A stretch of DNA of 64,000 nucleotides, from contig CM065802.1 in NCBI GenBank assembly GCA_033398695.1, positions 75,316,096 to 75,380,095 on the forward strand, in the 5' to 3' direction. Below the pieces are notes generated by a model that was not told where the DNA came from, did not search any database, and saw nothing but the letters and a program-made list of their open reading frames with translations. Position numbers and translations under genes: made by a program. Position 1 is the first letter of the stretch. Every line of letters begins with the position of its first letter. Origin of the DNA: Orobanche coerulescens. Its lineage: Eukaryota > Streptophyta > Magnoliopsida > Lamiales > Orobanchaceae. This document shows, in pieces, positions 1 to 64,000 of the stretch.

Positions 1-955
1 GCGAGATGTTATTAATACAAATATCCGGGGATACAAGTATTAATGTAAGAGTACAATTACAATGAGTGTGAAGACCCTTGTTATCTTAGCTACTGAGCGT
101 GTAGATTGCCAGAAGAACCAGATATGATGCTCTGTGAGTTCTTGTAACAACGTTGATGAGATGTGACAACCATGAGAAATCGACAGTCTCTCACGGTATG
201 TAGCTGTTGAAGGTTTGAGCTCCTGGGCTTGTGAGTCTCTTCGAATCTGCACTGTGGAGATTTCTTACCTCTGCCGACCGTCTTCTAGTTGAGAAGTGCT
301 GAGAGAGAAATCCTGAGATAGATTCGAGAAAGGGAGCCAAGAGCCTGAAAATATGTATGTTTGTATTTATTTCCATGAATGAATTCGGAACTGAACCTTT
401 TTCCAGTAGATGTAGGTTCTCTATTTATAGGACTGGATATGCTGGGCGATCGCCTCTGCTGAATTATAATAAGCGGGCGATCGTCTTTAGCACATGGGTT
501 GGTCCCCTTAAAGTCTGCAGGAGTTGCTGGCAGCCAGCTGTGCGGTCCAATGAGAAGTCTGCACGCGTATGAGTCGCTGTCACGGGCGGTCTCACCTTGT
601 ACCTTTCGGCGGGCTTGTCGGTAGGTGATAAGGTGGTGACAGGTTGTGGTCAACGATCCATGAAATGCGGCGCCTTTCGCGGATCTGCACATGGGCGCTG
701 CTTTGAGATCCAGTCTTCGTGGACTTTGATGGACGATGGTCCCTGTCTGTGGCAAAGGACGATCATCTTAAGTCAGGCACCAGAGTCGATCGCTAGGCGC
801 CAAGGGGCGATCGCCTTTGGAGTCGATCGCTAGATACCCGAAGGTGGTTTGGTATCTTCGGTTAGGCAAGTCCGCCTTAGTTTGATTGGTTGTGTACTCG
901 GTCGCTCGGCCTTGTAGTCGATCGCCTGTCGAGGTGAATAAATCTTGACACAACA
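1..955 (-). mobile_element. Partial Tat-type LTR, cut by the window edge
   Basis: Reverse complement of the LTR seen complete at 28374-29464 and 35396-36486. It begins on the minus strand at 955 with TGTTGTGTCAAG and runs left out of the window, so the last ~140 bp are missing. A TATA box (TATAAATAG on the minus strand) lies at 421-429. The sequence to the right (from 956) is not the purine tract plus internal region that precedes the 3' LTR of the complete copy. This is therefore either a 5' LTR whose internal part lies to the left, or a solo LTR. A target duplication would begin CCACT at 956, but the partner is outside the window. Confidence 0.9.
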
Positions 956-2603
956 CCACTTTAGGAGCAGGTGCAGACAAACAAGTCAACTACGAGTAGC
1001 GCACGCTAAGGTCGGAGACTTGCATATGCTAAAGAGAGTATTTACGTACATTATTGTATGGGGATTGCGTACGCAAATCACAATGCGGAGTAAGGCAGTA
1101 GCCTCTGGACTACGATAGCGCATGCTAACAAAGTCAGTTAGTGCACGCTATGGCAAGTAGCGCACGCTATCTAGTAATAGTAGTGCACGCTAATAATGTG
1201 CAGTATATATGTGCAGTTGGGGATTCTTCTTCATTTCGTCCATCTCTTCCTTTCATGCAATATAGAGTGTTCTTGGAGGATATCTTGGGGATCCAGACAC
1301 TTGATTATTGTGGGGTTGATCGTCCTTAACAACATTGGAGCTTGGAAGTGATTGAGAACGAATTCAACCTTGGGATTCAATCCACTCTTTGAGGAGGTAA
1401 TTACTCTTCACTTTGGAATTTCATCTTGGATTGTATATGATGTTCTTGAGTTAATAATCGTCATATATATGAGTTGATAAGTATGATTATGGGATGGATT
1501 ACCGAGTTTTGTTGATATTATTGCTGAAGTGTGGATGTTGATATGATTCGTGTGGTTTTGAATGGTGTTGTTTATCTTCAAGAGATATTGGTTAATATCT
1601 CCCTTCATTTCGGATTTTGACATTGTTGTTGATGATTAGTTCATATGATAATAGTTTATGGAGGTGTTATGATGATTCTTGGTATTCCACGAGAAGTTTG
1701 TTAAGGAAGATGATGACGTGATGACTTATATATTGGATTATGTTATGTTGTCATGAGCATGGTTAGGGAATCATAGTGTTCTTGGTAGTATTGTTGTGAT
1801 TCTTGATATTATGATGATATATGCCTTAGACTATGAGTTAGATGATGGCTTAGATGTTAGAACACATTGGATTATGTCGTTTGGTCGATTATGAATGTGA
1901 TTTCGGATTAATTGATGTTCATGAGAGACTCTTGAATTATATGGGATGATGAACATTTATAAGAAGTGTGGGTGTTTTGGATATGAATATGGAATATTCA
2001 TGTCTAGAGCTAAGTTACGTGTTTTGATATAAAATTCGTATAGGAATACGAATATGATTACGAGTTTGATGAAATTATTATTCATCTCTGACTTTGGAAG
2101 TCCACACGTATTGAACAAGTGTTCAAGTCGAATGATTGAATTGGTTGACAGCCTTAGAATATGATTATCTATAATGTTGAACTAACTGGAAGTTCGAATT
2201 GATGATGATCATCGGTAAATTTTAACTATGAATTTACAAGGAGGAACCTTGTTAATTCGTATTTAAGACTGAATTTGGAATCGATAACATTTAGACCCTT
2301 ATTATTAGTTTGAATTGGTTGTTGATATGATTATCGGATTTCGGCTCGTATTGTGGACATGAATTCATAAGTGTTTGAGTTGGATTGTTCAGACTGTGTT
2401 TAATCGAGATATTGTGGAACCGTTGGATTTGTGGATTGGTTATATTGATATTGATCGTTATCGAACTTGTTGTTTATTTATCTTTTTTTTTTTTACAATG
2501 AGTTTGATCGTGGATTATGACTGTTGTGTTGCGGTTGAGGTTGAAGAGTTCGTAGATTGCTTTGGTCAGGGCTGAGGAATTCGTAGACGAAGGCAATTGA
2601 ATT
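956..2603 (+). mobile_element. Gypsy LTR 'A', left part (U3 rest, promoter, leader)
   Basis: Decayed LTR with the same promoter layout as the other gypsy LTRs here: palindromes at 997-1192 and a TATA box at 1204. The section beyond 3603 is roughly 80% similar by eye to the G-II LTR (39477-41752) on the opposite strand, so A and G-II look like one family. The 5' edge is covered by the Tat-type LTR at 1-955. No open frame longer than about 70 codons and no recognisable protein occurs in 1300-2600. This stretch is T-rich LTR sequence. Confidence 0.6.
997..1210 (+). promoter_or_regulatory. Palindrome cluster and TATA box of LTR A
   Basis: Six 12-bp inverted repeats: TAGCGCACGCTA at 997-1008 and 1158-1169, TTACGTACATTA at 1042-1053, TAGCGCATGCTA at 1116-1127, TAGTGCACGCTA at 1139-1150 and 1181-1192. 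Eleven bases after the last one is TATATAT (1204-1210). A 14-bp motif, GCAGTAGCCTCTGG, near 1095-1108 recurs in LTR B and G-II. The layout indicates an RNA polymerase II promoter with a multi-site upstream element. The binding factor is unknown. Confidence 0.65.
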
Positions 2604-3602
2604 GGTAACTGTTGTGTCGAGATTTATACACCTCAACAGGCGATCGGCACAAAGACCGGGCGACCGAGCCAGAGTCAAATAGACCAAGGCAGACTTGCCG
2701 ATCGAAGGACCCAGAACAGGACCCAGCGCCGAGCGATCGACTGCCAAGGCGATCGTCTCCCAGCAACTAGCAATCGTCCCAAGTGCCCGATCATGGACGA
2801 CCGCCTCATGCCACGTAAATCCAACATCCGCCAAATCTGCAAAGGCCGAAACTCGAAATAGAGACCCACGTGCAGATCCGGAAAAGGCACCACAGGATAT
2901 GGCCCTTTGACCCCAGCCTGTCACCATGTTCTCACCTACCGACAGACCCGCCGAAAGGTCCAAGGTGGGACCTCCCGAGACAGCGACAAGAGACGCGTGT
3001 TGTCCTCTCATTGGTTCGCACAGCTGGCTGCCAGCAGCTGCTGCGGACTTTAAGGCAATCAACCCATGTGCTAAAGACGATCGCCCCTTTTTATAATACA
3101 GGAAAGGCGATCGCCCGTCAGGATTAAGACATCCCAGCTTCTCCTATAAATAGAAGGCTTCCTGCACATGGAAACGATTCTGCCTTTCTCTCGGATTTTC
3201 ACTCTGAAAACCTCTTAACCCAAAGACGATCGGCCGAATCAAGCATCACATCTCACTTGTTACAAGAACTCACAGAGCTTCAACTCTGGTTCTTCCGGCA
3301 ATCATCACCACTCAAGAGCAAGATAACTAGGGTCTTTTGCACTCATTGTAATTGTACTCTTACATTAATATTTGTATTACTTACTTCCCCACGGATGTGC
3401 ATGAGGCGGTCGTCCATGATCGGGCACTTGGGACGATCGCTAGTTGCCGGGAGATCGCCTTGGCAGTCGATCGCTCGGTGCTGGGTCCTGTTCTGGGTCC
3501 TTCGATCGGCAAGTCAGCCTTGGTCTATTTGACTCTGGCTCGGTCGCCCGGTCTTTGTGTCGATCGCCTGTTGAGGTGTATAAATCTCGACACAATAGTA
3601 AC
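2604..3602. mobile_element. Fold-back element made of inverted LTR ends
   Basis: A 989-bp insertion (2609-3597) bounded by the 5-bp duplication GTAAC (2604-2608 and 3598-3602). It starts like a Tat-type LTR (TGTTGTGTCGAG), contains a TATA box (TATAAATA, 3145-3152) and continues into R/U5-like sequence to about 3390. It then switches to a ~200-bp inverted copy of its own first 200 bases, about 95% identical by eye, ending CTCGACACAATA. Both termini are therefore the U3 end of the LTR. No complete coding region is present. The family is related to, but distinct from, the Tat LTRs at 1-955 and 28374. Confidence 0.85.
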
Positions 3603-5039
3603 AAGTTCATTGTATCTATATCGAGGCAAGTTATACTTGTTCAGTTTATAATATTTAATGAATGGTTTCAGTTTCATTTCATTTATAATTCATAAAGCAA
3701 TGATATATAAATGTAAATTTTCGGGATGATGGTTTGTATATTGTGCCCTAGTTTGGATTAAATAATAATGTATATGATTTAATTGTGTTTGATTGAAGAC
3801 GGAGATATGAATTAGCCTTGGCCTGTGATATGGAATGTCGGATATCGAAGATAGTTTATTGTATGGACATTGGTGTCGGGATGGTGGCTTATTGATATTA
3901 ATGGGCGGTACCTCATTCGAGATTATTCGAATAATAGTGTATTTGTTCAGGGATGTTGTTCATGGAAAAGGATATTATCTCCGGCATTGAGGTAATTTAA
4001 GTATTGTTCCATTATGAGGATAATTATTCTGGAAAATTGTTGTATATGTTGTATGTTGATGTTCCGTATGATGGGATTCATGTTGATTGTTTCGTTGAGG
4101 GATGCTGATCCCAGGACTGTTTGTATTGAGATCATTGATCGTGTTGATCATTCATTGGGGATGATGATCCCAGGGTTATTATTTGATTATCGATTGGTCG
4201 TGTCGACTTTTCAATGTCAGTTGTCATTGTTCACTTTAGTGAGTCTTTTGGTTCTTATTGGATATGTGATTCTTTGAGTTTCGTGGTCATGTTGCATCGT
4301 GACATATCTGGAGTCATATCTACGTGTCGATTGGTAGCCGGGCACACTATGGTCGTGCATGGATGTTTCCGCATTGGACTGCGCACACGAGACGTTAGTT
4401 CGTGAGGCTAATTAGGTACATGTCCCACGTATATCCTGGATTCTATATGGGGTGGACATGTGCACGAACACATTTCCGGATCAGGCGTACTGTGACGTCC
4501 ATCTTTGAGCCACAAGGATTAGTCATTCATCCTCCATTTATGGTTGGGTATGTTCGACGTGTTGCAACCAGTTGTTCATACGCCCGAGGGGTATGTCCGA
4601 CAGTTGGGGTTATTTCTTTGAGATCCATCTTTGTTGATCGTTTAGAGTTTATCATGTTGATGGTATTCTTGGTCGTTGTTGATCCTTTGTTGACTGTTTG
4701 GAGTTTATCATGTTGATGGCATTCTCGGACGTTGTTGATCCTTTGTTGATCGTGTTGGAGTTTATCACGTCGATGATATTCTCGGTAGATTTATTGGTTG
4801 AACATTGCTATTGATCATATAAGCATTCGGACTGTACGTCGATGTTTCAGGATATGTTATCATTGTTTTGTGGTAGTTGATCTACAAATATATTATGTGA
4901 TATTGGGTTTGATCCAGATTGAGATTTGATGGTGCAATCTGACGGACAGGATTTGGCACAAATAGTTCATTCCACACTTATGAGTTATGATGATGTTTTG
5001 GGGATTCTTGGTATTGTCTGAATACAGCACAGACGATTG
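3603..5039 (+). mobile_element. Gypsy LTR 'A', right part, and unassigned sequence
   Basis: Continues LTR A after the fold-back insertion. 4340-4560 matches the reverse complement of about 40230-40000 in the G-II LTR. I could not find the expected LTR end (…GGGTGTTACA) or a primer-binding site, so the right boundary is unclear. 4800-5039 shows nothing I recognise. A deletion has probably removed the LTR end, gag and most of pol before the pol remnant at 5088. Confidence 0.45.
4632..4792 (+). repeat. Three tandem repeats of about 55 bp inside LTR A
   Basis: Three diverged copies share a GTTGATC…GAGTTTATCA(T/C)G…GATGGTATTCT core. They start near 4632, 4676 and 4732. Confidence 0.7.
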
Positions 5040-5087
5040 TAGTTGAGTTCATTTCGTAATTTGAGAATGCCCTTCAACATATTAAAC

Positions 5088-5467
5088 TGTATGCCGATAC
5101 TCGTCGTCTACCATTGGAATTCGATTTTGGAGACCATGTTCTACTCAAGGTATCGCTGACCGAATGAGTTTTTCGCTCCGGAAAAAGGGGGAAACTTAGT
5201 CCGCGGTATATCAGACCGTTTGAAATTTTGGACAAGGTTGGAGACTTAGCTTATCGCTTGGCCTTACCACCAGCTTTGAGTCATGTCCATAATGTTTTTC
5301 ATATTTCTCAGTTGAGAAAGTACGTGCCGTATCCAAGTCATATTATCGACTATAGTGAGATTGATGTAGCCGAGGATATTACCTTTCCAGAGAGACCCAT
5401 GAAGATCCGGGAATTTTGTGAGAAACAGCCTCGGCATAAAAACATTCCGTTGGTTAAAGTGCAATGA
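5088..5467 (+). pseudogene. Ty3/gypsy pol, C-terminal end of integrase (remnant)
   Basis: The conceptual translation matches the end of a chromovirus-type polyprotein. After a YAD-type start comes the integrase C-terminal GDHVLLKV block, then GKLSPRYI and PFEIL. An open stretch from 5228 reads VGDLAYRLALPP, VHNVFHISQLRKY and PSHII, and stops with TGA at 5465-5467. A TGA near 5165 and a frame change break the first part. Everything upstream (gag, protease, RT, RNase H, integrase core) is missing. It lies directly before the purine tract and 3' LTR of the same element, as expected. Confidence 0.8.
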
Positions 5468-5545
5468 TCGAGACATGGAGTCGAGGAAGCGACTTAGGAG
5501 ACGGAAGAGAAGATGAGATCGGAATACCCCGAACTTTTTGTTCTT

Positions 5546-5581
5546 AAGTTTCGGACGAAACTTCTTTTTAGAGGGGGAGAA
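5546..5581 (+). promoter_or_regulatory. Pre-LTR inverted repeat and polypurine tract
   Basis: AAGTTTCGGACGAAACTT (5546-5563) is an inverted repeat with 8-bp arms. It is followed by GAGGGGGAGAA (5571-5581), the purine tract that primes plus-strand DNA, immediately before the LTR start TGTCATACC. The same arrangement, reverse-complemented, occurs at 14897, 41753 and 58966. Confidence 0.75.
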
Positions 5582-5740
5582 TGTCATACCTCTATTTTTC
5601 ATGAATTTTGACTGTGGCATTTGTTCGTCTTGTCGCTCTTGTAAGCACCTTTTGAGATGTTGTTGATTCCTGAGGTTCGTATTTTCCGAAACATGTTCGT
5701 TTTGATCGGACCTTGCAGCGATATTTATGAGTCAACCAAT

Positions 5741-6023
5741 TAGCGCACGCTAGGCATGTGCTAACGCACGCTATTCGTGTTGAGTAGCACGCGCTAGCGT
5801 CGCCTGTAGCGCGCACTAAAGCATTGAGTTTGGCAGAGACAGAAGCTGGATTTTGTTCTCGGGACTAGCAGTTAGCGCACGCTATTGGTGTTGCGTAGCG
5901 CACGCTAAGGATGGGGTAGCACACGCCTGCTTCGTAGGTCAGTAGCCACTGGACTAATGGGTAACCCCGTTAGCGCACGCTAACTCTGAGGCGTAGCGCG
6001 TGCTAATTGAACGCAGTATTTAA
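5741..6023 (+). promoter_or_regulatory. Palindrome cluster and TATA box of LTR B
   Basis: At least eight copies of the 12-mer TAGCGCACGCTA or one-step variants lie at 5741, 5762, 5785, 5807, 5873, 5896, 5971 and 5994. The last ends at 6005, and TATTTAA (6017-6023) follows after 11 bp, the same gap as in LTR A. A CAGTAGCCACTGGAC motif lies near 5940. Confidence 0.75.
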
Positions 6024-6634
6024 GGACGAACAACCCTGCTCTTCGTCATTTTTACTTTCATTTCCCCATTTTCCAACGGGAGCACGAGAGAAGGCGATTT
6101 GGGGCGATTTGGGGTGATCCTTCTTCAACTATCATCATCTTTGGTTGAATAACAAAGATTACACAACATCTAATCAGTTTCTATCTTCCGAATCAAGGTA
6201 AATTCCATAGAATCCTAGTTTTGGGAATTTTTGGGGATTTTCTTAGATTCATCCAATTTATCCATTTTAGAGCTTGAGATCTTTGAGATTATGATGTATC
6301 TACCCCATACCCATGTTTCCCCTACGATTATATGGATGGTTTTGTACCTTGTTCGTACTTGAGAGGGTTTGGGTGATTTTCAAACATCTAAGTGATTATC
6401 CTTGTAGTTTCGTGAATCGTAGGCGGGTTTCGGGAGTTTCTTCGTGTGATTTGAGTATGGATTATTGATTATCGTATTCCTTACGAATCGTTTAGGTGTC
6501 GGAAGTGCGTTCTTGGACCAACCGAACTTATACTTTTTTCCTTCCGATTCTCGATGTCTCAAAGGCAACTATATGTTTATGATTGTACGTTCTCGACTTT
6601 GAAAGTAAGGTATATGAATTGTGATGGTATATAT

Positions 6635-6777
6635 CCACTCTAGGATGGACCGACGGGTCCTCTGGTGGTTCCGTAGCTTTTGGTTCAGTTCCACAGATAT
6701 TTTGGGTTAACCACTCTGGGACGGACCGACGGGTCCTCTGAGGGTTCCGTTGCCTTTGGTGCGGCTCCACGGTTAAT
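6635..6777 (+). repeat. Two tandem repeats (~76 bp) in LTR B
   Basis: Copies start at 6635 and 6711 (CCACTCTRGGAYGGACCGAC…). They lie about 620 bp downstream of the TATA box, and G-III has unrelated repeats at the same place. Confidence 0.8.
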
Positions 6778-6924
6778 CACGTATGTATTGAATGTGATGG
6801 CATGAGATTTAGTTATTCCGAAATACTAGTCTTGAGTTGATGAGATGATGATTACATTTACTTTATTCTTGAGAAGTATTGTGTTTCATATTTGATATAC
6901 TTGTACCAGCTATTCGACGGCTAA

Positions 6925-6938
6925 CCCCTTTATGGGGG
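6925..6938 (+). other. GC hairpin of LTR B
   Basis: GGCTAACCCC-TTTAT-GGGG. The CTAACCCC…GGGG stem is also present in G-III, G1 and G-IV with different loops. It is followed by TTTCAGG and GACGAGCGG, both shared with G-III. Confidence 0.55.
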
Positions 6939-7328
6939 AGATACCTTTCATGTATTTCAGGATCCAGACGAGCGGATAGGCATGTACCGGGTCGGCATGA
7001 ATATGATGGGCAAGTGTGATGCTGTGTCATGTCATTGGTTATACTTTGTATTTCATCCATTCAGTGATGTTGTACTTGAAATGATTATGAGTACTCGAGT
7101 ACTGTTTTCTGACTTCTTGATGTTTTGGCCTGTGTTGCCTTGGGATTGATTCTTCATGTATTGTATTCGGTCTCATAAGATATTGTCTTGAGTGCCAATT
7201 TTATTGTCCTCCATTGGATTATGCTTGGACCTTATCGGTCAAAGTTCATGGTTCCACGTGTTTATAGCCTTGTGGGTCCCACGGTGGGGCTCACGATGCT
7301 GTAATATACCCTAAATGACTTGGGTGTG

Positions 7329-7660
7329 TTAGGCTCTGTTCTTTTAGACTGAATGAATCAACCAATCGAATCTGAATCGAATCAATCGAATTGAATCGAA
7401 TCGAATCGAATCGAACGGACTGAATCGAATCAAATATATATTAAGGGTAAATAATAATAATAATAATAATGGTAAATAATAATAATAGTAATCAACAACA
7501 ACAACGATAATAGTAATATTATTAGTAATAATAACAATAATAATAATAAAGATTAAAAATAATAATAATAAGAAGAAGAACGGAACTGAATTGAACTGAA
7601 CTTAATGGACCTGAACTGAACTGAAAAACTGAAAAAATAAGACCAAAAGAACAGGGCTTA
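7329..7660. mobile_element. Tourist/PIF-Harbinger-type MITE
   Basis: A 326-bp element (7332-7657) has terminal inverted repeats GGCTCTGTTCTTTT / rc of AAAAGAACAGGGC and is flanked by TTA duplications (7329-7331, 7658-7660). TTA targets and GGC-type ends are typical of PIF/Harbinger MITEs. The interior has no coding capacity and is almost all simple repeat: (GAATC)n around 7365-7430, then (TAA)n/(CAA)n to about 7570, then a GAACTGAACT run. Confidence 0.8.
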
Positions 7661-7662
7661 CA

Positions 7663-8270
7663 AAGGGAATGGCATCCAGGCCGACCTGAAGGCCAGGTAT
7701 CTTAACCCAACTTGCCTCAGCTCAGATTCAAGTCAAGACTTGTTATCAGGCGACCATCTTATCACTCCGACTTGGTGTGAGTGACAGAGCAGGCCGAGAT
7801 CCCTCAATCTCTACCCCTTTTCAGCAGATGAAGGTCTTATCCTTCAAGCACACGGAATCTGATGAAATCAAAGATAGAGACAAATAAAGATATCCTTACT
7901 TAACAAAGACTCTTTTCCACAAGGAAACTATGTACACAATCCTTATGAGGATTCTACTTCCCATATATACATAAAGTCCAAAACCCACACGAATTCAATG
8001 GCTTTCTCTGCAAGTTAGGGCTGCAGCATTTATGTCCATATAAATAGGTGTCCTTTCACCTACTCTGGTATACACATACAAAATCCTTGACTCTCAATAC
8101 AGTCAATTAAATTTATTCTCACCATATATTCAATACACTTACTCTCACGCCGGAGGGCCTTTACCAATGAAGCCCCGACTCAGTTCACGTGTTTTCTTGT
8201 GTGTAGGTCTGATCAGGAAGTTCACTTGCCAAAATTATCCGAACCACTTGGATATGGGATGATCTGATAT
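7663..8270 (+). mobile_element. LTR-like fragment with TATA box (unassigned)
   Basis: Contains TATAAATA at 8039-8046 and, downstream, a CGCCGGAGGGCC phrase near 8149 of the kind common in R/U5 of Tat/Athila LTRs. No open frame. I could not find matching ends or a second copy, so this is a tentative solo or fragmentary LTR. It separates LTR B from the MULE relic. Confidence 0.4.
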
Positions 8271-8274
8271 GTTT

Positions 8275-9232
8275 TGGAGCATCAAAGGCATTTATGTTGA
8301 AGACCCAATGTGTGATGAGTAAGCTGATTATGACTCAGTTGAATCAGAGACTGAAGAGAGATTAGGGAGAAGTAAAAGAAAATCTAAATTTTCTGTTTTG
8401 ATCCCAAGACTGATATGGTGAATGTTCAACCTCAACTTCATGAAATTTGAAGATCCATCTCAACTGAAAGAGTCTCTGACCAAGTATGCAGTGGCTAGGT
8501 GTTATACCATCCAGTTTGCCAAAAATGACAAAAAAAAAGGCTCCTTGTTGTTTGTGCTGAAGGATGTCCATGGAGACTGTGGGCTACATGGATGCAAGAG
8601 GAGAGATCTTTCCAGGTGAAGTCATATATACCTAAGCATGAGTGCACCAGAAGTTTCAATATCAAGTTGGTGATATCAATGTGGCTGGCTGTTATGTTTA
8701 GGGGATAAAATTCGACAAAAATCAGCTTGGAAATTGCTGGACTTTGCTGAAGCAGTGAGGAAAAAGTACAATGTTGAGGTGATAGTATGCCAGTGCTACG
8801 GAGCCAAAAAGAGAGAACTTGGTGAAATAGAGAATGAATTGAAAGACCAATATGAAAAACTGAGGAGATATGGAGCAGAAATACTCAGATCTAACCCTGA
8901 CAGCTCTTTTAAATAAGTGTGAGTAGAGTTACTCTTTCAGACCCTCCAATGTTCAAAAGGATGTATGTTTGCTTCGAAGCGCGTAAAAAGGGGTGGCTAG
9001 CAGGTTGTAGGGTTGTGTTAGGCCTTCATGGTTGCTTTTTGAAATCTTATTGTTGTGGGGAATTACTTGTAGCAGTTGATAGAGATGGAAACAATCAAAT
9101 GTTTCCTTTAGCTTGGGCTGTGGTTGAGGTTGAAAACACAGACTCATGGAAGTGGTTCATATCTCATATTATGGAGGATTTAGGTGCATATCAAAAGGGA
9201 GTAGGAACGACAGTCATTACTATTCAACAAAA
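8275..9232 (+). pseudogene. Mutator-like (MULE) transposase, N-terminal half, relic
   Basis: Pieces in different frames match a plant MULE transposase. An acidic N-terminal part (about 8300-8365) is followed at 8422-8619 by the Mutator DNA-binding block (KFEDPSQLKESL, KYAVARCYTIQFAKNDKK). Then come a linker (8734-8916) and the start of the catalytic core from 8919 (ARKKGWLAGCR, LHGCFLK, LVAVDRDGNNQMFPLAWAVV, ENTDSWKWF). Stops and frame changes separate the blocks. The gene is cut at 9233 by a copia LTR and its second half is not seen in this window. It is probably the oldest layer here, and no terminal inverted repeats were identified. Confidence 0.8.
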
Positions 9233-10718
9233 TATTGGAAACAAAACGCAGCGGAAGCGAAGTTGGTGAAAAGTTTGATTAAAGCATTTTACGCACCCAC
9301 GAGCACACAACCTATTTAGGTATGATAATTAATTAACTACTAAGATTAATAAACAACTTAAATATTATTTATTATTTATTAAATAAATATTGGTAAATTA
9401 TTATCCTAATCTAGATCAAAGATCATAGGATATTTACCTTGGAAGCGTAGTGGTTGCTTGTTCCTTGATCTTCTTGTATTTCTACCTTTAGATCTTTTAG
9501 AGTATGATCCGCCTTAATCCGGACGTTGTGTGGGCAACGAGCTACCGAATCTTGCTTGGACTTCAATGTGGAATCGGCCGAACTACTTCTTACTTGGGGT
9601 CACTCGATTTTTCTTTATTTTCTAGTATTATATAAAGACTCTTAGAAATTTGATATGTTATCTAAATTGTAGAATCAAAGACACGAGTCAAGATTTACAA
9701 TTAAACCAAAAAAAAAAATCGAACTCTCAATCATGAACTGAACATCAAGGCCGAACCTCCATAAGTCCTATTTATAGGCTTTTGGACCACTCTAGGGATC
9801 TTAAGGAGGATTAGGGTTAGGACTCCTAGTGCAAACCAACTTTCCATGTTAATCTCTTTCCTAATATGATTGAGTTCACTAATATCAATTCAATCTACTA
9901 AAGACATAATATTGCACTTCCTACCCAAATCTCAATTTACGAAATCGGGCTCTTTATTTAAATATATTATTTCCCGTGTTTAAGATATTGAATGTTCATT
10001 AATTAATTTAAGCTACTGATAGCTTTAATTAATTAAAATATTATCCAAGAGTTGTACCACTCGAACCTTATTATTATATCAGAATTAAATCCACCTGCAG
10101 GGTTTAAGATAATATCATTATCGAGATCCTCAAGGGGACATCATCAACCCGCACGAGTTGGGACACGATTTCTAGTTATAATAATTATCATATAAATAAT
10201 ATTATTGCCCAAGATACGAAGCTTATTAAGTCAATCATTTTGACTCTCATCCATTTTAAATCAAAGCAATAAATATTATAAATATATAATTAAATATTAT
10301 ATACTTATAATTAAGAAATAATAATTATTCGAAATTTATGTTCTTCTTACAGTCAGTACAGACGACACTATCTCACTTCGATCCAGTTCAACGTATGCAA
10401 ATACGCTAATGCATGTTAATAGTCAAGACCAACTAATCTCAAGCATATACTACAACCTTTCATATAATTTGTCTAATAATTATATAGGTTTTGAACTATT
10501 ATCTTATTTAAAAAGGCACCGACAAAGTGATCTTCCGTGTGACACCAACACACCACATTATCTACAATTTAAAATAATTAGACATTTCATTTGCATAACC
10601 ATAACATGAATAAATATGCAAAACATGTGATTAAATGTAATTAATATTCTCATAGGTAGTTACAGGAAAATAAGGTAAAAGAAGCATAAAGCATGCTTTG
10701 CAGTATACAACCCTAACA
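9233..10718 (-). mobile_element. Copia 3' LTR of unit C1
   Basis: Minus-strand LTR starting TGTTAGGGTTG at 10718, right after the purine tract AAGTGGGAGAT, and ending …TTTCCAATA at 9233 (CCAACA in the sister copies). It is 1486 bp with a TATA box (CTATAAATAGG on the minus strand) near 9767-9777. The related LTRs are 21472-22757, 24914-26408, 36621-38096 and, on the plus strand, 51049-52528. Confidence 0.88.
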
Positions 10719-12016
10719 ATCTCCCACTTAATACTAAAATCATGCTTTTAAGTATACTACTCTATTACATAGTCTCTCATTTCTCCCACTTATACTCAAA
10801 GTTGCTGCCATACACCTTAATCACATTCCTTCCGCATGCCTTTCAATAAAGGGTAGCCCTTTTGTGAGAGGATCAGCAAGATTATCTTCCAACGCAACCC
10901 TGGATACAACTACGTCTCCTTCCTTTACGAAGTGTTGTATGACGTGGTACTTGCGGTTGATATGTTTACTTGCCTTGTGGGTCGTGGTTCCCTCGAATTC
11001 GTGACTGCACCAGTATTATCACAATAAAGTGTAATACCCTTTGGCAAATCGAGAATCACATCTAATTCCTGCATGAAGTACTTGAGCCATACCGCCTCCT
11101 TGGATGCCTCAGGGGCTGACACGTACTCGGCTTCTATGATAGAGTCCGAGATGCATTTCTACTTCACACTCCTCCAATTAGTGGCTCCACCTCCCAGGCT
11201 AAACACATAACCTGAAGTAGACATGGACTTTTCTTTGTCTGGTGAAAAATCTGAGTCAGTATAACCCAATGGACACAGATCGTCTGATTGATATACTAGC
11301 ATATACTCCCTAGTCCTTCTTAGGTACTTGAGTATGTGCTTGGCAGCAATCCAATGTCCTGGTCTTGGGTTCGACTGATATCTAGCATCCATGCCTACGG
11401 CATGATAGATATCTGGTCTAGTGCAAAGCATAGCATACTTGAGGCTTCCCACAGCTGATGCATAAGGGATCAACTTCATGTCATCTATCTTATTTTGTGT
11501 CTTGGGACACATATCTTAGATAGTTGAATTCTATGTCTGTAAGGTAGAAAACCTTTCTTGGAATTCTCCATGCTAAACCTTTTTAGCACTGTATCGATAT
11601 AGAATGCGTGAAACAAGCACAACATCCTTTTCTTCTGATCACGAAAGATCCTAGTTCCAAAGATGTGTCCTGCTTCTCCCAAATCCTTCATATCGAACTG
11701 CTTAGATATCCATACCCATACGTCTGACAACTCCTTCACGTTGTTTCCATTCATAAGGATATCATTTACATATAGTACAAGAAACACCAACACGTTTCCA
11801 TCGCATTTCTTATACATATAACTCTCACTCGAACATTGGACGAATCTATATGACTGGACTACCTCGTCAAATCAAGTGTTCCAAGACCTAGATGCCTGCT
11901 TAAGTCCATAAATAGATCTCTTAAGTTTTCACAATAAGTGATCTTCTCCTTTAGCAATGAATCCCTCTCGTTGGCACATGTAGATTTCTATGTCTATAAT
12001 TCCATTCAAGAATGCA
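10719..12016 (-). pseudogene. Copia unit C1: RNase H and RT C-terminal part
   Basis: Read on the minus strand from right to left: RT palm around 11485-11817 (VLFLVLYVNDIL, MKDLGEAGHIFG), RT/RNase H connection at 11159-11512 (GYTDSDFSPDKEKS, STSGYVF), and RNase H at 10925-11122 (KEAVWLKYF, TLYCDNTGAV). The RT catalytic YVDD is YVND, so the second-position aspartate is lost. Several frames are used and the protein cannot be made intact. It continues at 20642 after the nested element G1. Confidence 0.88.
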
Positions 12017-12404
12017 GTCTTTGTAACACCCCCAGATCGAACCGGGAATATTACACGCCGCAGACCCTCTCCGTGAGGATCCACCAGGCTAGACATCAAA
12101 ACAACACATTACATTACATACCGACGAATCAAAATAACGAACCAATAGACCGATTTGGTCTTTTGTCACTGACTTACAAATAAAAATACATAAACTCATC
12201 CAGACTCATACCCACACAAGGGTAAAATACTTACAACAACGAACAATAAGACAGCGGAAAAGACAATACAATGGACTTCGACTAACTTAACCCAAAACTG
12301 GTCTTCGTGTGATTAGTATCATTCGTCTTTCATCATCCCTCGTACCGATCCTGTGACTTGCTCCCGAAAACCTGCATGTACCTGGACACAATACAGATAT
12401 CCAC

Positions 12405-12421
12405 CCCCCGATTACTCGGGG
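12405..12421 (-). other. GC hairpin in G1 3' LTR
   Basis: CCCCCGA-TTAC-TCGGGG, followed on the minus-strand upstream side by GCTAAC…. The 5' LTR copy at 18049-18066 has the full seven-base-pair stem, and G-IV has the identical hairpin at 56281-56298. Confidence 0.6.
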
Positions 12422-12956
12422 TTAGCAAAACTCCACTATTTCGCTAGTGCAAGTATAAAGTGCAAAAACGAGCCATACACAACACATTCCGAGAATACAA
12501 CGAAACACTTCCCGAGATATATTTAGTTAAAAATAGTTCAAGTCTTGAAAGTAGAAACGAAGCAAGTAAGCACTTTGAAAATATTTCCAAATCTCGAGAG
12601 TTTTGAAAACATTAGAAATTGAAAAGTTCTTAATTCCTCGAAAGTCATTTAGGGTCACAGCCCCAAAGTTCATTTTCTAAAATACAAATCCGTTAACAAA
12701 ACACGGGGTCTACGACCCATCCATTCCGGTCACAAAACACAGGGCCTACGACCCGACCATCCATTGCAATTCACTTACAAGGACACATTACACATAACAC
12801 ATTATTCTTATGCCATTCTAGCCAAGCACCAAGACTCGATATATAATGTCTCTCGACCCCGAGCACAAAGCATTGTGATACTCCGGACAATATAACAATT
12901 AACGAAAACATCAACATCATCCTCAAGATGAAAACTACACCTGGTAACCCGCGACC

Positions 12957-13168
12957 GTACCCCTTAGTATCGGCCCCCAGACGCCCCGTCGAACGCTCCG
13001 AGTGGGAAACCACTTCCGCGGCCGTACCCCTTAGTATCGACCCCCAGACATCCCGTCGGACACTTCGGGTGGAAGTTCAACCACACACGCACCTAAGTAC
13101 ACTTCCGTGGCCGTACCCCTTAGTATCGACCCCCAGACGTCCCGTCGAACGCTCCGGGTGGAAGGAAC
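12957..13168 (-). repeat. Three tandem repeats in G1 3' LTR
   Basis: Copies begin near 12957, 13024 and 13113 with GTACCCCTTAGTATCGR then CCCCCAGACGYCCCGTCG. The same triplet occurs in the 5' LTR at about 18601-18812. They lie about 1.06 kb downstream of the TATA box in the sense of transcription. Confidence 0.85.
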
Positions 13169-14225
13169 AACACACACACACGTTCCAAATCACAGTTGCA
13201 AACCACAAGCCTCGAAGGTCAATCACAGTATATATAGTCGAGGTACCTTACTAGAATGGCCAGTTCATCCAACATATACTCACGACCAAGTAACGATACG
13301 ATTCATGCTAGAATTTCGATGATGCAACTAGTACCAATAACATAGCAACGAGGGAAAATACCTATCCAACCACGCCGAACGACACAATGACACAGGATCA
13401 TCAATAGGCATATGTTCCATACATATCTCAAGGAAAGGTTAAGCTATGAATCTACAACGTCATAATCACACAAAACGATACCCCACTCATACTTAGACAA
13501 GCATATTTAACAACGAAATCATATGAGTCATCTTTTAAAGAAGTATTGAAAAGCATATCAATTCCTTTAAAAGTTAATTATAGATATTCATAAATCACGT
13601 ATCGTAAATTACCAACTAATATATCCACAAAACACGTAATGTATGGGCAAGATACTTGCCTCGAATAACCACAACGCGGAGAATCGGCCGAAGTAGGTTG
13701 GCACGAACCGACTACGAACTCGCCGACTCCACCGAACGACAATCCACAACAATGAACGAAAACAATAACGAAAATGAATTCCAAAGTACGACCCAAAGCC
13801 GCTGAATCAAAGAACAAAGGACGAAAGTTCAAGGATTTCCCCCAAAAAGTCGATTCGAAGGAAGTCAAGAAATATACTTCGATTCGACGAAGAACAATGG
13901 ATTAATTGATGTTAAACACAAGAATACTAACAAGATTAATCATACCCATCATGAATTAATCAACAATACGGAACGAATCGGACAAAAATGCAAAAACCCC
14001 CAAATTCAAGAATTTAGGGTTCTAAGAAGAGATTACCTCTTGAAGATGCAAACACTTTGATCCAAAGAACACGTGTTAGATCCACAATCCGAGCTTTACG
14101 ATCGAAAGGAGATGAAGAAAATCAAACACCCAAGTGAAAGATGATGGGAAGTCTCCCCATCAAGCCCTCTCTCTCGTATGGTTGAAGAAAAGGAAGAAAA
14201 TGAGTGAATCTCGCTGAAAAAACAC

Positions 14226-14411
14226 AATTATAGCGCTGACTGCACAGTGTGCCGCGGCCCAGCCGAAGTGTGCCGCGTCACAGGGCCGAATCTGCCCCCA
14301 GTGATCGGCAGCGTGCCGCGGCCCGGACGGGTGTGCCGCGGCAGTGACTCGGCAGTGTGCCGCGGCAGTGACTCGGCAGTGTGCCGCGGCCCTGCCGGCA
14401 TGTGCCGCGGC
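14226..14411 (-). promoter_or_regulatory. Palindrome cluster and TATA box, G1 3' LTR
   Basis: Seven copies of GTGCCGCGGC, in full form the 12-bp palindrome GTGCCGCGGCAC, lie between 14249 and 14411. CTATAATT on the minus strand (14226-14233) follows 15 bp further on in the direction of transcription. Confidence 0.75.
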
Positions 14412-16656
14412 TCATGATACAGGCTGCTCGGCCAAAACTGGAAAATGAGTGTCTGAGCTATTTCGACCATAACTCTCTCGTCCGGACTCCGATTGACTTA
14501 CCGTTTGAACCATTGGAAAGCTAGCTTGATGCTCTATCAATTGTAAAGTTTCAGAATTTTTTTGACCTTATAAGCGCCGGTGGTGATCTTTCAAAGTCGA
14601 CCAAATGTACAAAAACGATACTCCTGGACAAAACAATAATTATTCAACATGCAGCGAAACACTAACGGACAACAACAACGATCCAAATCGAAAACGAACA
14701 CATAACAAAGCAAGACATACTATTAGCTCGACTTACGCAACGATAAGTCGTACCCGACGAACACCACAACACGGTACATCGTTCCGTACCCAACATAGGG
14801 GAAAATCTCAAGAAATCGCCAACAGAACAAAATGAACTGCGCAATCGACAAAAATTCAAAAATAACCGGAGCCGAGAATCTCGGGTATTACATTCTACCT
14901 TACTAAAAATAAGTTTCGTCCCGAAACTTAAAACAAGAGCAAGGCGATTCTAGATAACACACGTTATCTGATATTTACAGTGCACAAGAGCTCCATGCAG
15001 TACAGAGCTACTGCGGTCCGATTCAATACACAAGAATGTTTACGAAAAGCAACGAACATGAACCACTACGGTTGATAAATCCGAGCAGTACAACAACCCA
15101 AACACAAGTCCAACGTTGAACAAGAATTTAATTCCAATAACCTCAGATGTTTGAAAGATCAAATACGGAAACAATTTCCCAACACTTATGGAAATTTCGA
15201 AGTGGCCCAGATGTTCAATAATCACGATTACGAGAGCAAACAATAATGATTGGACAACGACGAACGAATAGCAATGATCGAACAACAACGATCAACTCTG
15301 AAGTTCACGCCTTAATCAAGACATTAATAAACTTGTAGGAACCACAAGGTGTTAATTTCGCACACGGTTCACAGGAAATCGATCCGAACTTGGAAAGATC
15401 ACAATGATATATAGATCAATTTGGGACAATATCAGAACTCGCTCGAATGACAAAGGTGAGAAACAACACAAGGTCAGAAGCACCAACTAACACAATCGAG
15501 TCGATACGATCGAACGAAATGGAAGTGAAAAAAAGAAGAAAAATATGGGTATTACATCATATCACTTTTAAAAGAGGTTTCGTCCCCGAAACCTAAACAA
15601 TGAGAACGAAGTGTTGGAATAGCAACCTTCCCGGCCATATCCTCTTGGTCCCGCATCTGATCTCCATGACCAACTGTACCGCCATCATGACCGCGTCCTC
15701 TGTCCCTCGGCATACGAAGCGAATTCTCACTCGATACGATGGCACAACTTCGCAAAAATAAATACTAAAGTACCAACTCAGCATGAGATATCACATAAGG
15801 TAACTAATAACAACTTGATAAGATAATCCACGAAGTATCCTTTTAAATGATATCATTTGAAAATCCTTAGATTTGTGTCCTCTACAAAGTAAAACTTTAA
15901 AAGTATTTTTGATACCACGGGTTGCTTCATCAAAACTTTTAAACAATAGACTTTAACCGTCTCATTTTAAAATCATTGGCTAAATAATATTTTCTGTGCA
16001 ACCGGCATTGTCAAAATCACCACGCTACTACACACCAGCATTACGTTAATAACAACAAGGTAGCTACGCAAGGTCATCAAACCATTCGTACATACTTTAA
16101 TCAATATAGGAAACTTTCTCAAATCCGAGTTTGAAGTTTACATCGAGTGAGATTTTTCATCTTTCACTATATATTTTTGAAAATAAATTCGAATTATGGT
16201 GTGAAAGATTTTTGATGTACTCCAATTATTTGAAAATACAACAACATGTTAAAATCATATTCGAAAATCCTCCCAACACTACATGAAAATCAACGACGGT
16301 AACATTATACAAAATGCCTACATGTACTTTAAAACAACTCTTTCATATACCATCGAGGTTTTATTTGAGAATCCAAGGCCGGCTTGCCAATTCCAAATAA
16401 TTTTCAAAGTATACACGGAGCCGCCGATTAATCGAACCGTCAAAACTTTGTGAAGTTTCCAGGAAAGTGTTTTTGAACACACACACAACAGACATAATTT
16501 ATCAATTCATCAAACACAATCAAATATCACCTAGCAATACGAAAAGTCTTAACACACATTCACGCACAACAGTTGTTATCACTAGACACCACGTAGAGAA
16601 TACAACTACAGGTGATTGGCAGCAAAAGTTAGACCTAACGGCTATAATGCGGTTCC

Positions 16657-16795
16657 ATAGCCTCTGCCCAGGTTGATTAGCGTGCGTTACAACAAAGATT
16701 AACGTGCGCTAAACACGCCACGTTAGCGCGCGTTAGGCTCGTACTAAGCCTGTGCTAACCGCTCTAATCACCAACATGATTGCAAACATATATGA
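16657..16795. promoter_or_regulatory. Orphan palindrome block inside G1
   Basis: Contains TTAGCGTGCGTTA, TTAACGTGCGCTAA and GTTAGCGCGCGTTA between 16677 and 16738, next to CATAGCCTCTG (compare CAGTAGCCTCTGG in LTRs A and B). A TATA-like ACATATATGAGG lies at about 16785-16796 on the plus side and GCATTATAGCC on the minus side, so orientation is uncertain. It is probably the U3 of an older LTR. Confidence 0.5.
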
Positions 16796-17649
16796 GGTAA
16801 TACTAGACTCGAAGGTTACGAATAAGCAACAACATACGAGTCTAAATGTCATCGATTCACATAATTATAACATCTCACAAGCAACCATCAAAATAAAATC
16901 ATCCTACAAAAACGAAAATTTTACTTCTCAATAAAGAGGACTATCTCAACACATACATACCGATGGACTCAACATTCACGTTACTATTTTAATCATAAAA
17001 CTGGCACCACTGCTCAACAACGAGAGCATCATCAATACACATCTTCTGACTAACATTCATGAAACCGAAAAGTTACAAACGAGAGTCACGTCTTGAGTAT
17101 ATTTTGTAGACCTTATTTGAGTTAAAAACTCGAGTTTTGAAAACTTTTAGTATGAGATGAGAATGAAATATCGGTAGTTTGAAGTCTAAAAATTTTCGAC
17201 CTTGAGGCCATCATACAAAAATCAAAATTTTTCCTCCCTTGGAGAACATTTTAAAAATTTACGTGGCTCCCCGGAAGCCTTCGAAACTAAAAATTCCAAG
17301 GTTGTTGCTCTTGCAAGAAAAACAGTTCATACAAGGATACATTTGGCAATATCATTCTTCATTCTAGCACAAAACGGGAATTAACAAATATATGTCACTT
17401 ACTCACGATGCACCTTCAAAATACTACTACATAACACAGAATCATACAGGCTCGTATAGCTCGTGGTACAACATGTAGTAGGGAGACTTACATCCACAGA
17501 TCGCACAAATATGATGGCTGCACCTTGATACTAATCACGGCCGACATCCCAGACGACGCGTCGCGACACAACTCAGTCAGACACAATCCAACAAGACAAG
17601 ACTCAACAATACACGACTGGACCCGACAGCCTAGGTTTCCGCAACCTAA

Positions 17650-17661
17650 GCTCTGATACCA
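17650..17661 (-). other. Primer-binding site of G1
   Basis: On the minus strand TGGTATCAGAGC, the complement of the 3' end of initiator Met tRNA, starting 4 bases inside the 5' LTR. Confidence 0.9.
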
Positions 17662-17665
17662 TAAA

Positions 17666-20636
17666 TGTAACACCCCCAGATCGAACCGGGAATATTACAC
17701 GCCGCAGACCCTCTCCGTGAGGATCCACCAGGCTAGACATCAAAACAACACATTACATTACATACTGACGAATAAAAATAACGAACCAATAGACCGATTT
17801 GGTCTTTCGTCACTGACTTACAAATAAAAATACATAAACTCATCCAGACTCATACCCACGCAAGGGTAAAATACTTACAACAACGAATAATAAGACAGCG
17901 GAAAAGACAATACAATGGACTTCGACTAACTTAACCCAAAACTGGTCTTCGTGTGATTAGTATCATTCATCTTTCATCATCCCTCGTACCGATCCTGTGA
18001 CTTGCTCCCGAAAACCAGCATGTACCTGGACACAATACAGATATCCACCCCCCGATTACTCGGGGGTTAGCAAAACTCCACTGTTTCGCTAGTGCAAGTA
18101 TAAAGTGCAAAAATGAGCCATACACAACACATTCCGAGAATACAACGAAAGACTTCCCGAGATATATTTAGTTAAAAATAGTTCAAGTCTTGAAAGTAGA
18201 AACGAAGCAAGTAAGCACTTTGAAAACATTTCCAAATCTCGAGAGTTTTGAAAACATTAGAAATTAAAAAGTTCTTAATTCCTCGAAAGTCATTTAGGGT
18301 CACAGCCCCAAAGTTCATTTTCCAAAATACAAATCCGTTAACAAAGCACGGGGTCCACGACCCATCCATTCCGGTCACAAAACACAGGGCCTACGACCCG
18401 ACCATCTACTACAATTCACTTACAAGGACACATTACACATAACACATTATTCTTATGCCATTCTAGCCAAGCACCAAGACTCGATATATAATGTCTCTCG
18501 ACCCCGAGCACAAAGCATTGTGATACTCCGGACAATATCCCAATTAACGAAAACATCAACATCATCCTCAAGATGAAAACTACACCTAGTAACCCACGAC
18601 CGTACCCCTTAGTATCGGCCCCCAGACGCCCCGTCGAACGCTCCGGGTGGGAAACCACTTCCGCGGCCGTACCCCTTAGTATCGACCCCCAGACATCCCG
18701 TCGGACACTCCGGGTGGAAGTTCAACCACACACGCACCCAAGTACACTTCCGTGGTCGTACCACTTAGTATCGAACCCCAGACGTCCCGTCGAACGCTCC
18801 AGGTGGAAGGAACAACACACACACACGTTCCAAAATCACAGTTGCAAACCACAAGCCTCGAAGGTCAATCACAATATATATAGTCGAGGTACCTTACTAG
18901 AATGGCCAGTTCATCCAACATATACTCACGACCAAGTAACGATACGATTCATGCTAGAATTTCGATGATGCAGCTAGCACCAATAACATAGCAACGAGGG
19001 AAAATACCTATCCAATCACGCCGAACGACACAATGACACAGGATCATCAATAGGCATATGTTCCATACATATCTCAAGGAAATGTTAAGCTATAAATCTA
19101 CAACGTCATAATCACATAAAACGATACCCCACTCATACTTAGACAAGCATATTTGACAACGAAATCATACGAGTCATCTTTTAAGGAAGTATTGAAAAGC
19201 ATATCAATTCCTTTAAAAGTTAATTATAGACATTCATAAATCACGTATCGTAAATTACCAACTAATATATCCACAAAACACGTAATGTATGGGCAAGATA
19301 CTTGCCTCGAATAACCACAACGCAGAGAATCGGCCGAAGTAGGTTGGCACGAACCGACTATGAACTTTCCGACTCCACCGAACGACAATCCGCAACAATG
19401 AACGAAAACAATAACAACGAAAATGAATTCCAAAGTACGACCCAAAGCCGCTGAATTCAAAGAACAAATGACGAAAGTTCAAGGATTTCCCCCAAAAAGT
19501 CGATTCGAAGGAAGTCAAGAAATATACTTCGATTCGACGAAGAACAATGGATTAAATGATGTTAAACACAAGAATACTAACAAGATTAATCATACCCATC
19601 ATGAATTAATAAACAATACGGAACGAATCAGACAAAAATGCAAAAACCCCCAAATTCAAGAATTTAGGGTTCTAAGAAGAGATTACCTCTTGAAGATCCA
19701 AACACTTTGATCCGAAAAACACGTGTTAGATCCACAATCCGAGCTTCACGATCGAAAGGAGATGAAGAAAATCAAACACCCAAGTGAAAGATGATGGGAA
19801 GTCTCCCCCCTCAAGCCCTCTCTCTCGTATGGTTGAAGAAAAGGAAGAAAATGAGTGAATCTCGCTGAAAAAACACAATTATAGAGCTGACTGCACAGTG
19901 TGCTGCAGCCCAGCCGAAGTGTGCCGCGGCACAGGGCCGAATCTGCCCCCAGTGATCGGCAGCGTGCCGCGGCCCGGACGAGTGTGCCGCGACAGTGACT
20001 CGGCAGTGTGTCGCGGCCCTGCCGGCATGTGCCGCGGCTCACGGTATAGAGGGGTTGGCCGATAATTGAAACATGAGTGTGCCGCGGCCCGGACGGGTGT
20101 GCCGCGGCAGTGACTCGGCAGTGTGCCGCGGCCCTGCCGGCATGTGCCGCGGCTCATGATACAGGCTGCTCGGCCAAAACTGGAAAATGAGTGTCTGAGC
20201 TATTTCGACCATAACTCTCTCGTCCGGACTCCGATTGACTCACCGTTTGAACCATTGGAAAGCTAGCTTGATGCTATATCACATTGTGAAGTTTAAGAAT
20301 TTTTTTTGACTTTATAAGCGCCGTTGGTGATCTTTCAAAGCCGACCAAATGCACAAAAACGATACTCCTCGACAAAACAATAATTATTCAACATGCAGCA
20401 AAACACTAACGGACAACACCAACGATCCAAATCGAAAACGAACACATAACAAAGCAAGACATACTATTAGATCGACTTACGCAACGATAAGTCGTACCCG
20501 ACGAACACCACAACACGGTACATCGTGCCGTACCCAACACAGGGGAAAATCTCAAGAAATCGCCAACAGAACAAAATGAACGGCGCAATCGACAAAAATT
20601 CAAAAATAACCGGAGCCGAGAATCTCGGGTATTACA
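17666..20636 (-). mobile_element. G1 5' LTR
   Basis: 2971 bp, nearly identical to the 3' LTR by eye, with the same tandem repeats (about 18601-18812) and hairpin (18049-18066). It is longer because the palindrome block is expanded (19900-20153). Confidence 0.9.
19877..20153 (-). promoter_or_regulatory. Expanded palindrome cluster and TATA box, G1 5' LTR
   Basis: Ten GTGCCGCGGC-type sites, two or three of them mutated (GTGCTGCAGC at 19900, GTGTCGCGGC, GTGCCGCGAC). A duplicated segment is separated by a ~30-bp spacer. TATA (CTATAATT on minus) is at 19877-19884. Seven sites are present in the other LTR. Confidence 0.75.
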
Positions 20637-20641
20637 GTCTT

Positions 20642-21471
20642 GACATTCATTTTCCAAATCTCCAGATCCAAGTGTGCAGCTATAGATAAAATCTGGATTG
20701 ACTTAAGCATGGCAACCGGCAAAAAGGTTTCATCATAATCGATACCCTCTTTCTGAGTGTAACCTTTTGCAACAAGCCTCGCTTTGAAGGTTTCAACCTT
20801 CCCGTCACCCCCTTTATTTCGCTTGTAGACCCACTTACTCATAATGGCTTGTATCCCATCATGTAGTTCTACTAGCTTCCACACTTGATTGGAATCCATA
20901 GATCCCATTTCTCATTCCATTGCTACTTGCCAGGAGTCAGCATCTTTAGCTTGGATTGCCTCCTTGTAAGTCTATGTATCTGAATCATCTTCTCCTGGGA
21001 TTGAGTCCGAAGACTATCCCATGCCTATGAATCATTCCGGTTGACAAATGATGAGGCAAATCCTGAGTGGGTGTAAAAGTCTCAAAATCGATATGTGGTG
21101 CAGTGTTAGTTGGCGCTTGTAGGATTGGTATAGACGGGGTCTCGCCCCTAAAATCTTCCAGAAGTATTTCGCTCATGGGCTTGTGACTAATCATATAATC
21201 CTCTTCCAGGAATTGGGCATTGGTGCTAACAACGACCTCTGATCCTAGGGACTATAGAACAAGCCACCCTTCGTTCCCTTAGGATATCGTACAAACACTC
21301 GTACCTGTGTATGAGATGCCAACTAATTAGCTTACTTATTCAGCACATGTGCTGGCGTACCCCAAATACAAGATATCTTAAACTGGGCTTTCGCCCACTC
21401 TGTAGTTCTTTGGGTGTTTTTGGAACTGATTTCGAAGGCACGATGTTTAGAATGTACGCCTATGTTTCTAT
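20642..21471 (-). pseudogene. Copia unit C1: RT N-terminal part and integrase-RT linker
   Basis: Continues C1 after G1. The RT N-terminus lies around 20641-20908 ([51 protein letters not shown]), then the linker, then the integrase C-terminal region up to 21471. The unit stops at …GTTTCTAT and the next LTR begins at once. Integrase core, protease and gag are absent. Confidence 0.85.
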
Positions 21472-22757
21472 TGTTGGAAATAAAACGCAGCGGAAGCGAA
21501 GTTTCGGAAAGTTTGATAAACGAATTTTACGCATCCACGAGCATAAGATATATTTAGGCATGCTAATTAATTAATTACTAAGACTAATAAGCAATTTAAA
21601 TATTATTTATTATTTATTAAATAAATATGTTGGTAATTGAAATATCCTAATCTAGATCTAAAAGATCTTAGGATATTACCTTTGGAGAGTAGTGGTTGCT
21701 TTCGTGTTGATCACCTTGTATTTCTACCTTTAGACCTTCTAGAGTATAATCTGCCTAAACGCGGACGTTGTGTGGGCAACGAGCTACCGGATGTTTGTTG
21801 GACAACAATGAGGTCGGCCGAAATCACCTTGTTTGTGGTCACTCCATTTTTCCTTGCTTTCTAGTATTTTATGAACATTCTTAGCAAATTGATGTGTTAT
21901 CTAAATTGTAGAATCAAAGACACAAGTCTAGATCTACAATTAAACACAAGAATAAAAAATTGATCTCACAGCCTTGGTGAATGATGTATGGCCGAACCCC
22001 CTATTGATGTATGGACTCTCAATATATTTCATCTTACTATATTAGGACTCTTCCTAATATAATGAATCTATTAATATCAACTTAGTCCACTAAAAGGTTG
22101 ATTTTTCACTTCCTACCATAATCCCAAATTACAAAATTGGGCTCCTTATTAAATATATTATTTCCCGTATTTAAGATATTGAATGTCCATTAAATAATTA
22201 TAAGCTACTGACAACTTTAATTAATTAATATCTTCTCCAAGAGTAGTACCACTCGAACCTTATTATTATATCGGAATTAAATCCGCCTGCAGGGTTTAAT
22301 ATAACAATCATTATCGATCTCCTCAATGGGACATCATCAACCCGCACGAGTCGGGATACGATTTCTAGTAATAATAATAACTGTCATATAAATAATATTA
22401 TTGCCCAAGATACGAGGCTTATTGAGTCAATCATTTTGACTCTCACCCATGGTAAATCAAAGCAATAAGTATTATAAATATACAATTAAATATTATAAAC
22501 TTAGAATTAAGAAATAATAATTATTCGAGATTTACGCTCTACTTACGGTCAGTACAGAAGATAATGTGATCTTTTGTGTGACACCAACACACCACATTAT
22601 CTACGATATAAAATAATTAGACATTTTATTTGCATAACCATAACATGAATAAATATACAAAACTTGTGATTAAATGTAATTAATATTCTCATAGGTAGTT
22701 AGAGGAAAATAAGGTAATACAAGCATAAAGTATGCTTTGCGGTATACAACCCTAGCA
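21472..22757 (-). mobile_element. Copia LTR of unit C2
   Basis: Starts TGCTAGGG at 22757 after AAGTGGGAGAT and ends CCAACA at 21472; 1286 bp. It is about 200 bp shorter than its sisters through internal deletions. One of them (around 22000-22020) removes the TATA segment present in C1, C3, C4 and C5. Confidence 0.88.
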
Positions 22758-24913
22758 ATCTCCCACTTGTACTCAAAGCATGCTTTTAAGTATACTACTC
22801 TATTACATAGTCTCTCATTTCTTCCACTTATACTCAAAGCAATGCTGCCATACACCGTAATCCCATTCCTTCCAAATGCCTTACAAAAACTTTTGAGGGT
22901 AATCCTTTCGTGAAAGGATCAGCAAGATTATCTTCCGATGCATCCCTGGCTACAACTACGTCTCCTTTATTTACTAAGTGTCGTATGATGTGGTACTTGC
23001 GGTTGATATGTTTACTTGCCTTGTGGGCTCTTGGTTCCCTCGAATTCGTGACTGCACCAGTATTATCACAATAAAGTGTAATACAGTTTGGCTAATCGAG
23101 AATCACATCTAAGTCCTGCATGAAGTACTTGAGCCATACCGCCTCCTTGGATGCCTCAGAGGATGCCACGTACTCGGATTCCATGATAGAGTCCGAGATG
23201 CATTTCTGCTTCACACTCCTCCAATTAGTGGCTCCACCTCCCAGGCTAAACACATAACCTGAAGTAGACTTGGACTTTTCTTTATCTGGTGAAAAAACTG
23301 AGTCAGTATAACCCAATGGACACAGATCGTCTGATTGATATACTAGCATATACTCCCACGTCCTTCTCAGGTACTTGAGTGTGTGCTTGATAGCAATCCA
23401 GTGTCTTCGTCCTGGGTTCGACTAATGTCTAGCAGCCATGCCTACGGCATGATAGATATCTGGTGTAGTGCAAATCATAGCATACATGAGGCTTCCCACA
23501 GCCTATGCATAAGGGATCAGCTTCATGTCATCTATCTTCTTTTGTGTCTTGGGACACATATCTTAGATAGTTGAATTCCATGTCTGTAAGGTAGAAAACC
23601 TTTCTTGGAATTCTCCATGCTAAACCTCTTTAGCACTGTATCGATATAGAATGCCTGAAACAAGCAAAACATCCTTTTCTTCTGATCACGAAAGATTCTG
23701 ATTCCAAGGATGTGTCCTGCTTCTCCCACATCCTTCATATAAAATTGCTCAGATATCCATACACGTACATCCGACAACTCCTTCATGTTGTTTCCATTCA
23801 TAAGGTTATCATCTACATACAGTACAAGAAACACCAACACGTTTCCATCGCATTTCTTATACATATAACTCTCACTCGAACATTGGAAAAATCTATATGA
23901 CTGGACTACCTCGTCAAATCAAGTGTTCCAAGATCTAGATTCCTGCTTAAGTCCATAAATGGATCTCTTAAGTTTGCACACTAAGTGCTCTTCTCCTTTA
24001 GCAATGAATTCCTCTGTTGGAGCATGTAGATTTCTTTGTCTATACTTCCATTCAAGAATGCAGTCTTTACATTCATTTTCCAAATCTCCAGATCCAAGTG
24101 CGCAGCTATAGATAAAAGATCTGGATTGACTTAAGCATGGCAACCGGCAAAAAGGTTTCATCATAATTGATACCCTCTTTCTGAGTGTAACCTTTCGCAA
24201 TAAGCCTCGCTTGAAAGTTTCAACCTTCCCGTCACCTCCTTTATTTCGCTTGTAGATCCACTTACTTCCAATGGCTTGTACCTCATCATGTAGTTCTACT
24301 AGCTTCCACACTTGATTGGAATCCATAGGTCCCATTTCTGATTCCATTGCTACTTGCCAGGAGTCAGCATCTTTATCTTGGATTGCCTCCTTGCAAGTCT
24401 AGCGATCTGATTCATCTTCGCTTGGGATTGAGTCTGAAGACTATCCCACGCCTATGAATCATTCTGGTTGACAAACAACCATCCCACTACGACGAGGCAA
24501 ATCCTGAGTGGGTGTAAAAGCCTCAATATCAATATGTGGTGCAGTGTTAGTGGGCGCTTGTACGATTGGTATAAATGGGGTCTCGCCCCTCAACTCTTCC
24601 AGAAGTATTTCGCTCATAGGCTTGTGAATAATCATGTAATCCTCTTCTAGGAATTGGGCATTGGTGCTAACAATGACCTCTGATCCTAGGGACTATAGAA
24701 CAAGCCACCCTTCATTCCCAAAGGATATCCTACAAACACTCGTACCTATATACGAGATGCCAACTTATTAGCTTACTTATTCAGCACATGTGCTGGCGTA
24801 CCCTAAATATCAACATATCTTAGACTGGGCTTTCGCCAACTCTGTAGTTCTTTGGGTGTTTTTGGAACTGATTTCGAAGGCACCATGTTTAGAATGTACG
24901 CCGCTGTTTCTAT
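22758..24913 (-). pseudogene. Copia unit C2: RNase H, RT and integrase end
   Basis: Minus strand: RT N-terminus at 23919-24347 (SKWIYKRNKGG, LKRSIYGLKQE, with a frameshift after KVETFK), RT palm at 23532-23864 (LYVDDNLM, ILGIRIFRDQKK), RNase H at 23092-23349 (GYTDSVFSPDKEKSKS, EAVWLKYFMQ). Ends at the same …GTTTCTAT breakpoint as C1 and C3. Frameshifts and stops prevent expression of a full protein. Confidence 0.87.
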
Positions 24914-26408
24914 TGTTGGAAATAAAACGCAGCGAAAGCGAAGTTTCGGAAAGTTTGATAAATGCATTTTGCGCATCCACGAGCATAAGATCTATTTAGG
25001 CATGCTAATTAATTAATTACTAAGACTAATAAGCAATTTAAATATTTTTTATTATTTATTAAATAAATATGTTGGTAATTGAAATATCCTAATCTAGATC
25101 TAAAAGATCATAGGATATTACCTATGAAGAGTAGTGGTTTCTTTCGTGTTGATCACCTTGTATTTCTACCTTTAAACCTTCTAGAGTATGATCCGCCTTA
25201 ACCCGGACGTTGTGTGGGCAACGAGCTACCGAATGTTGCTTGGACAACAATGAGGTCGGCCGAAGTCACCTTGTTTGTGGTCACTCGATTTTTCCTTGCT
25301 TTCTAGTATTTTATGAACATTCTTAGCAAATTGATGTGTTATCTAAATTGAAGAATCAAAGACACAAGTCTAGATCTACAATTAAACACAAGAATAAAAA
25401 TTTGATCTCACAACCTTGGTGAATGATGTATGGCCGAACCCCCCTACTGATGTCCTATTTATAGGCTCTTGGACTACTACTAGGGATCTTAAGGAGTATT
25501 AGGAGAGGACTCCCAATAGATTTCATCTTACCATATTAGGAGTCTTCCTAATATAATGAATCTATTTCTATCAACTTAGTCCACTAAAAGGTTGATATTG
25601 CACTTCCTACTATAATCCCAAATTACGAAATTGGGCTCCTTATTAAATATATTATTTCCCGTGTTTAAGATATCGAATGTCTATTAATTAATTATAAGCT
25701 AATGACAACTTCAATTAATTAATATCTTATCCAAGAGTGGTACCACTCGAACCTTATTATTATATCAGAATAAATCCACCTGAATGGTTTAATATAATAA
25801 TCATTATCGAGCTCCTTAATGGGACATCATTTACCCGCACGAGTTGGGACACGATTTCTAGTAATAATAATACCTGTCATATAAATAATATTATTGCCTA
25901 AGATACGAGGCTTATTGAGTCGATCATTTCGACTCTCACCCATGGTAAATCAAAGCAATAAGTATTATAAATACACAATTAAAAAATTATATACTAAGAA
26001 TTAAGAAATAATAATTATTCGAGATTTACGCTCTACTTACCGTCAGTACAGAAGAGACTGTCTCACCTCGATCCAGTCCAACGTATGCAAATACGCTAAT
26101 GTATGCTAATAGTCAAGACCAACTAATCTCAATCATACACTACAACTTTTCATATAATTTGTCTAATAATTATATAGGTTGTGAACTATTATATTATTTT
26201 ATAAGGTACCGATAATGTGATCTTCCGTGTGACACCAACACACCACATTATCTACGATATAAAATAATTAGATATTTTATTTGCATAACCATAACATGAA
26301 TAAATATACAAAATATGTTATTAAATGTAATTAATATTCTCATAGGTAGTTAGAGGGAAATAAGGTAATACAAGCATAAAGTATGCTTTGCAGTATACAA
26401 CCCTAGCA
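24914..26408 (-). mobile_element. Copia LTR of unit C3
   Basis: TGCTAGGG (26408) to CCAACA (24914), 1495 bp. TATA segment CTATAAATAGG on the minus strand near 25447-25457. Confidence 0.9.
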
Positions 26409-28368
26409 ATCTCCCACTTGTACTCAAAGCATGTTTTTAAGTATACTAATCTATTACATAGTCTCTCACTTCTCCTACTTATACTCAAAAGTAATGCTTC
26501 CATACACCGTAATCCCATTCCTTCCACATGCCTTACAAAAACTTTTGAGGGTAGGCCTTTCGTGAAAGGATCAGCAAATGCAACCCTGGCTACAACTACG
26601 TCTCCTTTATTTATGAAGTGTCGTATGATGTGGTACTTATGGTTGATATGTTTACTTGCCTTGTGGGCTTTTGGTTCCCTCGAATTCGTGACTGCACCAG
26701 TATTATCAAAATAAAGTGTAATACCTTTGGCAAATCGAGAATTACATCTAAGTCCTACATTAAGTACTTGAGCCATATCGCCTCCTTGGATGACTCAGAG
26801 GTTGCCACATACTCGGCTTACATGGTAGAGTCCGAGATGAATTTCTGCTTCACACTCCTCTAATTAGTGGCTCCGCCTCCCAGGCTAAACACATAACCTG
26901 AAGTAAACTTGGACTTTTCTTTGTCTGGTGAAAAATCTGAGTCAGTATAACCCAATGGACACAGATCGTCTGATTGATATACTAGCATATACTCCCTAGT
27001 CCTTCTCAGGTACTTGAGTATGTGCTTGACAGCAATCCAGTGTCCTGGTCCTGGGTTCGACTGATATCTAGCAGCCATGCCTACGTCATGATAAATATCT
27101 GGTCTAGTGCAAAGCATAGCATACATAAGGCTTCCCATAGCTGATGCATAAGGGATCAGCTTCATGTCATCTATCTTCTTTTATCTCTTGAGACACATAT
27201 TTTAGATAGTTGAATTCCATGTCTGTAAGGTAGAAAACCTTTCTTGGAATTCTCCATGATAAACCTCTTTAGCACTGTATCGATATAGAATGCCTGAAAC
27301 AAGCACAACATCCTTTTCTTCTGATCACGAAAGATCCTAATTCCAAAGATGTGTCCTGCTTCTCCCAAATACTTCATATAGAACTGCTCAGATAGCCATA
27401 CCCGTAAGTCCGACAACTCATTCACGTTGTTTCCATTCATAAGGATATCATCTACATATAGTACAGGAAACACCAACATGTTTCCTTCGCATTTCTTATA
27501 CATATATCTCTCACTCGAACATTGGACGAATCAATATAACTGTACTACCTCGTCAAATCAAGTGTTCCAAGATCTAGATGCCTGTTTAAGTCCATAAATG
27601 GATCTCTTAAGTTTGCACACTAAGTGCTCTTCTCCTTTAGCAATGAATCCCTCTGGTTGGCGCATGTAGATTTCTTTGTCTATATTTCCATTTAAGAATG
27701 CAGTCTTGACATTCATTTTCCAAATCTCCAGATCCAAGTGTGCAGCTATAGATAAAAGATCTGGATTGACTTAAGCATGGCAACGGGCTAAAAGGTTTCA
27801 TCATAATCGATACCCTCTTTCTGAGTGTAACCTTTCGCAACAAGCCTCACTTTGAAGGTTTCAACCTTCCCGTCACCTCCTTTATTTCGCTTGTAGACCC
27901 ACTTACTCCCAATGGATTGTACCCCATCATGTAGTGCTACTAGCTTCCACACTTGATTGAAATCCATAGATCCCTTTTCTGATTCCATTGCTACTTGCGA
28001 GGAGTCAGCATCTTTATCTTGGATTACCTCCTTGTAAGTCTAGGGATCTGATTCATCTTCGCCTGGGATTGAGTCCGAAGACTATCCCACCCCTATGAAT
28101 CATTCTGGTTGACAAACAACCATCCCACTACGACGAGGCAAATCCTGAGTGGGTGTAAAAGCCTCAATATCAATATGTGGTGCAGTGTTAGTTGGCGCTT
28201 GTACGATTGGTATAGATGGCGTGTTGCCCCTCAACTCTTCCAGAAGTATTTCGCTCATGGGCTTGTGACTAATCATATAATCCTCTTCCAGGAATTGGGC
28301 ATTGGTGCTAACAATGACCTCTGATCCTAGGGACTATAGAACAAGCCACCCTTCGTTCCCTTAGGATA
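26409..28368 (-). pseudogene. Copia unit C3: RNase H and RT
   Basis: Minus strand: RT N-terminus at 27637-27988 ([27 protein letters not shown]), RT palm at 27171-27503 with an intact YVDDI (VLYVDDILMNG, IFGIRIFRDQKKRM), RT/RNase H at 26860-27165 (GYTDSDFSPDKEKSK), RNase H end at 26500-26776 (TLYFDNTGAV, HIIRHFINKG, DPFTKGLPS). Frameshifts separate the blocks. The unit is cut at 28368/28373 by Tat1 and resumes at 36492. Confidence 0.87.
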
Positions 28369-28373
28369 TCCTA

Positions 28374-29464
28374 TGTTGTGTCAAGATTTATTCACCTCGA
28401 CAGGCGATCGACTACAAAGCCGAGCGACCGAGTCCACAACCAATCAAACTATGGCGGACTCGCCTAACCGAAGATACCAAACCACCTTCGGGTATCTAGC
28501 GATCGACTCCAAAGGCGATCGCCCCTTGGCGCCTAGCGATCGACTCTGGTGCCCGACTTAAGACGATCGTCCTTTGCCGTAGACAGAGACCATCGTCCGT
28601 CAAAGTCCATGAAGACTGGACCCCAAAGCAGTGCCCATGTGCAGATCCGCGACAGGCGCCGCGTTTCATGGATCGTTGACCACAGCCTGTCACCACCTTC
28701 TAACCTACCGACAAGCCCGCCGAAAGGTACAAGGTGGGACCGCCCGTGACAGCGACTCGGACACGTGCAGACTTCTCATTGGACCGCACAGCCGGCTGCC
28801 AGCAACTCCTGTGGACTTTAAGGAGACCAGCCCATGTGCTAAAAGACGATCGCCCGCTTATTATAATACAGCAAAGGCGATCGCCCAACATCTCCCAGTC
28901 CTATAAATTGGGAACATCCAGCAACTGGAGAAAGGTTCCAACTTCATTCACGGAAATACATACAAACATACATACTCTCAAGCTCTTGGCTTCCTCTACC
29001 GAATCTACCTCAGGACTTCTCTCTCAGGACCTCTCACCCAGAAGTCGGTCTGCAGAGATAAGAAGTCCCCATAGTGCAGATTCACAAAAGCTCACAAGCC
29101 CAGGAGCTCAAGCATACAGCAGCTACACACCGTGAGAGACTGTCGATTTCTCACGGTTGTCACAGCTCATCAACGTTGTTACCAGAACTCACAGAGCATC
29201 ATATCTGGTTCTTCCGGCAATCTACACGCTCACTAGCTAAGATAACTAGGGTCTTTACACTCATTGTAATTGTACTCTAACATTAGTACTTGTATCCCAG
29301 AATATTTGTATTAATAACATCTCGCGAGAGCATTCAAGCCCGGGACTAACAACCCCGGCAAATATTGTGTTATTTATTTCTTCCATGGAAGTGGTCTCGC
29401 ACTTTGTTTGCTATCCACCCATTCCAGCAATATCTATCTCCGGATAATATTTTGGGTAGCAACA
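28374..29464 (+). mobile_element. Tat1 5' LTR
   Basis: TGTTGTGTCAAG…GGGTAGCAACA, with TATAAAT near 28903. Rich in GCGATCG-type motifs (GATCGACTCC, GGCGATCG) repeated through U3. Same length as the 3' LTR. Confidence 0.95.
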
Positions 29465-29483
29465 ATTGGCGCTAGAGGAAGGG
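29465..29483 (+). other. Primer-binding site of Tat1
   Basis: ATTGGCGCTAGAGGAAGGG directly after the LTR. The TGGCGC core fits a tRNA 3' end other than initiator Met, but I cannot assign the tRNA with confidence. The identical site, reverse-complemented, is at about 63591-63609. Confidence 0.7.
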
Positions 29484-29590
29484 CATCTATACCTTCATTT
29501 TTATTCCTACCATCCTGAAGAACACTCACTGTTCTCGGGGCATATACTTGAAGTGACACTCACTGTTCTTCAAAGAAAGCCTTCAGAATC

Positions 29591-31110
29591 CTGACGTCCG
29601 CCACCACATCGAAGAGAGCCACTCTCCGAACCGCCAGACACCGTATCCCGGCTCAATCCGAGCCCCGGCCCACGGCAGAGGGAAGCCGCGGCGACACGAG
29701 ACTCTCGATCCCGCACCTGAGGGATGGCCCCAACCTCTCACTCGACCAGTTACAAACCGAGGAACAGATCGAGGAGGCTATGGCCATCCTAAAGGAGCGA
29801 CGGAGAGCATGCGCGTTGCCCGTAATAACTCCCTCGGCCATCCGCCGCATGGGCAAACGGAAATTCAATGGACTACTGGGCGAGCGATCGTTAGAAAGCC
29901 CCGGTTCGCGAGAAAAGGCTCTCGCTCGGCCGGACGGTTCCGTATTCAGTCGCTTGGGAAGCGACCCATCATGGCGACCGGGGCATTCTAGCCCCATCCA
30001 CGTGCCGACGGAATCCGAGTCCGTCACCAGGAGTTCGGCCTACCTGACTCCCAGCCGAACACAAGTCAACCGTTTGGCTCCCACTCTGAACGCCAGGGGT
30101 CAGTACTTGATCGCCTTGGATCCCGCTCCAAGCGCCTAGCTGCGAGTAGTCAGGCCACGGTGATGGACGCTATGCAACGCCAGCTCGACGAGATGAAAGC
30201 ACTCTTGGACACTGGGGCAAGCACCAGCAGAAAGATCATCGGGCCGACCGAGCCACTCGTGGCCCACATCGAGCTTGCCCCCGTGCAACCAAGGATCACT
30301 CCTCCCAATATACCTCTATATGAAGGGAGATCGGACCCCGAGACTCACCTAAGTAAGTTCCGGATCGACATGACCGAGTGTGGGGAATCAGATGCGACTA
30401 AGTGCCGAATTTTCCCGTTAACCTTGGGCGAGCTGGCCCATAGGTGGTACATCTCACTACCACCGCGATCGATCATCTCCTTTGAGAAACTGGCAAGCGA
30501 CTTGACGTCATACTTCGCCGCCAAGGTCGCTAGACCAGAAGGCCCCCACCGCATGATGAAAATCAGGCAGGGGGAAGACGAATCCGACGCAGATTACATC
30601 AACCGAGTAGATGAAATCGTCCTCACCGGCGAGCCCATCAGTGACGAGCTCACTCTCTACTCGGTCCTTGGGGGATTCTATGGTCATTCAGCCATGTTTA
30701 GACATCTCACCAAGGATATCCCCCCAACCTACGCGATCTTCCGCGCTAAGGCAGCCGACTTTCTGGCCAGGCAAAGGCTACTCACCCTCTGCCTAGGCGA
30801 GGAAATGCCTCCTCCTGCCCGAAAGACGGCGATCGCCAAAACCAAGAAGACGGTCGCCAAGCCATCCGGCGGCCACAAGGCCCTCGAGGATGTGGAAGCC
30901 CATCTTCTCCACAAGTTCAACCGAACTCTGGTCCACATTTTTTACGCCATCAAGGGCGCGAATGGCTGAACAAGCCAAAGGTGATAAGGGACCACGGTCA
31001 TCTGGACCACAGTCAATATTGTGCTTACCACAAGAGTCCAGGCCACAACACCAACCAATGTCGCGACCTCCTCAAACAGCTCTGGAGATTGTTCGAGGAG
31101 GGCAAGTTGA
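29591..31110 (+). pseudogene. gag: Tat1 gag, frameshifted
   Basis: The capsid-type protein of the element, needed to form the particle in which its RNA is copied. The expected start is CTG here (29591-29593), where the sister copy has ATG. The first reading frame (…LSIPHLRDGPNLSLDQ, ILKERRRACA) ends after loss of one G in a run at 30096-30099. The central domain is open from 30163 to 30969 (LYEGRSDPETHLSKFR, FPLTLGELAHRWYISLPP, RQGEDESDADYINRVDEI, FLARQRLLTLCLGEE), the retrotransposon-gag fold. A second lost G near 30955 puts the zinc knuckle (CX2HX4HX4C: CAYHKSPGHNTNQC) out of frame. Everything else is well preserved, so inactivation is recent or a base-calling artefact. Confidence 0.88.
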
Positions 31111-31384
31111 ACAGTTTATTGGCTTAGCTGGAGCCCCACCAGTCTCCCAACACGATCGCCCGAGTCGAACGCGAACAGACCAGAAAAGCTCATACGAGCC
31201 GACCCCTCGATCAACCTCGGCGACCGTATCTACATGCTTCAATCAAGAGAAGGGAACTTCGGAAGTCTCTCCCCGATTTCCCACCTCATTGAACAAAAGG
31301 CTACGGCCTGAGCCTAACGCTTCAAAAAAGAGGATTACTCGCTCGCCCTCTAAAGTTCTTCATCTACATTAAGAACCTAGGCAG

Positions 31385-31870
31385 GCGATCTCCTCCCCTT
31401 ACACAACGTAAACCGTCGAGGATCGTCATATGACTTGATGGTCCGAGGTAGAAAAGTGTCGCTATGGTCGTGGAGGACGATGGAACCATTCTTTGCACCC
31501 ATGCAAGGTCCCTTCGGGCCATGATCGCCGGCCCTTCGTTTAAATGCGAGGCCGGCGTAGTCTGAGGGCCTTCTAAAACAGATCTGTGGACACGTTCGCC
31601 TGCCCTCGAAGGTCCATCGCTTAACATGGTGGATCCTTCACGAACAATGCGACGCGTCCCTCCCCCGTCTCAACGTATACCATCGAGGGTCGCCATCTTA
31701 ATGGTGGCTCGAGGTAGAAAAAGAGCTAACAAGCCACGACCGTGGAGTTGATTAATCCGACGACGCCCCGTGCAAGGAATTCTCCAGACCAAGACCGCAC
31801 ACCCTTCGTTTAAATACGAGGCGAGGCGCAGCCTACGGAGAACCCTACCAATTAACTAAGTCGCGAGAAC
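31385..31870 (+). repeat. Two diverged ~240-bp repeats in Tat1
   Basis: Two units share GAGGATCGTCAT/GAGGGTCGCCAT…GGTCCGAGGTAGAAAA at the front and CCCTTCGTTTAAATRCGAGGC at the back (near 31534 and 31802). The Tat2 copy has the same at 61240-61700. No protein is recognised; the stretch 31110-32400 is otherwise non-coding. Confidence 0.7.
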
Positions 31871-32416
31871 TTAGCCATCAGACGGAATGTCGCTCGCGTA
31901 CAAGACATGATCATGTAGATCGGTCCATCGAACTCCGCAATCGTGCACGGCTCCTCAAGACCGAGATGGACGGCCTTCCTCGAGGATTCGACAAAATTGA
32001 AGACCGCTCACTCAACGATTTATTTTCATCCCCTTACTTCCACTAAGTGAACAAAAACAAGGGGGAAGAGTGCGGATCTATTTATACGACGATCATCCCT
32101 GTTCAATTACATACGGTGATCGGCATTTTTCAGATGTTTATGCAGCGATCGAATTTGTTGTAAAAGTTATCTATTTGAGTTTATCAATTCAATTAGACCT
32201 ACTCACGCAACTATCTCTCTTCACACATTTGTACAGAGTCAAGCAAAAGACTCAGAAAAACAATCATTCAAGTGATAGAACAAAAAAGCAAACATTCATT
32301 TCATTACTTGAAGTCTCAAGAGTACATACACGGTCGCCCGAAGGCCTAAGTACTACAAGAAAAAGCTACAAAATTACAAGGCAAGAAAAGCTAAAACAAA
32401 TAAAGAACGAAGAGCC

Positions 32417-34873
32417 TCATTCCCCTGCTTGGCCTTCGCCTTCAGCCTCCGGGTCGGTCCGCGACCCTTCGCCAGCTTTCGGAGCGACCTCCCCGTCCTC
32501 CGGAGCATCAGGATGAACAAGGTTCGCTGGAGTCGGATACCATCTCAAGTCCACACCGATGTCCGAGAGATCCAAGATCGGCAAGGAGAAAGCAGGATGG
32601 AGAGGATGCTCCAGCGCATACGCCTTAAAATTCTCAGCAAGAGGGCCGACCTCCAACCCTCCCTTCTTAGCAGCTCGGATCGAGTCAGCGAACGCCATAT
32701 AATAGGCAAACTCACTAACGAACTCCAGGTTAAGAAAGGGATCGGCCTCGGTCGCCTCTAGCTTCCCTTTCAGCTCCGCCATCTCCTGTTGCGCACCTTG
32801 GAGCTCGACCTCCCTTGCAGCCATCTCTCCCTTCGACGCCGCCAGCTCGCTAGTCAGCCGAGCGATGGTCACCTTCAGTTGATCGGCCTCCTTCTCAGCG
32901 GCCGTTTGCGATCGCACGGCATCTGTCATCCGGTCCCAAAATCGATCAACCGTCACCCGAGCAATCTCGGCATCCCGTCTCGCCAGCTCAAGTTCATGAC
33001 TCGCCCGTTTAGCTGCATCCAGGGAGTCCTTCTCCATTGCCGCAATCCTATCGGCGAACTCGGCGTTCTCTTTTCGAGCCGCCTCAAGATCCTCCTGCAG
33101 GCGAGTAGTGGAAGGACGCCCCTCGAACTCCTGCACAGCCTGGGCAGCCATCGTCGCCGCCTGGAGAGAGAGAGCGAAAGCTGCCTGCATTGTACTCCCA
33201 GATCGCTGACGAGCGATCACATCTAAATCGGTCGTCTAGGCCTTCGGTAAAGCAGAAATGGCCCGGCTGACATATAGCGGGACATCGCAGGCCTGGCGAG
33301 GAGATCGGCTCGCCATAAAATCCCGCACCATCGGCGGACAAGATGGATCAGTGCTACGGATCCTGCATCAATCAACAAAAAGTTAGCACATCCCCCACAC
33401 AAGTGACGAAATTCAACTCAACAGGCAAAGTCTACCTCTCGGTTCTCTCAGGATCGCGGCCGAAGTATGGTTTCCCGCGAGGGGTCTCAGCTTCGGCGAT
33501 CGCCATCTCTCATAAGAACGCTCTAGAGGGCATAGGCTCATCCACCGGTGGAACAACGATGATCAGAGGCGCGGCAATCGGCACCTCACTGGAAAGGGCA
33601 AAAACTGGAGTTTCTCCCGACCTCTGCCGTTTGCGGTTCGTTCGAAGCCCCTCCTCCCGAACTTCCTCCTCCGCCACGATCGGCTGTACGCGAGGATCCA
33701 CCTCCGGAATAATAGGTAACGCCACGGGAGGAGCTCGAGATGACTTCTTCTGGCGAAGGCGGCCCAAAACTCCAGGGTTCGACATAACTATCTCCGGTAG
33801 GGGCTCCAAGAAGCGAGGAAAGCGGATCTCTACAATAAGGACAATCAAACCACGGTCAGACATACTCTCCAAGTAAGACGATCGCCAAACGATTGGAGAT
33901 CGCAAAAACTCATACCTGAGACCGTGAGATGATGGGGAAAACGGAATAGCCGAGCGGACAGCCTACGACTCTCTTTATTAATCTGACAAGCGTCTAAATC
34001 GTCGTCCGGCAAACTTCGTATCCGCTCCCAGACGACCAGAAAGTCGAAAGGAAGTTCGTCGATCGTCGGAATATGGAAACCTGCAAAAGCAAAACCAAAT
34101 TAGATCAGTTCAGCAGACCCCTTCTGAACTGTCAGCTTGAACAAATGGTTCATCTCCGATGGCGATGGATGGCGGTACAGTCGGTGATCGCCGAACAAGG
34201 TAAGGGCGCAGATGATCTGGAGCCAGGCGTTCGGCGTAAGCTGAAGCAGCGCCACGTTCCAAACGGCCAGCAAGTGGGAGACAGCAAAAGATAGAGGGAA
34301 ACGCAGCCCCGCCTCCATAATCGCCTCGTTCACGGCGACCATACCCGTCGGGGGTTGGTCGGCTCGCTCATTCTCCGCCGGCGCAAATAGATCCACATCT
34401 GAAGGAACATGGTACCTCGTCCTCCAGACGGCCAGGTCTTTCCTGGTCGCCGAACTCCTGATTTGGCCAAGAGACCACAGAGATCGTTGCGCAGCCCGAA
34501 ACAGCGATCGTTTAGCAAACTGGTAAGGGTGAGCGATTGAATACTCCCGGTAATCGAATCTTGGAGGCGGACCGGCCAACTTCTCCATAATCTCAGCAAA
34601 GGCCACATAGGCCTGACCAAAGGCGCTATGCCGCTCCCAATAGGCCCTCACCGCTAGATCTCTCTCCATCTGCGAGCGTCCGTGCTCAACCGCCGCCTCC
34701 CTAGCCACGTCGGCCTCATTAAACAACGCCTCGACTTCCGCGGGGTCAATACCGGCGCGGATAGCCTCAGCGGCCGTCTCCAGATGGAAATATGCTGAGG
34801 ATCCTCCCCGGGCAGTCGAAGCCCCGGCGGCGAAACTAGTGCCCACTCCGTGCGAAGAAGATGTTCCAGACAT
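32417..34873 (-). pseudogene. Tat1 antisense gene: plant 'gypsy-type transposon' domain plus coiled coil
   Basis: Reads against gag. Exon 1 starts at ATG 34873-34871 (MSGTSSSHGVGTSF) and runs to about 34110. Around codons 185-245 it carries LRFPLSFAVSHLLAVW and LQLTPNAWLQIICALTLF, resembling the family called putative gypsy-type transposon or Transposase_28. A short intron appears to end TTTTGCAG at about 34085. Exon 2 follows (34084-33922, WERIRSLPDDD), then an intron GTATGAG…GGAG, exon 3 to about 33432 (basic and proline-rich), an intron GTAGAC…TTGATGCAG (about 33431-33357) and a last exon to the stop at 32417. The last exon is a long coiled coil (DLEAARKENAEFADRIAAME, MAELKGKLEA) with an acidic tail. 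Stops at 33510-33512 (TGA) and 33236-33238 (TAG, where Tat2 has TGG) disable this copy. Function unknown. Confidence 0.75.
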
Positions 34874-35024
34874 TCTCGAATTTAGAAGAGGAGAAAATGA
34901 GTGTTTTCTTACCAAGGATCGAATCGATCGACGATCGGCAGTCAGATCTCCAGGAAAATTCTTCAGCGGTATTATCCTTTTTTCTCCGATAAAAAAGCGT
35001 AAGAGTGAGCACTGCAACCCTGCG

Positions 35025-35034
35025 CCTTTTTATA
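35025..35034 (-). promoter_or_regulatory. TATA box of the Tat1 antisense gene
   Basis: TATAAAAAGG on the minus strand, about 150 bp upstream of the antisense ATG at 34873. Position and sequence fit an independent RNA polymerase II promoter inside the element, separate from the LTR promoter. Confidence 0.55.
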
Positions 35035-35383
35035 GGAGATGGCAGGGACTCATGTGCAATTAAGGAGAATCTCAGGGGTTGGAGCGCAACCGTCTTAATT
35101 AATGCTCCCTTGAAACCCGCGTATGCGTCTTTTCAAGGACGCGTCAGACGAGGAGTCATAAATGACCGTCGGTCTCCCCCAACAGGGACCCAACACGTGC
35201 CCCAGAGACTTTTCCGCATCCGCTGCCATTTCTCGCTCTTTTCAGCGACCTACCAGGTCGTCCAAATTCAGAATCAATCAGCTCAAAGACGATCGCCAGT
35301 TCAGTAAAATGCAGAGTCACTCATCAAAATTCAGCGATCGCCAGCAGAACCACCTCACCCCACGTTTCCAACATCGGAGCGAG

Positions 35384-35395
35384 CTGGGGGGCAAT
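35384..35395 (+). other. Polypurine tract of Tat1
   Basis: GCTGGGGGGCAAT just before the 3' LTR start TGTTGTGTC at 35396. Confidence 0.7.
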
Positions 35396-36486
35396 TGTTG
35401 TGTCAAGATTTATTCACCTCGACAGGCGATCGACTACAAGGCCGAGCGACCGAGTCCACAGCCAATCAAACTATGGCGAACTCGCCTAACCGAAGTTACC
35501 AAACCACCTTCGGGTATCTAGCGATCGACTCCAAAGGCGATCCCCCCTTGGCGCCTAGCGATCGACTCTGGTGCCCGACTTAAGACGATCGTCCTTTGCC
35601 GCAGACAGAGACCATCGTCCGTCAAAGTCCACGAAGACTGGACCTCAAAGCAGCGCCCATGTGCAGATCCGTGATAGGTGCCGCGTTTCATGGATCGTTG
35701 ACCACAACCTGTCACCACCTTCTCACCTACCGACAAGCCCGCCGAAAGGTACATGATGGGACCGCCCGTGACAGCATCTCAGACACGTGCAGACTTCTCA
35801 TTGGACTGCACATACGGCTGCCAGCAACTCCTGTGGACTTTAAGGAGACTAGCCCATGTGCTAAAAGACGATCGCCCGCTTATTATAATACAGCAAAGGT
35901 GATCGCCCAACATCTCCCAGTCCTATAAATAGGGAACATCCAGCAACTGGAGAAAGGTTCCAACTTCATTCACGGAAATACATACAAACATACATACTCT
36001 CAAGCTCTTGGCTTCCTCTCCCAAATATACCTCAGGACTTCTCTCTCAGCACCTCTCAACCAGAAGTCGGTCGGCAGAGATAAGAAATCCCCACAGTGCA
36101 GATTCACAGAAGCTCACAAGCCCAGGAGCTCAAGCATACAGCAGCTACACACCGTGAGAGACTGTCGATTTCTCACGGTTGTCACAGCTCATCAACGTTG
36201 TTACCTGAACTCACAGAGCATCATATCTGGTTCTTCCGGCAATCTACACGCTCACTAGCTAAGATAACTAGGGTCTTTACACTCACTGTAATTGTACTCT
36301 AACATTAGTACTTGTATCCCAAAATATTTGTATTAATAACATCTCGCGAGAGCATTCAAGCCCCGGACTAACAACCCCGGCAAATCTTGTGTTATTTATT
36401 TCTCTCACGGAAGTGCTCTCGCACTTTGTTTGCTATCCACCCATTCCAGCAATATCTATCTCCGAATAATATTTTGGGTAGCAACA
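35396..36486 (+). mobile_element. Tat1 3' LTR
   Basis: 1091 bp, nearly identical by eye to the 5' LTR. TATAAATAG near 35924. Followed by the TCCTA duplication. Confidence 0.95.
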
Positions 36487-36491
36487 TCCTA

Positions 36492-36620
36492 CAAACACTC
36501 GTACCTATGTACGAGATGCCAACTTAATAGCTTACTTATTCACCCACTCTATAGTTCTTTGGGTGTTTTTGGAAAAGTTTTCGAAGGCACCATGTTTAGA
36601 ATGTACGCTGCTGTTTCTAT
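36492..36620 (-). pseudogene. Copia unit C3, integrase end (after Tat1)
   Basis: Resumes the interrupted C3 unit (ACAAACACTCGTACC…) and ends at …GCTGTTTCTAT, directly against the C4 LTR. This is the third occurrence of the same breakpoint. Confidence 0.85.
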
Positions 36621-38096
36621 TGTTGGAAATAAAACGCAGCGGAAGCGAAGTTTCGAAAAGTTTGATAAACGCGTTTTACGCATCCACGAGCATAAGATCT
36701 ATTTTGGCATGCTAATTAATTAATTACTAAGAATAATAAGTTATTTAAATATTATTTATTATATATTAAATAAATATGTTGGTAATTGAAATATTCTAAT
36801 CTAGATCTAAAAGATCATAGGATATTACCTTTGAAGAGTAGTGTTTGCTTTCGTGTTGATCACCTTGTATTTCTAACTTTAGACCTTCTAGAGTATGATC
36901 CGCCTTAACCCGGACGTTGTGTGGACAACGAGCTACTGGATGTTGCTTGGACAACAATGAGGTCGGCCGAAATCACCTTGTTTGTGGTCACTCGATTTTT
37001 CCTTGATTTCTAGTATTTTATGAACATTCTTAGCAAATTGATGTGTTATCTAAATTGTAGAATCTAAGACACAAGTCTAGATCTACAATTAAACACAAGA
37101 AGAAAAATTTGATCTCATAACCTTGGTGAATGATGTATGGCCGAACCCCCGATTGATGTCCTATTTATAGGCTCTTGGACTACTACAAGGGATCTTAAGG
37201 AGGATTAGGGAAGGACTCCCAATATATTTCATCTTACAATATTAGGACTCTTCCTAATATAATGAATCTATTAATATCAAATTAGTCCACTAAAAGGTTG
37301 ATATTGCACTTCCTACCATAATCACAAATTACGAAATTGGGCTCCTTATTAAATTTATTTTTTCCGGTGTTTAAAATATCGAATGTCCATTAATTAATTA
37401 TAAGCTACTGACAAATTTAATTAATTAATATCTTATCCAATAGTAGTACCACTCGAACCTATTATTATATAGGAATTAAATCGACCTGCAGGGTTTAATA
37501 TAATAATCATTATTGAGCTCCTCAAGGGGACATCATCAACCATCACGAGTCGGGACACGATTTCTAGTAATAATAATAACTATCATATAAATAATATTAT
37601 TGTCCAAGATACGAGGCTTATTGAGTCGATCATTTTGACTCTCACCCATGGTAAAATAAATACACAATTAAATATTATATACTTAGAATTAAGAAATAAT
37701 AATTATTCGAGATTTACACTATTCTTATAGTCAGTACAGAAGACACTATTTCACCTCGATCCAGTTCAACGTATGCATATACGCTAATGTATGATAATAG
37801 TCAAGACCAACTAATCTCAAGCATACACTACAACCTTTCATATAATTTGTCTAATAATTATATAGGCTGTGAACTATTATATTATTTTATAAGGTGCCGA
37901 TAATGTGATCTTCCGTGTGACACCAATACACCACATTATCTACGATATAAAATAGTTAGACATTTCATTTGCATAACCATAACATGAATAAATATGCAAA
38001 ATATATGATTAAATGTAATTAATATTCTCATAGGTAGTTAGAGGGAAATAAAGTAATACAAGCATAAAGTATGCTTTGCAGTATACAACTCTAGCA
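36621..38096 (-). mobile_element. Copia LTR of unit C4
   Basis: TGCTAGAG (38096) to CCAACA (36621), 1476 bp. TATA segment CTATAAATAGG on minus near 37160-37170. Confidence 0.9.
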
Positions 38097-39471
38097 ATCT
38101 CCCACTTGTACTCAAAGCATGCTTTTAAGTATTCTACTCTATTACATAGTCTCTCATTTCTCCCATTTATACTCAAAGCAATGCTACCTTACACCGTAAT
38201 CCCATTCCTTCCACATGCCTTACAAAAACTTTTGAGGATAGGCCTTTCGTGAAAGGATCAGTCAGATTATCTTCCGATGCAACCTTGGCTACAACTATGT
38301 CTCCTTTCTTTACGAAGTGTCATATGATGTGGTACTTGCGTTTGATATGTTTAGTTGCCTTGTGGGCTCATGGTTCCCTCGAATTTGCGACTCCACCAGT
38401 ATTATCACAATAAAGTGTAATACCCTTTGGCAAATCGGGAATCACATCTAAGTCCTGCTGGAAGTACTTGAGCCACACCGCCTCCTTGGATGCCTCATAG
38501 GCTGCCACGTACTCAGATTCCATGATAGAGTCCGAGATGCATTTCTGCTTCACACTCCTCTAACTAATGGCCCACCTCCCAGGCTAAACACATAACCCAA
38601 AGTAGACTTGGACTTTTCTTTGTCCGATGAAAAATTTGAGTCAGTGTAACCCACCGGACACAGGTAGTCTGATTGATATACAAGCATGTACTCCCTAGTC
38701 CTTCTCAGGTACTTGAGTACGTGCTTGACAGCAATCCTGTGTCCTGGTCCTGGGTTTGACTGATATCTAGCACTTAGATAGTTGAGTTCCATGTCTGTAA
38801 GGTAGAAAACCTTTCTTGGAATTCTCCATGCTAAACCGCTTTAGCACTGTACCGATATAGGATGCCCGGGATAAGCACAACATTCTTTTATGCCGATCAC
38901 GAAAGGTCCTGATTCCAAGGATGTGTCCTGCTTCTCCCAGATCCTTCATATCGAACTGCTCAGATAGCCATACCCATATGTCTGACAATTCCTTCACGTT
39001 GTTTCTAATCAGAAGGATATCATCTACATACAGTATAAGAAACAGCAACATGTTTCCATCGCATTTCTTATATGCACAACTCTCACTCAGACATTGGATG
39101 AATCCATATGACTAGACAACCTCTTCAAAATGAGTGTTCTAAGATCTAGATGCTTGCTTAAGTCCATAAATGGATCTCTTAAGCTTGCACACCAAGTGCT
39201 CTTCTCCTTCAGCAATGAATCCCTCTGGTTGGCGCATATAGATTTCCTTGTCTAGACTCCCATTCAAGAATGCAGTCTTGACATCCATTTGCCAAATCTC
39301 CAGATCTAAATGCGCAGCTCTAGCTAAAAGAATCCGGATTGACTTAAGCATCGCTACCGGCAGAAAGGTTTCATCATAATCGATACCCTCTTTCTAAGTG
39401 TAACCTTTCGCAACAAGCCTTGCTTTGAAGGTTTCAACCTTCCCGTCATCTCCTTTCTTTCGATTGTAGAC
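38097..39471 (-). pseudogene. Copia unit C4: RNase H and RT
   Basis: Minus strand: RT N-terminal part at 39139-39470 ([55 protein letters not shown]), RT palm at 38767-39051 (LILYVDDILLI, EAGHILGIRTFRD), RT/RNase H at 38550-38792, RNase H at 38368-38553 (DSIMESEYVAAYEASKEAVW, TLYCDNTGGV). RT is the best preserved of the four units but is still frameshifted. It continues at 43894 after the nested G-II. Confidence 0.88.
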
Positions 39472-39476
39472 CCATT

Positions 39477-41752
39477 TGTAACACCCCAAAAGGCGGCTAT
39501 TAGAGTGACGTGGACCCCACACTGGGACCCACCAGGCGATACCAAAATACAGATTAAATATATATTACATTGTGATACCGAACCACAATAAATAGTCATT
39601 ACTCTGATTAGGAGTTTATAAATAGTATGGCCAATAGCCTTAACATACACAGGATCTAAATACAAGTATAACCCATATGGAGATGGAATATACTTCAAAT
39701 AACAATACAATCGGTTAATAGTTTAAATGAAGCAGAAAACAACATTACATGGTTTTCAAGCATAACCGAACAACAAAAGATTTGGGGGGACCTAATTAGT
39801 ATCCTTCGAACCCTTTGTCGTCACCATGCTCTTCCCGTGCCATGCCTTTTCCTCGACCTAAAATACAACACAAGTATTTCGCCCAAACCACAGGGTCAGA
39901 TATACATGATAAATGATTCTCCAGACATTATACAATTTACATATATTAGATCACAAGGAAACATCCCGACTATTGAACATACCCCTCGGGCGTATGAACA
40001 ATCAGTCACAAACCGGCGAACATATCCAATCATACATGGACTATGAACAACCAAACAATATGGATCAAGATGGACATCACAATACGCTCGATCCGGAAAT
40101 ATGTCCATGCACATGTCCACCCCGTATACAGAATCCAGAATATACGTGTGACAATGTACCTAATTAGCCTCACGAACTATGTCTCGTGTGCACAGTCCAA
40201 TATGGAAACATCCACGTATGACTATATATGTGCCTAGCTAAAAATCCTACACAATAACCAATCGGCATGCATATGTGATTCCAGATATGTCACGATACAA
40301 CATGACAACGAATTCAATAAATAACGTGTCCAATTAAGGATCAAGAAACTCACCGAAGTGACAATAAGGATCAAAGAAATCAACGATTCAAAGGTGATGA
40401 ACTTGGGAATGCAATCCCACGGTGAAAACGAAAACATAATCAAGAACAATATCAAATTACGAATCACATATTCATAAGTGTTTGATATACATGAAACGTA
40501 TAACCATCACAAGAATTCAATCATCATTATAAACAAGCAAGATAACTTGCCTCAATTCCGTAGGTGAAAGACAGTCCTTCTCCAAATGATCAAACGGACG
40601 GTATCCTCGATTAAATACTCAATCGAACAAGCAACCTTGAATGAAACATAATTCATTCAATAATACATTCACATAATATTGATATCAATTCGTAGGAAAA
40701 CGAATAATTCATTCTATTCCAATGAACATTCTACCGATTATTGATGAATTTCAATACATATGGTTTGTCTTCCACAAATCGGAATACTATAATAAAATGC
40801 CCTTTTAATACTCTTGTTATCACTATAAATAAGTTTATACATTAAATACCTTCGATTCGCCATTAACAATCAGATTAATCAAGTTCTTTAACATCTACAC
40901 CCTTTATTACACAAGGATCGTTGAGAACTAACATTATCACCAATAATTAATAATATCTTCCTAAGAACATTATCAACTTATTTCAATACTAGGTGTAGTA
41001 TACCATATCACTAACATCATAAATACGAAAATATAGAGTAGAATCGCACAACATACCTCCAGAAACGAAGAAAAACACCAAAACTACAAGAACACACTCC
41101 AAGCTTCAAGAACACCTTCTAAACTCCCAATCAACAAGCTTCAACCCAAGATGCAAGGCTCAAATACAAGTTAAAAGAGGGTATAATCGGTCTAGGGAGG
41201 CAGAGGGACGATAATTGGAGAGAAAAACCAAGGTTAGAACGTGCAAATGAAACACACAAGCTGTTTTTTATAAACTGCACAGTTTGTTACGTATGTTATA
41301 ACATGAAGATAACGTACGTTAATCCCTTTACGTATGCTACACCTAAGATGTTACGTACGTAATCTGTCTCCAGAGGCTACTGCCTCAAAATACCAACCTC
41401 ATTACGTACGTTATAGCCTCAGCATTACGTACGTAATGTACGTCAACTTGGCTGCCTCGAAAGGGCTAAAATATCCGGATCATGTCCGGGCCCCCATGCC
41501 AAAAGTTGAGATCGGATAAGATTCCCAGCATTATGTACGTAACCAGTACCTCATTACGTACGTAAAGCCAATGCATTAGCATACGTTAACTTAAAACTAT
41601 AGCGCACGTTAAACACAGAAAACCTAGCCCAAAAATGTAACAATCTACGCAACGTCAAGAAATCAACCACAATGCGAATAGCATGATTACAAAAATACTC
41701 AAATTGTCTGAATAATACAACGGTAGATAAGAAATTACTGTCAAATATTACA
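39477..41752 (-). mobile_element. G-II 3' LTR
   Basis: 2276 bp, TGTAATATTTG (41752) to GGGGTGTTACA (39477) on the minus strand. Same family as LTR A (956-5039). 39480-41250 is non-coding LTR sequence. I do not see the CCCC…GGGG hairpin of the other gypsy LTRs here. Confidence 0.88.
41267..41613 (-). promoter_or_regulatory. Palindrome cluster and TATA box of G-II
   Basis: Many TTACGTACGTAA-type palindromes (complete ones near 41353, 41402 and 41425; variants TTACGTATGTTA, TAACGTACGTTA) and a GCGCACGTTA site at the far end. The TATA box TTTATAAA is at 41267-41274, 12 bp from the nearest palindrome. GCAGTAGCCTCTGG occurs on the minus strand near 41383. Confidence 0.75.
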
Positions 41753-41790
41753 TACTCCCCCTCTTAAAAGGAGTTTCGTCCTCAAAACTA
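41753..41790 (-). promoter_or_regulatory. Polypurine tract and pre-LTR motif of G-II
   Basis: Minus strand CTCCTTTTAAGAGGGGGAGTA just before the LTR start, preceded by a degraded TTTTGAGGACGAAACT inverted repeat. Confidence 0.75.
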
Positions 41791-41799
41791 ATGTGTAAA

Positions 41800-43797
41800 C
41801 AACTCGGGGTACTTCTCTTACATTCTTCTCTCGGTCTCCCACGTTGCCTCCTCGACTCCGTGTCGTGACCACTGAACCTTCAGCAGGGGAATCGTCTTGT
41901 TCCTCAATTATTGGATCCTCCTATCAAGTATCTGTATGGGACGTTCCTTGTAAGAATGATCATCGGCTAACTCGATCTCTTCGAACTAAAGTATGTGGCT
42001 CGGATCAGCAACATACTTCCTCAGTTGGGAGACATGAAACACATTATGAATCCGACTCAGAGCTGGTGGCAATGCCATACGATAGGCCAGATCGCCTACT
42101 CATTCCAAAACCTCAAACGACCTAATATACCTCGGGCTCAGCTTGCCCCTCTTCCCAAAATGAAAAACACCTCGAGTAGGGACACCTTCATTAGCACGTG
42201 GTCGCCAACCTCGAACTCAAGTGGTCATCGACGGTTGTCTGCATAAGATTTCTGCTGGCTTTGAGCCGTTAACAAATGACTACTAATCAGAGCGATCTTC
42301 TCACAGGCTGCTAACAACATATCAGGTTCCATACCCAGAGATTCATACAAGTCGTCCCAATACAAAAAGGGACCTACAATGACGGCCATACAATATTTCA
42401 TTAGGTTCCATCTGAATCAAAGCGTTCCAACTATTGTTGTAAGTGAATTCCACCAAAGGCAGTTGGGCTTCCCAATCGTCCTTCCAATCAAGAGTGCACG
42501 CCCTCAACATATCCTCTAGAGTTTGGATAGTCCTCTCAGATTGACCATCAGTCTGCGGATGGAATGCCGTACTGAAGTTCAACTGCGTACCCATCGCACG
42601 ATGGACTGCTCTCCAGAAATGTGACACAAATCGCCCATCACGATCTGATACAATACTCTTGGGGGTACCATGTAACCTTACAATATCTTTAATAATCAGC
42701 TGGGCCAATCTCTCGGGTCCCCACGTGTCTTTAATCTCCAAAAAATGGGCTGATTTGGTCAGACGATCCACAATCACCCAAATCGTATTCATCCCTCGAT
42801 GAGTCGTCGACAAACTAGTGATAAAATTCATTGATATGTCCTCTTATTTCCACTCGGGATTCGGGATCGGTTTCAGCATTCCTGTGGGTCGCCGATGCTC
42901 AATCTTAACCTGCTGACAGGTTAAACATCTCAAAACGAACTCTGCAACTTCACGTTTCATATTCCCCCACCAATAACATTGCTTCAAATCCTTATACATC
43001 TTACTAGATCCCGGGTGAATGGAGTACGGGGTAGCATGAGCCTCTCTCAGGATAGAATTCCTCAATTCTTCGTCTGCGGGTACACAAACTCAATTACTGA
43101 AGCGTATCAATCCATCCTCGTGGATCACAAATCCAGGGGCTTTCCCTTGAGTTACTTCATCCCGAACTCGAGATAAGAATGGGTCTGTAACCTGCTTCGA
43201 TCTGATTATATCATCAAGGGATGATGAAATCTCAAGTGTACAAAGTTGTCCCTGAATACGCTGTAACCAAACTTCAATTTCTGGCCTCAAAAGATCTAAC
43301 TGCAATTCTCTCTGAACTGTCAAGTGGCTAAGCATCTGCTCCTGTACTGTCATACGACTCAAGGCGTCAGCAACCACATTTGCTTTGCCCGAGTGATAAA
43401 GGATCTCAATATCATAGTCTTTTATTAGTTCTAGCCACCTTCTCTGTCTCATGTTCAACTCCTTCTGAGTAAAAATGTATTTCAGGCTCTTGTGATTAGT
43501 AAAAATCTGACAGGTAACTCCATACAAATAGTGACGCCAGACCTTTAAAGCAAATACCACGGTTGTTAGTTCCAAGTCATGGGTCGGATAGTTAACTTCA
43601 TAGGGTCGCAACTGTCTCGATGCATAGGTAATCACTTTCCCCTCCTGCATCAACACACATCCAAGGGCCTGTCTCGACGCATCACTATACACCACGAATC
43701 CTCCCGTTCCTTTTGGTAAAACCAAAATTGGTGCTGAAACCAATCGACTTTTGAGTTCATCAAAACTCTGTTGACATGCCTCTGAGTTGAATATCAA
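41800..43797 (-). pseudogene. pol: G-II pol remnant: RNase H, zinc-binding domain, integrase
   Basis: Minus strand, right to left. RT/RNase H at 43090-43797 shows [67 protein letters not shown] and [10 protein letters not shown]. The HHCC region at 42844-43065 shows HPGSSKMYKDLKQCYWW and CLTCQQVK. The integrase core at 42343-42831 shows VIVDRLTKSAHFL, IVSDRDGRFVSHFW and FHPQTDGQSERT, the DD35E signature of this family. Degraded C-terminal pol runs to about 41800. Frame breaks near 43080, 42835 and 42340 inactivate it. The RT half is lost to the internal deletion. Confidence 0.9.
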
Positions 43798-43817
43798 TAA
43801 ACATTAATTAAGTGTAA

Positions 43818-43888
43818 CATGATTACAACGATACTCAAATTATCCGAATAATACAACAGTAGATAAGAAATTACTGTCGGATATTACA
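43818..43888 (-). mobile_element. G-II 5' LTR stub
   Basis: 71 bp matching the start of the 3' LTR (TGTAATATCCGACAG… to GTAATCATG), ending at the deletion breakpoint. Confidence 0.85.
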
Positions 43889-43893
43889 CCATT

Positions 43894-46261
43894 TACTCCC
43901 AATGGCTTGTACACCATCAGGTAGCTCTACTAGCTCCCGTACTTGATTGGAATCCATAGATCCCATTTCTGACTCCATTGCTACTTACCAGGAGTAAGCA
44001 TATTTATTTTGGATTGCCTCCTTGTAGGTTCAGAGATCTGATTCATCTTCGCCTGGGATTGAGTCCGAAGACTTTCCCATGCCTATGAATAGTTCCGGTT
44101 GACAAACAACCCTACCACTACGACGAGGCAAATCCTGAGGTTGGTGTAAAAGTCTCTGAATCGATACATAGTGCAGTGTTAGTTGGCGCTTGTATGATTG
44201 GTAGAGACAGAGTCTCGCCCCTCAGCTCTTCCAGAATTATCTCGCTCATGGGCTTGTGACTAATCATATAATCCTCTTCCAGGAATCTAGCATTGGTGCT
44301 AACAAATTCTGATCCTGGGGACTATAGAACAAGCCACCCTTCGTTCCCTTAGGATATCCTACAAACACTCGTACTTTTGTACGAGATGCCAACTTATCAG
44401 CTTCCTTATTCAGCATATGTGCTGGAGTACCCCAAATCCAAACATGTCCTAGACTGGGCTTTCGCCCAGTCCATAACTCTGTGGGTGCTTTTGGAACTGA
44501 TTTCGAAGGCACCAGGTTTATAATGTATGCCACTATTTCTAAGGCGTATCCCCAAAATGAAATAGGTAAATCTGAATAACTCAACATTGACCTAACCATT
44601 TCTAAAATAGTCCTATTCCTACTTTCAGCCACACCATTTTGATGTGGAGTTCCCGGCACGGTGAGCTAGGATGAAATCCCCTCATTCGCCAAGAAATCCA
44701 AAAACTCTCCACTAAGGTATTCGCCACCACGATCAGATCGTAGTGACTTGATACTCTTCCCATGATGCTTCTCCGTTTCAACCTTGAAGTCTTTGAACTT
44801 TTCAAAGGCTTCAGACTTCCATCGCATCAAATAGATGTATCCATATCTCGAATAATCATCTATAAACGTGCTGAAGTATTCAAAACCACCCCTAGCCTGG
44901 ATATTCATTGGACCACATACATCCGCATGAACTAATTCTAATATATTCTGAGGACGGTTTCCCTTGGTATTAAAAACCCTTTGGTCATCTTACCTTCCCG
45001 ACAAGATTCACAAATTGGAAATGACTCAACTTGGAGATCATCCAATGGGCCATCATCTACCAATCTTTGAATCCTCCCACGGTTTACATGCCCTAACCGT
45101 AAATGTCACAGATATGTTTAGTTTATGCTTGAAGGTTCTTTTCTCTTTTTAGATTTAGACAAAGAGTTAAGTGATTTGTGCATAGGAGTTTGTGCAGTAT
45201 TAACAACATACAGTCCATCATTAAAAATACATTTGCAAATATATTCACCATTTATTTTCCTAATAATAGAATCATCGTCAAAAGAAACTGAATAACCATC
45301 ACATTTTAATTTAGAAACTGAAATTAAATTCATTCTAAAATCTGGTACTAATAATACATTATTGAGGAATAATAATTTATCATTAATCTTCAACTGCACG
45401 ACTCCCACTGCAACAGCCATAAGCCTGGAATAATCGCCCCATTTGATGGTAATCTCGCCCGCACTAAGCTGATTGGTTACCTAAAAACCATGCGAGTCAA
45501 AGCAAACATGATCAGTGGAGCCTGAATCAACTATCCACGAAGTGGAAGAACAAGCTGCCAAACATGTTTTGACTACTAGTGCACGAGACATACGTTTCTT
45601 AAGAGCAGAGCAGTCTGCTTAAAATGTTCTTTCTGACCGTACTTGTAGCACTTTCCCTTTGGCTTGTTTTTCGCCTCGGGTTGAGGTGCCTTGCTTTTCA
45701 CCTTGAGAGTTGTCACTTGCTACTGGCCAACCTGCTTTTTCTTCTTTACCCATTTGGGTTTGGAAGAAGTAACACTGGTTGCGGCAAGAGACCTTCAGCA
45801 GATTGAAGCTCTGTCAAAAGTTCTGCCAAAGTATATGTCATACGGTTCATATTGTAGTTAAGGCAGAACTGCTCCAAGCTTCTTGGTAAGCTGCCCAAGA
45901 TAATATCGACCTATGACTCTGCATCGATAGTAGCCCCCAGTATGCTCAGTTCGTTTAAATGAGACATCATTTTCAGAACATGGTCCCTTACTAGGGTCCC
46001 TTCAGACATTTGGGTTGTCATTACCCTCATTACATTTTGCCTAGCCGCTTGGTTCTGATGACCAAACATCTCGGTGAGATTTTTCATCATCTCTGCGGCT
46101 GAGCCCATTGTCTAATGCTGATGCTGCAATACATTTGTCAGTGAAGCCAAAATGTAACAGCGAGCCATCTCATCAGACTTCTTCCATTTTTGGAATTCAT
46201 CCAACTCTCCAGGAGTGGCATCCGGTTCTGGATCCAGAGGGCTCTCCTCAGTTAACGCAAA
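43894..46261 (-). pseudogene. Copia unit C4: integrase, protease and gag
   Basis: Continuation of C4 beyond the point where C1-C3 end. Minus strand from right: gag around 45911-46250 (MMKNLTEMFGHQNQAARQN, KMMSHLNELSILGATIDAES), a decayed zinc knuckle near 45650 (KCYKYGQKEHFK, second Cys changed to Tyr), protease near 45500 (WIVDSGS), the adjoining domain at 45118-45420 (VLLVPDFRMNLISVSKLKCD), integrase core at 44666-44908 (FSTFIDDYSRYGYIYL, SLRSDRGGEYL) and C-terminal integrase at 44264-44659 ([38 protein letters not shown]). Stops and frameshifts occur throughout. Cut at 46261 by the G-III LTR. Confidence 0.88.
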
Positions 46262-46793
46262 TTTATTGTAATATCCGCATTTTTCCTTTTTTCGGCATTC
46301 TCATTTTTGTGTATTTTTTCGTTTTTAATGACTCGCTTATAACCGTTTCAACGTTTTAAATCTATTTTATTCTTGGAGTTTTTCCTTTTGGACGAGTTTT
46401 GGAGATATTTTGATGTAATTCCGTTTTATGTTATGTGTTGTTGCATGAACGTTCGATTCTCGTAAAACTCGTTTGACTTCGAAATTTCTTTGGTTACATG
46501 AGTTCGTATGGTTGAGTTATTTGTGTTGTGAATTTAGGTTTGTTAATCCGACGTCGTATCGTGATTTTCGGACGTTTGGGCTGTTTTGTAATTTCCTATA
46601 AGTTTAGGGAATTTTACTTTCTTTGTCGTATTTTGGATTCCCCGGTGGTCGGAATTGTATTTTCCTTCAGCATTCAGCTTCGTCATTGTGAATATTTAGT
46701 ATCTACGCTTTGGGGTCTTTCCTTGTGATGCGTCTCGACTTCGGACCGCCCGGTGCAGTTAACTTCATTCAGCAGTATTGAACTGTTGCATGC

Positions 46794-47013
46794 ATAACGT
46801 ACGTTATACATGCTTTCTTGCGTGCGCTATCGGCACCTTCATAACCTACGTTATACCTTAGCGTTAACGTACGTTATGGCCTTCAGCATATTGGGCAGAT
46901 TGTTCTGCCGAGCCATTATGTATGCTAACTCCTGCGTGTTACGTACGTAACGAGTGTAACGTACGTTAACATCAGCATGTTAACATACGTAATGGAGGAA
47001 CAGGTTTTATAAA
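46794..47013 (+). promoter_or_regulatory. Palindrome cluster and TATA box of G-III
   Basis: ATAACGTACGTTAT (46794-46807), TTAACGTACGTTAT (near 46863), TTACGTACGTAA (46939-46950), TAACGTACGTTA (46957-46968) and TTAACATACGTAA (46980-46992). A CGTGCGCTAT half-site lies near 46820. The TATA box TTTATAAA is at 47006-47013, 13 bp after the last site. Confidence 0.78.
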
Positions 47014-47618
47014 CCTGGGTTGACCTTCACTTCGTCATTCCTTCATTTTCTTCCTCCGACCGACAGCTGCGTTCCAAGTGAGGTTTTGAGTGATTCTTCA
47101 AGTTCTGTCCGTGGAGTTCGCTGAGAGATTGATTGTTGTGTCCCAGATGAAGTTTGTCATCATCTTAATCCTCTTTCTCCATCCTTAATCTAAAGGTATT
47201 ATCCTAAAACCCTATTTTGGGAGATTTGGGGGGTTTAGGGGTTTTTGTCCGTTTTGTCCCGTATTGTTGATTTATCCATGATGGGTATGATTAATCTTAA
47301 TAGTATTCATGTGTTTCCTACGAAATTATGGTGAATTTCGGTGTGTTCTTGGAATCGAGAGGGTTTGGGGTTGCCCTCGTCGATTTTGTCGTATGAAATT
47401 ACATGAATCATAGGTGGGTTTCCGGATATTTTCCATTACCATTGTTTTATCGAGTTGTTTTAATCGTGCTTGACGAATCGTCTAGGTTCGGTGTTCGGTT
47501 TCTCGCAACCGCGGTCGTAATCTTTTCTGTTCCTCGTCGTCGTTTAATCGAGGTAAGTACTCTTATGAACTTACACTCTTAACATGGTAGTATTGCATGA
47601 GTAATGTGTGTGTATGCT

Positions 47619-47755
47619 CACTACGGATTAGATCCGATGGGGTCTCGGTAGGGGTCCATAGAGACGTAGATCGACGAGCTTTGATTTTAACCACTACGGG
47701 TTAGATCCGACGGGTCTCGGTTGGGGTCCATAGAGACGTGGATCGACGGTTAATT
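47619..47755 (+). repeat. Two tandem repeats (~73 bp) in G-III LTR
   Basis: Copies at 47619 and 47692: CACTACGGRTTAGATCCGAYGG…GGGGTCCATAGAGACG…GATCGACG. They lie about 610 bp after the TATA box, matching LTR B in position but not in sequence. Confidence 0.85.
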
Positions 47756-47899
47756 GTGGTGCATTTTATGAATATGTTTTTGGTTATGGCGTTTCCGGGA
47801 GTGTGTGTTTCAAACTGATGTTTTATCATTTGCATGCTTTGACTATATGTGTAAGGTGTAAGTTGTTCACTTGATTACTTGTACTAGCATAATTGCTAA

Positions 47900-47910
47900 C
47901 CCCTTTGGGG
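47900..47910 (+). other. GC hairpin of G-III
   Basis: TTGCTAACCCC-TTT-GGGG, with a second GGGACCCTTTGTGGGG unit right after it. TTTCAGG and GACGAGCGG follow as in LTR B. Confidence 0.55.
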
Positions 47911-48337
47911 ACCCTTTGTGGGGAAATTTGTTTTATAAATTTCAGGTTATGTTTAGCCGGACGAGCGGGCATTGGGACAGTACGAGGATGCTATCCAGGG
48001 TTGTTGACATGTGCAAGCGAGTTTCTTTATTTTCCGTTGTCCATTTCAATATGGTTGTTTACCAACTTGTGAACTAATAGACGTACTCGAGTACTTAGGG
48101 GCTTTTGAATTTGCAAAGTGTATTGAGTTGTCCGTTATGTTTTCGTTGGAGTATTGTGTTGCTTGATTGACCGGTCAAACCGGGTGGATTTTTATTGTTT
48201 TGCGTCTTTTTGATGTGGTGTTGTTGCGTCGATTCCGTGAGTTGATGAGTGAAGTTGATTACCTAGCCTGGTGGGTCCTATGTGGGGGTCCATGGCGTAG
48301 TTACATTCTCGGGATTTCTTGGGGGTGTTACAGAAAA

Positions 48338-48349
48338 TGGTATCGGAGC
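48338..48349 (+). other. Primer-binding site of G-III
   Basis: TGGTATCGGAGC, one base from the canonical complement of initiator Met tRNA, 5 bases after the LTR. Confidence 0.88.
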
Positions 48350-48569
48350 CCTAGATTTATGGATACCTAGGCTTGTCGGTTAATTGGGTCTAGTTGTGTT
48401 TTGTTTTGCACATTGTCACCCCGCTGCCATCATCTCGGTACTTCCCGTGCTCGTAAGTTTTCTTTAATCGATTCCTTGCTCCTTGTATCGTACTTTCGAT
48501 TCTTGAATTGTGACTGTTTATCCTCTTGTACTTATCATCGAATTGCATTTGCTACCTCTTATCTTCAGT

Positions 48570-49700
48570 ATGGATGCTGGGAGAGGCCGAGATAGGGGTC
48601 GCGGCTGTGGTCGTGGACGCGGCCGTGGTCGTGGACGCGGCCGGGGACGTGGGGCAGCCAGTGAGGCGGCCACGTCACACAATTTTGGGGCTGGTAGTAC
48701 TGATGGTCATCAGAGCCATAGTGCTACTCAGGAGGGCGCAACCGGCGGTAAGGCCGATCTTGGTGTTGCAGCTGTGATGCAACAAATGGTGAACCAGATG
48801 GCTGCGATAGCTCAGGCGGTTCAGAACCCGACTCCGGCCCATGCTACTTGGGACGGAGCAGACCGTTGGCTTCAGGATGTCATCAAGATGCATCCTCCTT
48901 AGTTTTCGTGGGCTTCAGACACGATTGGTTGAGAGGGGTGGATCAAAGAGATATCCAAGGTCTTTGTTGCCACCAACTGTCCCGAGGATCGCAAGGTCCC
49001 TATTGCCCAGTACTTTCTAACTGGGGACGCTACTGACTGGTGGGAGGCTGTTGAGCCTAAGGACCATGCTGCTTCATGGGTAGAGTTCAAAGATCTAATG
49101 GAGACCGAATAATGCCCGTGGCCAGTTAAACAGGCTCGAGTCCATGCTTTCTATGATGCTCAGCCTCGGGATATTCCTGTTTACCAGGCTATTGCTGATT
49201 ACAACAGGAAGTTGGGCTTCGTGAAGGCCCAAGTTAGAGAAGAGAGCGACAAGATTTTCCACTTTTCCAGACGGATGAAACTGAAGATTCGTGACTACAT
49301 GTTTGGGCTTGCCTGCACCACCTTGAAGGATTATCAGAGTAGAGCTCTTGCATACGATATGTCTCTGACGGCCAGTGAGGCGGCACGTGAGAGCAAGAAA
49401 CAGAAGTCCACCGGAAATTTTTTGGGCCACAATGGTGGAGGTCAGCAGAAATCTCAGCCTGCTAACTTTCCCGCTAATGGTGGTCCAGCTCGTTCTACTG
49501 GTTGTTTCCGTGGGGCTGCCAGTACTCCTTCCCATGATGTGAAGTGTTTTAATTGCGGCCCACCGGGCCACGTCAGTCGTATTTGTCTGAGTCCTTTGCT
49601 GACATGTAATCAGTGTGGCCAGTCGGGACACTAGGCTGCTTTCTTTGCTGAGAGAGAGAGAACCCTTGGCGCCCAGACTTCCTTCCCAGCGCCTAAGGAA
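48570..49700 (+). pseudogene. gag: G-III gag
   Basis: Starts at ATG 48570 (MDAGRGRDRGRGCGRG) with an Arg-Gly-rich N-terminus of about 25 residues, usual for plant Tekay/Del gag. The capsid region continues in the same frame (QMVNQMAAIAQAVQN, VFVATNCPEDRKVPIAQYF, ATDWWEAVEPKD). Stops lie at 48900-48902, near 48928 and near 49110. An open part follows at 49212-49634 (FHFSRRMKLKIRDYM, ALAYDMSLTASEAARESKKQ). It ends in a CX2CX4HX4C zinc knuckle (CFNCGPPGHVSRIC) and a second knuckle broken by a stop (CNQCGQSGH then TAG). Leader 48350-48569 is untranslated. Nucleocapsid and capsid function is expected from the family; this copy cannot make it. Confidence 0.88.
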
Positions 49701-49706
49701 CCGAGT

Positions 49707-51048
49707 GTGAACCAGAAGTCGTTTACTCCGCAGCCTCCGCCGAGTGCCAGTCGAGGAAGAGGTCGGGATCAGCATGCTAGATGGGGAGCCTCCAATGTCG
49801 GATTCGCTCATCCGCGAGTTTACGATATGAGGAGGGCCGATGATCCAGCAGCCACCGTGGCCACATGTATCATTCATATACAGTCTCATCCTGTCAGTGT
49901 GCTTTTTGATTCGGGTGCTACGCATTCATTCATTTCTCTGGAGTGTGTGTGGTGTTTGAGTCTCGACTGTTTGATGCCTTGTGAGCCTTTCATCGTTAAG
50001 ATTCCTAGCGGTTATAGGATCGTTGGTGATCAGGAGGTCCGAGACTGTTCTGTGTTCATTTGTGAGAGGGCTTGACTCTCTAATCTTATTTTTGTGAGTA
50101 TTGAGGGTGAAGATTTGATTCTAGGGGATGATTGGCTCGAGTGGCATGGTGCAATCATGAACTACTGCACGAGGATCATCACCATGTTATCCGAGGACGG
50201 CACCGTGCACTCTTTCGCGAGGCGAAAGAGAAACCAGAAGTTCGTGATTAATGCCTTGAAGGCGATGAGGCTCCTGCGGAAGGGGTGTACTGGTTATTGG
50301 TGCTATGCCTTGAAGGAGGGGGATGGTGGGGTCGAGTTTTCATCGATTCCAGTCATTAGTGAGTTCTCTGATGTCTTTCCTGATGAGTTACCGGGGTTGC
50401 CACCGGACCGTGAGGTTGAGTTCGCTATCGAGTTAGAGCCAGGTGCGGCTCCGATTTCAAAGGTGCCGTATCGCATGGCACCTTCAGAGATGGCCGAGTT
50501 GAAGAAGCAGTTGAGTGAGATTCTTGAGTCAGGGTATATTCGACCGAGCGCTTCACCTTGGGGCGCACCAGTTCTATTTGTGCAGAAGAATGATGGTTCA
50601 CTGTGTTTATGTATCGACTACCGCGAGCTAAACAAGGTGACCATCAAGAACAAGTATCCCCTGCCGAGGATTGATGACTTGTTTGATCAGTTGCAGTGAG
50701 CTGCGGTATTCTCAAAGATTGAATTGAGAGCGGGGTACTATCAGCTTCGGGTGAAGGAGTCCGATGTCCCGAAAACAGCTTTTCGGACGAGATACGGACA
50801 TCATGAGTTTGTGGTTATGCCCTTCGGGTTGACTAACGCGCCGGCGGTGTTCATGCAGTTGATGAAGAAGGTCTTCATTGAGTATTTGGATAAGTGTGTC
50901 GTCGTCTTCATTGACGACATTCTTATCTATTCGAAGAATGATGAGGAGCATGCGCATCATATGCGTGTGACGTTAGACATTTTGAGGACCGAGCGACTCT
51001 ATGCGAAGTTCTCGAAATGTGAGTTCTGGCTGAAAGAGGTGTTGTTTC
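49707..51048 (+). pseudogene. pol: G-III pol: protease and reverse transcriptase, truncated
   Basis: Protease is at 49850-50075 with the aspartic motif LFDSGATHSFIS. After a TGA (50073-50075) the frame resumes at 50094 ([16 protein letters not shown]). The RT follows ([60 protein letters not shown]), a TGA at 50697-50699 (Q-*-A, a W or Q codon lost), then [36 protein letters not shown] and the catalytic [13 protein letters not shown]. It stops at KCEFWLKEV where copia C5 inserted at 51049. RNase H and integrase of this copy are outside the window or lost. Ty3/gypsy chromovirus type. Confidence 0.9.
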
Positions 51049-52528
51049 TGTTAGGGTTGTATACGTCAAAGCATACTTTATGCTTGTATTACCTAATTTC
51101 CCGGTCTTTATCTATGAGAATATTTAATTCATTTATCACATGTTTTGTATATTTATTCACGCTATGGTTATGCAAATGTAGTCTAAATTACTTTATATTG
51201 TAGATAATATGGTGTGTCGTGTCACACAGAAAATCACATTATCGGTTCCTTATATAGTAATATTTAGTTCACAGCCTATATAACATTAGACTTTTATGTA
51301 AGAGGTTGTAGTATATGCTTGAGACTGGTTGGTCTTGACCACTAACATATATTAGCGTATTCGGTATACGTTGAACAGGATCGAGGTGAGATAGATTCTT
51401 CTGTACTGACTATAAGAAGAACGTACATCTCGGACAATTATTATTTCTTAATTCTAGTGATTAATATTTAATTATATATATTTAATATTTATTGCTTTGA
51501 TTTATCATGGGTGAGAGCCACAATGATTGACTCAATATGCTCGATATTTTGGACAATATTATTATTTATATGATAATTAATATTATAGCTAGAAATCGTG
51601 TCTGACTCGGGTTGATCATGTCCCTTGAGGCACTCGAAATGATTATTATATTAAACCCTGCAGGTGGAATTAATTTTCCGATATAATAATAAAGGTCGAG
51701 TGGTATAGTCATGTATAATATATTAATTAATTAAAAGCTGTCAGTAGCTTAAATTAATTAATGGACATGGAATATCTTAAATACGGGAAATAATTAATTC
51801 AAAAAGGAGCCCAATTTCGTAATTTAGGATTTTGGTAGGAAGTGCAATATCAACCTTTTAGTGGACTAAGTTGATATTAATAGAGTCTTAATATTAGGAA
51901 GAGTCCTAATATTGGAAAGAATATACCTATTGGGAGTCCTTACCATATCCTCCTTAAGGTCCCTAGAGTAGCCCAAAACACCTATAAATAGGACATTGTG
52001 TTGGCCAATTTTTACATCATTATTGAGGCAAGAAAACCGATTTTTATGTGTGTGTTTAATTGTGGATCTTGACTTGTATCTTGGATTCCATAATTTAGTT
52101 AACACAATATTTTTCTAAAATACTGAAAATATTCAAGAAAAATAGAGAAAACAAAAATCGTGAGTTTCTTGAGAAAAAATTTCGGCCGACCCCTTGCTGT
52201 CCAAGTTTGATCCGGTAGATTGTTGCCCACACGATATCCGGACATAGGCGGGATATACTCTAGAAGATCTTGAGGTAGAAATACAAGAAGATCGGAGAGG
52301 AGTACGAAGAGGAGATAAAACGACCAAAAGGGATTTCCTACCACTTCGCGTCAAAGGTATAAATTACCGACTCCCATGCGTAAATATGTGTATTTAATTG
52401 TTTGTTAATATGTTTAGTTAATTAATTGACAAGCCTAAATAGATCCGATTTTCATGTTGATTAGTTTATAAAACCTTTCATAAAGTAATTTCCACCAACT
52501 AGCTTCCGCTGCGCTTTATATACCAACA
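51049..52528 (+). mobile_element. Copia C5 5' LTR (plus strand)
   Basis: TGTTAGGGTTGTATAC…TATACCAACA, 1480 bp. TATA segment CCTATAAATAGG at about 51981-51992. Same family as the C1-C4 LTRs but opposite orientation. Left flank GTTTC (51044-51048) is the candidate target duplication; its partner is not in the window. Confidence 0.92.
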
Positions 52529-52529
52529 A

Positions 52530-52543
52530 TTGGTATCGGAGAC
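52530..52543 (+). other. Primer-binding site of C5
   Basis: TTGGTATCGGAGAC, resembling the complement of initiator Met tRNA, two bases after the LTR. Confidence 0.8.
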
Positions 52544-53814
52544 GGTCTTTAGGTTCTGTTCAATTTAATTAATTTGGTGATTAATATGCTAGCAATTAAA
52601 TATTCATGTAGTATGATTTTTGAAATATTTTGCTAGAATTTGTCTTGCAGGAGAATATGATCCAATTATCATGGCTATGTGATGTTTTTATTTATTTACG
52701 CATTTTTTGGTAATTTGGCTCGATTTTGAGGCATGTATAAGTTTTTCCCGTGAGAAAATCAATGGGTAGAATATGATTCATTTTTCTTGTAATTTGATGT
52801 AAATTCGATGTATTTTATTTCGAATAAAATTGTAATCGAATTGGAACACACAAAGTACGAAAGAGAAAGAAGTCCAACGCAAGAAGCGATCCGTCGGGTG
52901 AACCCGAGACCGGCGAGAGCCGATCGGCACTCGGCCGGCCCAGCCGGCTCGGGCGAGTCGGGCGGCTTGATCGGCTCGGGCGTGGTCGGGCGGCCGGGCG
53001 TGGTCGGGCAGTGGCCAGCGGGTCAAGTTGTCCGGTTCGGGTCGTTCGATTCGTTTTTCCGCGAGATGCTTGAAGCAGTGGGAGCAAACGAGCCGAAGAT
53101 TTTCTCATTATTCAAAACGAGGAATAAAAGCCATGATAATTGGATTTAATTATCCAATTTTATTATTTGTTGGTTTTTATTGTTTTGATGTAAGGCATGT
53201 ATGGATGTATGCGTGATATGTTTCCTTGCATGTTAGGACAAGAAAATTAAAAACCTTAATTTTTTAAAATAACTAAGTGATTTTAAATTGATTTTTTAAA
53301 ATCAAATTGGCCTCCATAATTGGTTTAAATTGTGAAATAATTAGCATGCGCATTGACATTAGAGTCATCTTCCACATCGGATGTGCTAATTATTGGCTCA
53401 CTGGTTTTAAACTTTAAATTCGATAACAAAAAGGTGAATATTATTTTTTATGATAGGACCTCTCCATCTATAGGACTATTATCATTAAATGATATTCTAA
53501 GGTTTGTTAAATTATGGTGTTCACTTAGGTGTATTGATTAATAAGATCCCCATCGGAGTCTATGTTAATTAAATACATGGCCAAGAGGAACCAACTATTA
53601 ATTTTACTTGTCAAAACGCATCTTGGCTAGATAGTAAAATTAAAGACGTCAAAATCTACTTGAAAATATATGTGTAAACGTCCACACTATCGTGGCTTGC
53701 ATGTGCCGTTTTTTTCAAGGTGTTGGTTGATTCCATATATATTGTGTTTTAAGGTTTTTCAATATATTATGCGTCGAATTATGTGATGAATGGTGTTTTT
53801 AATTTTATTCTTAG
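52544..53814 (+). other. C5 untranslated leader with a GC-rich island
   Basis: 1.27 kb between primer site and gag. It is AT-rich except for 52890-53050, which is strongly G+C-rich (GGCTCGGGCGAGTCGGGCGG, GTGGTCGGGCGGCCGGGCGT). Reading frames cross the island but show no domain. CTTGCAG|GAGAATATG (near 52645) and TTATTCTTAG|ATG (53814) look like splice acceptors, so the leader may be spliced. Confidence 0.6.
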
Positions 53815-54650
53815 ATGTCTTTCAATCCACTAGCTGTTATTCTCAAAGAAAACAAACTTGATGGCACTAACTTTTCCGACTAGAAAAGAAATCCTTATAT
53901 TGTCTTGACTGCCGAGGGGCATAAATTTGTTTTAACTGAGGAGAGCCCTTTGGAACCAGAAACGGATGCCACTCCTGAAGAGTTAGCTGAATTCCGGAAA
54001 TGGAAAAAGTCTGATGAGATGGCTCGCTGTTACATTTTGGCTTCACTAACAAATGTATTGCAACATCAGCATCAGACGATGGGCTCATCCGCGGAAATGA
54101 TGAAAAATCTCAGTGAGATGTTTGGTCATCAGAACCAGGCGGCTAGGCAAAATGCAATGAGGGTTTTGATGACAACCCAAATGTCTGAAGGGACTCAAGT
54201 AAGGGATCACATTCTTAAAATGATGTCTCATTTGAACAAACTAAGCATACTGGGGGCACTATCGATGCGGAGTCGCAGGTCGATATTATCTTGGCCATTT
54301 TACCAAGAAGCTTTGAGCAGTTCCGCCTTGACTACAACATGAATCGGAGAACTTACACATTGGCGGAACTTCTGACAGAGCTTCACTCTGCCGAAGGTCT
54401 CTTCAAACAAGGTTATCATCAAATTCTTGCGGCAACCGGTGCTGCTTCTTCAAAATCCATATGGGGAAAGAAAAAAAAGCAGGTTGGCCAGAAGCAAGTG
54501 GCAACCTTCAAAGCTAAGGGCAAGGCTCATCAGTCAAAGGCTCCTCAGCCCGAGGCGAACAAAAATCCCAAGGGCAAGTGCTTCAACTGCGGTCTGAAAG
54601 GGCATTTCAAGAGTGATTGCCCTAAGAAAGGTATACGTCTCATGCACTAG
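53815..54650 (+). pseudogene. gag: C5 gag
   Basis: ATG at 53815 (MSFNPLAVILKENKLDGTNF), copia gag of the UBN2/retrotran_gag_2 type. A TAG at about 53881 replaces a conserved Trp. Main block 53905-54250 (LTEESPLEPETDATPEELAE, MARCYILASLTNVLQHQHQT, MMKNLSEMFGHQNQAARQNA). A one-base frameshift near 54255 moves to the frame open at 54291-54650 (FEQFRLDYNMNRRTYTLAEL, KGKCFNCGLKGHFKSDCPKK), which includes an intact CX2CX4HX4C zinc knuckle. Confidence 0.88.
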
Positions 54651-54664
54651 TAGTCAAAACATGT

Positions 54665-55923
54665 TTGGCTGCCTGTTCTATGACTTCGTGGATAGTGGAT
54701 TCGGGCTCTATTGATCATGTTTGTTATGACTCACAGGGGTTCCAAGTAACCAAGGTACTTAGTGCGGATGAGATTACAATAAGTTGGGGCGACTATTCCA
54801 GGCTCAAGGCTGTTGTAGTGGGAGTCGTGCAGCTAAAAGTTGATGATAGGATTTTAGTTCTAAATAATGTATTATTAGTACCTGATTTTAGAATAAATTT
54901 AATTTCAGTTTCTAAATTGCGTCGTGATGGATATTCAGTTTATTTTGAAGATAATGCAGTTATTAAAATAAATGGTGAATATGTTTGCGCGAGTACTTAT
55001 AGTGAAGAACTTTATATCATTAATGCTGCACCAGCTCCCTTGCATAATTATAAATCACTTAATTCTTTGACTAATCCTAATAAAAGAAAAGAGCCTTCGA
55101 GCATAAATCCAACATATTTGTGGCATTTACGATTGAATCATATTAACCTTAGAAGGATTCAAAGATTGGTGAGTGATGGCCCATTGGATTCGCTCTAAGT
55201 TGAGTCATTTCCAACCTGCGAATCCTGTCTAGAAGGTAAAATGACTAAAAGGGCTTTCCAAAGCAAAGGAAATCGTGCACAAAATGTATTGGAATTAGTA
55301 CACACCGATGTATGTGGTCCAATGAACATCCAGGCTAAGGGTGGTTTCGAATACTTCATCACATTTATAGATGATTATTCGAGATATGGATACATCAATT
55401 TGATGCGACGTAAGTCTGAATCTTTTGATAAGTTCAAAGAATTCAAGGCTGAAACGGAGAAGCATCATGGGCAGAGTATCAAGTCACTACGATCTGATCG
55501 TGGTGGCGAATACCTTAGTGGAGAGTTTTTGGATTTCTTGGCACATAAGGGGATTACTTCTTAGCTCACAGCGCCTGGTACACCACAACAAAATGGTGTT
55601 GCTGAACGAAGGAATCGTACTTTATTAGAGATGGTTAGGTCAATGATGAGTTATTCTGATTTGCCTATTTCGTTTTGGGGATAAGCCTTGGAAACAGGGT
55701 GTACATTCTAAACTTGGTGCCTTCGAAATCAGTTCCAAAAACACACACAGAACTGTGGAATGGGCGCAAGCCCAGTCTAGGACATGTTCGGATTTGGGGT
55801 TCACTAGAACACGTGCTGAATAAGGAAGCTGGTAAGTTGGCATCTCGTACAGAAGAACAAGTGTTTATGGGATATACTAAGGGAACGAAGGGTGGCTTAT
55901 TCTACAGTACTAAAGACGAGAAG
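54665..55923 (+). pseudogene. C5 protease and integrase, truncated
   Basis: Protease: SWIVDSGSIDHVCYDS (54690-54735). Gag-pre-integrase with the HHCC site: TYLWHLRLNHINLRRIQ and, after a stop at 55196-55198, PTCESCLEGK. Integrase core at 55241-55564: VLELVHTDVCGPMNIQ, FITFIDDYSRYGYINLM, SIKSLRSDRGGEYLSGEFLD. After a TAG (55562-55564) come TPQQNGVAERRNRT and a frameshifted C-terminus ([23 protein letters not shown]). The D, D and E of the catalytic triad are visible. Interrupted at 55924 by the G-IV LTR; RT and RNase H are not seen in this window. Confidence 0.9.
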
Positions 55924-56280
55924 TGTAACACCCCCAATCCATTCAGGGATATTACACGCCGTAGAACCCTTCCTCAAGTATCTACCAAGTTGGTAACAAC
56001 ATCGAACATCTCACAATGCCTTTAAGGCTAAATGACTCAGTAGACCAATTTTGTCTTTCAATAAAAACATACAACTCAATATCAATACATGCCCACGTAG
56101 GGGTCGAATACAACACATTCCCATACAACAGGGAAAGAATACTGCAGCGGAATAAAATATAACTGAAACAATACAACAATAAATGGGTCCTCATGTGATT
56201 AGTATTGATCATCTTTCATCATCCTTAATTATGACCATGTGCTATGCTCCCCAAAACCTGAATGCAATACAGACATCCAC

Positions 56281-56298
56281 CCCCCGATTACTCGGGGG
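56281..56298 (-). other. GC hairpin of G-IV
   Basis: CCCCCGATTACTCGGGGG, a 7-bp stem with a 4-base loop, identical to the G1 5' LTR hairpin although most of the surrounding LTR differs. CTAGCGAAAT/CTAGCAAAAT precedes it in the sense of transcription. Confidence 0.6.
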
Positions 56299-56711
56299 TT
56301 AGCAAAATTCCACTATTTTGCTAGTGCAAGTACAAAGTACAAATACGAGCCATACAATCCAAGTTCCAAGAATAACAATAACCAGGAATCCTAAAAGATT
56401 AACATATCGAAAAATACTTCCCGAGGCAAGAGTTGAGTAAAACTTTCCAAAAACCGAAGGATCACAATTCAAGGGAAACCATTTACAAAATGGTTTAATA
56501 TTCCATCGGGAGTTTTAGTAGAAGACAATTTAAGATTACCGAATCCTTCTCTTTTCAAAATCAACAGGGGTCACAACCTAAAGGTTTTTGTTTTCACAAA
56601 TAAAACCAACAAAAGTTCACAGGGTTAAAACCCATGTCGTGTCCTCGACGGACATAAAATCAACACAACATAATCACCCAAGATACGCAAATATTGTTCA
56701 CACAAATACAA

Positions 56712-57255
56712 CACCAACTCGTGAATCCAGGGCTATACCATTAGATTCCCTTGAGGCCTCGCAGGCCCCTCCCGAGGTGAGCAAAAATACGTTCACAAAT
56801 CATATACACACCAACTCGTGAATCCATGGCTATACCATTGGATTCCCTCGAGGCCTCGCAGGACCCTCCCGAGGTGAGCAAAAATACATTCATAAATCAT
56901 ATACACACCAACTCGTGAATCTAGGGTTATACCATTAGATTCCCTCGAGGCCTCACATGGCCCTCCCGAGGTGAGCAAAATACATTCACAATCATACACA
57001 TAACACTGTGAACACATGCCACGTCATCTCACGATTGGATCAATCACTTGTTGTCTCCTGACCATATGATCGCATGTCATATGTCACCGCAGGTCTTATC
57101 ATCTCACAGTTGGATCAATCACTTGTTGCATCCTGACCGCATGATCACAAGCCATGTGTCACCGTAGATTGTCTTAGGCTCTCACGGTTGGATCAATCAC
57201 TTGTTGCATCCCGACCACATGATAACATGCCATGTGTCACTGTAGACCTTCGACC
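56712..57255 (-). repeat. Two tandem-repeat sets in G-IV LTR
   Basis: First set: three copies with a regular 97-bp period starting at 56712, 56809 and 56906 (CACCAACTCGTGAATC…GGCCTC…CCCTCCCGAGGTGAGC). Second set: three copies of about 77 bp starting near 57028, 57103 and 57181 (CTCACGRTTGGATCAATCAC…CATGTGTCACYG). Confidence 0.88.
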
Positions 57256-58245
57256 ATATCCACATATTCACACAAATAATATATCACACTAAGGATATCC
57301 GAAAATTCACCCAAAGGCAACAAACACAAAGCACGACACTAATGTCAAATCACAACGTACCGAAATGAGATAATATATGCATATATATTATCAAAGCACA
57401 ACAACAACACCAAGCATATTCATAGGGTTCACTTAACCATTCACGAGACGCAACATTCACAAAACACACGCGTTTTGAAAGTGAGCCTTTAACGAGGCTA
57501 AACCAAATCCTTGAAAGTTCATTTCAAACAACCAAACAAACACATTTAGATGATCACCGATCATTACATTCACAAAACAAGAAATGTATGGGCAAGGTAC
57601 TTGCCTCAAAACCACGATCGCAACGAAACGACGGATGGGATGTGGTCGAACAGCCCCGAACCCCGAACACTATCAAGAACGCGATAGCACCACGAGTACT
57701 ACGAGAATAACACCACATGAATTATCAATCACCAAACGGGATTCAACTCGGAATCCTCAAGCACCTATAATCCTCCGGAAGGAACAATAAAAACAACGAA
57801 GATACGATTACAAAGAGAATCAAGGTAAAAAACAATGGAAATCCCACCAAACTATCGAAGGAAAACTCATTGAGACATTTAATCGAACACTTAACGCTCG
57901 ATAACTCCCAAGAACACTCGAATCACCAATCGAGTTGAACAAACTCGAAATACGGATATACAACCCATAGAATATGATTAATAATGTTCAATAACATCAA
58001 TCGATTCATGAAAATCGGACGAACAACGAAAATCAAGAAGGAAATCTCGATAGTCAAATCTAGGAGATTTCAAGAAATTACCTCGATCCGACGAAGAACA
58101 AAGATTAGATGTTGTTATAATCAACACAAGCCTTCAAAAAGATGTTGTTCTATGATGCTCCCGATCAAAACCCTCAATTTCTATCGAAGGATCGCGAAAA
58201 ATGAAGAAAAAAGTGGAAATGGCCGAGTGACCCGGTGCCCAGGCC

Positions 58246-58430
58246 TTAAATAGTCGGTCACTGCCGAGCGCTTACGGCCGTAATCGGCCATGGCCTTACG
58301 GCCGTAACCAGCCATCCCGACCCAACTGCCCAAAACTGCCGGCAGCGTTATGTACGTTACCAGTCAGGGCTTACGTACGTAACATCCCTTACGGCCGTAA
58401 CTACCGGACCATTGCGGCCGTAACTCGGCC
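58246..58430 (-). promoter_or_regulatory. Palindrome cluster and TATA box of G-IV
   Basis: TTACGGCCGTAA at 58272-58283 and near 58295 and 58388, TTACGTACGTAA near 58371, a TTATGTACGTTA variant near 58348 and a half-mutated GCGGCCGTAA near 58423. The TATA box is TATTTAA on the minus strand (58246-58252), 19 bp from the nearest palindrome. Confidence 0.75.
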
Positions 58431-58965
58431 AGGTGTGCCAATGCCCCAATACATGTGGCCCTGACTCGGCCGTGGCCAACTCCAATAGTCCGGACAACCC
58501 CGAAACCTAAACCTGAATATAAACCGAAGATACGGTTACGAAGTACTTGCAAAGACGAATCTAAGCGCTAAGAGAACACATGATTCCGACCACCCGAAGG
58601 CTCGAAATTCGACAATGGAATTAATTATTCCAAACTTTGAGAAATTACGAAAACGGCCGAAAACGTCCGAAATACACGATACGCGATCGAAACACTAAGC
58701 CAAAGATCGCAACATGAATAATAACATTAAATGAACTTACAAGAAACTCGAAATAATAGTTTCGGACGAAATTCACAAGAATCGAACTCAAGTGCGGAAA
58801 AGCCGTTTAAGAACATGGAACTCAACAAAACGATACCGAAACGAACTTGGATGATAAAAAGTGCAGAATTAATCATTCTCGGAATGGCGAAAGCAGTCTA
58901 TGATTCGCTAAGATGGACTTCTACCAAAAAAAGAATTATCGGAAATCGAAATTGCGGATATCACA

Positions 58966-59545
58966 TACTACCCTCCTTAAAAGAAGTTTCGTCCCGAAAC
59001 TTAAAACAAGTAGGGAGAAGAAATATCCCGCCAGGAAAACTCAACGAGGTACACAAGAAATGCGTAACTTTCGCCCATCAGCGAAACGTTACAAGCAATG
59101 CAAAGGAATATACGGCGTGAAAACACGCTCCACGACGACCAACACAACGCTACCGGTAAAGACATAATAAAACCAACAAGTGACAAGCGTCATCAAACAG
59201 ATAATACAATAAAGTCGATTATCCAAACAATCACAAAACACAAAGTACCTATTACGAGGAAACACGCACAATCGAGAAAATAGAAAGTAAACACAAATAA
59301 TTGACAAGGGCAATCACAAACAATTCGGACTAGGTCGAAATTCTCAAAAACCACACTAGTCATCTCTGTGTCCTTTCGGAGCAGAGACGCAACCTCAATC
59401 CCTAAATCTCTCAGTTATCGTCTCGCAATGCACGGCTCGGTGACCCACCTGGCCACACTCGAAACAACAGACTAATGGTGAACGATAATTCTTCGCGGTA
59501 CCAGATCAGGCAACAACATTCATACAACCCCGATCGAAAAATAAT
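58966..59545 (-). mobile_element. G-IV purine tract and short internal remnant
   Basis: Purine tract (rc of TACTACCCTCCTTAAAAG, 58966-58983) and AAGTTTCGTCCCGAAACTT (58985-59003) adjoin the LTR. The rest, to 59545, resembles the non-coding interior of G1 in composition (AACAACGA-rich) and encodes nothing I recognise. No 5' LTR follows; the element is cut off by the 14-bp array and Tat2. Confidence 0.65.
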
Positions 59546-59685
59546 GATCGAACAACAACGATCGGGCAACAACGATCGAACAACAATGATCGAACAACAA
59601 CAATCGAACAACAATGATCGAACAACAACGATCGAACAACAATGATCGTACAACAACAATCAAACGACAATGATCGAACAACAAC
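59546..59685. repeat. Ten-copy 14-bp tandem repeat
   Basis: Ten uninterrupted units of GATCGAACAACAAY (140 bp, no indels), with single-base variants such as GATCGGGCAACAAC and AATCAAACGACAAT. One and a half units of the same motif occur in G1 near 15274-15290, suggesting that the array grew from G1/G-IV interior sequence. Confidence 0.92.
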
Positions 59686-59761
59686 GAGAGGTAAACTTTG
59701 CTTGCTGAGTTGAAATTGGTCATTCGTGTAGGAGATGTGTTAACTTTTTTGTTTTGATGCA

Positions 59762-60678
59762 GGATCCGTAGCACAGATCCATCCTGTCCGCCGATGGTGC
59801 GGGATTTTCTGGCGAGCCGATCTCCTCGCCGGGCCTGCGATGTCCCGCTATACGTCAACCGGGCCGTTTCTGCTTTACCGAAGGCCTGGACGATCGATCT
59901 AGATGCGATCGCTCGTCAGCGATCTGGGAGTACAATGCAGGCTGCTTTCGCCCTTTCTCTCCAGGCGGCGACCATGGATGCCCAGGCTGTGCAGGAGTTT
60001 GAGAGGTGTCCTTCCACTACTCGCCTGCAGGCGGATCTCGAGGCGGCTCGGAAAGAGAACGCCGAGTTCGCCGACCGGATTGTGGCAATGGAGAAGGACT
60101 CCCTGGATGCAGCTAAGTGGGCGAGTCATGAACTTGAGCTGGCGAGGAAGGATGCCGAGGAAGCCCGAGCGACGGTCGACCGATTTTGGGACCGGATGAC
60201 AGATGTCGTACGCTCGCAGACGGCCGGTGAGAAGGAGGCTGATCGACTGAAGGTGACTATCGCTCGGCTGACCAGCGAGCTGTCGGAGTCGAGGGAAAAA
60301 ATGGCTGCAAGGGAGGCCGAGCTCCAGGGCGCGCAACAGGCGATGGCGGAGCTGAAAGGAAAGGTAGAGGCGACCAAGACCGATCCCTTTCTCAACTTGG
60401 AGTTTGTCAGCGAGTTTGCCTATTATATGGCGTTCGCTGACTCGATCCGAGCTGCTAAGAAGGGAGGGTTGGAGGTCGGCCCTCTTGCTGAGAACTTCAA
60501 GGCGTATGCGTTGGAGCATCCTCTCCATCCTACTTTCTCCTTGCCGATCTTGGATCTCGCGAATATCGGTGTGGACATGAGCTGGTATCCGACTCCGGTG
60601 AACATTGTTCATCCCAACGCTCCGGAGGACGGGGAGGCCGCTCCGGAGGCTGAAGGCGAAGGCCAGGCAGGGGCCTGA
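59762..60678 (+). CDS. Last exon of the Tat antisense gene, open (coiled-coil protein)
   Basis: Plus strand here because Tat2 lies on minus. An intron remnant GTAAACTTT…TTTTGATGCAG (59691-59761) ends at the exon. The exon is open for about 305 codons to TGA 60676-60678, with a possible internal start at 59794 (MVRDFLASRSPRRACDVPLY). From residue ~70 a long heptad-rich coiled coil (DLEAARKENAEFADRIVAME, TIARLTSELSESREKMAARE, AMAELKGKVEA), then NLEFVSEFAYYMAFADSI, a conserved LEHPLHPTFSLPILDLANIG and an acidic Glu/Gly/Ala tail. Against the Tat1 copy most differences are single substitutions, and the Tat1 stop is a Trp codon here. Upstream exons are missing, so the full protein cannot be made from this locus. 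Function unknown. Confidence 0.75.
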
Positions 60679-61030
60679 GGCAATTCGTTTTTGTTTGTTT
60701 TAGCTATTCTTGCCTTGTAATTTTGTAGCTTTTCCTTGTAGTACTTAGGCCTTCGGGCGACCGTGTATGTACCTTTGAGACTTCAAGTAATGAAATGAAT
60801 GTTTGATTCTTTGATTTATCACTTGAATGACTGCTTTTTTTTAGTCTTTTCCTTGACTTTGTACAAATGTGTGAGGAGAGATTGTTGCGTGTGTAGTATG
60901 TCTAAGTGAATTGATAAACTCATATAGATAAATTTTACAACACATTCGATCGCTGCACAAGCATCTGCTAATTGCCGATCTCCGTATGTGATTGGATAGG
61001 GAAGATCGTCGTATAGGTAGTCCGCACTCT
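60679..61030. other. 3' flank of the antisense gene
   Basis: After the stop, T-rich sequence and AAGTAATGAAATGAATG (near 60785) could serve as a plant polyadenylation region. The same text is present antisense in Tat1 at about 32285-32400. No other feature seen. Confidence 0.4.
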
Positions 61031-61239
61031 TCCCCCTTGTTTTTGTTCACTTAGTAAAATAAGGGGATGAAAATAACTCGTTGAGTGAGCGGTCTTTAAT
61101 TTTGTCGAATCCTCGAGGAAGGTCGTCCATCTCGGTCTTTGAGGAACCATGCACGATCGCGGAGTTCGATGGACCGATCTCCACGACCATGTCTTGTGCG
61201 CGAGCGACATTGTCTGTCTCGTGACTCATTTTATTGTGA

Positions 61240-61700
61240 GGGTCCTCCGTTAGGTTGCGCCTCGCCTCGTATTTAAACAAAGGGCGTGTGGTCTTGGTCT
61301 GGAGGAGTCCTTGCGCGGGGCGTTGTCGGATTAATCGACTCCACGTCCGCGGCTTGTTAGCTCTTTTCTACCTCGGATCGTCATGTTAGATGGCAATCCT
61401 CGACGGTATACGTTGAGACGGGGGTAGGGACGATCGTACTGTCCGTGAAGGATCCACCATGCTAAGTGACGGACCTTCGAGGGTGGGCGATCGTGTCCAT
61501 TGATTTGTTTGGAGGGTCCTTCGACTACGCACGCCTCGTATTTAAACGAAGGGCGAGCGATCTCAGCCAAAAGGAACCTTGCATGGCCTAAGCAGTCGGT
61601 TCCATCGACCACCAGGACCATGGCTACACTCTTCCACCTCGGATCGTCATGTTAAATGCCGACCTTCGAAGGTGTACGTTGTGCGGGGGAGGCGATCTCG
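61240..61700 (-). repeat. ~240-bp repeats of Tat2
   Basis: Two or three units with CCTCGTATTTAAACRAAGGGC (near 61263 and 61536) and CTACCTCGGATCGTCATGTTAG / CCACCTCGGATCGTCATG (near 61369, 61636). Matches Tat1 31385-31870. Confidence 0.7.
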
Positions 61701-61956
61701 TGCCTTAGTCCAACATGTTAGATGATGAACTGTAGATGGCGAGCGAGTCCTCCAGTTTTTTGAAGCGTTAGCTCAGGCAGTAGCCTTTTGTTCAATGAGG
61801 TGGGAAATCGGGGAGAGACTTCCGAGGTTCCCTTCTCTTGATTGAAGCATGTAGATACGGTCGCCGAGGTTGATCGAGGGGTCGGCTCATATGAGATTTC
61901 CAGCCTGTTCGCGTTTGAATCGGACGATCGTGTTGGGAGATTGGTAGAGGCTCTGG

Positions 61957-63483
61957 CTAAGCCAATAAGCTGTCCAACTTGCCCTCCTCGAACAATCTCC
62001 AGAGTTGTCTGAGGAGGTCGCGGCATTGGTTGGTGCTGTGGCCGGGACTCTTATGGTAGGCACAATATTGATTGTTGTCCAGGTGACCGTGGTCCCTTAT
62101 AGCCTTTGGCTTGTTCAGTGGTTTGCGCCCCTTGATGGCGTGGAAAATGTGGGTCGGAGTTCGGTTGAACGTATGGAGGAGATGGGTTCCCATGTCCTCG
62201 AAGGCGGGTGGCTTGGCGACTGCCTTCTTGGTTTTGGCGATCGCCGTCTTTCAGACAGGAGGCGGCGTTTCCTCGCCTAGGCAGAGGGTGAGTAGCCTTT
62301 GCCTGGCCAGAAAGTCGGCAGCCTTAGCTCGGAAGATCGCGTAGGTTGGGGGGATGTTCTTCGTGAGATGTATAAACATGGGTGAATGACCGTACAATCC
62401 CCCCAGGACCGAGTAGAGAGCGAGCTCGTCGCTGATGGGCTCGCCAGTGAGGATGATTTCGTCCACTCGGTCGATGTAATCTGCATCGGATTCGTCTTCC
62501 CCCTGCCTGATTTTTATCTTGCGGTGGGGGCCTTCTGGTCTAGCGACCTTGGCGGCGAAGTATGACGTAAAGTCGCTCGCCAGTTTCTCAAAGGAGATGA
62601 TCGATCGCGGTGGTAGTGAGATGTATCACCTATGGGCCAGCTCGCCCAAGGTTAACGGGAAGATTCGGCACTTGGTCGCATCTGATGCCCCACATTCGGT
62701 CATGTAGATCCGGAACTTGCTTAGGTGGGTCTCGGGGTCCGATCTCCCTTCATATAGAGGTGTTTTGGGAGGAGCGATCCCTGTTTTCACGGGGGCGATC
62801 TCGATGTGGACCGCGAGTGGCTCGGTCGGCCCGATGATCTTTCTGCTGGTGCTTGCCCCAGTGTCCAAGAGTGCTTTCATCTCGTCGAGCTAGCGTTGCA
62901 TAGCGGCCATCGCCGTGGCCTGACTGCTCGCGGCTAGGCGCTTGGAGCGGGAGCCAAGGCGATCAAGTACTGACCCCCTGGCGTTCGGAGTGGGAGCCAA
63001 ACGGTTGACTTGTGTTCGGCTGGGAGTCGGGTAGGCCGAACTCCTGGTGACGGACTCGGATCCTGTCGTCTCGTGGATGGGGCCAGAATTCCCCGGTCGC
63101 CAAGATGGGTCGCTTCCCAAGCGACTGAATATGGAACCGTCCGGCCGAGCGAGAGCCTTTTCTCGCGAATCGGGGCTTTCTGACGATCGCTCGCCCAGTA
63201 GCCCATTAAATTTCCATTTGCCCATGCGGCGGATGGCCGAGGGAGTTATTGCGGGCGACGCGCATGCTCTCCGTCGCTCCTTTAGGATGGCCATAGCCTC
63301 CTCGATCTGTTCCTCGGTTTGGAACTGGTCGAGTGAGAGGTTGGGGCCATCCCTCAAGTGCGGGATCGAGAGTCTCCTGTCGCCGCGGCTTCCCTCTGCC
63401 GTCGGCTGGGGCTCGGATTGAGCCGGGATACAGTGTCCGGCGGTTCGGAGAGCGGCTCTCTTCGATGTGGTGGCGGACGTCAT
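61957..63483 (-). pseudogene. gag: Tat2 gag, three stop codons
   Basis: Starts at ATG 63483-63481 (MTSATTSKRAALRTAGHCIP). One reading frame continues through the whole protein except for stops at 62890-62892 (TAG for CAG), 62626-62628 (TGA for the Trp seen in Tat1) and 62251-62253 (TGA for CGA). Domains: N-terminal disordered Ser/Arg-rich part, retrotransposon-gag domain (SDPETHLSKFRIYMTECGAS, IFPLTLGELAHR, LGGLYGHSPMF), and a zinc knuckle in frame (CAYHKSPGHSTNQC, CX2HX4HX4C) followed by LLRQLWRLFEEGKLDSLLA. No frameshifts are needed before the last stop; a short gap follows it near 62200. Confidence 0.88.
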
Positions 63484-63590
63484 GATTCTGAAGGCTTTCT
63501 TTGAAGAGCAGTGAGTGTCATTTCAAGTATATGCCCTGAGAACAGTGAGTGTTCTTCGGGACGGTAGGAATAAAAATAAAGGTATAGATC

Positions 63591-63609
63591 CCCTTCCTCT
63601 AGCGCCAAT
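63591..63609 (-). other. Primer-binding site of Tat2
   Basis: Reverse complement of the Tat1 site (ATTGGCGCTAGAGGAAGGG), next to the LTR end at 63610. Confidence 0.7.
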
Positions 63610-64000
63610 TGTTGCTACCCAAAATATTATCCGGAGATAGATATTTCTAGAATGGATGGATAGCAAACAAAGTGCGAGAGCACTTCCGTAGAGAAAATAA
63701 ATAACACAAGATTTGCCGCGGTTGTTAGTCCCGGGCTTGAATGCTCTCGCGAGATGTTATTAATACAGATATTCGGGGATACAAGTATTAATGTAAGAGT
63801 ACAATTACAATGAGTGTAGAGACCCTTGTTATCTTAGCTAGTGAGCGTGTAGATTGCCGGAAGAACCAGATATGATGCTCTGTGAGTTTTTGTAACAACG
63901 TTGATGAGCTATGACAACCGTGAGAAATCGACAGTCTCTCACGGTATGTAGCTGTTGAAGGTTTGAGATCCTGGGCTTGTGAGTCTCTTCGAATCTGCAA
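63610..64000 (-). mobile_element. Tat2 5' LTR, partial
   Basis: Minus-strand LTR end (GGGTAGCAACA at 63620-63610) continuing past the window edge. Positions 63751-64000 match positions 1-250 closely. Confidence 0.93.

What the first reader, a model, noticed from the sequence alone, without database searches (positions are those of the whole stretch)
997..58430. Every gypsy LTR promoter here carries a cluster of 12-bp palindromes whose sequence changes between families while the layout stays
Seen directly in six LTR types: A (997-1192), B (5741-6005), G1 (14249-14411, 19900-20153), G-II (41287-41613), G-III (46794-46992) and G-IV (58272-58430). Each has 5-10 sites ending 11-19 bp before the TATA box. 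Cores differ: TAGCGCACGCTA (A, B), GTGCCGCGGCAC (G1), TTACGTACGTAA (G-II, G-III), TTACGGCCGTAA (G-IV), with some LTRs mixing two. All have a symmetric centre containing CG. Coordinated turnover of sites within an LTR, with fixed spacing to TATA, suggests binding sites of a dimeric factor that change together between families. Alternatively they may be methylation-symmetric elements used by or against the host. ACGT-containing sites fit plant bZIP factors; the CCGCGG and GGCC cores do not. I know of no description of this.
Basis: seen in the sequence. Interest (0 to 1): 0.78.

Follow-up and report, generated by a model that had tools for sequence, protein, structure and literature searches.

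The report
CpG palindrome arrays in gypsy LTRs
The promoters of several old plant jumping genes in this stretch each carry a row of short, nearly mirror-symmetric DNA sites just before the start signal; in some families the spacing is kept while the letters change, which looks like a docking array for a paired regulatory protein and resembles arrays known from another class of jumping genes.

Summary
A motif-free scan finds 43 near-palindromic 12-mers with at least 4 copies within 400 bp; 100 shuffled windows gave none. 41 of the 43 lie in arrays of gypsy-type LTRs. Corrections: many sites are not perfect palindromes (1 in A, 0 in B, 0 in G1a, 1 in G1b), and the CpGs sit in the arms, not at the centre. 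A, B, GII, GIII and GIV share one degenerate motif, TWRCG-NN-CGYWA (27 exact hits, all in arrays; shuffles mean 0.47). G1 (GCCGCGGC) differs. A and GIII agree in 7 of 7 site intervals (about 23-23-23-51-23-18-23), GII in its proximal five, although flanking letters match A's at chance level; B and GIV have other layouts. Sites are alike within LTRs and differ between them (0 of 2000 permutations). Best reading: a U3 enhancer array for a dimeric, probably host, factor. Closest known kind: palindromic repeated-motif boxes of Copia Sireviruses (PMC2829016). New variant of a known kind; there are no binding or expression data.

The parts
997..1192 (+). Array A: 8 sites, mostly TAGCGCACGCTA type; intervals 23,22,23,51,23,19,23; TATATA at 1204
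1094..1109 (+). GGCAGTAGCCTCTGGA box inside the 51-bp gap of array A
5741..6005 (+). Array B: 8 sites (9 with a decayed one at 5917), TAGCGCACGCTA type; LTR starts at 5582; TATTTAA at 6017
5938..5953 (+). GTCAGTAGCCACTGGA box (2 mismatches) in the last gap of array B
16678..16735 (-). Array X (not in the finding): TAACGCGCGCTA, TAGCGCACGTTA, TAACGCACGCTA at 24 and 22 bp; no LTR end or TATA assigned
14249..14413 (-). Array G1a: 7 GCCGCGGC-core sites in the 3' LTR 12022-14892; TATA at 14232
19900..20155 (-). Array G1b in the 5' LTR 17666-20636, with an extra ~115-bp duplicated block; TATA at 19883
41287..41611 (-). Array GII: 10 sites, TTACGTACGTAA/TAACGTACGTTA type; LTR 39477-41752; TATAAA at 41272
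41369..41384 (-). GGCAGTAGCCTCTGGA box in the 51-bp gap of array GII
46795..46992 (+). Array GIII: 8 sites; intervals 23,24,23,51,23,18,24; LTR 46267-48332; TATAAA at 47008
58272..58423 (-). Array GIV: 6 sites, four TTACGGCCGTAA type and two TTACGT/TAACGT type; LTR 58965-55924; TATTTAA at 58252
28402..28886 (+). Retand-type 5' LTR (28374-29464): 7 sites within 3 mismatches of AGGCGATCGCCT; TATAAA at 28902
35424..35908 (+). The same 7 site positions in the 3' LTR (35396-36486); two have lost the CGATCG core
444..927 (-). 6 of these sites in a reverse Retand-type LTR copy (1-955)
2638..3116 (+). Diverged Retand-type LTR: sites better kept than flanks
42343..43803 (-). GII internal: RNase H, integrase zinc-binding and a weak integrase core hit, in gypsy order
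49113..51203 (+). GIII internal: zinc knuckle, protease (RVP_2), reverse transcriptase (RVT_1)
5168..5467 (+). B internal 3' end: Tf2-1-like SH3 domain of the integrase C-terminus
34100..35029 (-). Antisense ORF with Transposase_28 (PF04195) in the Retand-type element

Best explanation
The arrays are the U3 enhancer of gypsy LTR retrotransposons. Each 12-bp site is a dyad of two half-sites (TWRCG/CGYWA in the Tekay-like families) bound by a dimeric, sequence-specific, probably host, DNA-binding factor. Several dimers sit about 23 bp apart, in three families on a shared template with one 51-bp gap, and lead directly into the TATA box, so that bound factor helps recruit the transcription machinery. 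Shown: clustering, position, near-dyad symmetry, shared spacing in A, GII and GIII, within-LTR likeness and between-LTR change. Inferred: that a protein binds, that it is a dimer, that it is host-encoded, and that site letters changed together because the factor or its specificity changed.
For: Non-random clusters. Just upstream of TATA in 8 of 8 LTR copies measured, one of them of a separate Retand-type lineage. Intervals agree within 2 bp between A and GIII (7 of 7) and within 1 bp between A and GII (proximal 5 of 5), while 6-bp flanks match at 22-31% between A and the other two. Flanks of the sites within A, GII and GIII are no more alike than shuffled, in B only one side borderline (37/500), so those sites were not copied with their spacers as recent tandem units. 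Left-right covariation between LTRs. In one pair of Retand-type LTRs, sites match 72/84 vs 307/436 elsewhere, and CpGs in sites are kept 13 of 14 vs 14 of 29 outside (Fisher p 0.006). Host rather than element factor: no accessory ORF was recognised in the Tekay-like internal pieces, and by eye GII pol and the polypurine stretch run up to the LTR.
Against: No binding, chromatin or expression data. Per-site symmetry within an LTR is only marginal (446 of 10000), and the arm CpG positions do not covary. A/B centres and G1 outer letters are asymmetric. B and GIV do not share the A/GII/GIII layout; Retand-type sites are irregularly spaced. 23 and 18 bp are not multiples of the 10.5-bp helical turn. 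One factor does not obviously bind TWRCG-NN-CGYWA, GCCGCGGC and GGCGATCGCC. The site definition used for searches was derived from the same data. Everything is from one 64-kb window, and the Tekay-like families are related, not independent. Only 40 ORF pieces were scanned with Pfam, of truncated elements.
Confidence: 0.6

Rival explanations
1. The arrays act as RNA or small-RNA elements: U3 repeats that pair with each other in the transcript give hairpins that feed siRNA silencing, as proposed for maize Sirevirus palindromes.
For: RNA folding is more stable than shuffles in 7 of 9 arrays tested (z -2.9 to -6.0). The Sirevirus precedent is described in papers of which I saw passages (PMC5311732, PMC10760457).
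Against: Arrays A and X show no excess (z 0.0 and 0.3). Zero-loop 12-bp dyads are poor single hairpins; pairing is expected from any repeated palindrome. It does not predict a fixed place before TATA or kept spacing. It may be a consequence rather than the function.
Confidence: 0.15
2. A VANC-like self-recognition system: an element-encoded DNA-binding protein reads the family-specific array and protects or activates only its own family, so motif and protein co-evolve.
For: VANDAL elements have family-specific motif arrays that evolve together (PMC5735166 and PMC10398659, passages). The Retand-type element has an antisense PF04195 ORF, a domain suggested to bind DNA (PMC11963269, passages), and CGATCG is enriched in the whole element (15 vs 3.1 internal, 7 vs 0.3 in the 5' LTR).
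Against: No accessory ORF recognised among the Tekay-like pieces looked at, where the clearest turnover is seen; those elements are truncated and not every ORF was scanned, so this is weak.
Confidence: 0.12
3. By-product of repeat dynamics: a CpG palindrome was amplified by template switching or unequal exchange during reverse transcription, with no binding factor.
For: G1 arrays are partly tandem: flanks alike, 24-bp units, a ~115-bp duplicated block in one LTR only. GIV flanks are mildly alike on one side (11/500), X and B borderline on one side (30/500, 37/500). X also reads as a 22-bp tandem pair.
Against: Flanks in A, GII and GIII are not alike; layout is shared between A and GII/GIII whose flanks match at chance level; CpG sites are kept better than flanks in the one Retand-type pair tested.
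Confidence: 0.08
4. CpG-symmetric methylation elements used by or against the host, with methylation itself as the function.
For: Arms contain CpG; 17 of 18 changes at the 86 arm positions are CG to TG/CA. CpG observed/expected is higher in the array than in the rest of the LTR for GII, GIII and GIV (1.45 vs 0.94, 1.67 vs 1.24, 1.34 vs 1.10).
Against: It is lower in both G1 arrays (0.97 vs 1.26, 1.02 vs 1.22). Methylation alone needs neither 12-bp dyads nor kept spacing.
Confidence: 0.05

Closest known systems
Sirevirus repeated-motif (RM) boxes (Ty1/copia), PMC2829016
   Same: Palindromic motif, mostly with CpG, 3 to 14 copies per 3' LTR, clustered in the upper half of the LTR just before a TATA box, sequence differing between families.
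   Different: Here in gypsy elements (Tekay-like and Retand-type); no CGG-CCG signature except the CGGCCG inside GIV; a spacing template shared between three families, which the section and passages I read do not report.
VANC target motif arrays of VANDAL DNA transposons, PMC5735166 and PMC10398659
   Same: Dense short motifs in non-coding DNA that change together between related families.
   Different: There the motif (YAGTATTAY) is not described as palindromic, lies in tandem repeats, and is bound by a protein the element encodes; here most spacers are unrelated and no such protein was recognised for the Tekay-like families.
NAC transcription factor sites, PMC4081100
   Same: TTACGTA, frequent in GII and present in GIII and single sites of A and GIV, equals the core TTNCGT[G/A]; NAC proteins bind as dimers.
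   Different: Palindromic NAC sites use CGT-N7-8-ACG; here the halves abut. B and G1, and most A and GIV sites, do not fit the core.

Membership tests
Sirevirus RM boxes | Carried by Ty1/copia Sireviruses | tested here: not met
   GII and GIII internals are gypsy type: RNase H then integrase, RVP_2, RVT_1
Sirevirus RM boxes | Palindromic motif clustered upstream of TATA in the LTR | tested here: met
   definition from PMC2829016 section 9. Many A, B and G1 sites are imperfect
Sirevirus RM boxes | CGG-CCG core signature | tested here: not met
   Only GIV has CGGCCG; others TWRCG-NN-CGYWA, CCGCGG or CGATCG. In the paper Tnd-1 also lacks it
Sirevirus RM boxes | Array forms a CpG island | tested here: inconclusive
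   CpG o/e 0.97-1.67, GC 0.42-0.72 in the five arrays measured; no island caller was run
Tekay/Del chromovirus | Gypsy gene order with integrase after RNase H | tested here: met
   GII 43803 to 42343 minus strand (the integrase core hit is below its cut-off, E 0.0015). A, X, G1 and GIV are placed by LTR similarity only
Tekay/Del chromovirus | Chromodomain at the integrase C-terminus | tested here: inconclusive
   B ORF hits SH3_Tf2-1 only; a chromodomain-like end is seen by eye and from recall, no Pfam hit
Tekay/Del chromovirus | Reverse transcriptase groups with Tekay | not tested
Retand lineage | Antisense PF04195 ORF between pol and 3' LTR | tested here: met
   34100-35029 minus, just before the 3' LTR, E 4.1e-6; definition from PMC11963269 passages. 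Pol itself was not found
Retand lineage | LTR 315-1194 bp, internal 7.4-12.9 kb | tested here: inconclusive
   LTR 1091 bp fits, internal 5.9 kb is short; no RT found in the ORF pieces tested
VANC/VANDAL-type system | Element-encoded protein binding its own motif array | not testable with these tools
   No candidate recognised in Tekay-like pieces; PF04195 ORF in the Retand-type element only
NAC palindromic site | CGT-N7-8-ACG spacing | tested here: not met
   Halves abut in TTACGTACGTAA; definition from PMC4081100 passages

The most novel reading that the evidence does not exclude
Gypsy LTR retrotransposons of two lineages carry a family-specific promoter 'address': an array of dimer sites, of fixed geometry in at least three families, whose letters are replaced together between families through a race with host silencing or with a factor of the element's own, so that each family is switched on separately. 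The geometry is the conserved trait; the letters are the variable key.
Probability: 0.22. Interest if true: 0.78.

Novelty: new variant of a known kind. Interest (0 to 1): 0.52.

Why it matters
If it holds genome-wide, palindromic promoter arrays are not a Sirevirus speciality but a recurrent design of plant LTR retrotransposons. Kept spacing with changing letters would give a direct test of how element families escape or acquire host regulators, and a practical handle for finding LTR promoters too diverged to align.

Tried and rejected
Helical phasing: the 23-bp step suggested two turns, but 18- and 23-bp intervals do not fall on one face; dropped without a formal test. Perfect-palindrome count for the whole window (50 vs about 16) is inflated by AT-rich words; not used as evidence. 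bZIP (ACGT core, by recall) and NAC sites: fit GII, GIII and single sites of A and GIV only. Simple tandem repeat: Tandem Repeats Finder reports only the G1 and X arrays. Insertion targeting of palindromes (PMC6911290, passages) concerns target sites, not arrays. Copies elsewhere: two related-protein scans of viral contigs confirmed no relative, two array patterns found none, the GIII LTR has no match in plasmids. Two other pattern scans gave 20 phage or bacterial stretches, a few with iteron-like TTACGTACGTAA repeats; I take these to be unrelated. The RNase H piece has at least 7999 relatives (capped), the PF04195 ORF two; neither names the plant. An LTR start at 15556 (minus) shows no array before 14893, but that fragment's true length is unknown, so it neither supports nor refutes 'every'. 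Copia LTRs were not delimited, so they are not a control. No structure was predicted.
Full report
What was checked. The window is 64 kb of nested plant-type retrotransposons; no organism is named. Gypsy and copia domains are found by Pfam in 40 ORF pieces scanned, out of 87 ORFs of 100 aa or more listed plus shorter ones; not every ORF was scanned. Five Tekay-like LTRs could be delimited by TG starts and GGGGTGTTACA ends: G1 5' LTR 20636-17666 and 3' LTR 14892-12022 (minus), GII 41752-39477 (minus), GIII 46267-48332 (plus), GIV 58965-55924 (minus); B starts at 5582, its end was not found, and A is cut at 956 by a reverse Retand-type LTR. 'Tekay-like' rests on gypsy domains in GII and GIII, an integrase SH3 in B, LTR or internal similarity among families (68-79% blocks) and recall; no tree was built.

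Is it more than chance? Yes. Region by region, near-palindromic 12-mers exceed 1000 dinucleotide shuffles (weakest is A, where 12 of 1000 reach the observed count). The real window has 43 centres with 4 or more copies; 100 windows shuffled in 1-kb blocks have none and never exceed 3 copies. Of the 43, two (7397, 7402) lie in an AATCG microsatellite; the other 41 lie in LTR arrays: A 2, B 7, G1a 7, G1b 7, GII 5, GIII 5, GIV 5, and three in Retand-type LTRs (916, 28402, 35424). Array X has three copies and stays below this threshold.

One motif, not four. A, B, X, GII, GIII and GIV sites are forms of TWRCG-NN-CGYWA. It has 27 exact hits in the window (A 3, B 5, X 3, GII 6, GIII 5, GIV 5), none outside arrays; 200 shuffles give 0.47 on average, at most 3 (the motif was fitted to the same data). 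Between families the inner dinucleotide and arm positions 2/11 and 3/10 change. G1 is different: 14 hits of GTGCCGCGGC or its complement vs 0.045.

Layout. With sites called at up to 2 mismatches from the degenerate motif (43 sites in 6 LTRs, a number unrelated to the 43 above), intervals in promoter direction are A 23,22,23,51,23,19,23; GIII 23,24,23,51,23,18,24; GII 23,23,23,106,23,51,23,18,23; GIV 23,18,23,52,24; B 21,23,22,66,23,75,23 (a decayed site at 5917 splits the 75); X 24,22. Thus 26 of 37 intervals are 21-24 bp. A and GIII agree in 7 of 7 intervals within 2 bp, GII in its proximal 5 within 1 bp. GIV has similar intervals in another order and B a different plan, so the template is not universal. 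6-bp flanks at the aligned sites agree only 22-31% between A and GII or GIII (42-44% between GII and GIII); the sites themselves 64-85%. A and GII share an exact GGCAGTAGCCTCTGGA box in the 51-bp gap and B has it with 2 mismatches; a fourth match with 3 mismatches lies outside the arrays at 61776. In all 8 LTR copies measured (A, B, GII, GIII, GIV, G1a, G1b, R5) the last site starts 23-31 bp before TATA, and a CAG ends 9-12 bp after the last site in each, against 174 of 2304 (7.6%) positions in the 300 bp upstream (noticed first, tested after).

Turnover. Mean difference between sites is 2.46 within an LTR and 3.92 between LTRs; 0 of 2000 label permutations reach this gap. For A/GII, A/GIII and GII/GIII, sites at the same position are not closer than sites at different positions (p 0.48, 0.83, 0.21), as expected if all sites in an LTR change together, but n is only 6 per pair. 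Half-sites change in step: 68 of 86 symmetric pairs at positions 2-11 and 3-10 vs 44.6 when right halves are dealt across all LTRs (0/10000), but 62.3 when dealt within LTRs (446/10000), so the symmetry signal is mostly at family level; positions 6-7 give 29 of 43 vs 20.2 (3/10000) and 26.3 (666/10000); the CpG positions 4-9 and 5-8 show no covariation (70 of 86 vs 69.8). Flanks of sites within A, GII and GIII are no more alike than shuffled; B and X are borderline on one side (37/500, 30/500); GIV is mildly alike on one side (11/500) and G1 on both (4/500, 0/500).

A second lineage. The element 28374-36486 has LTRs of 1091 bp, a gag hit near its cut-off and an antisense Transposase_28 ORF, as in Retand elements (PMC11963269, passages seen). 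Its U3 holds 7 sites within 3 mismatches of AGGCGATCGCCT (shuffles 0.32, 0 of 1000 reach 7), irregularly spaced (95,16,21,27,283,31), the last ending 15 bp before TATAAA. Against a diverged LTR at 2604-3616, site letters match 72 of 84 and the rest 307 of 436; CpGs of sites are kept 13 of 14 vs 14 of 29 elsewhere (p 0.006; one pair, and the site word was chosen after looking at these LTRs). This hints at constraint where methylated CpG would normally decay fastest. CGATCG is however enriched throughout this element, so its array is less specific to the promoter than the Tekay-like ones.

Other properties. 68 of 86 arm CpG positions are intact, 17 are TG or CA, 1 other. Folding as RNA is more stable than shuffles in 7 of 9 arrays and not in A and X.

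Known work. Section 9 of PMC2829016 and passages describe Sirevirus RM boxes: palindromic, 8 to 32 copies per element, 117 of 127 3' LTR copies in the upper half of the LTR, before a conserved TATA, called specific to Sireviruses as against classic retrotransposons. Bousios 2016 on these palindromes is not held; I know it by citation and recall. Searches for the 12-mers themselves (4 papers, none by title or abstract on transposons), for Tekay with palindrom (11 listed), and for LTR palindromes near promoters (one search showed 15 of 92) listed no paper that by title and start of abstract describes such arrays in gypsy LTRs. Most of those papers were not opened, and the library lacks most subscription journals, so this is not proof of absence.

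Verdict. A real, promoter-linked palindrome array in gypsy elements of two lineages, with shared geometry in three families, closest in kind to Sirevirus RM boxes. Most likely a dimer-binding U3 enhancer. The binding step is inferred.

Noticed in passing
9235-12021, 20635-28373, 36539-39477: Copia-derived sequence (RVT_2 hits) repeated head to tail about every 3.4-3.6 kb at about 88-93% identity, with the G1 and Retand-type elements inserted into it.
   Followed up: partly
1201-1203, 6014-6016, 14240-14242, 19891-19893, 28896-28898, 41275-41277, 47001-47003, 58261-58263: A CAG ends 9-12 bp after the last palindrome, before TATA, in all 8 LTR copies measured, including the Retand-type one; background 7.6%.
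   Followed up: partly
29465-35395 and 59500-63999: CGATCG is enriched along the whole Retand-type element and a related one (15 vs 3.1; 14 vs 2.6 expected); part of the second lies in a 14-bp tandem repeat.
   Followed up: partly
19961-20194: The 5' LTR of G1 has a ~115-bp duplicated array block whose copies are 86% alike while the two LTRs are 96-97% alike; so the block probably predates insertion and was lost from the 3' LTR.
   Followed up: no
L005:5761-5886; L015:500-560: TTACGTACGTAA-like sites repeated at about 22-23 bp in a viral contig and in a rumen Spirochaetaceae MAG contig (read); paired sites also hit in L016-L018 and L020. Looks like iterons or an operator array, probably convergent.
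   Followed up: partly
34100-35029: The antisense Transposase_28 ORF has only two relatives in the search, the better from Orobanche gracilis (63% over 32%).
   Followed up: no
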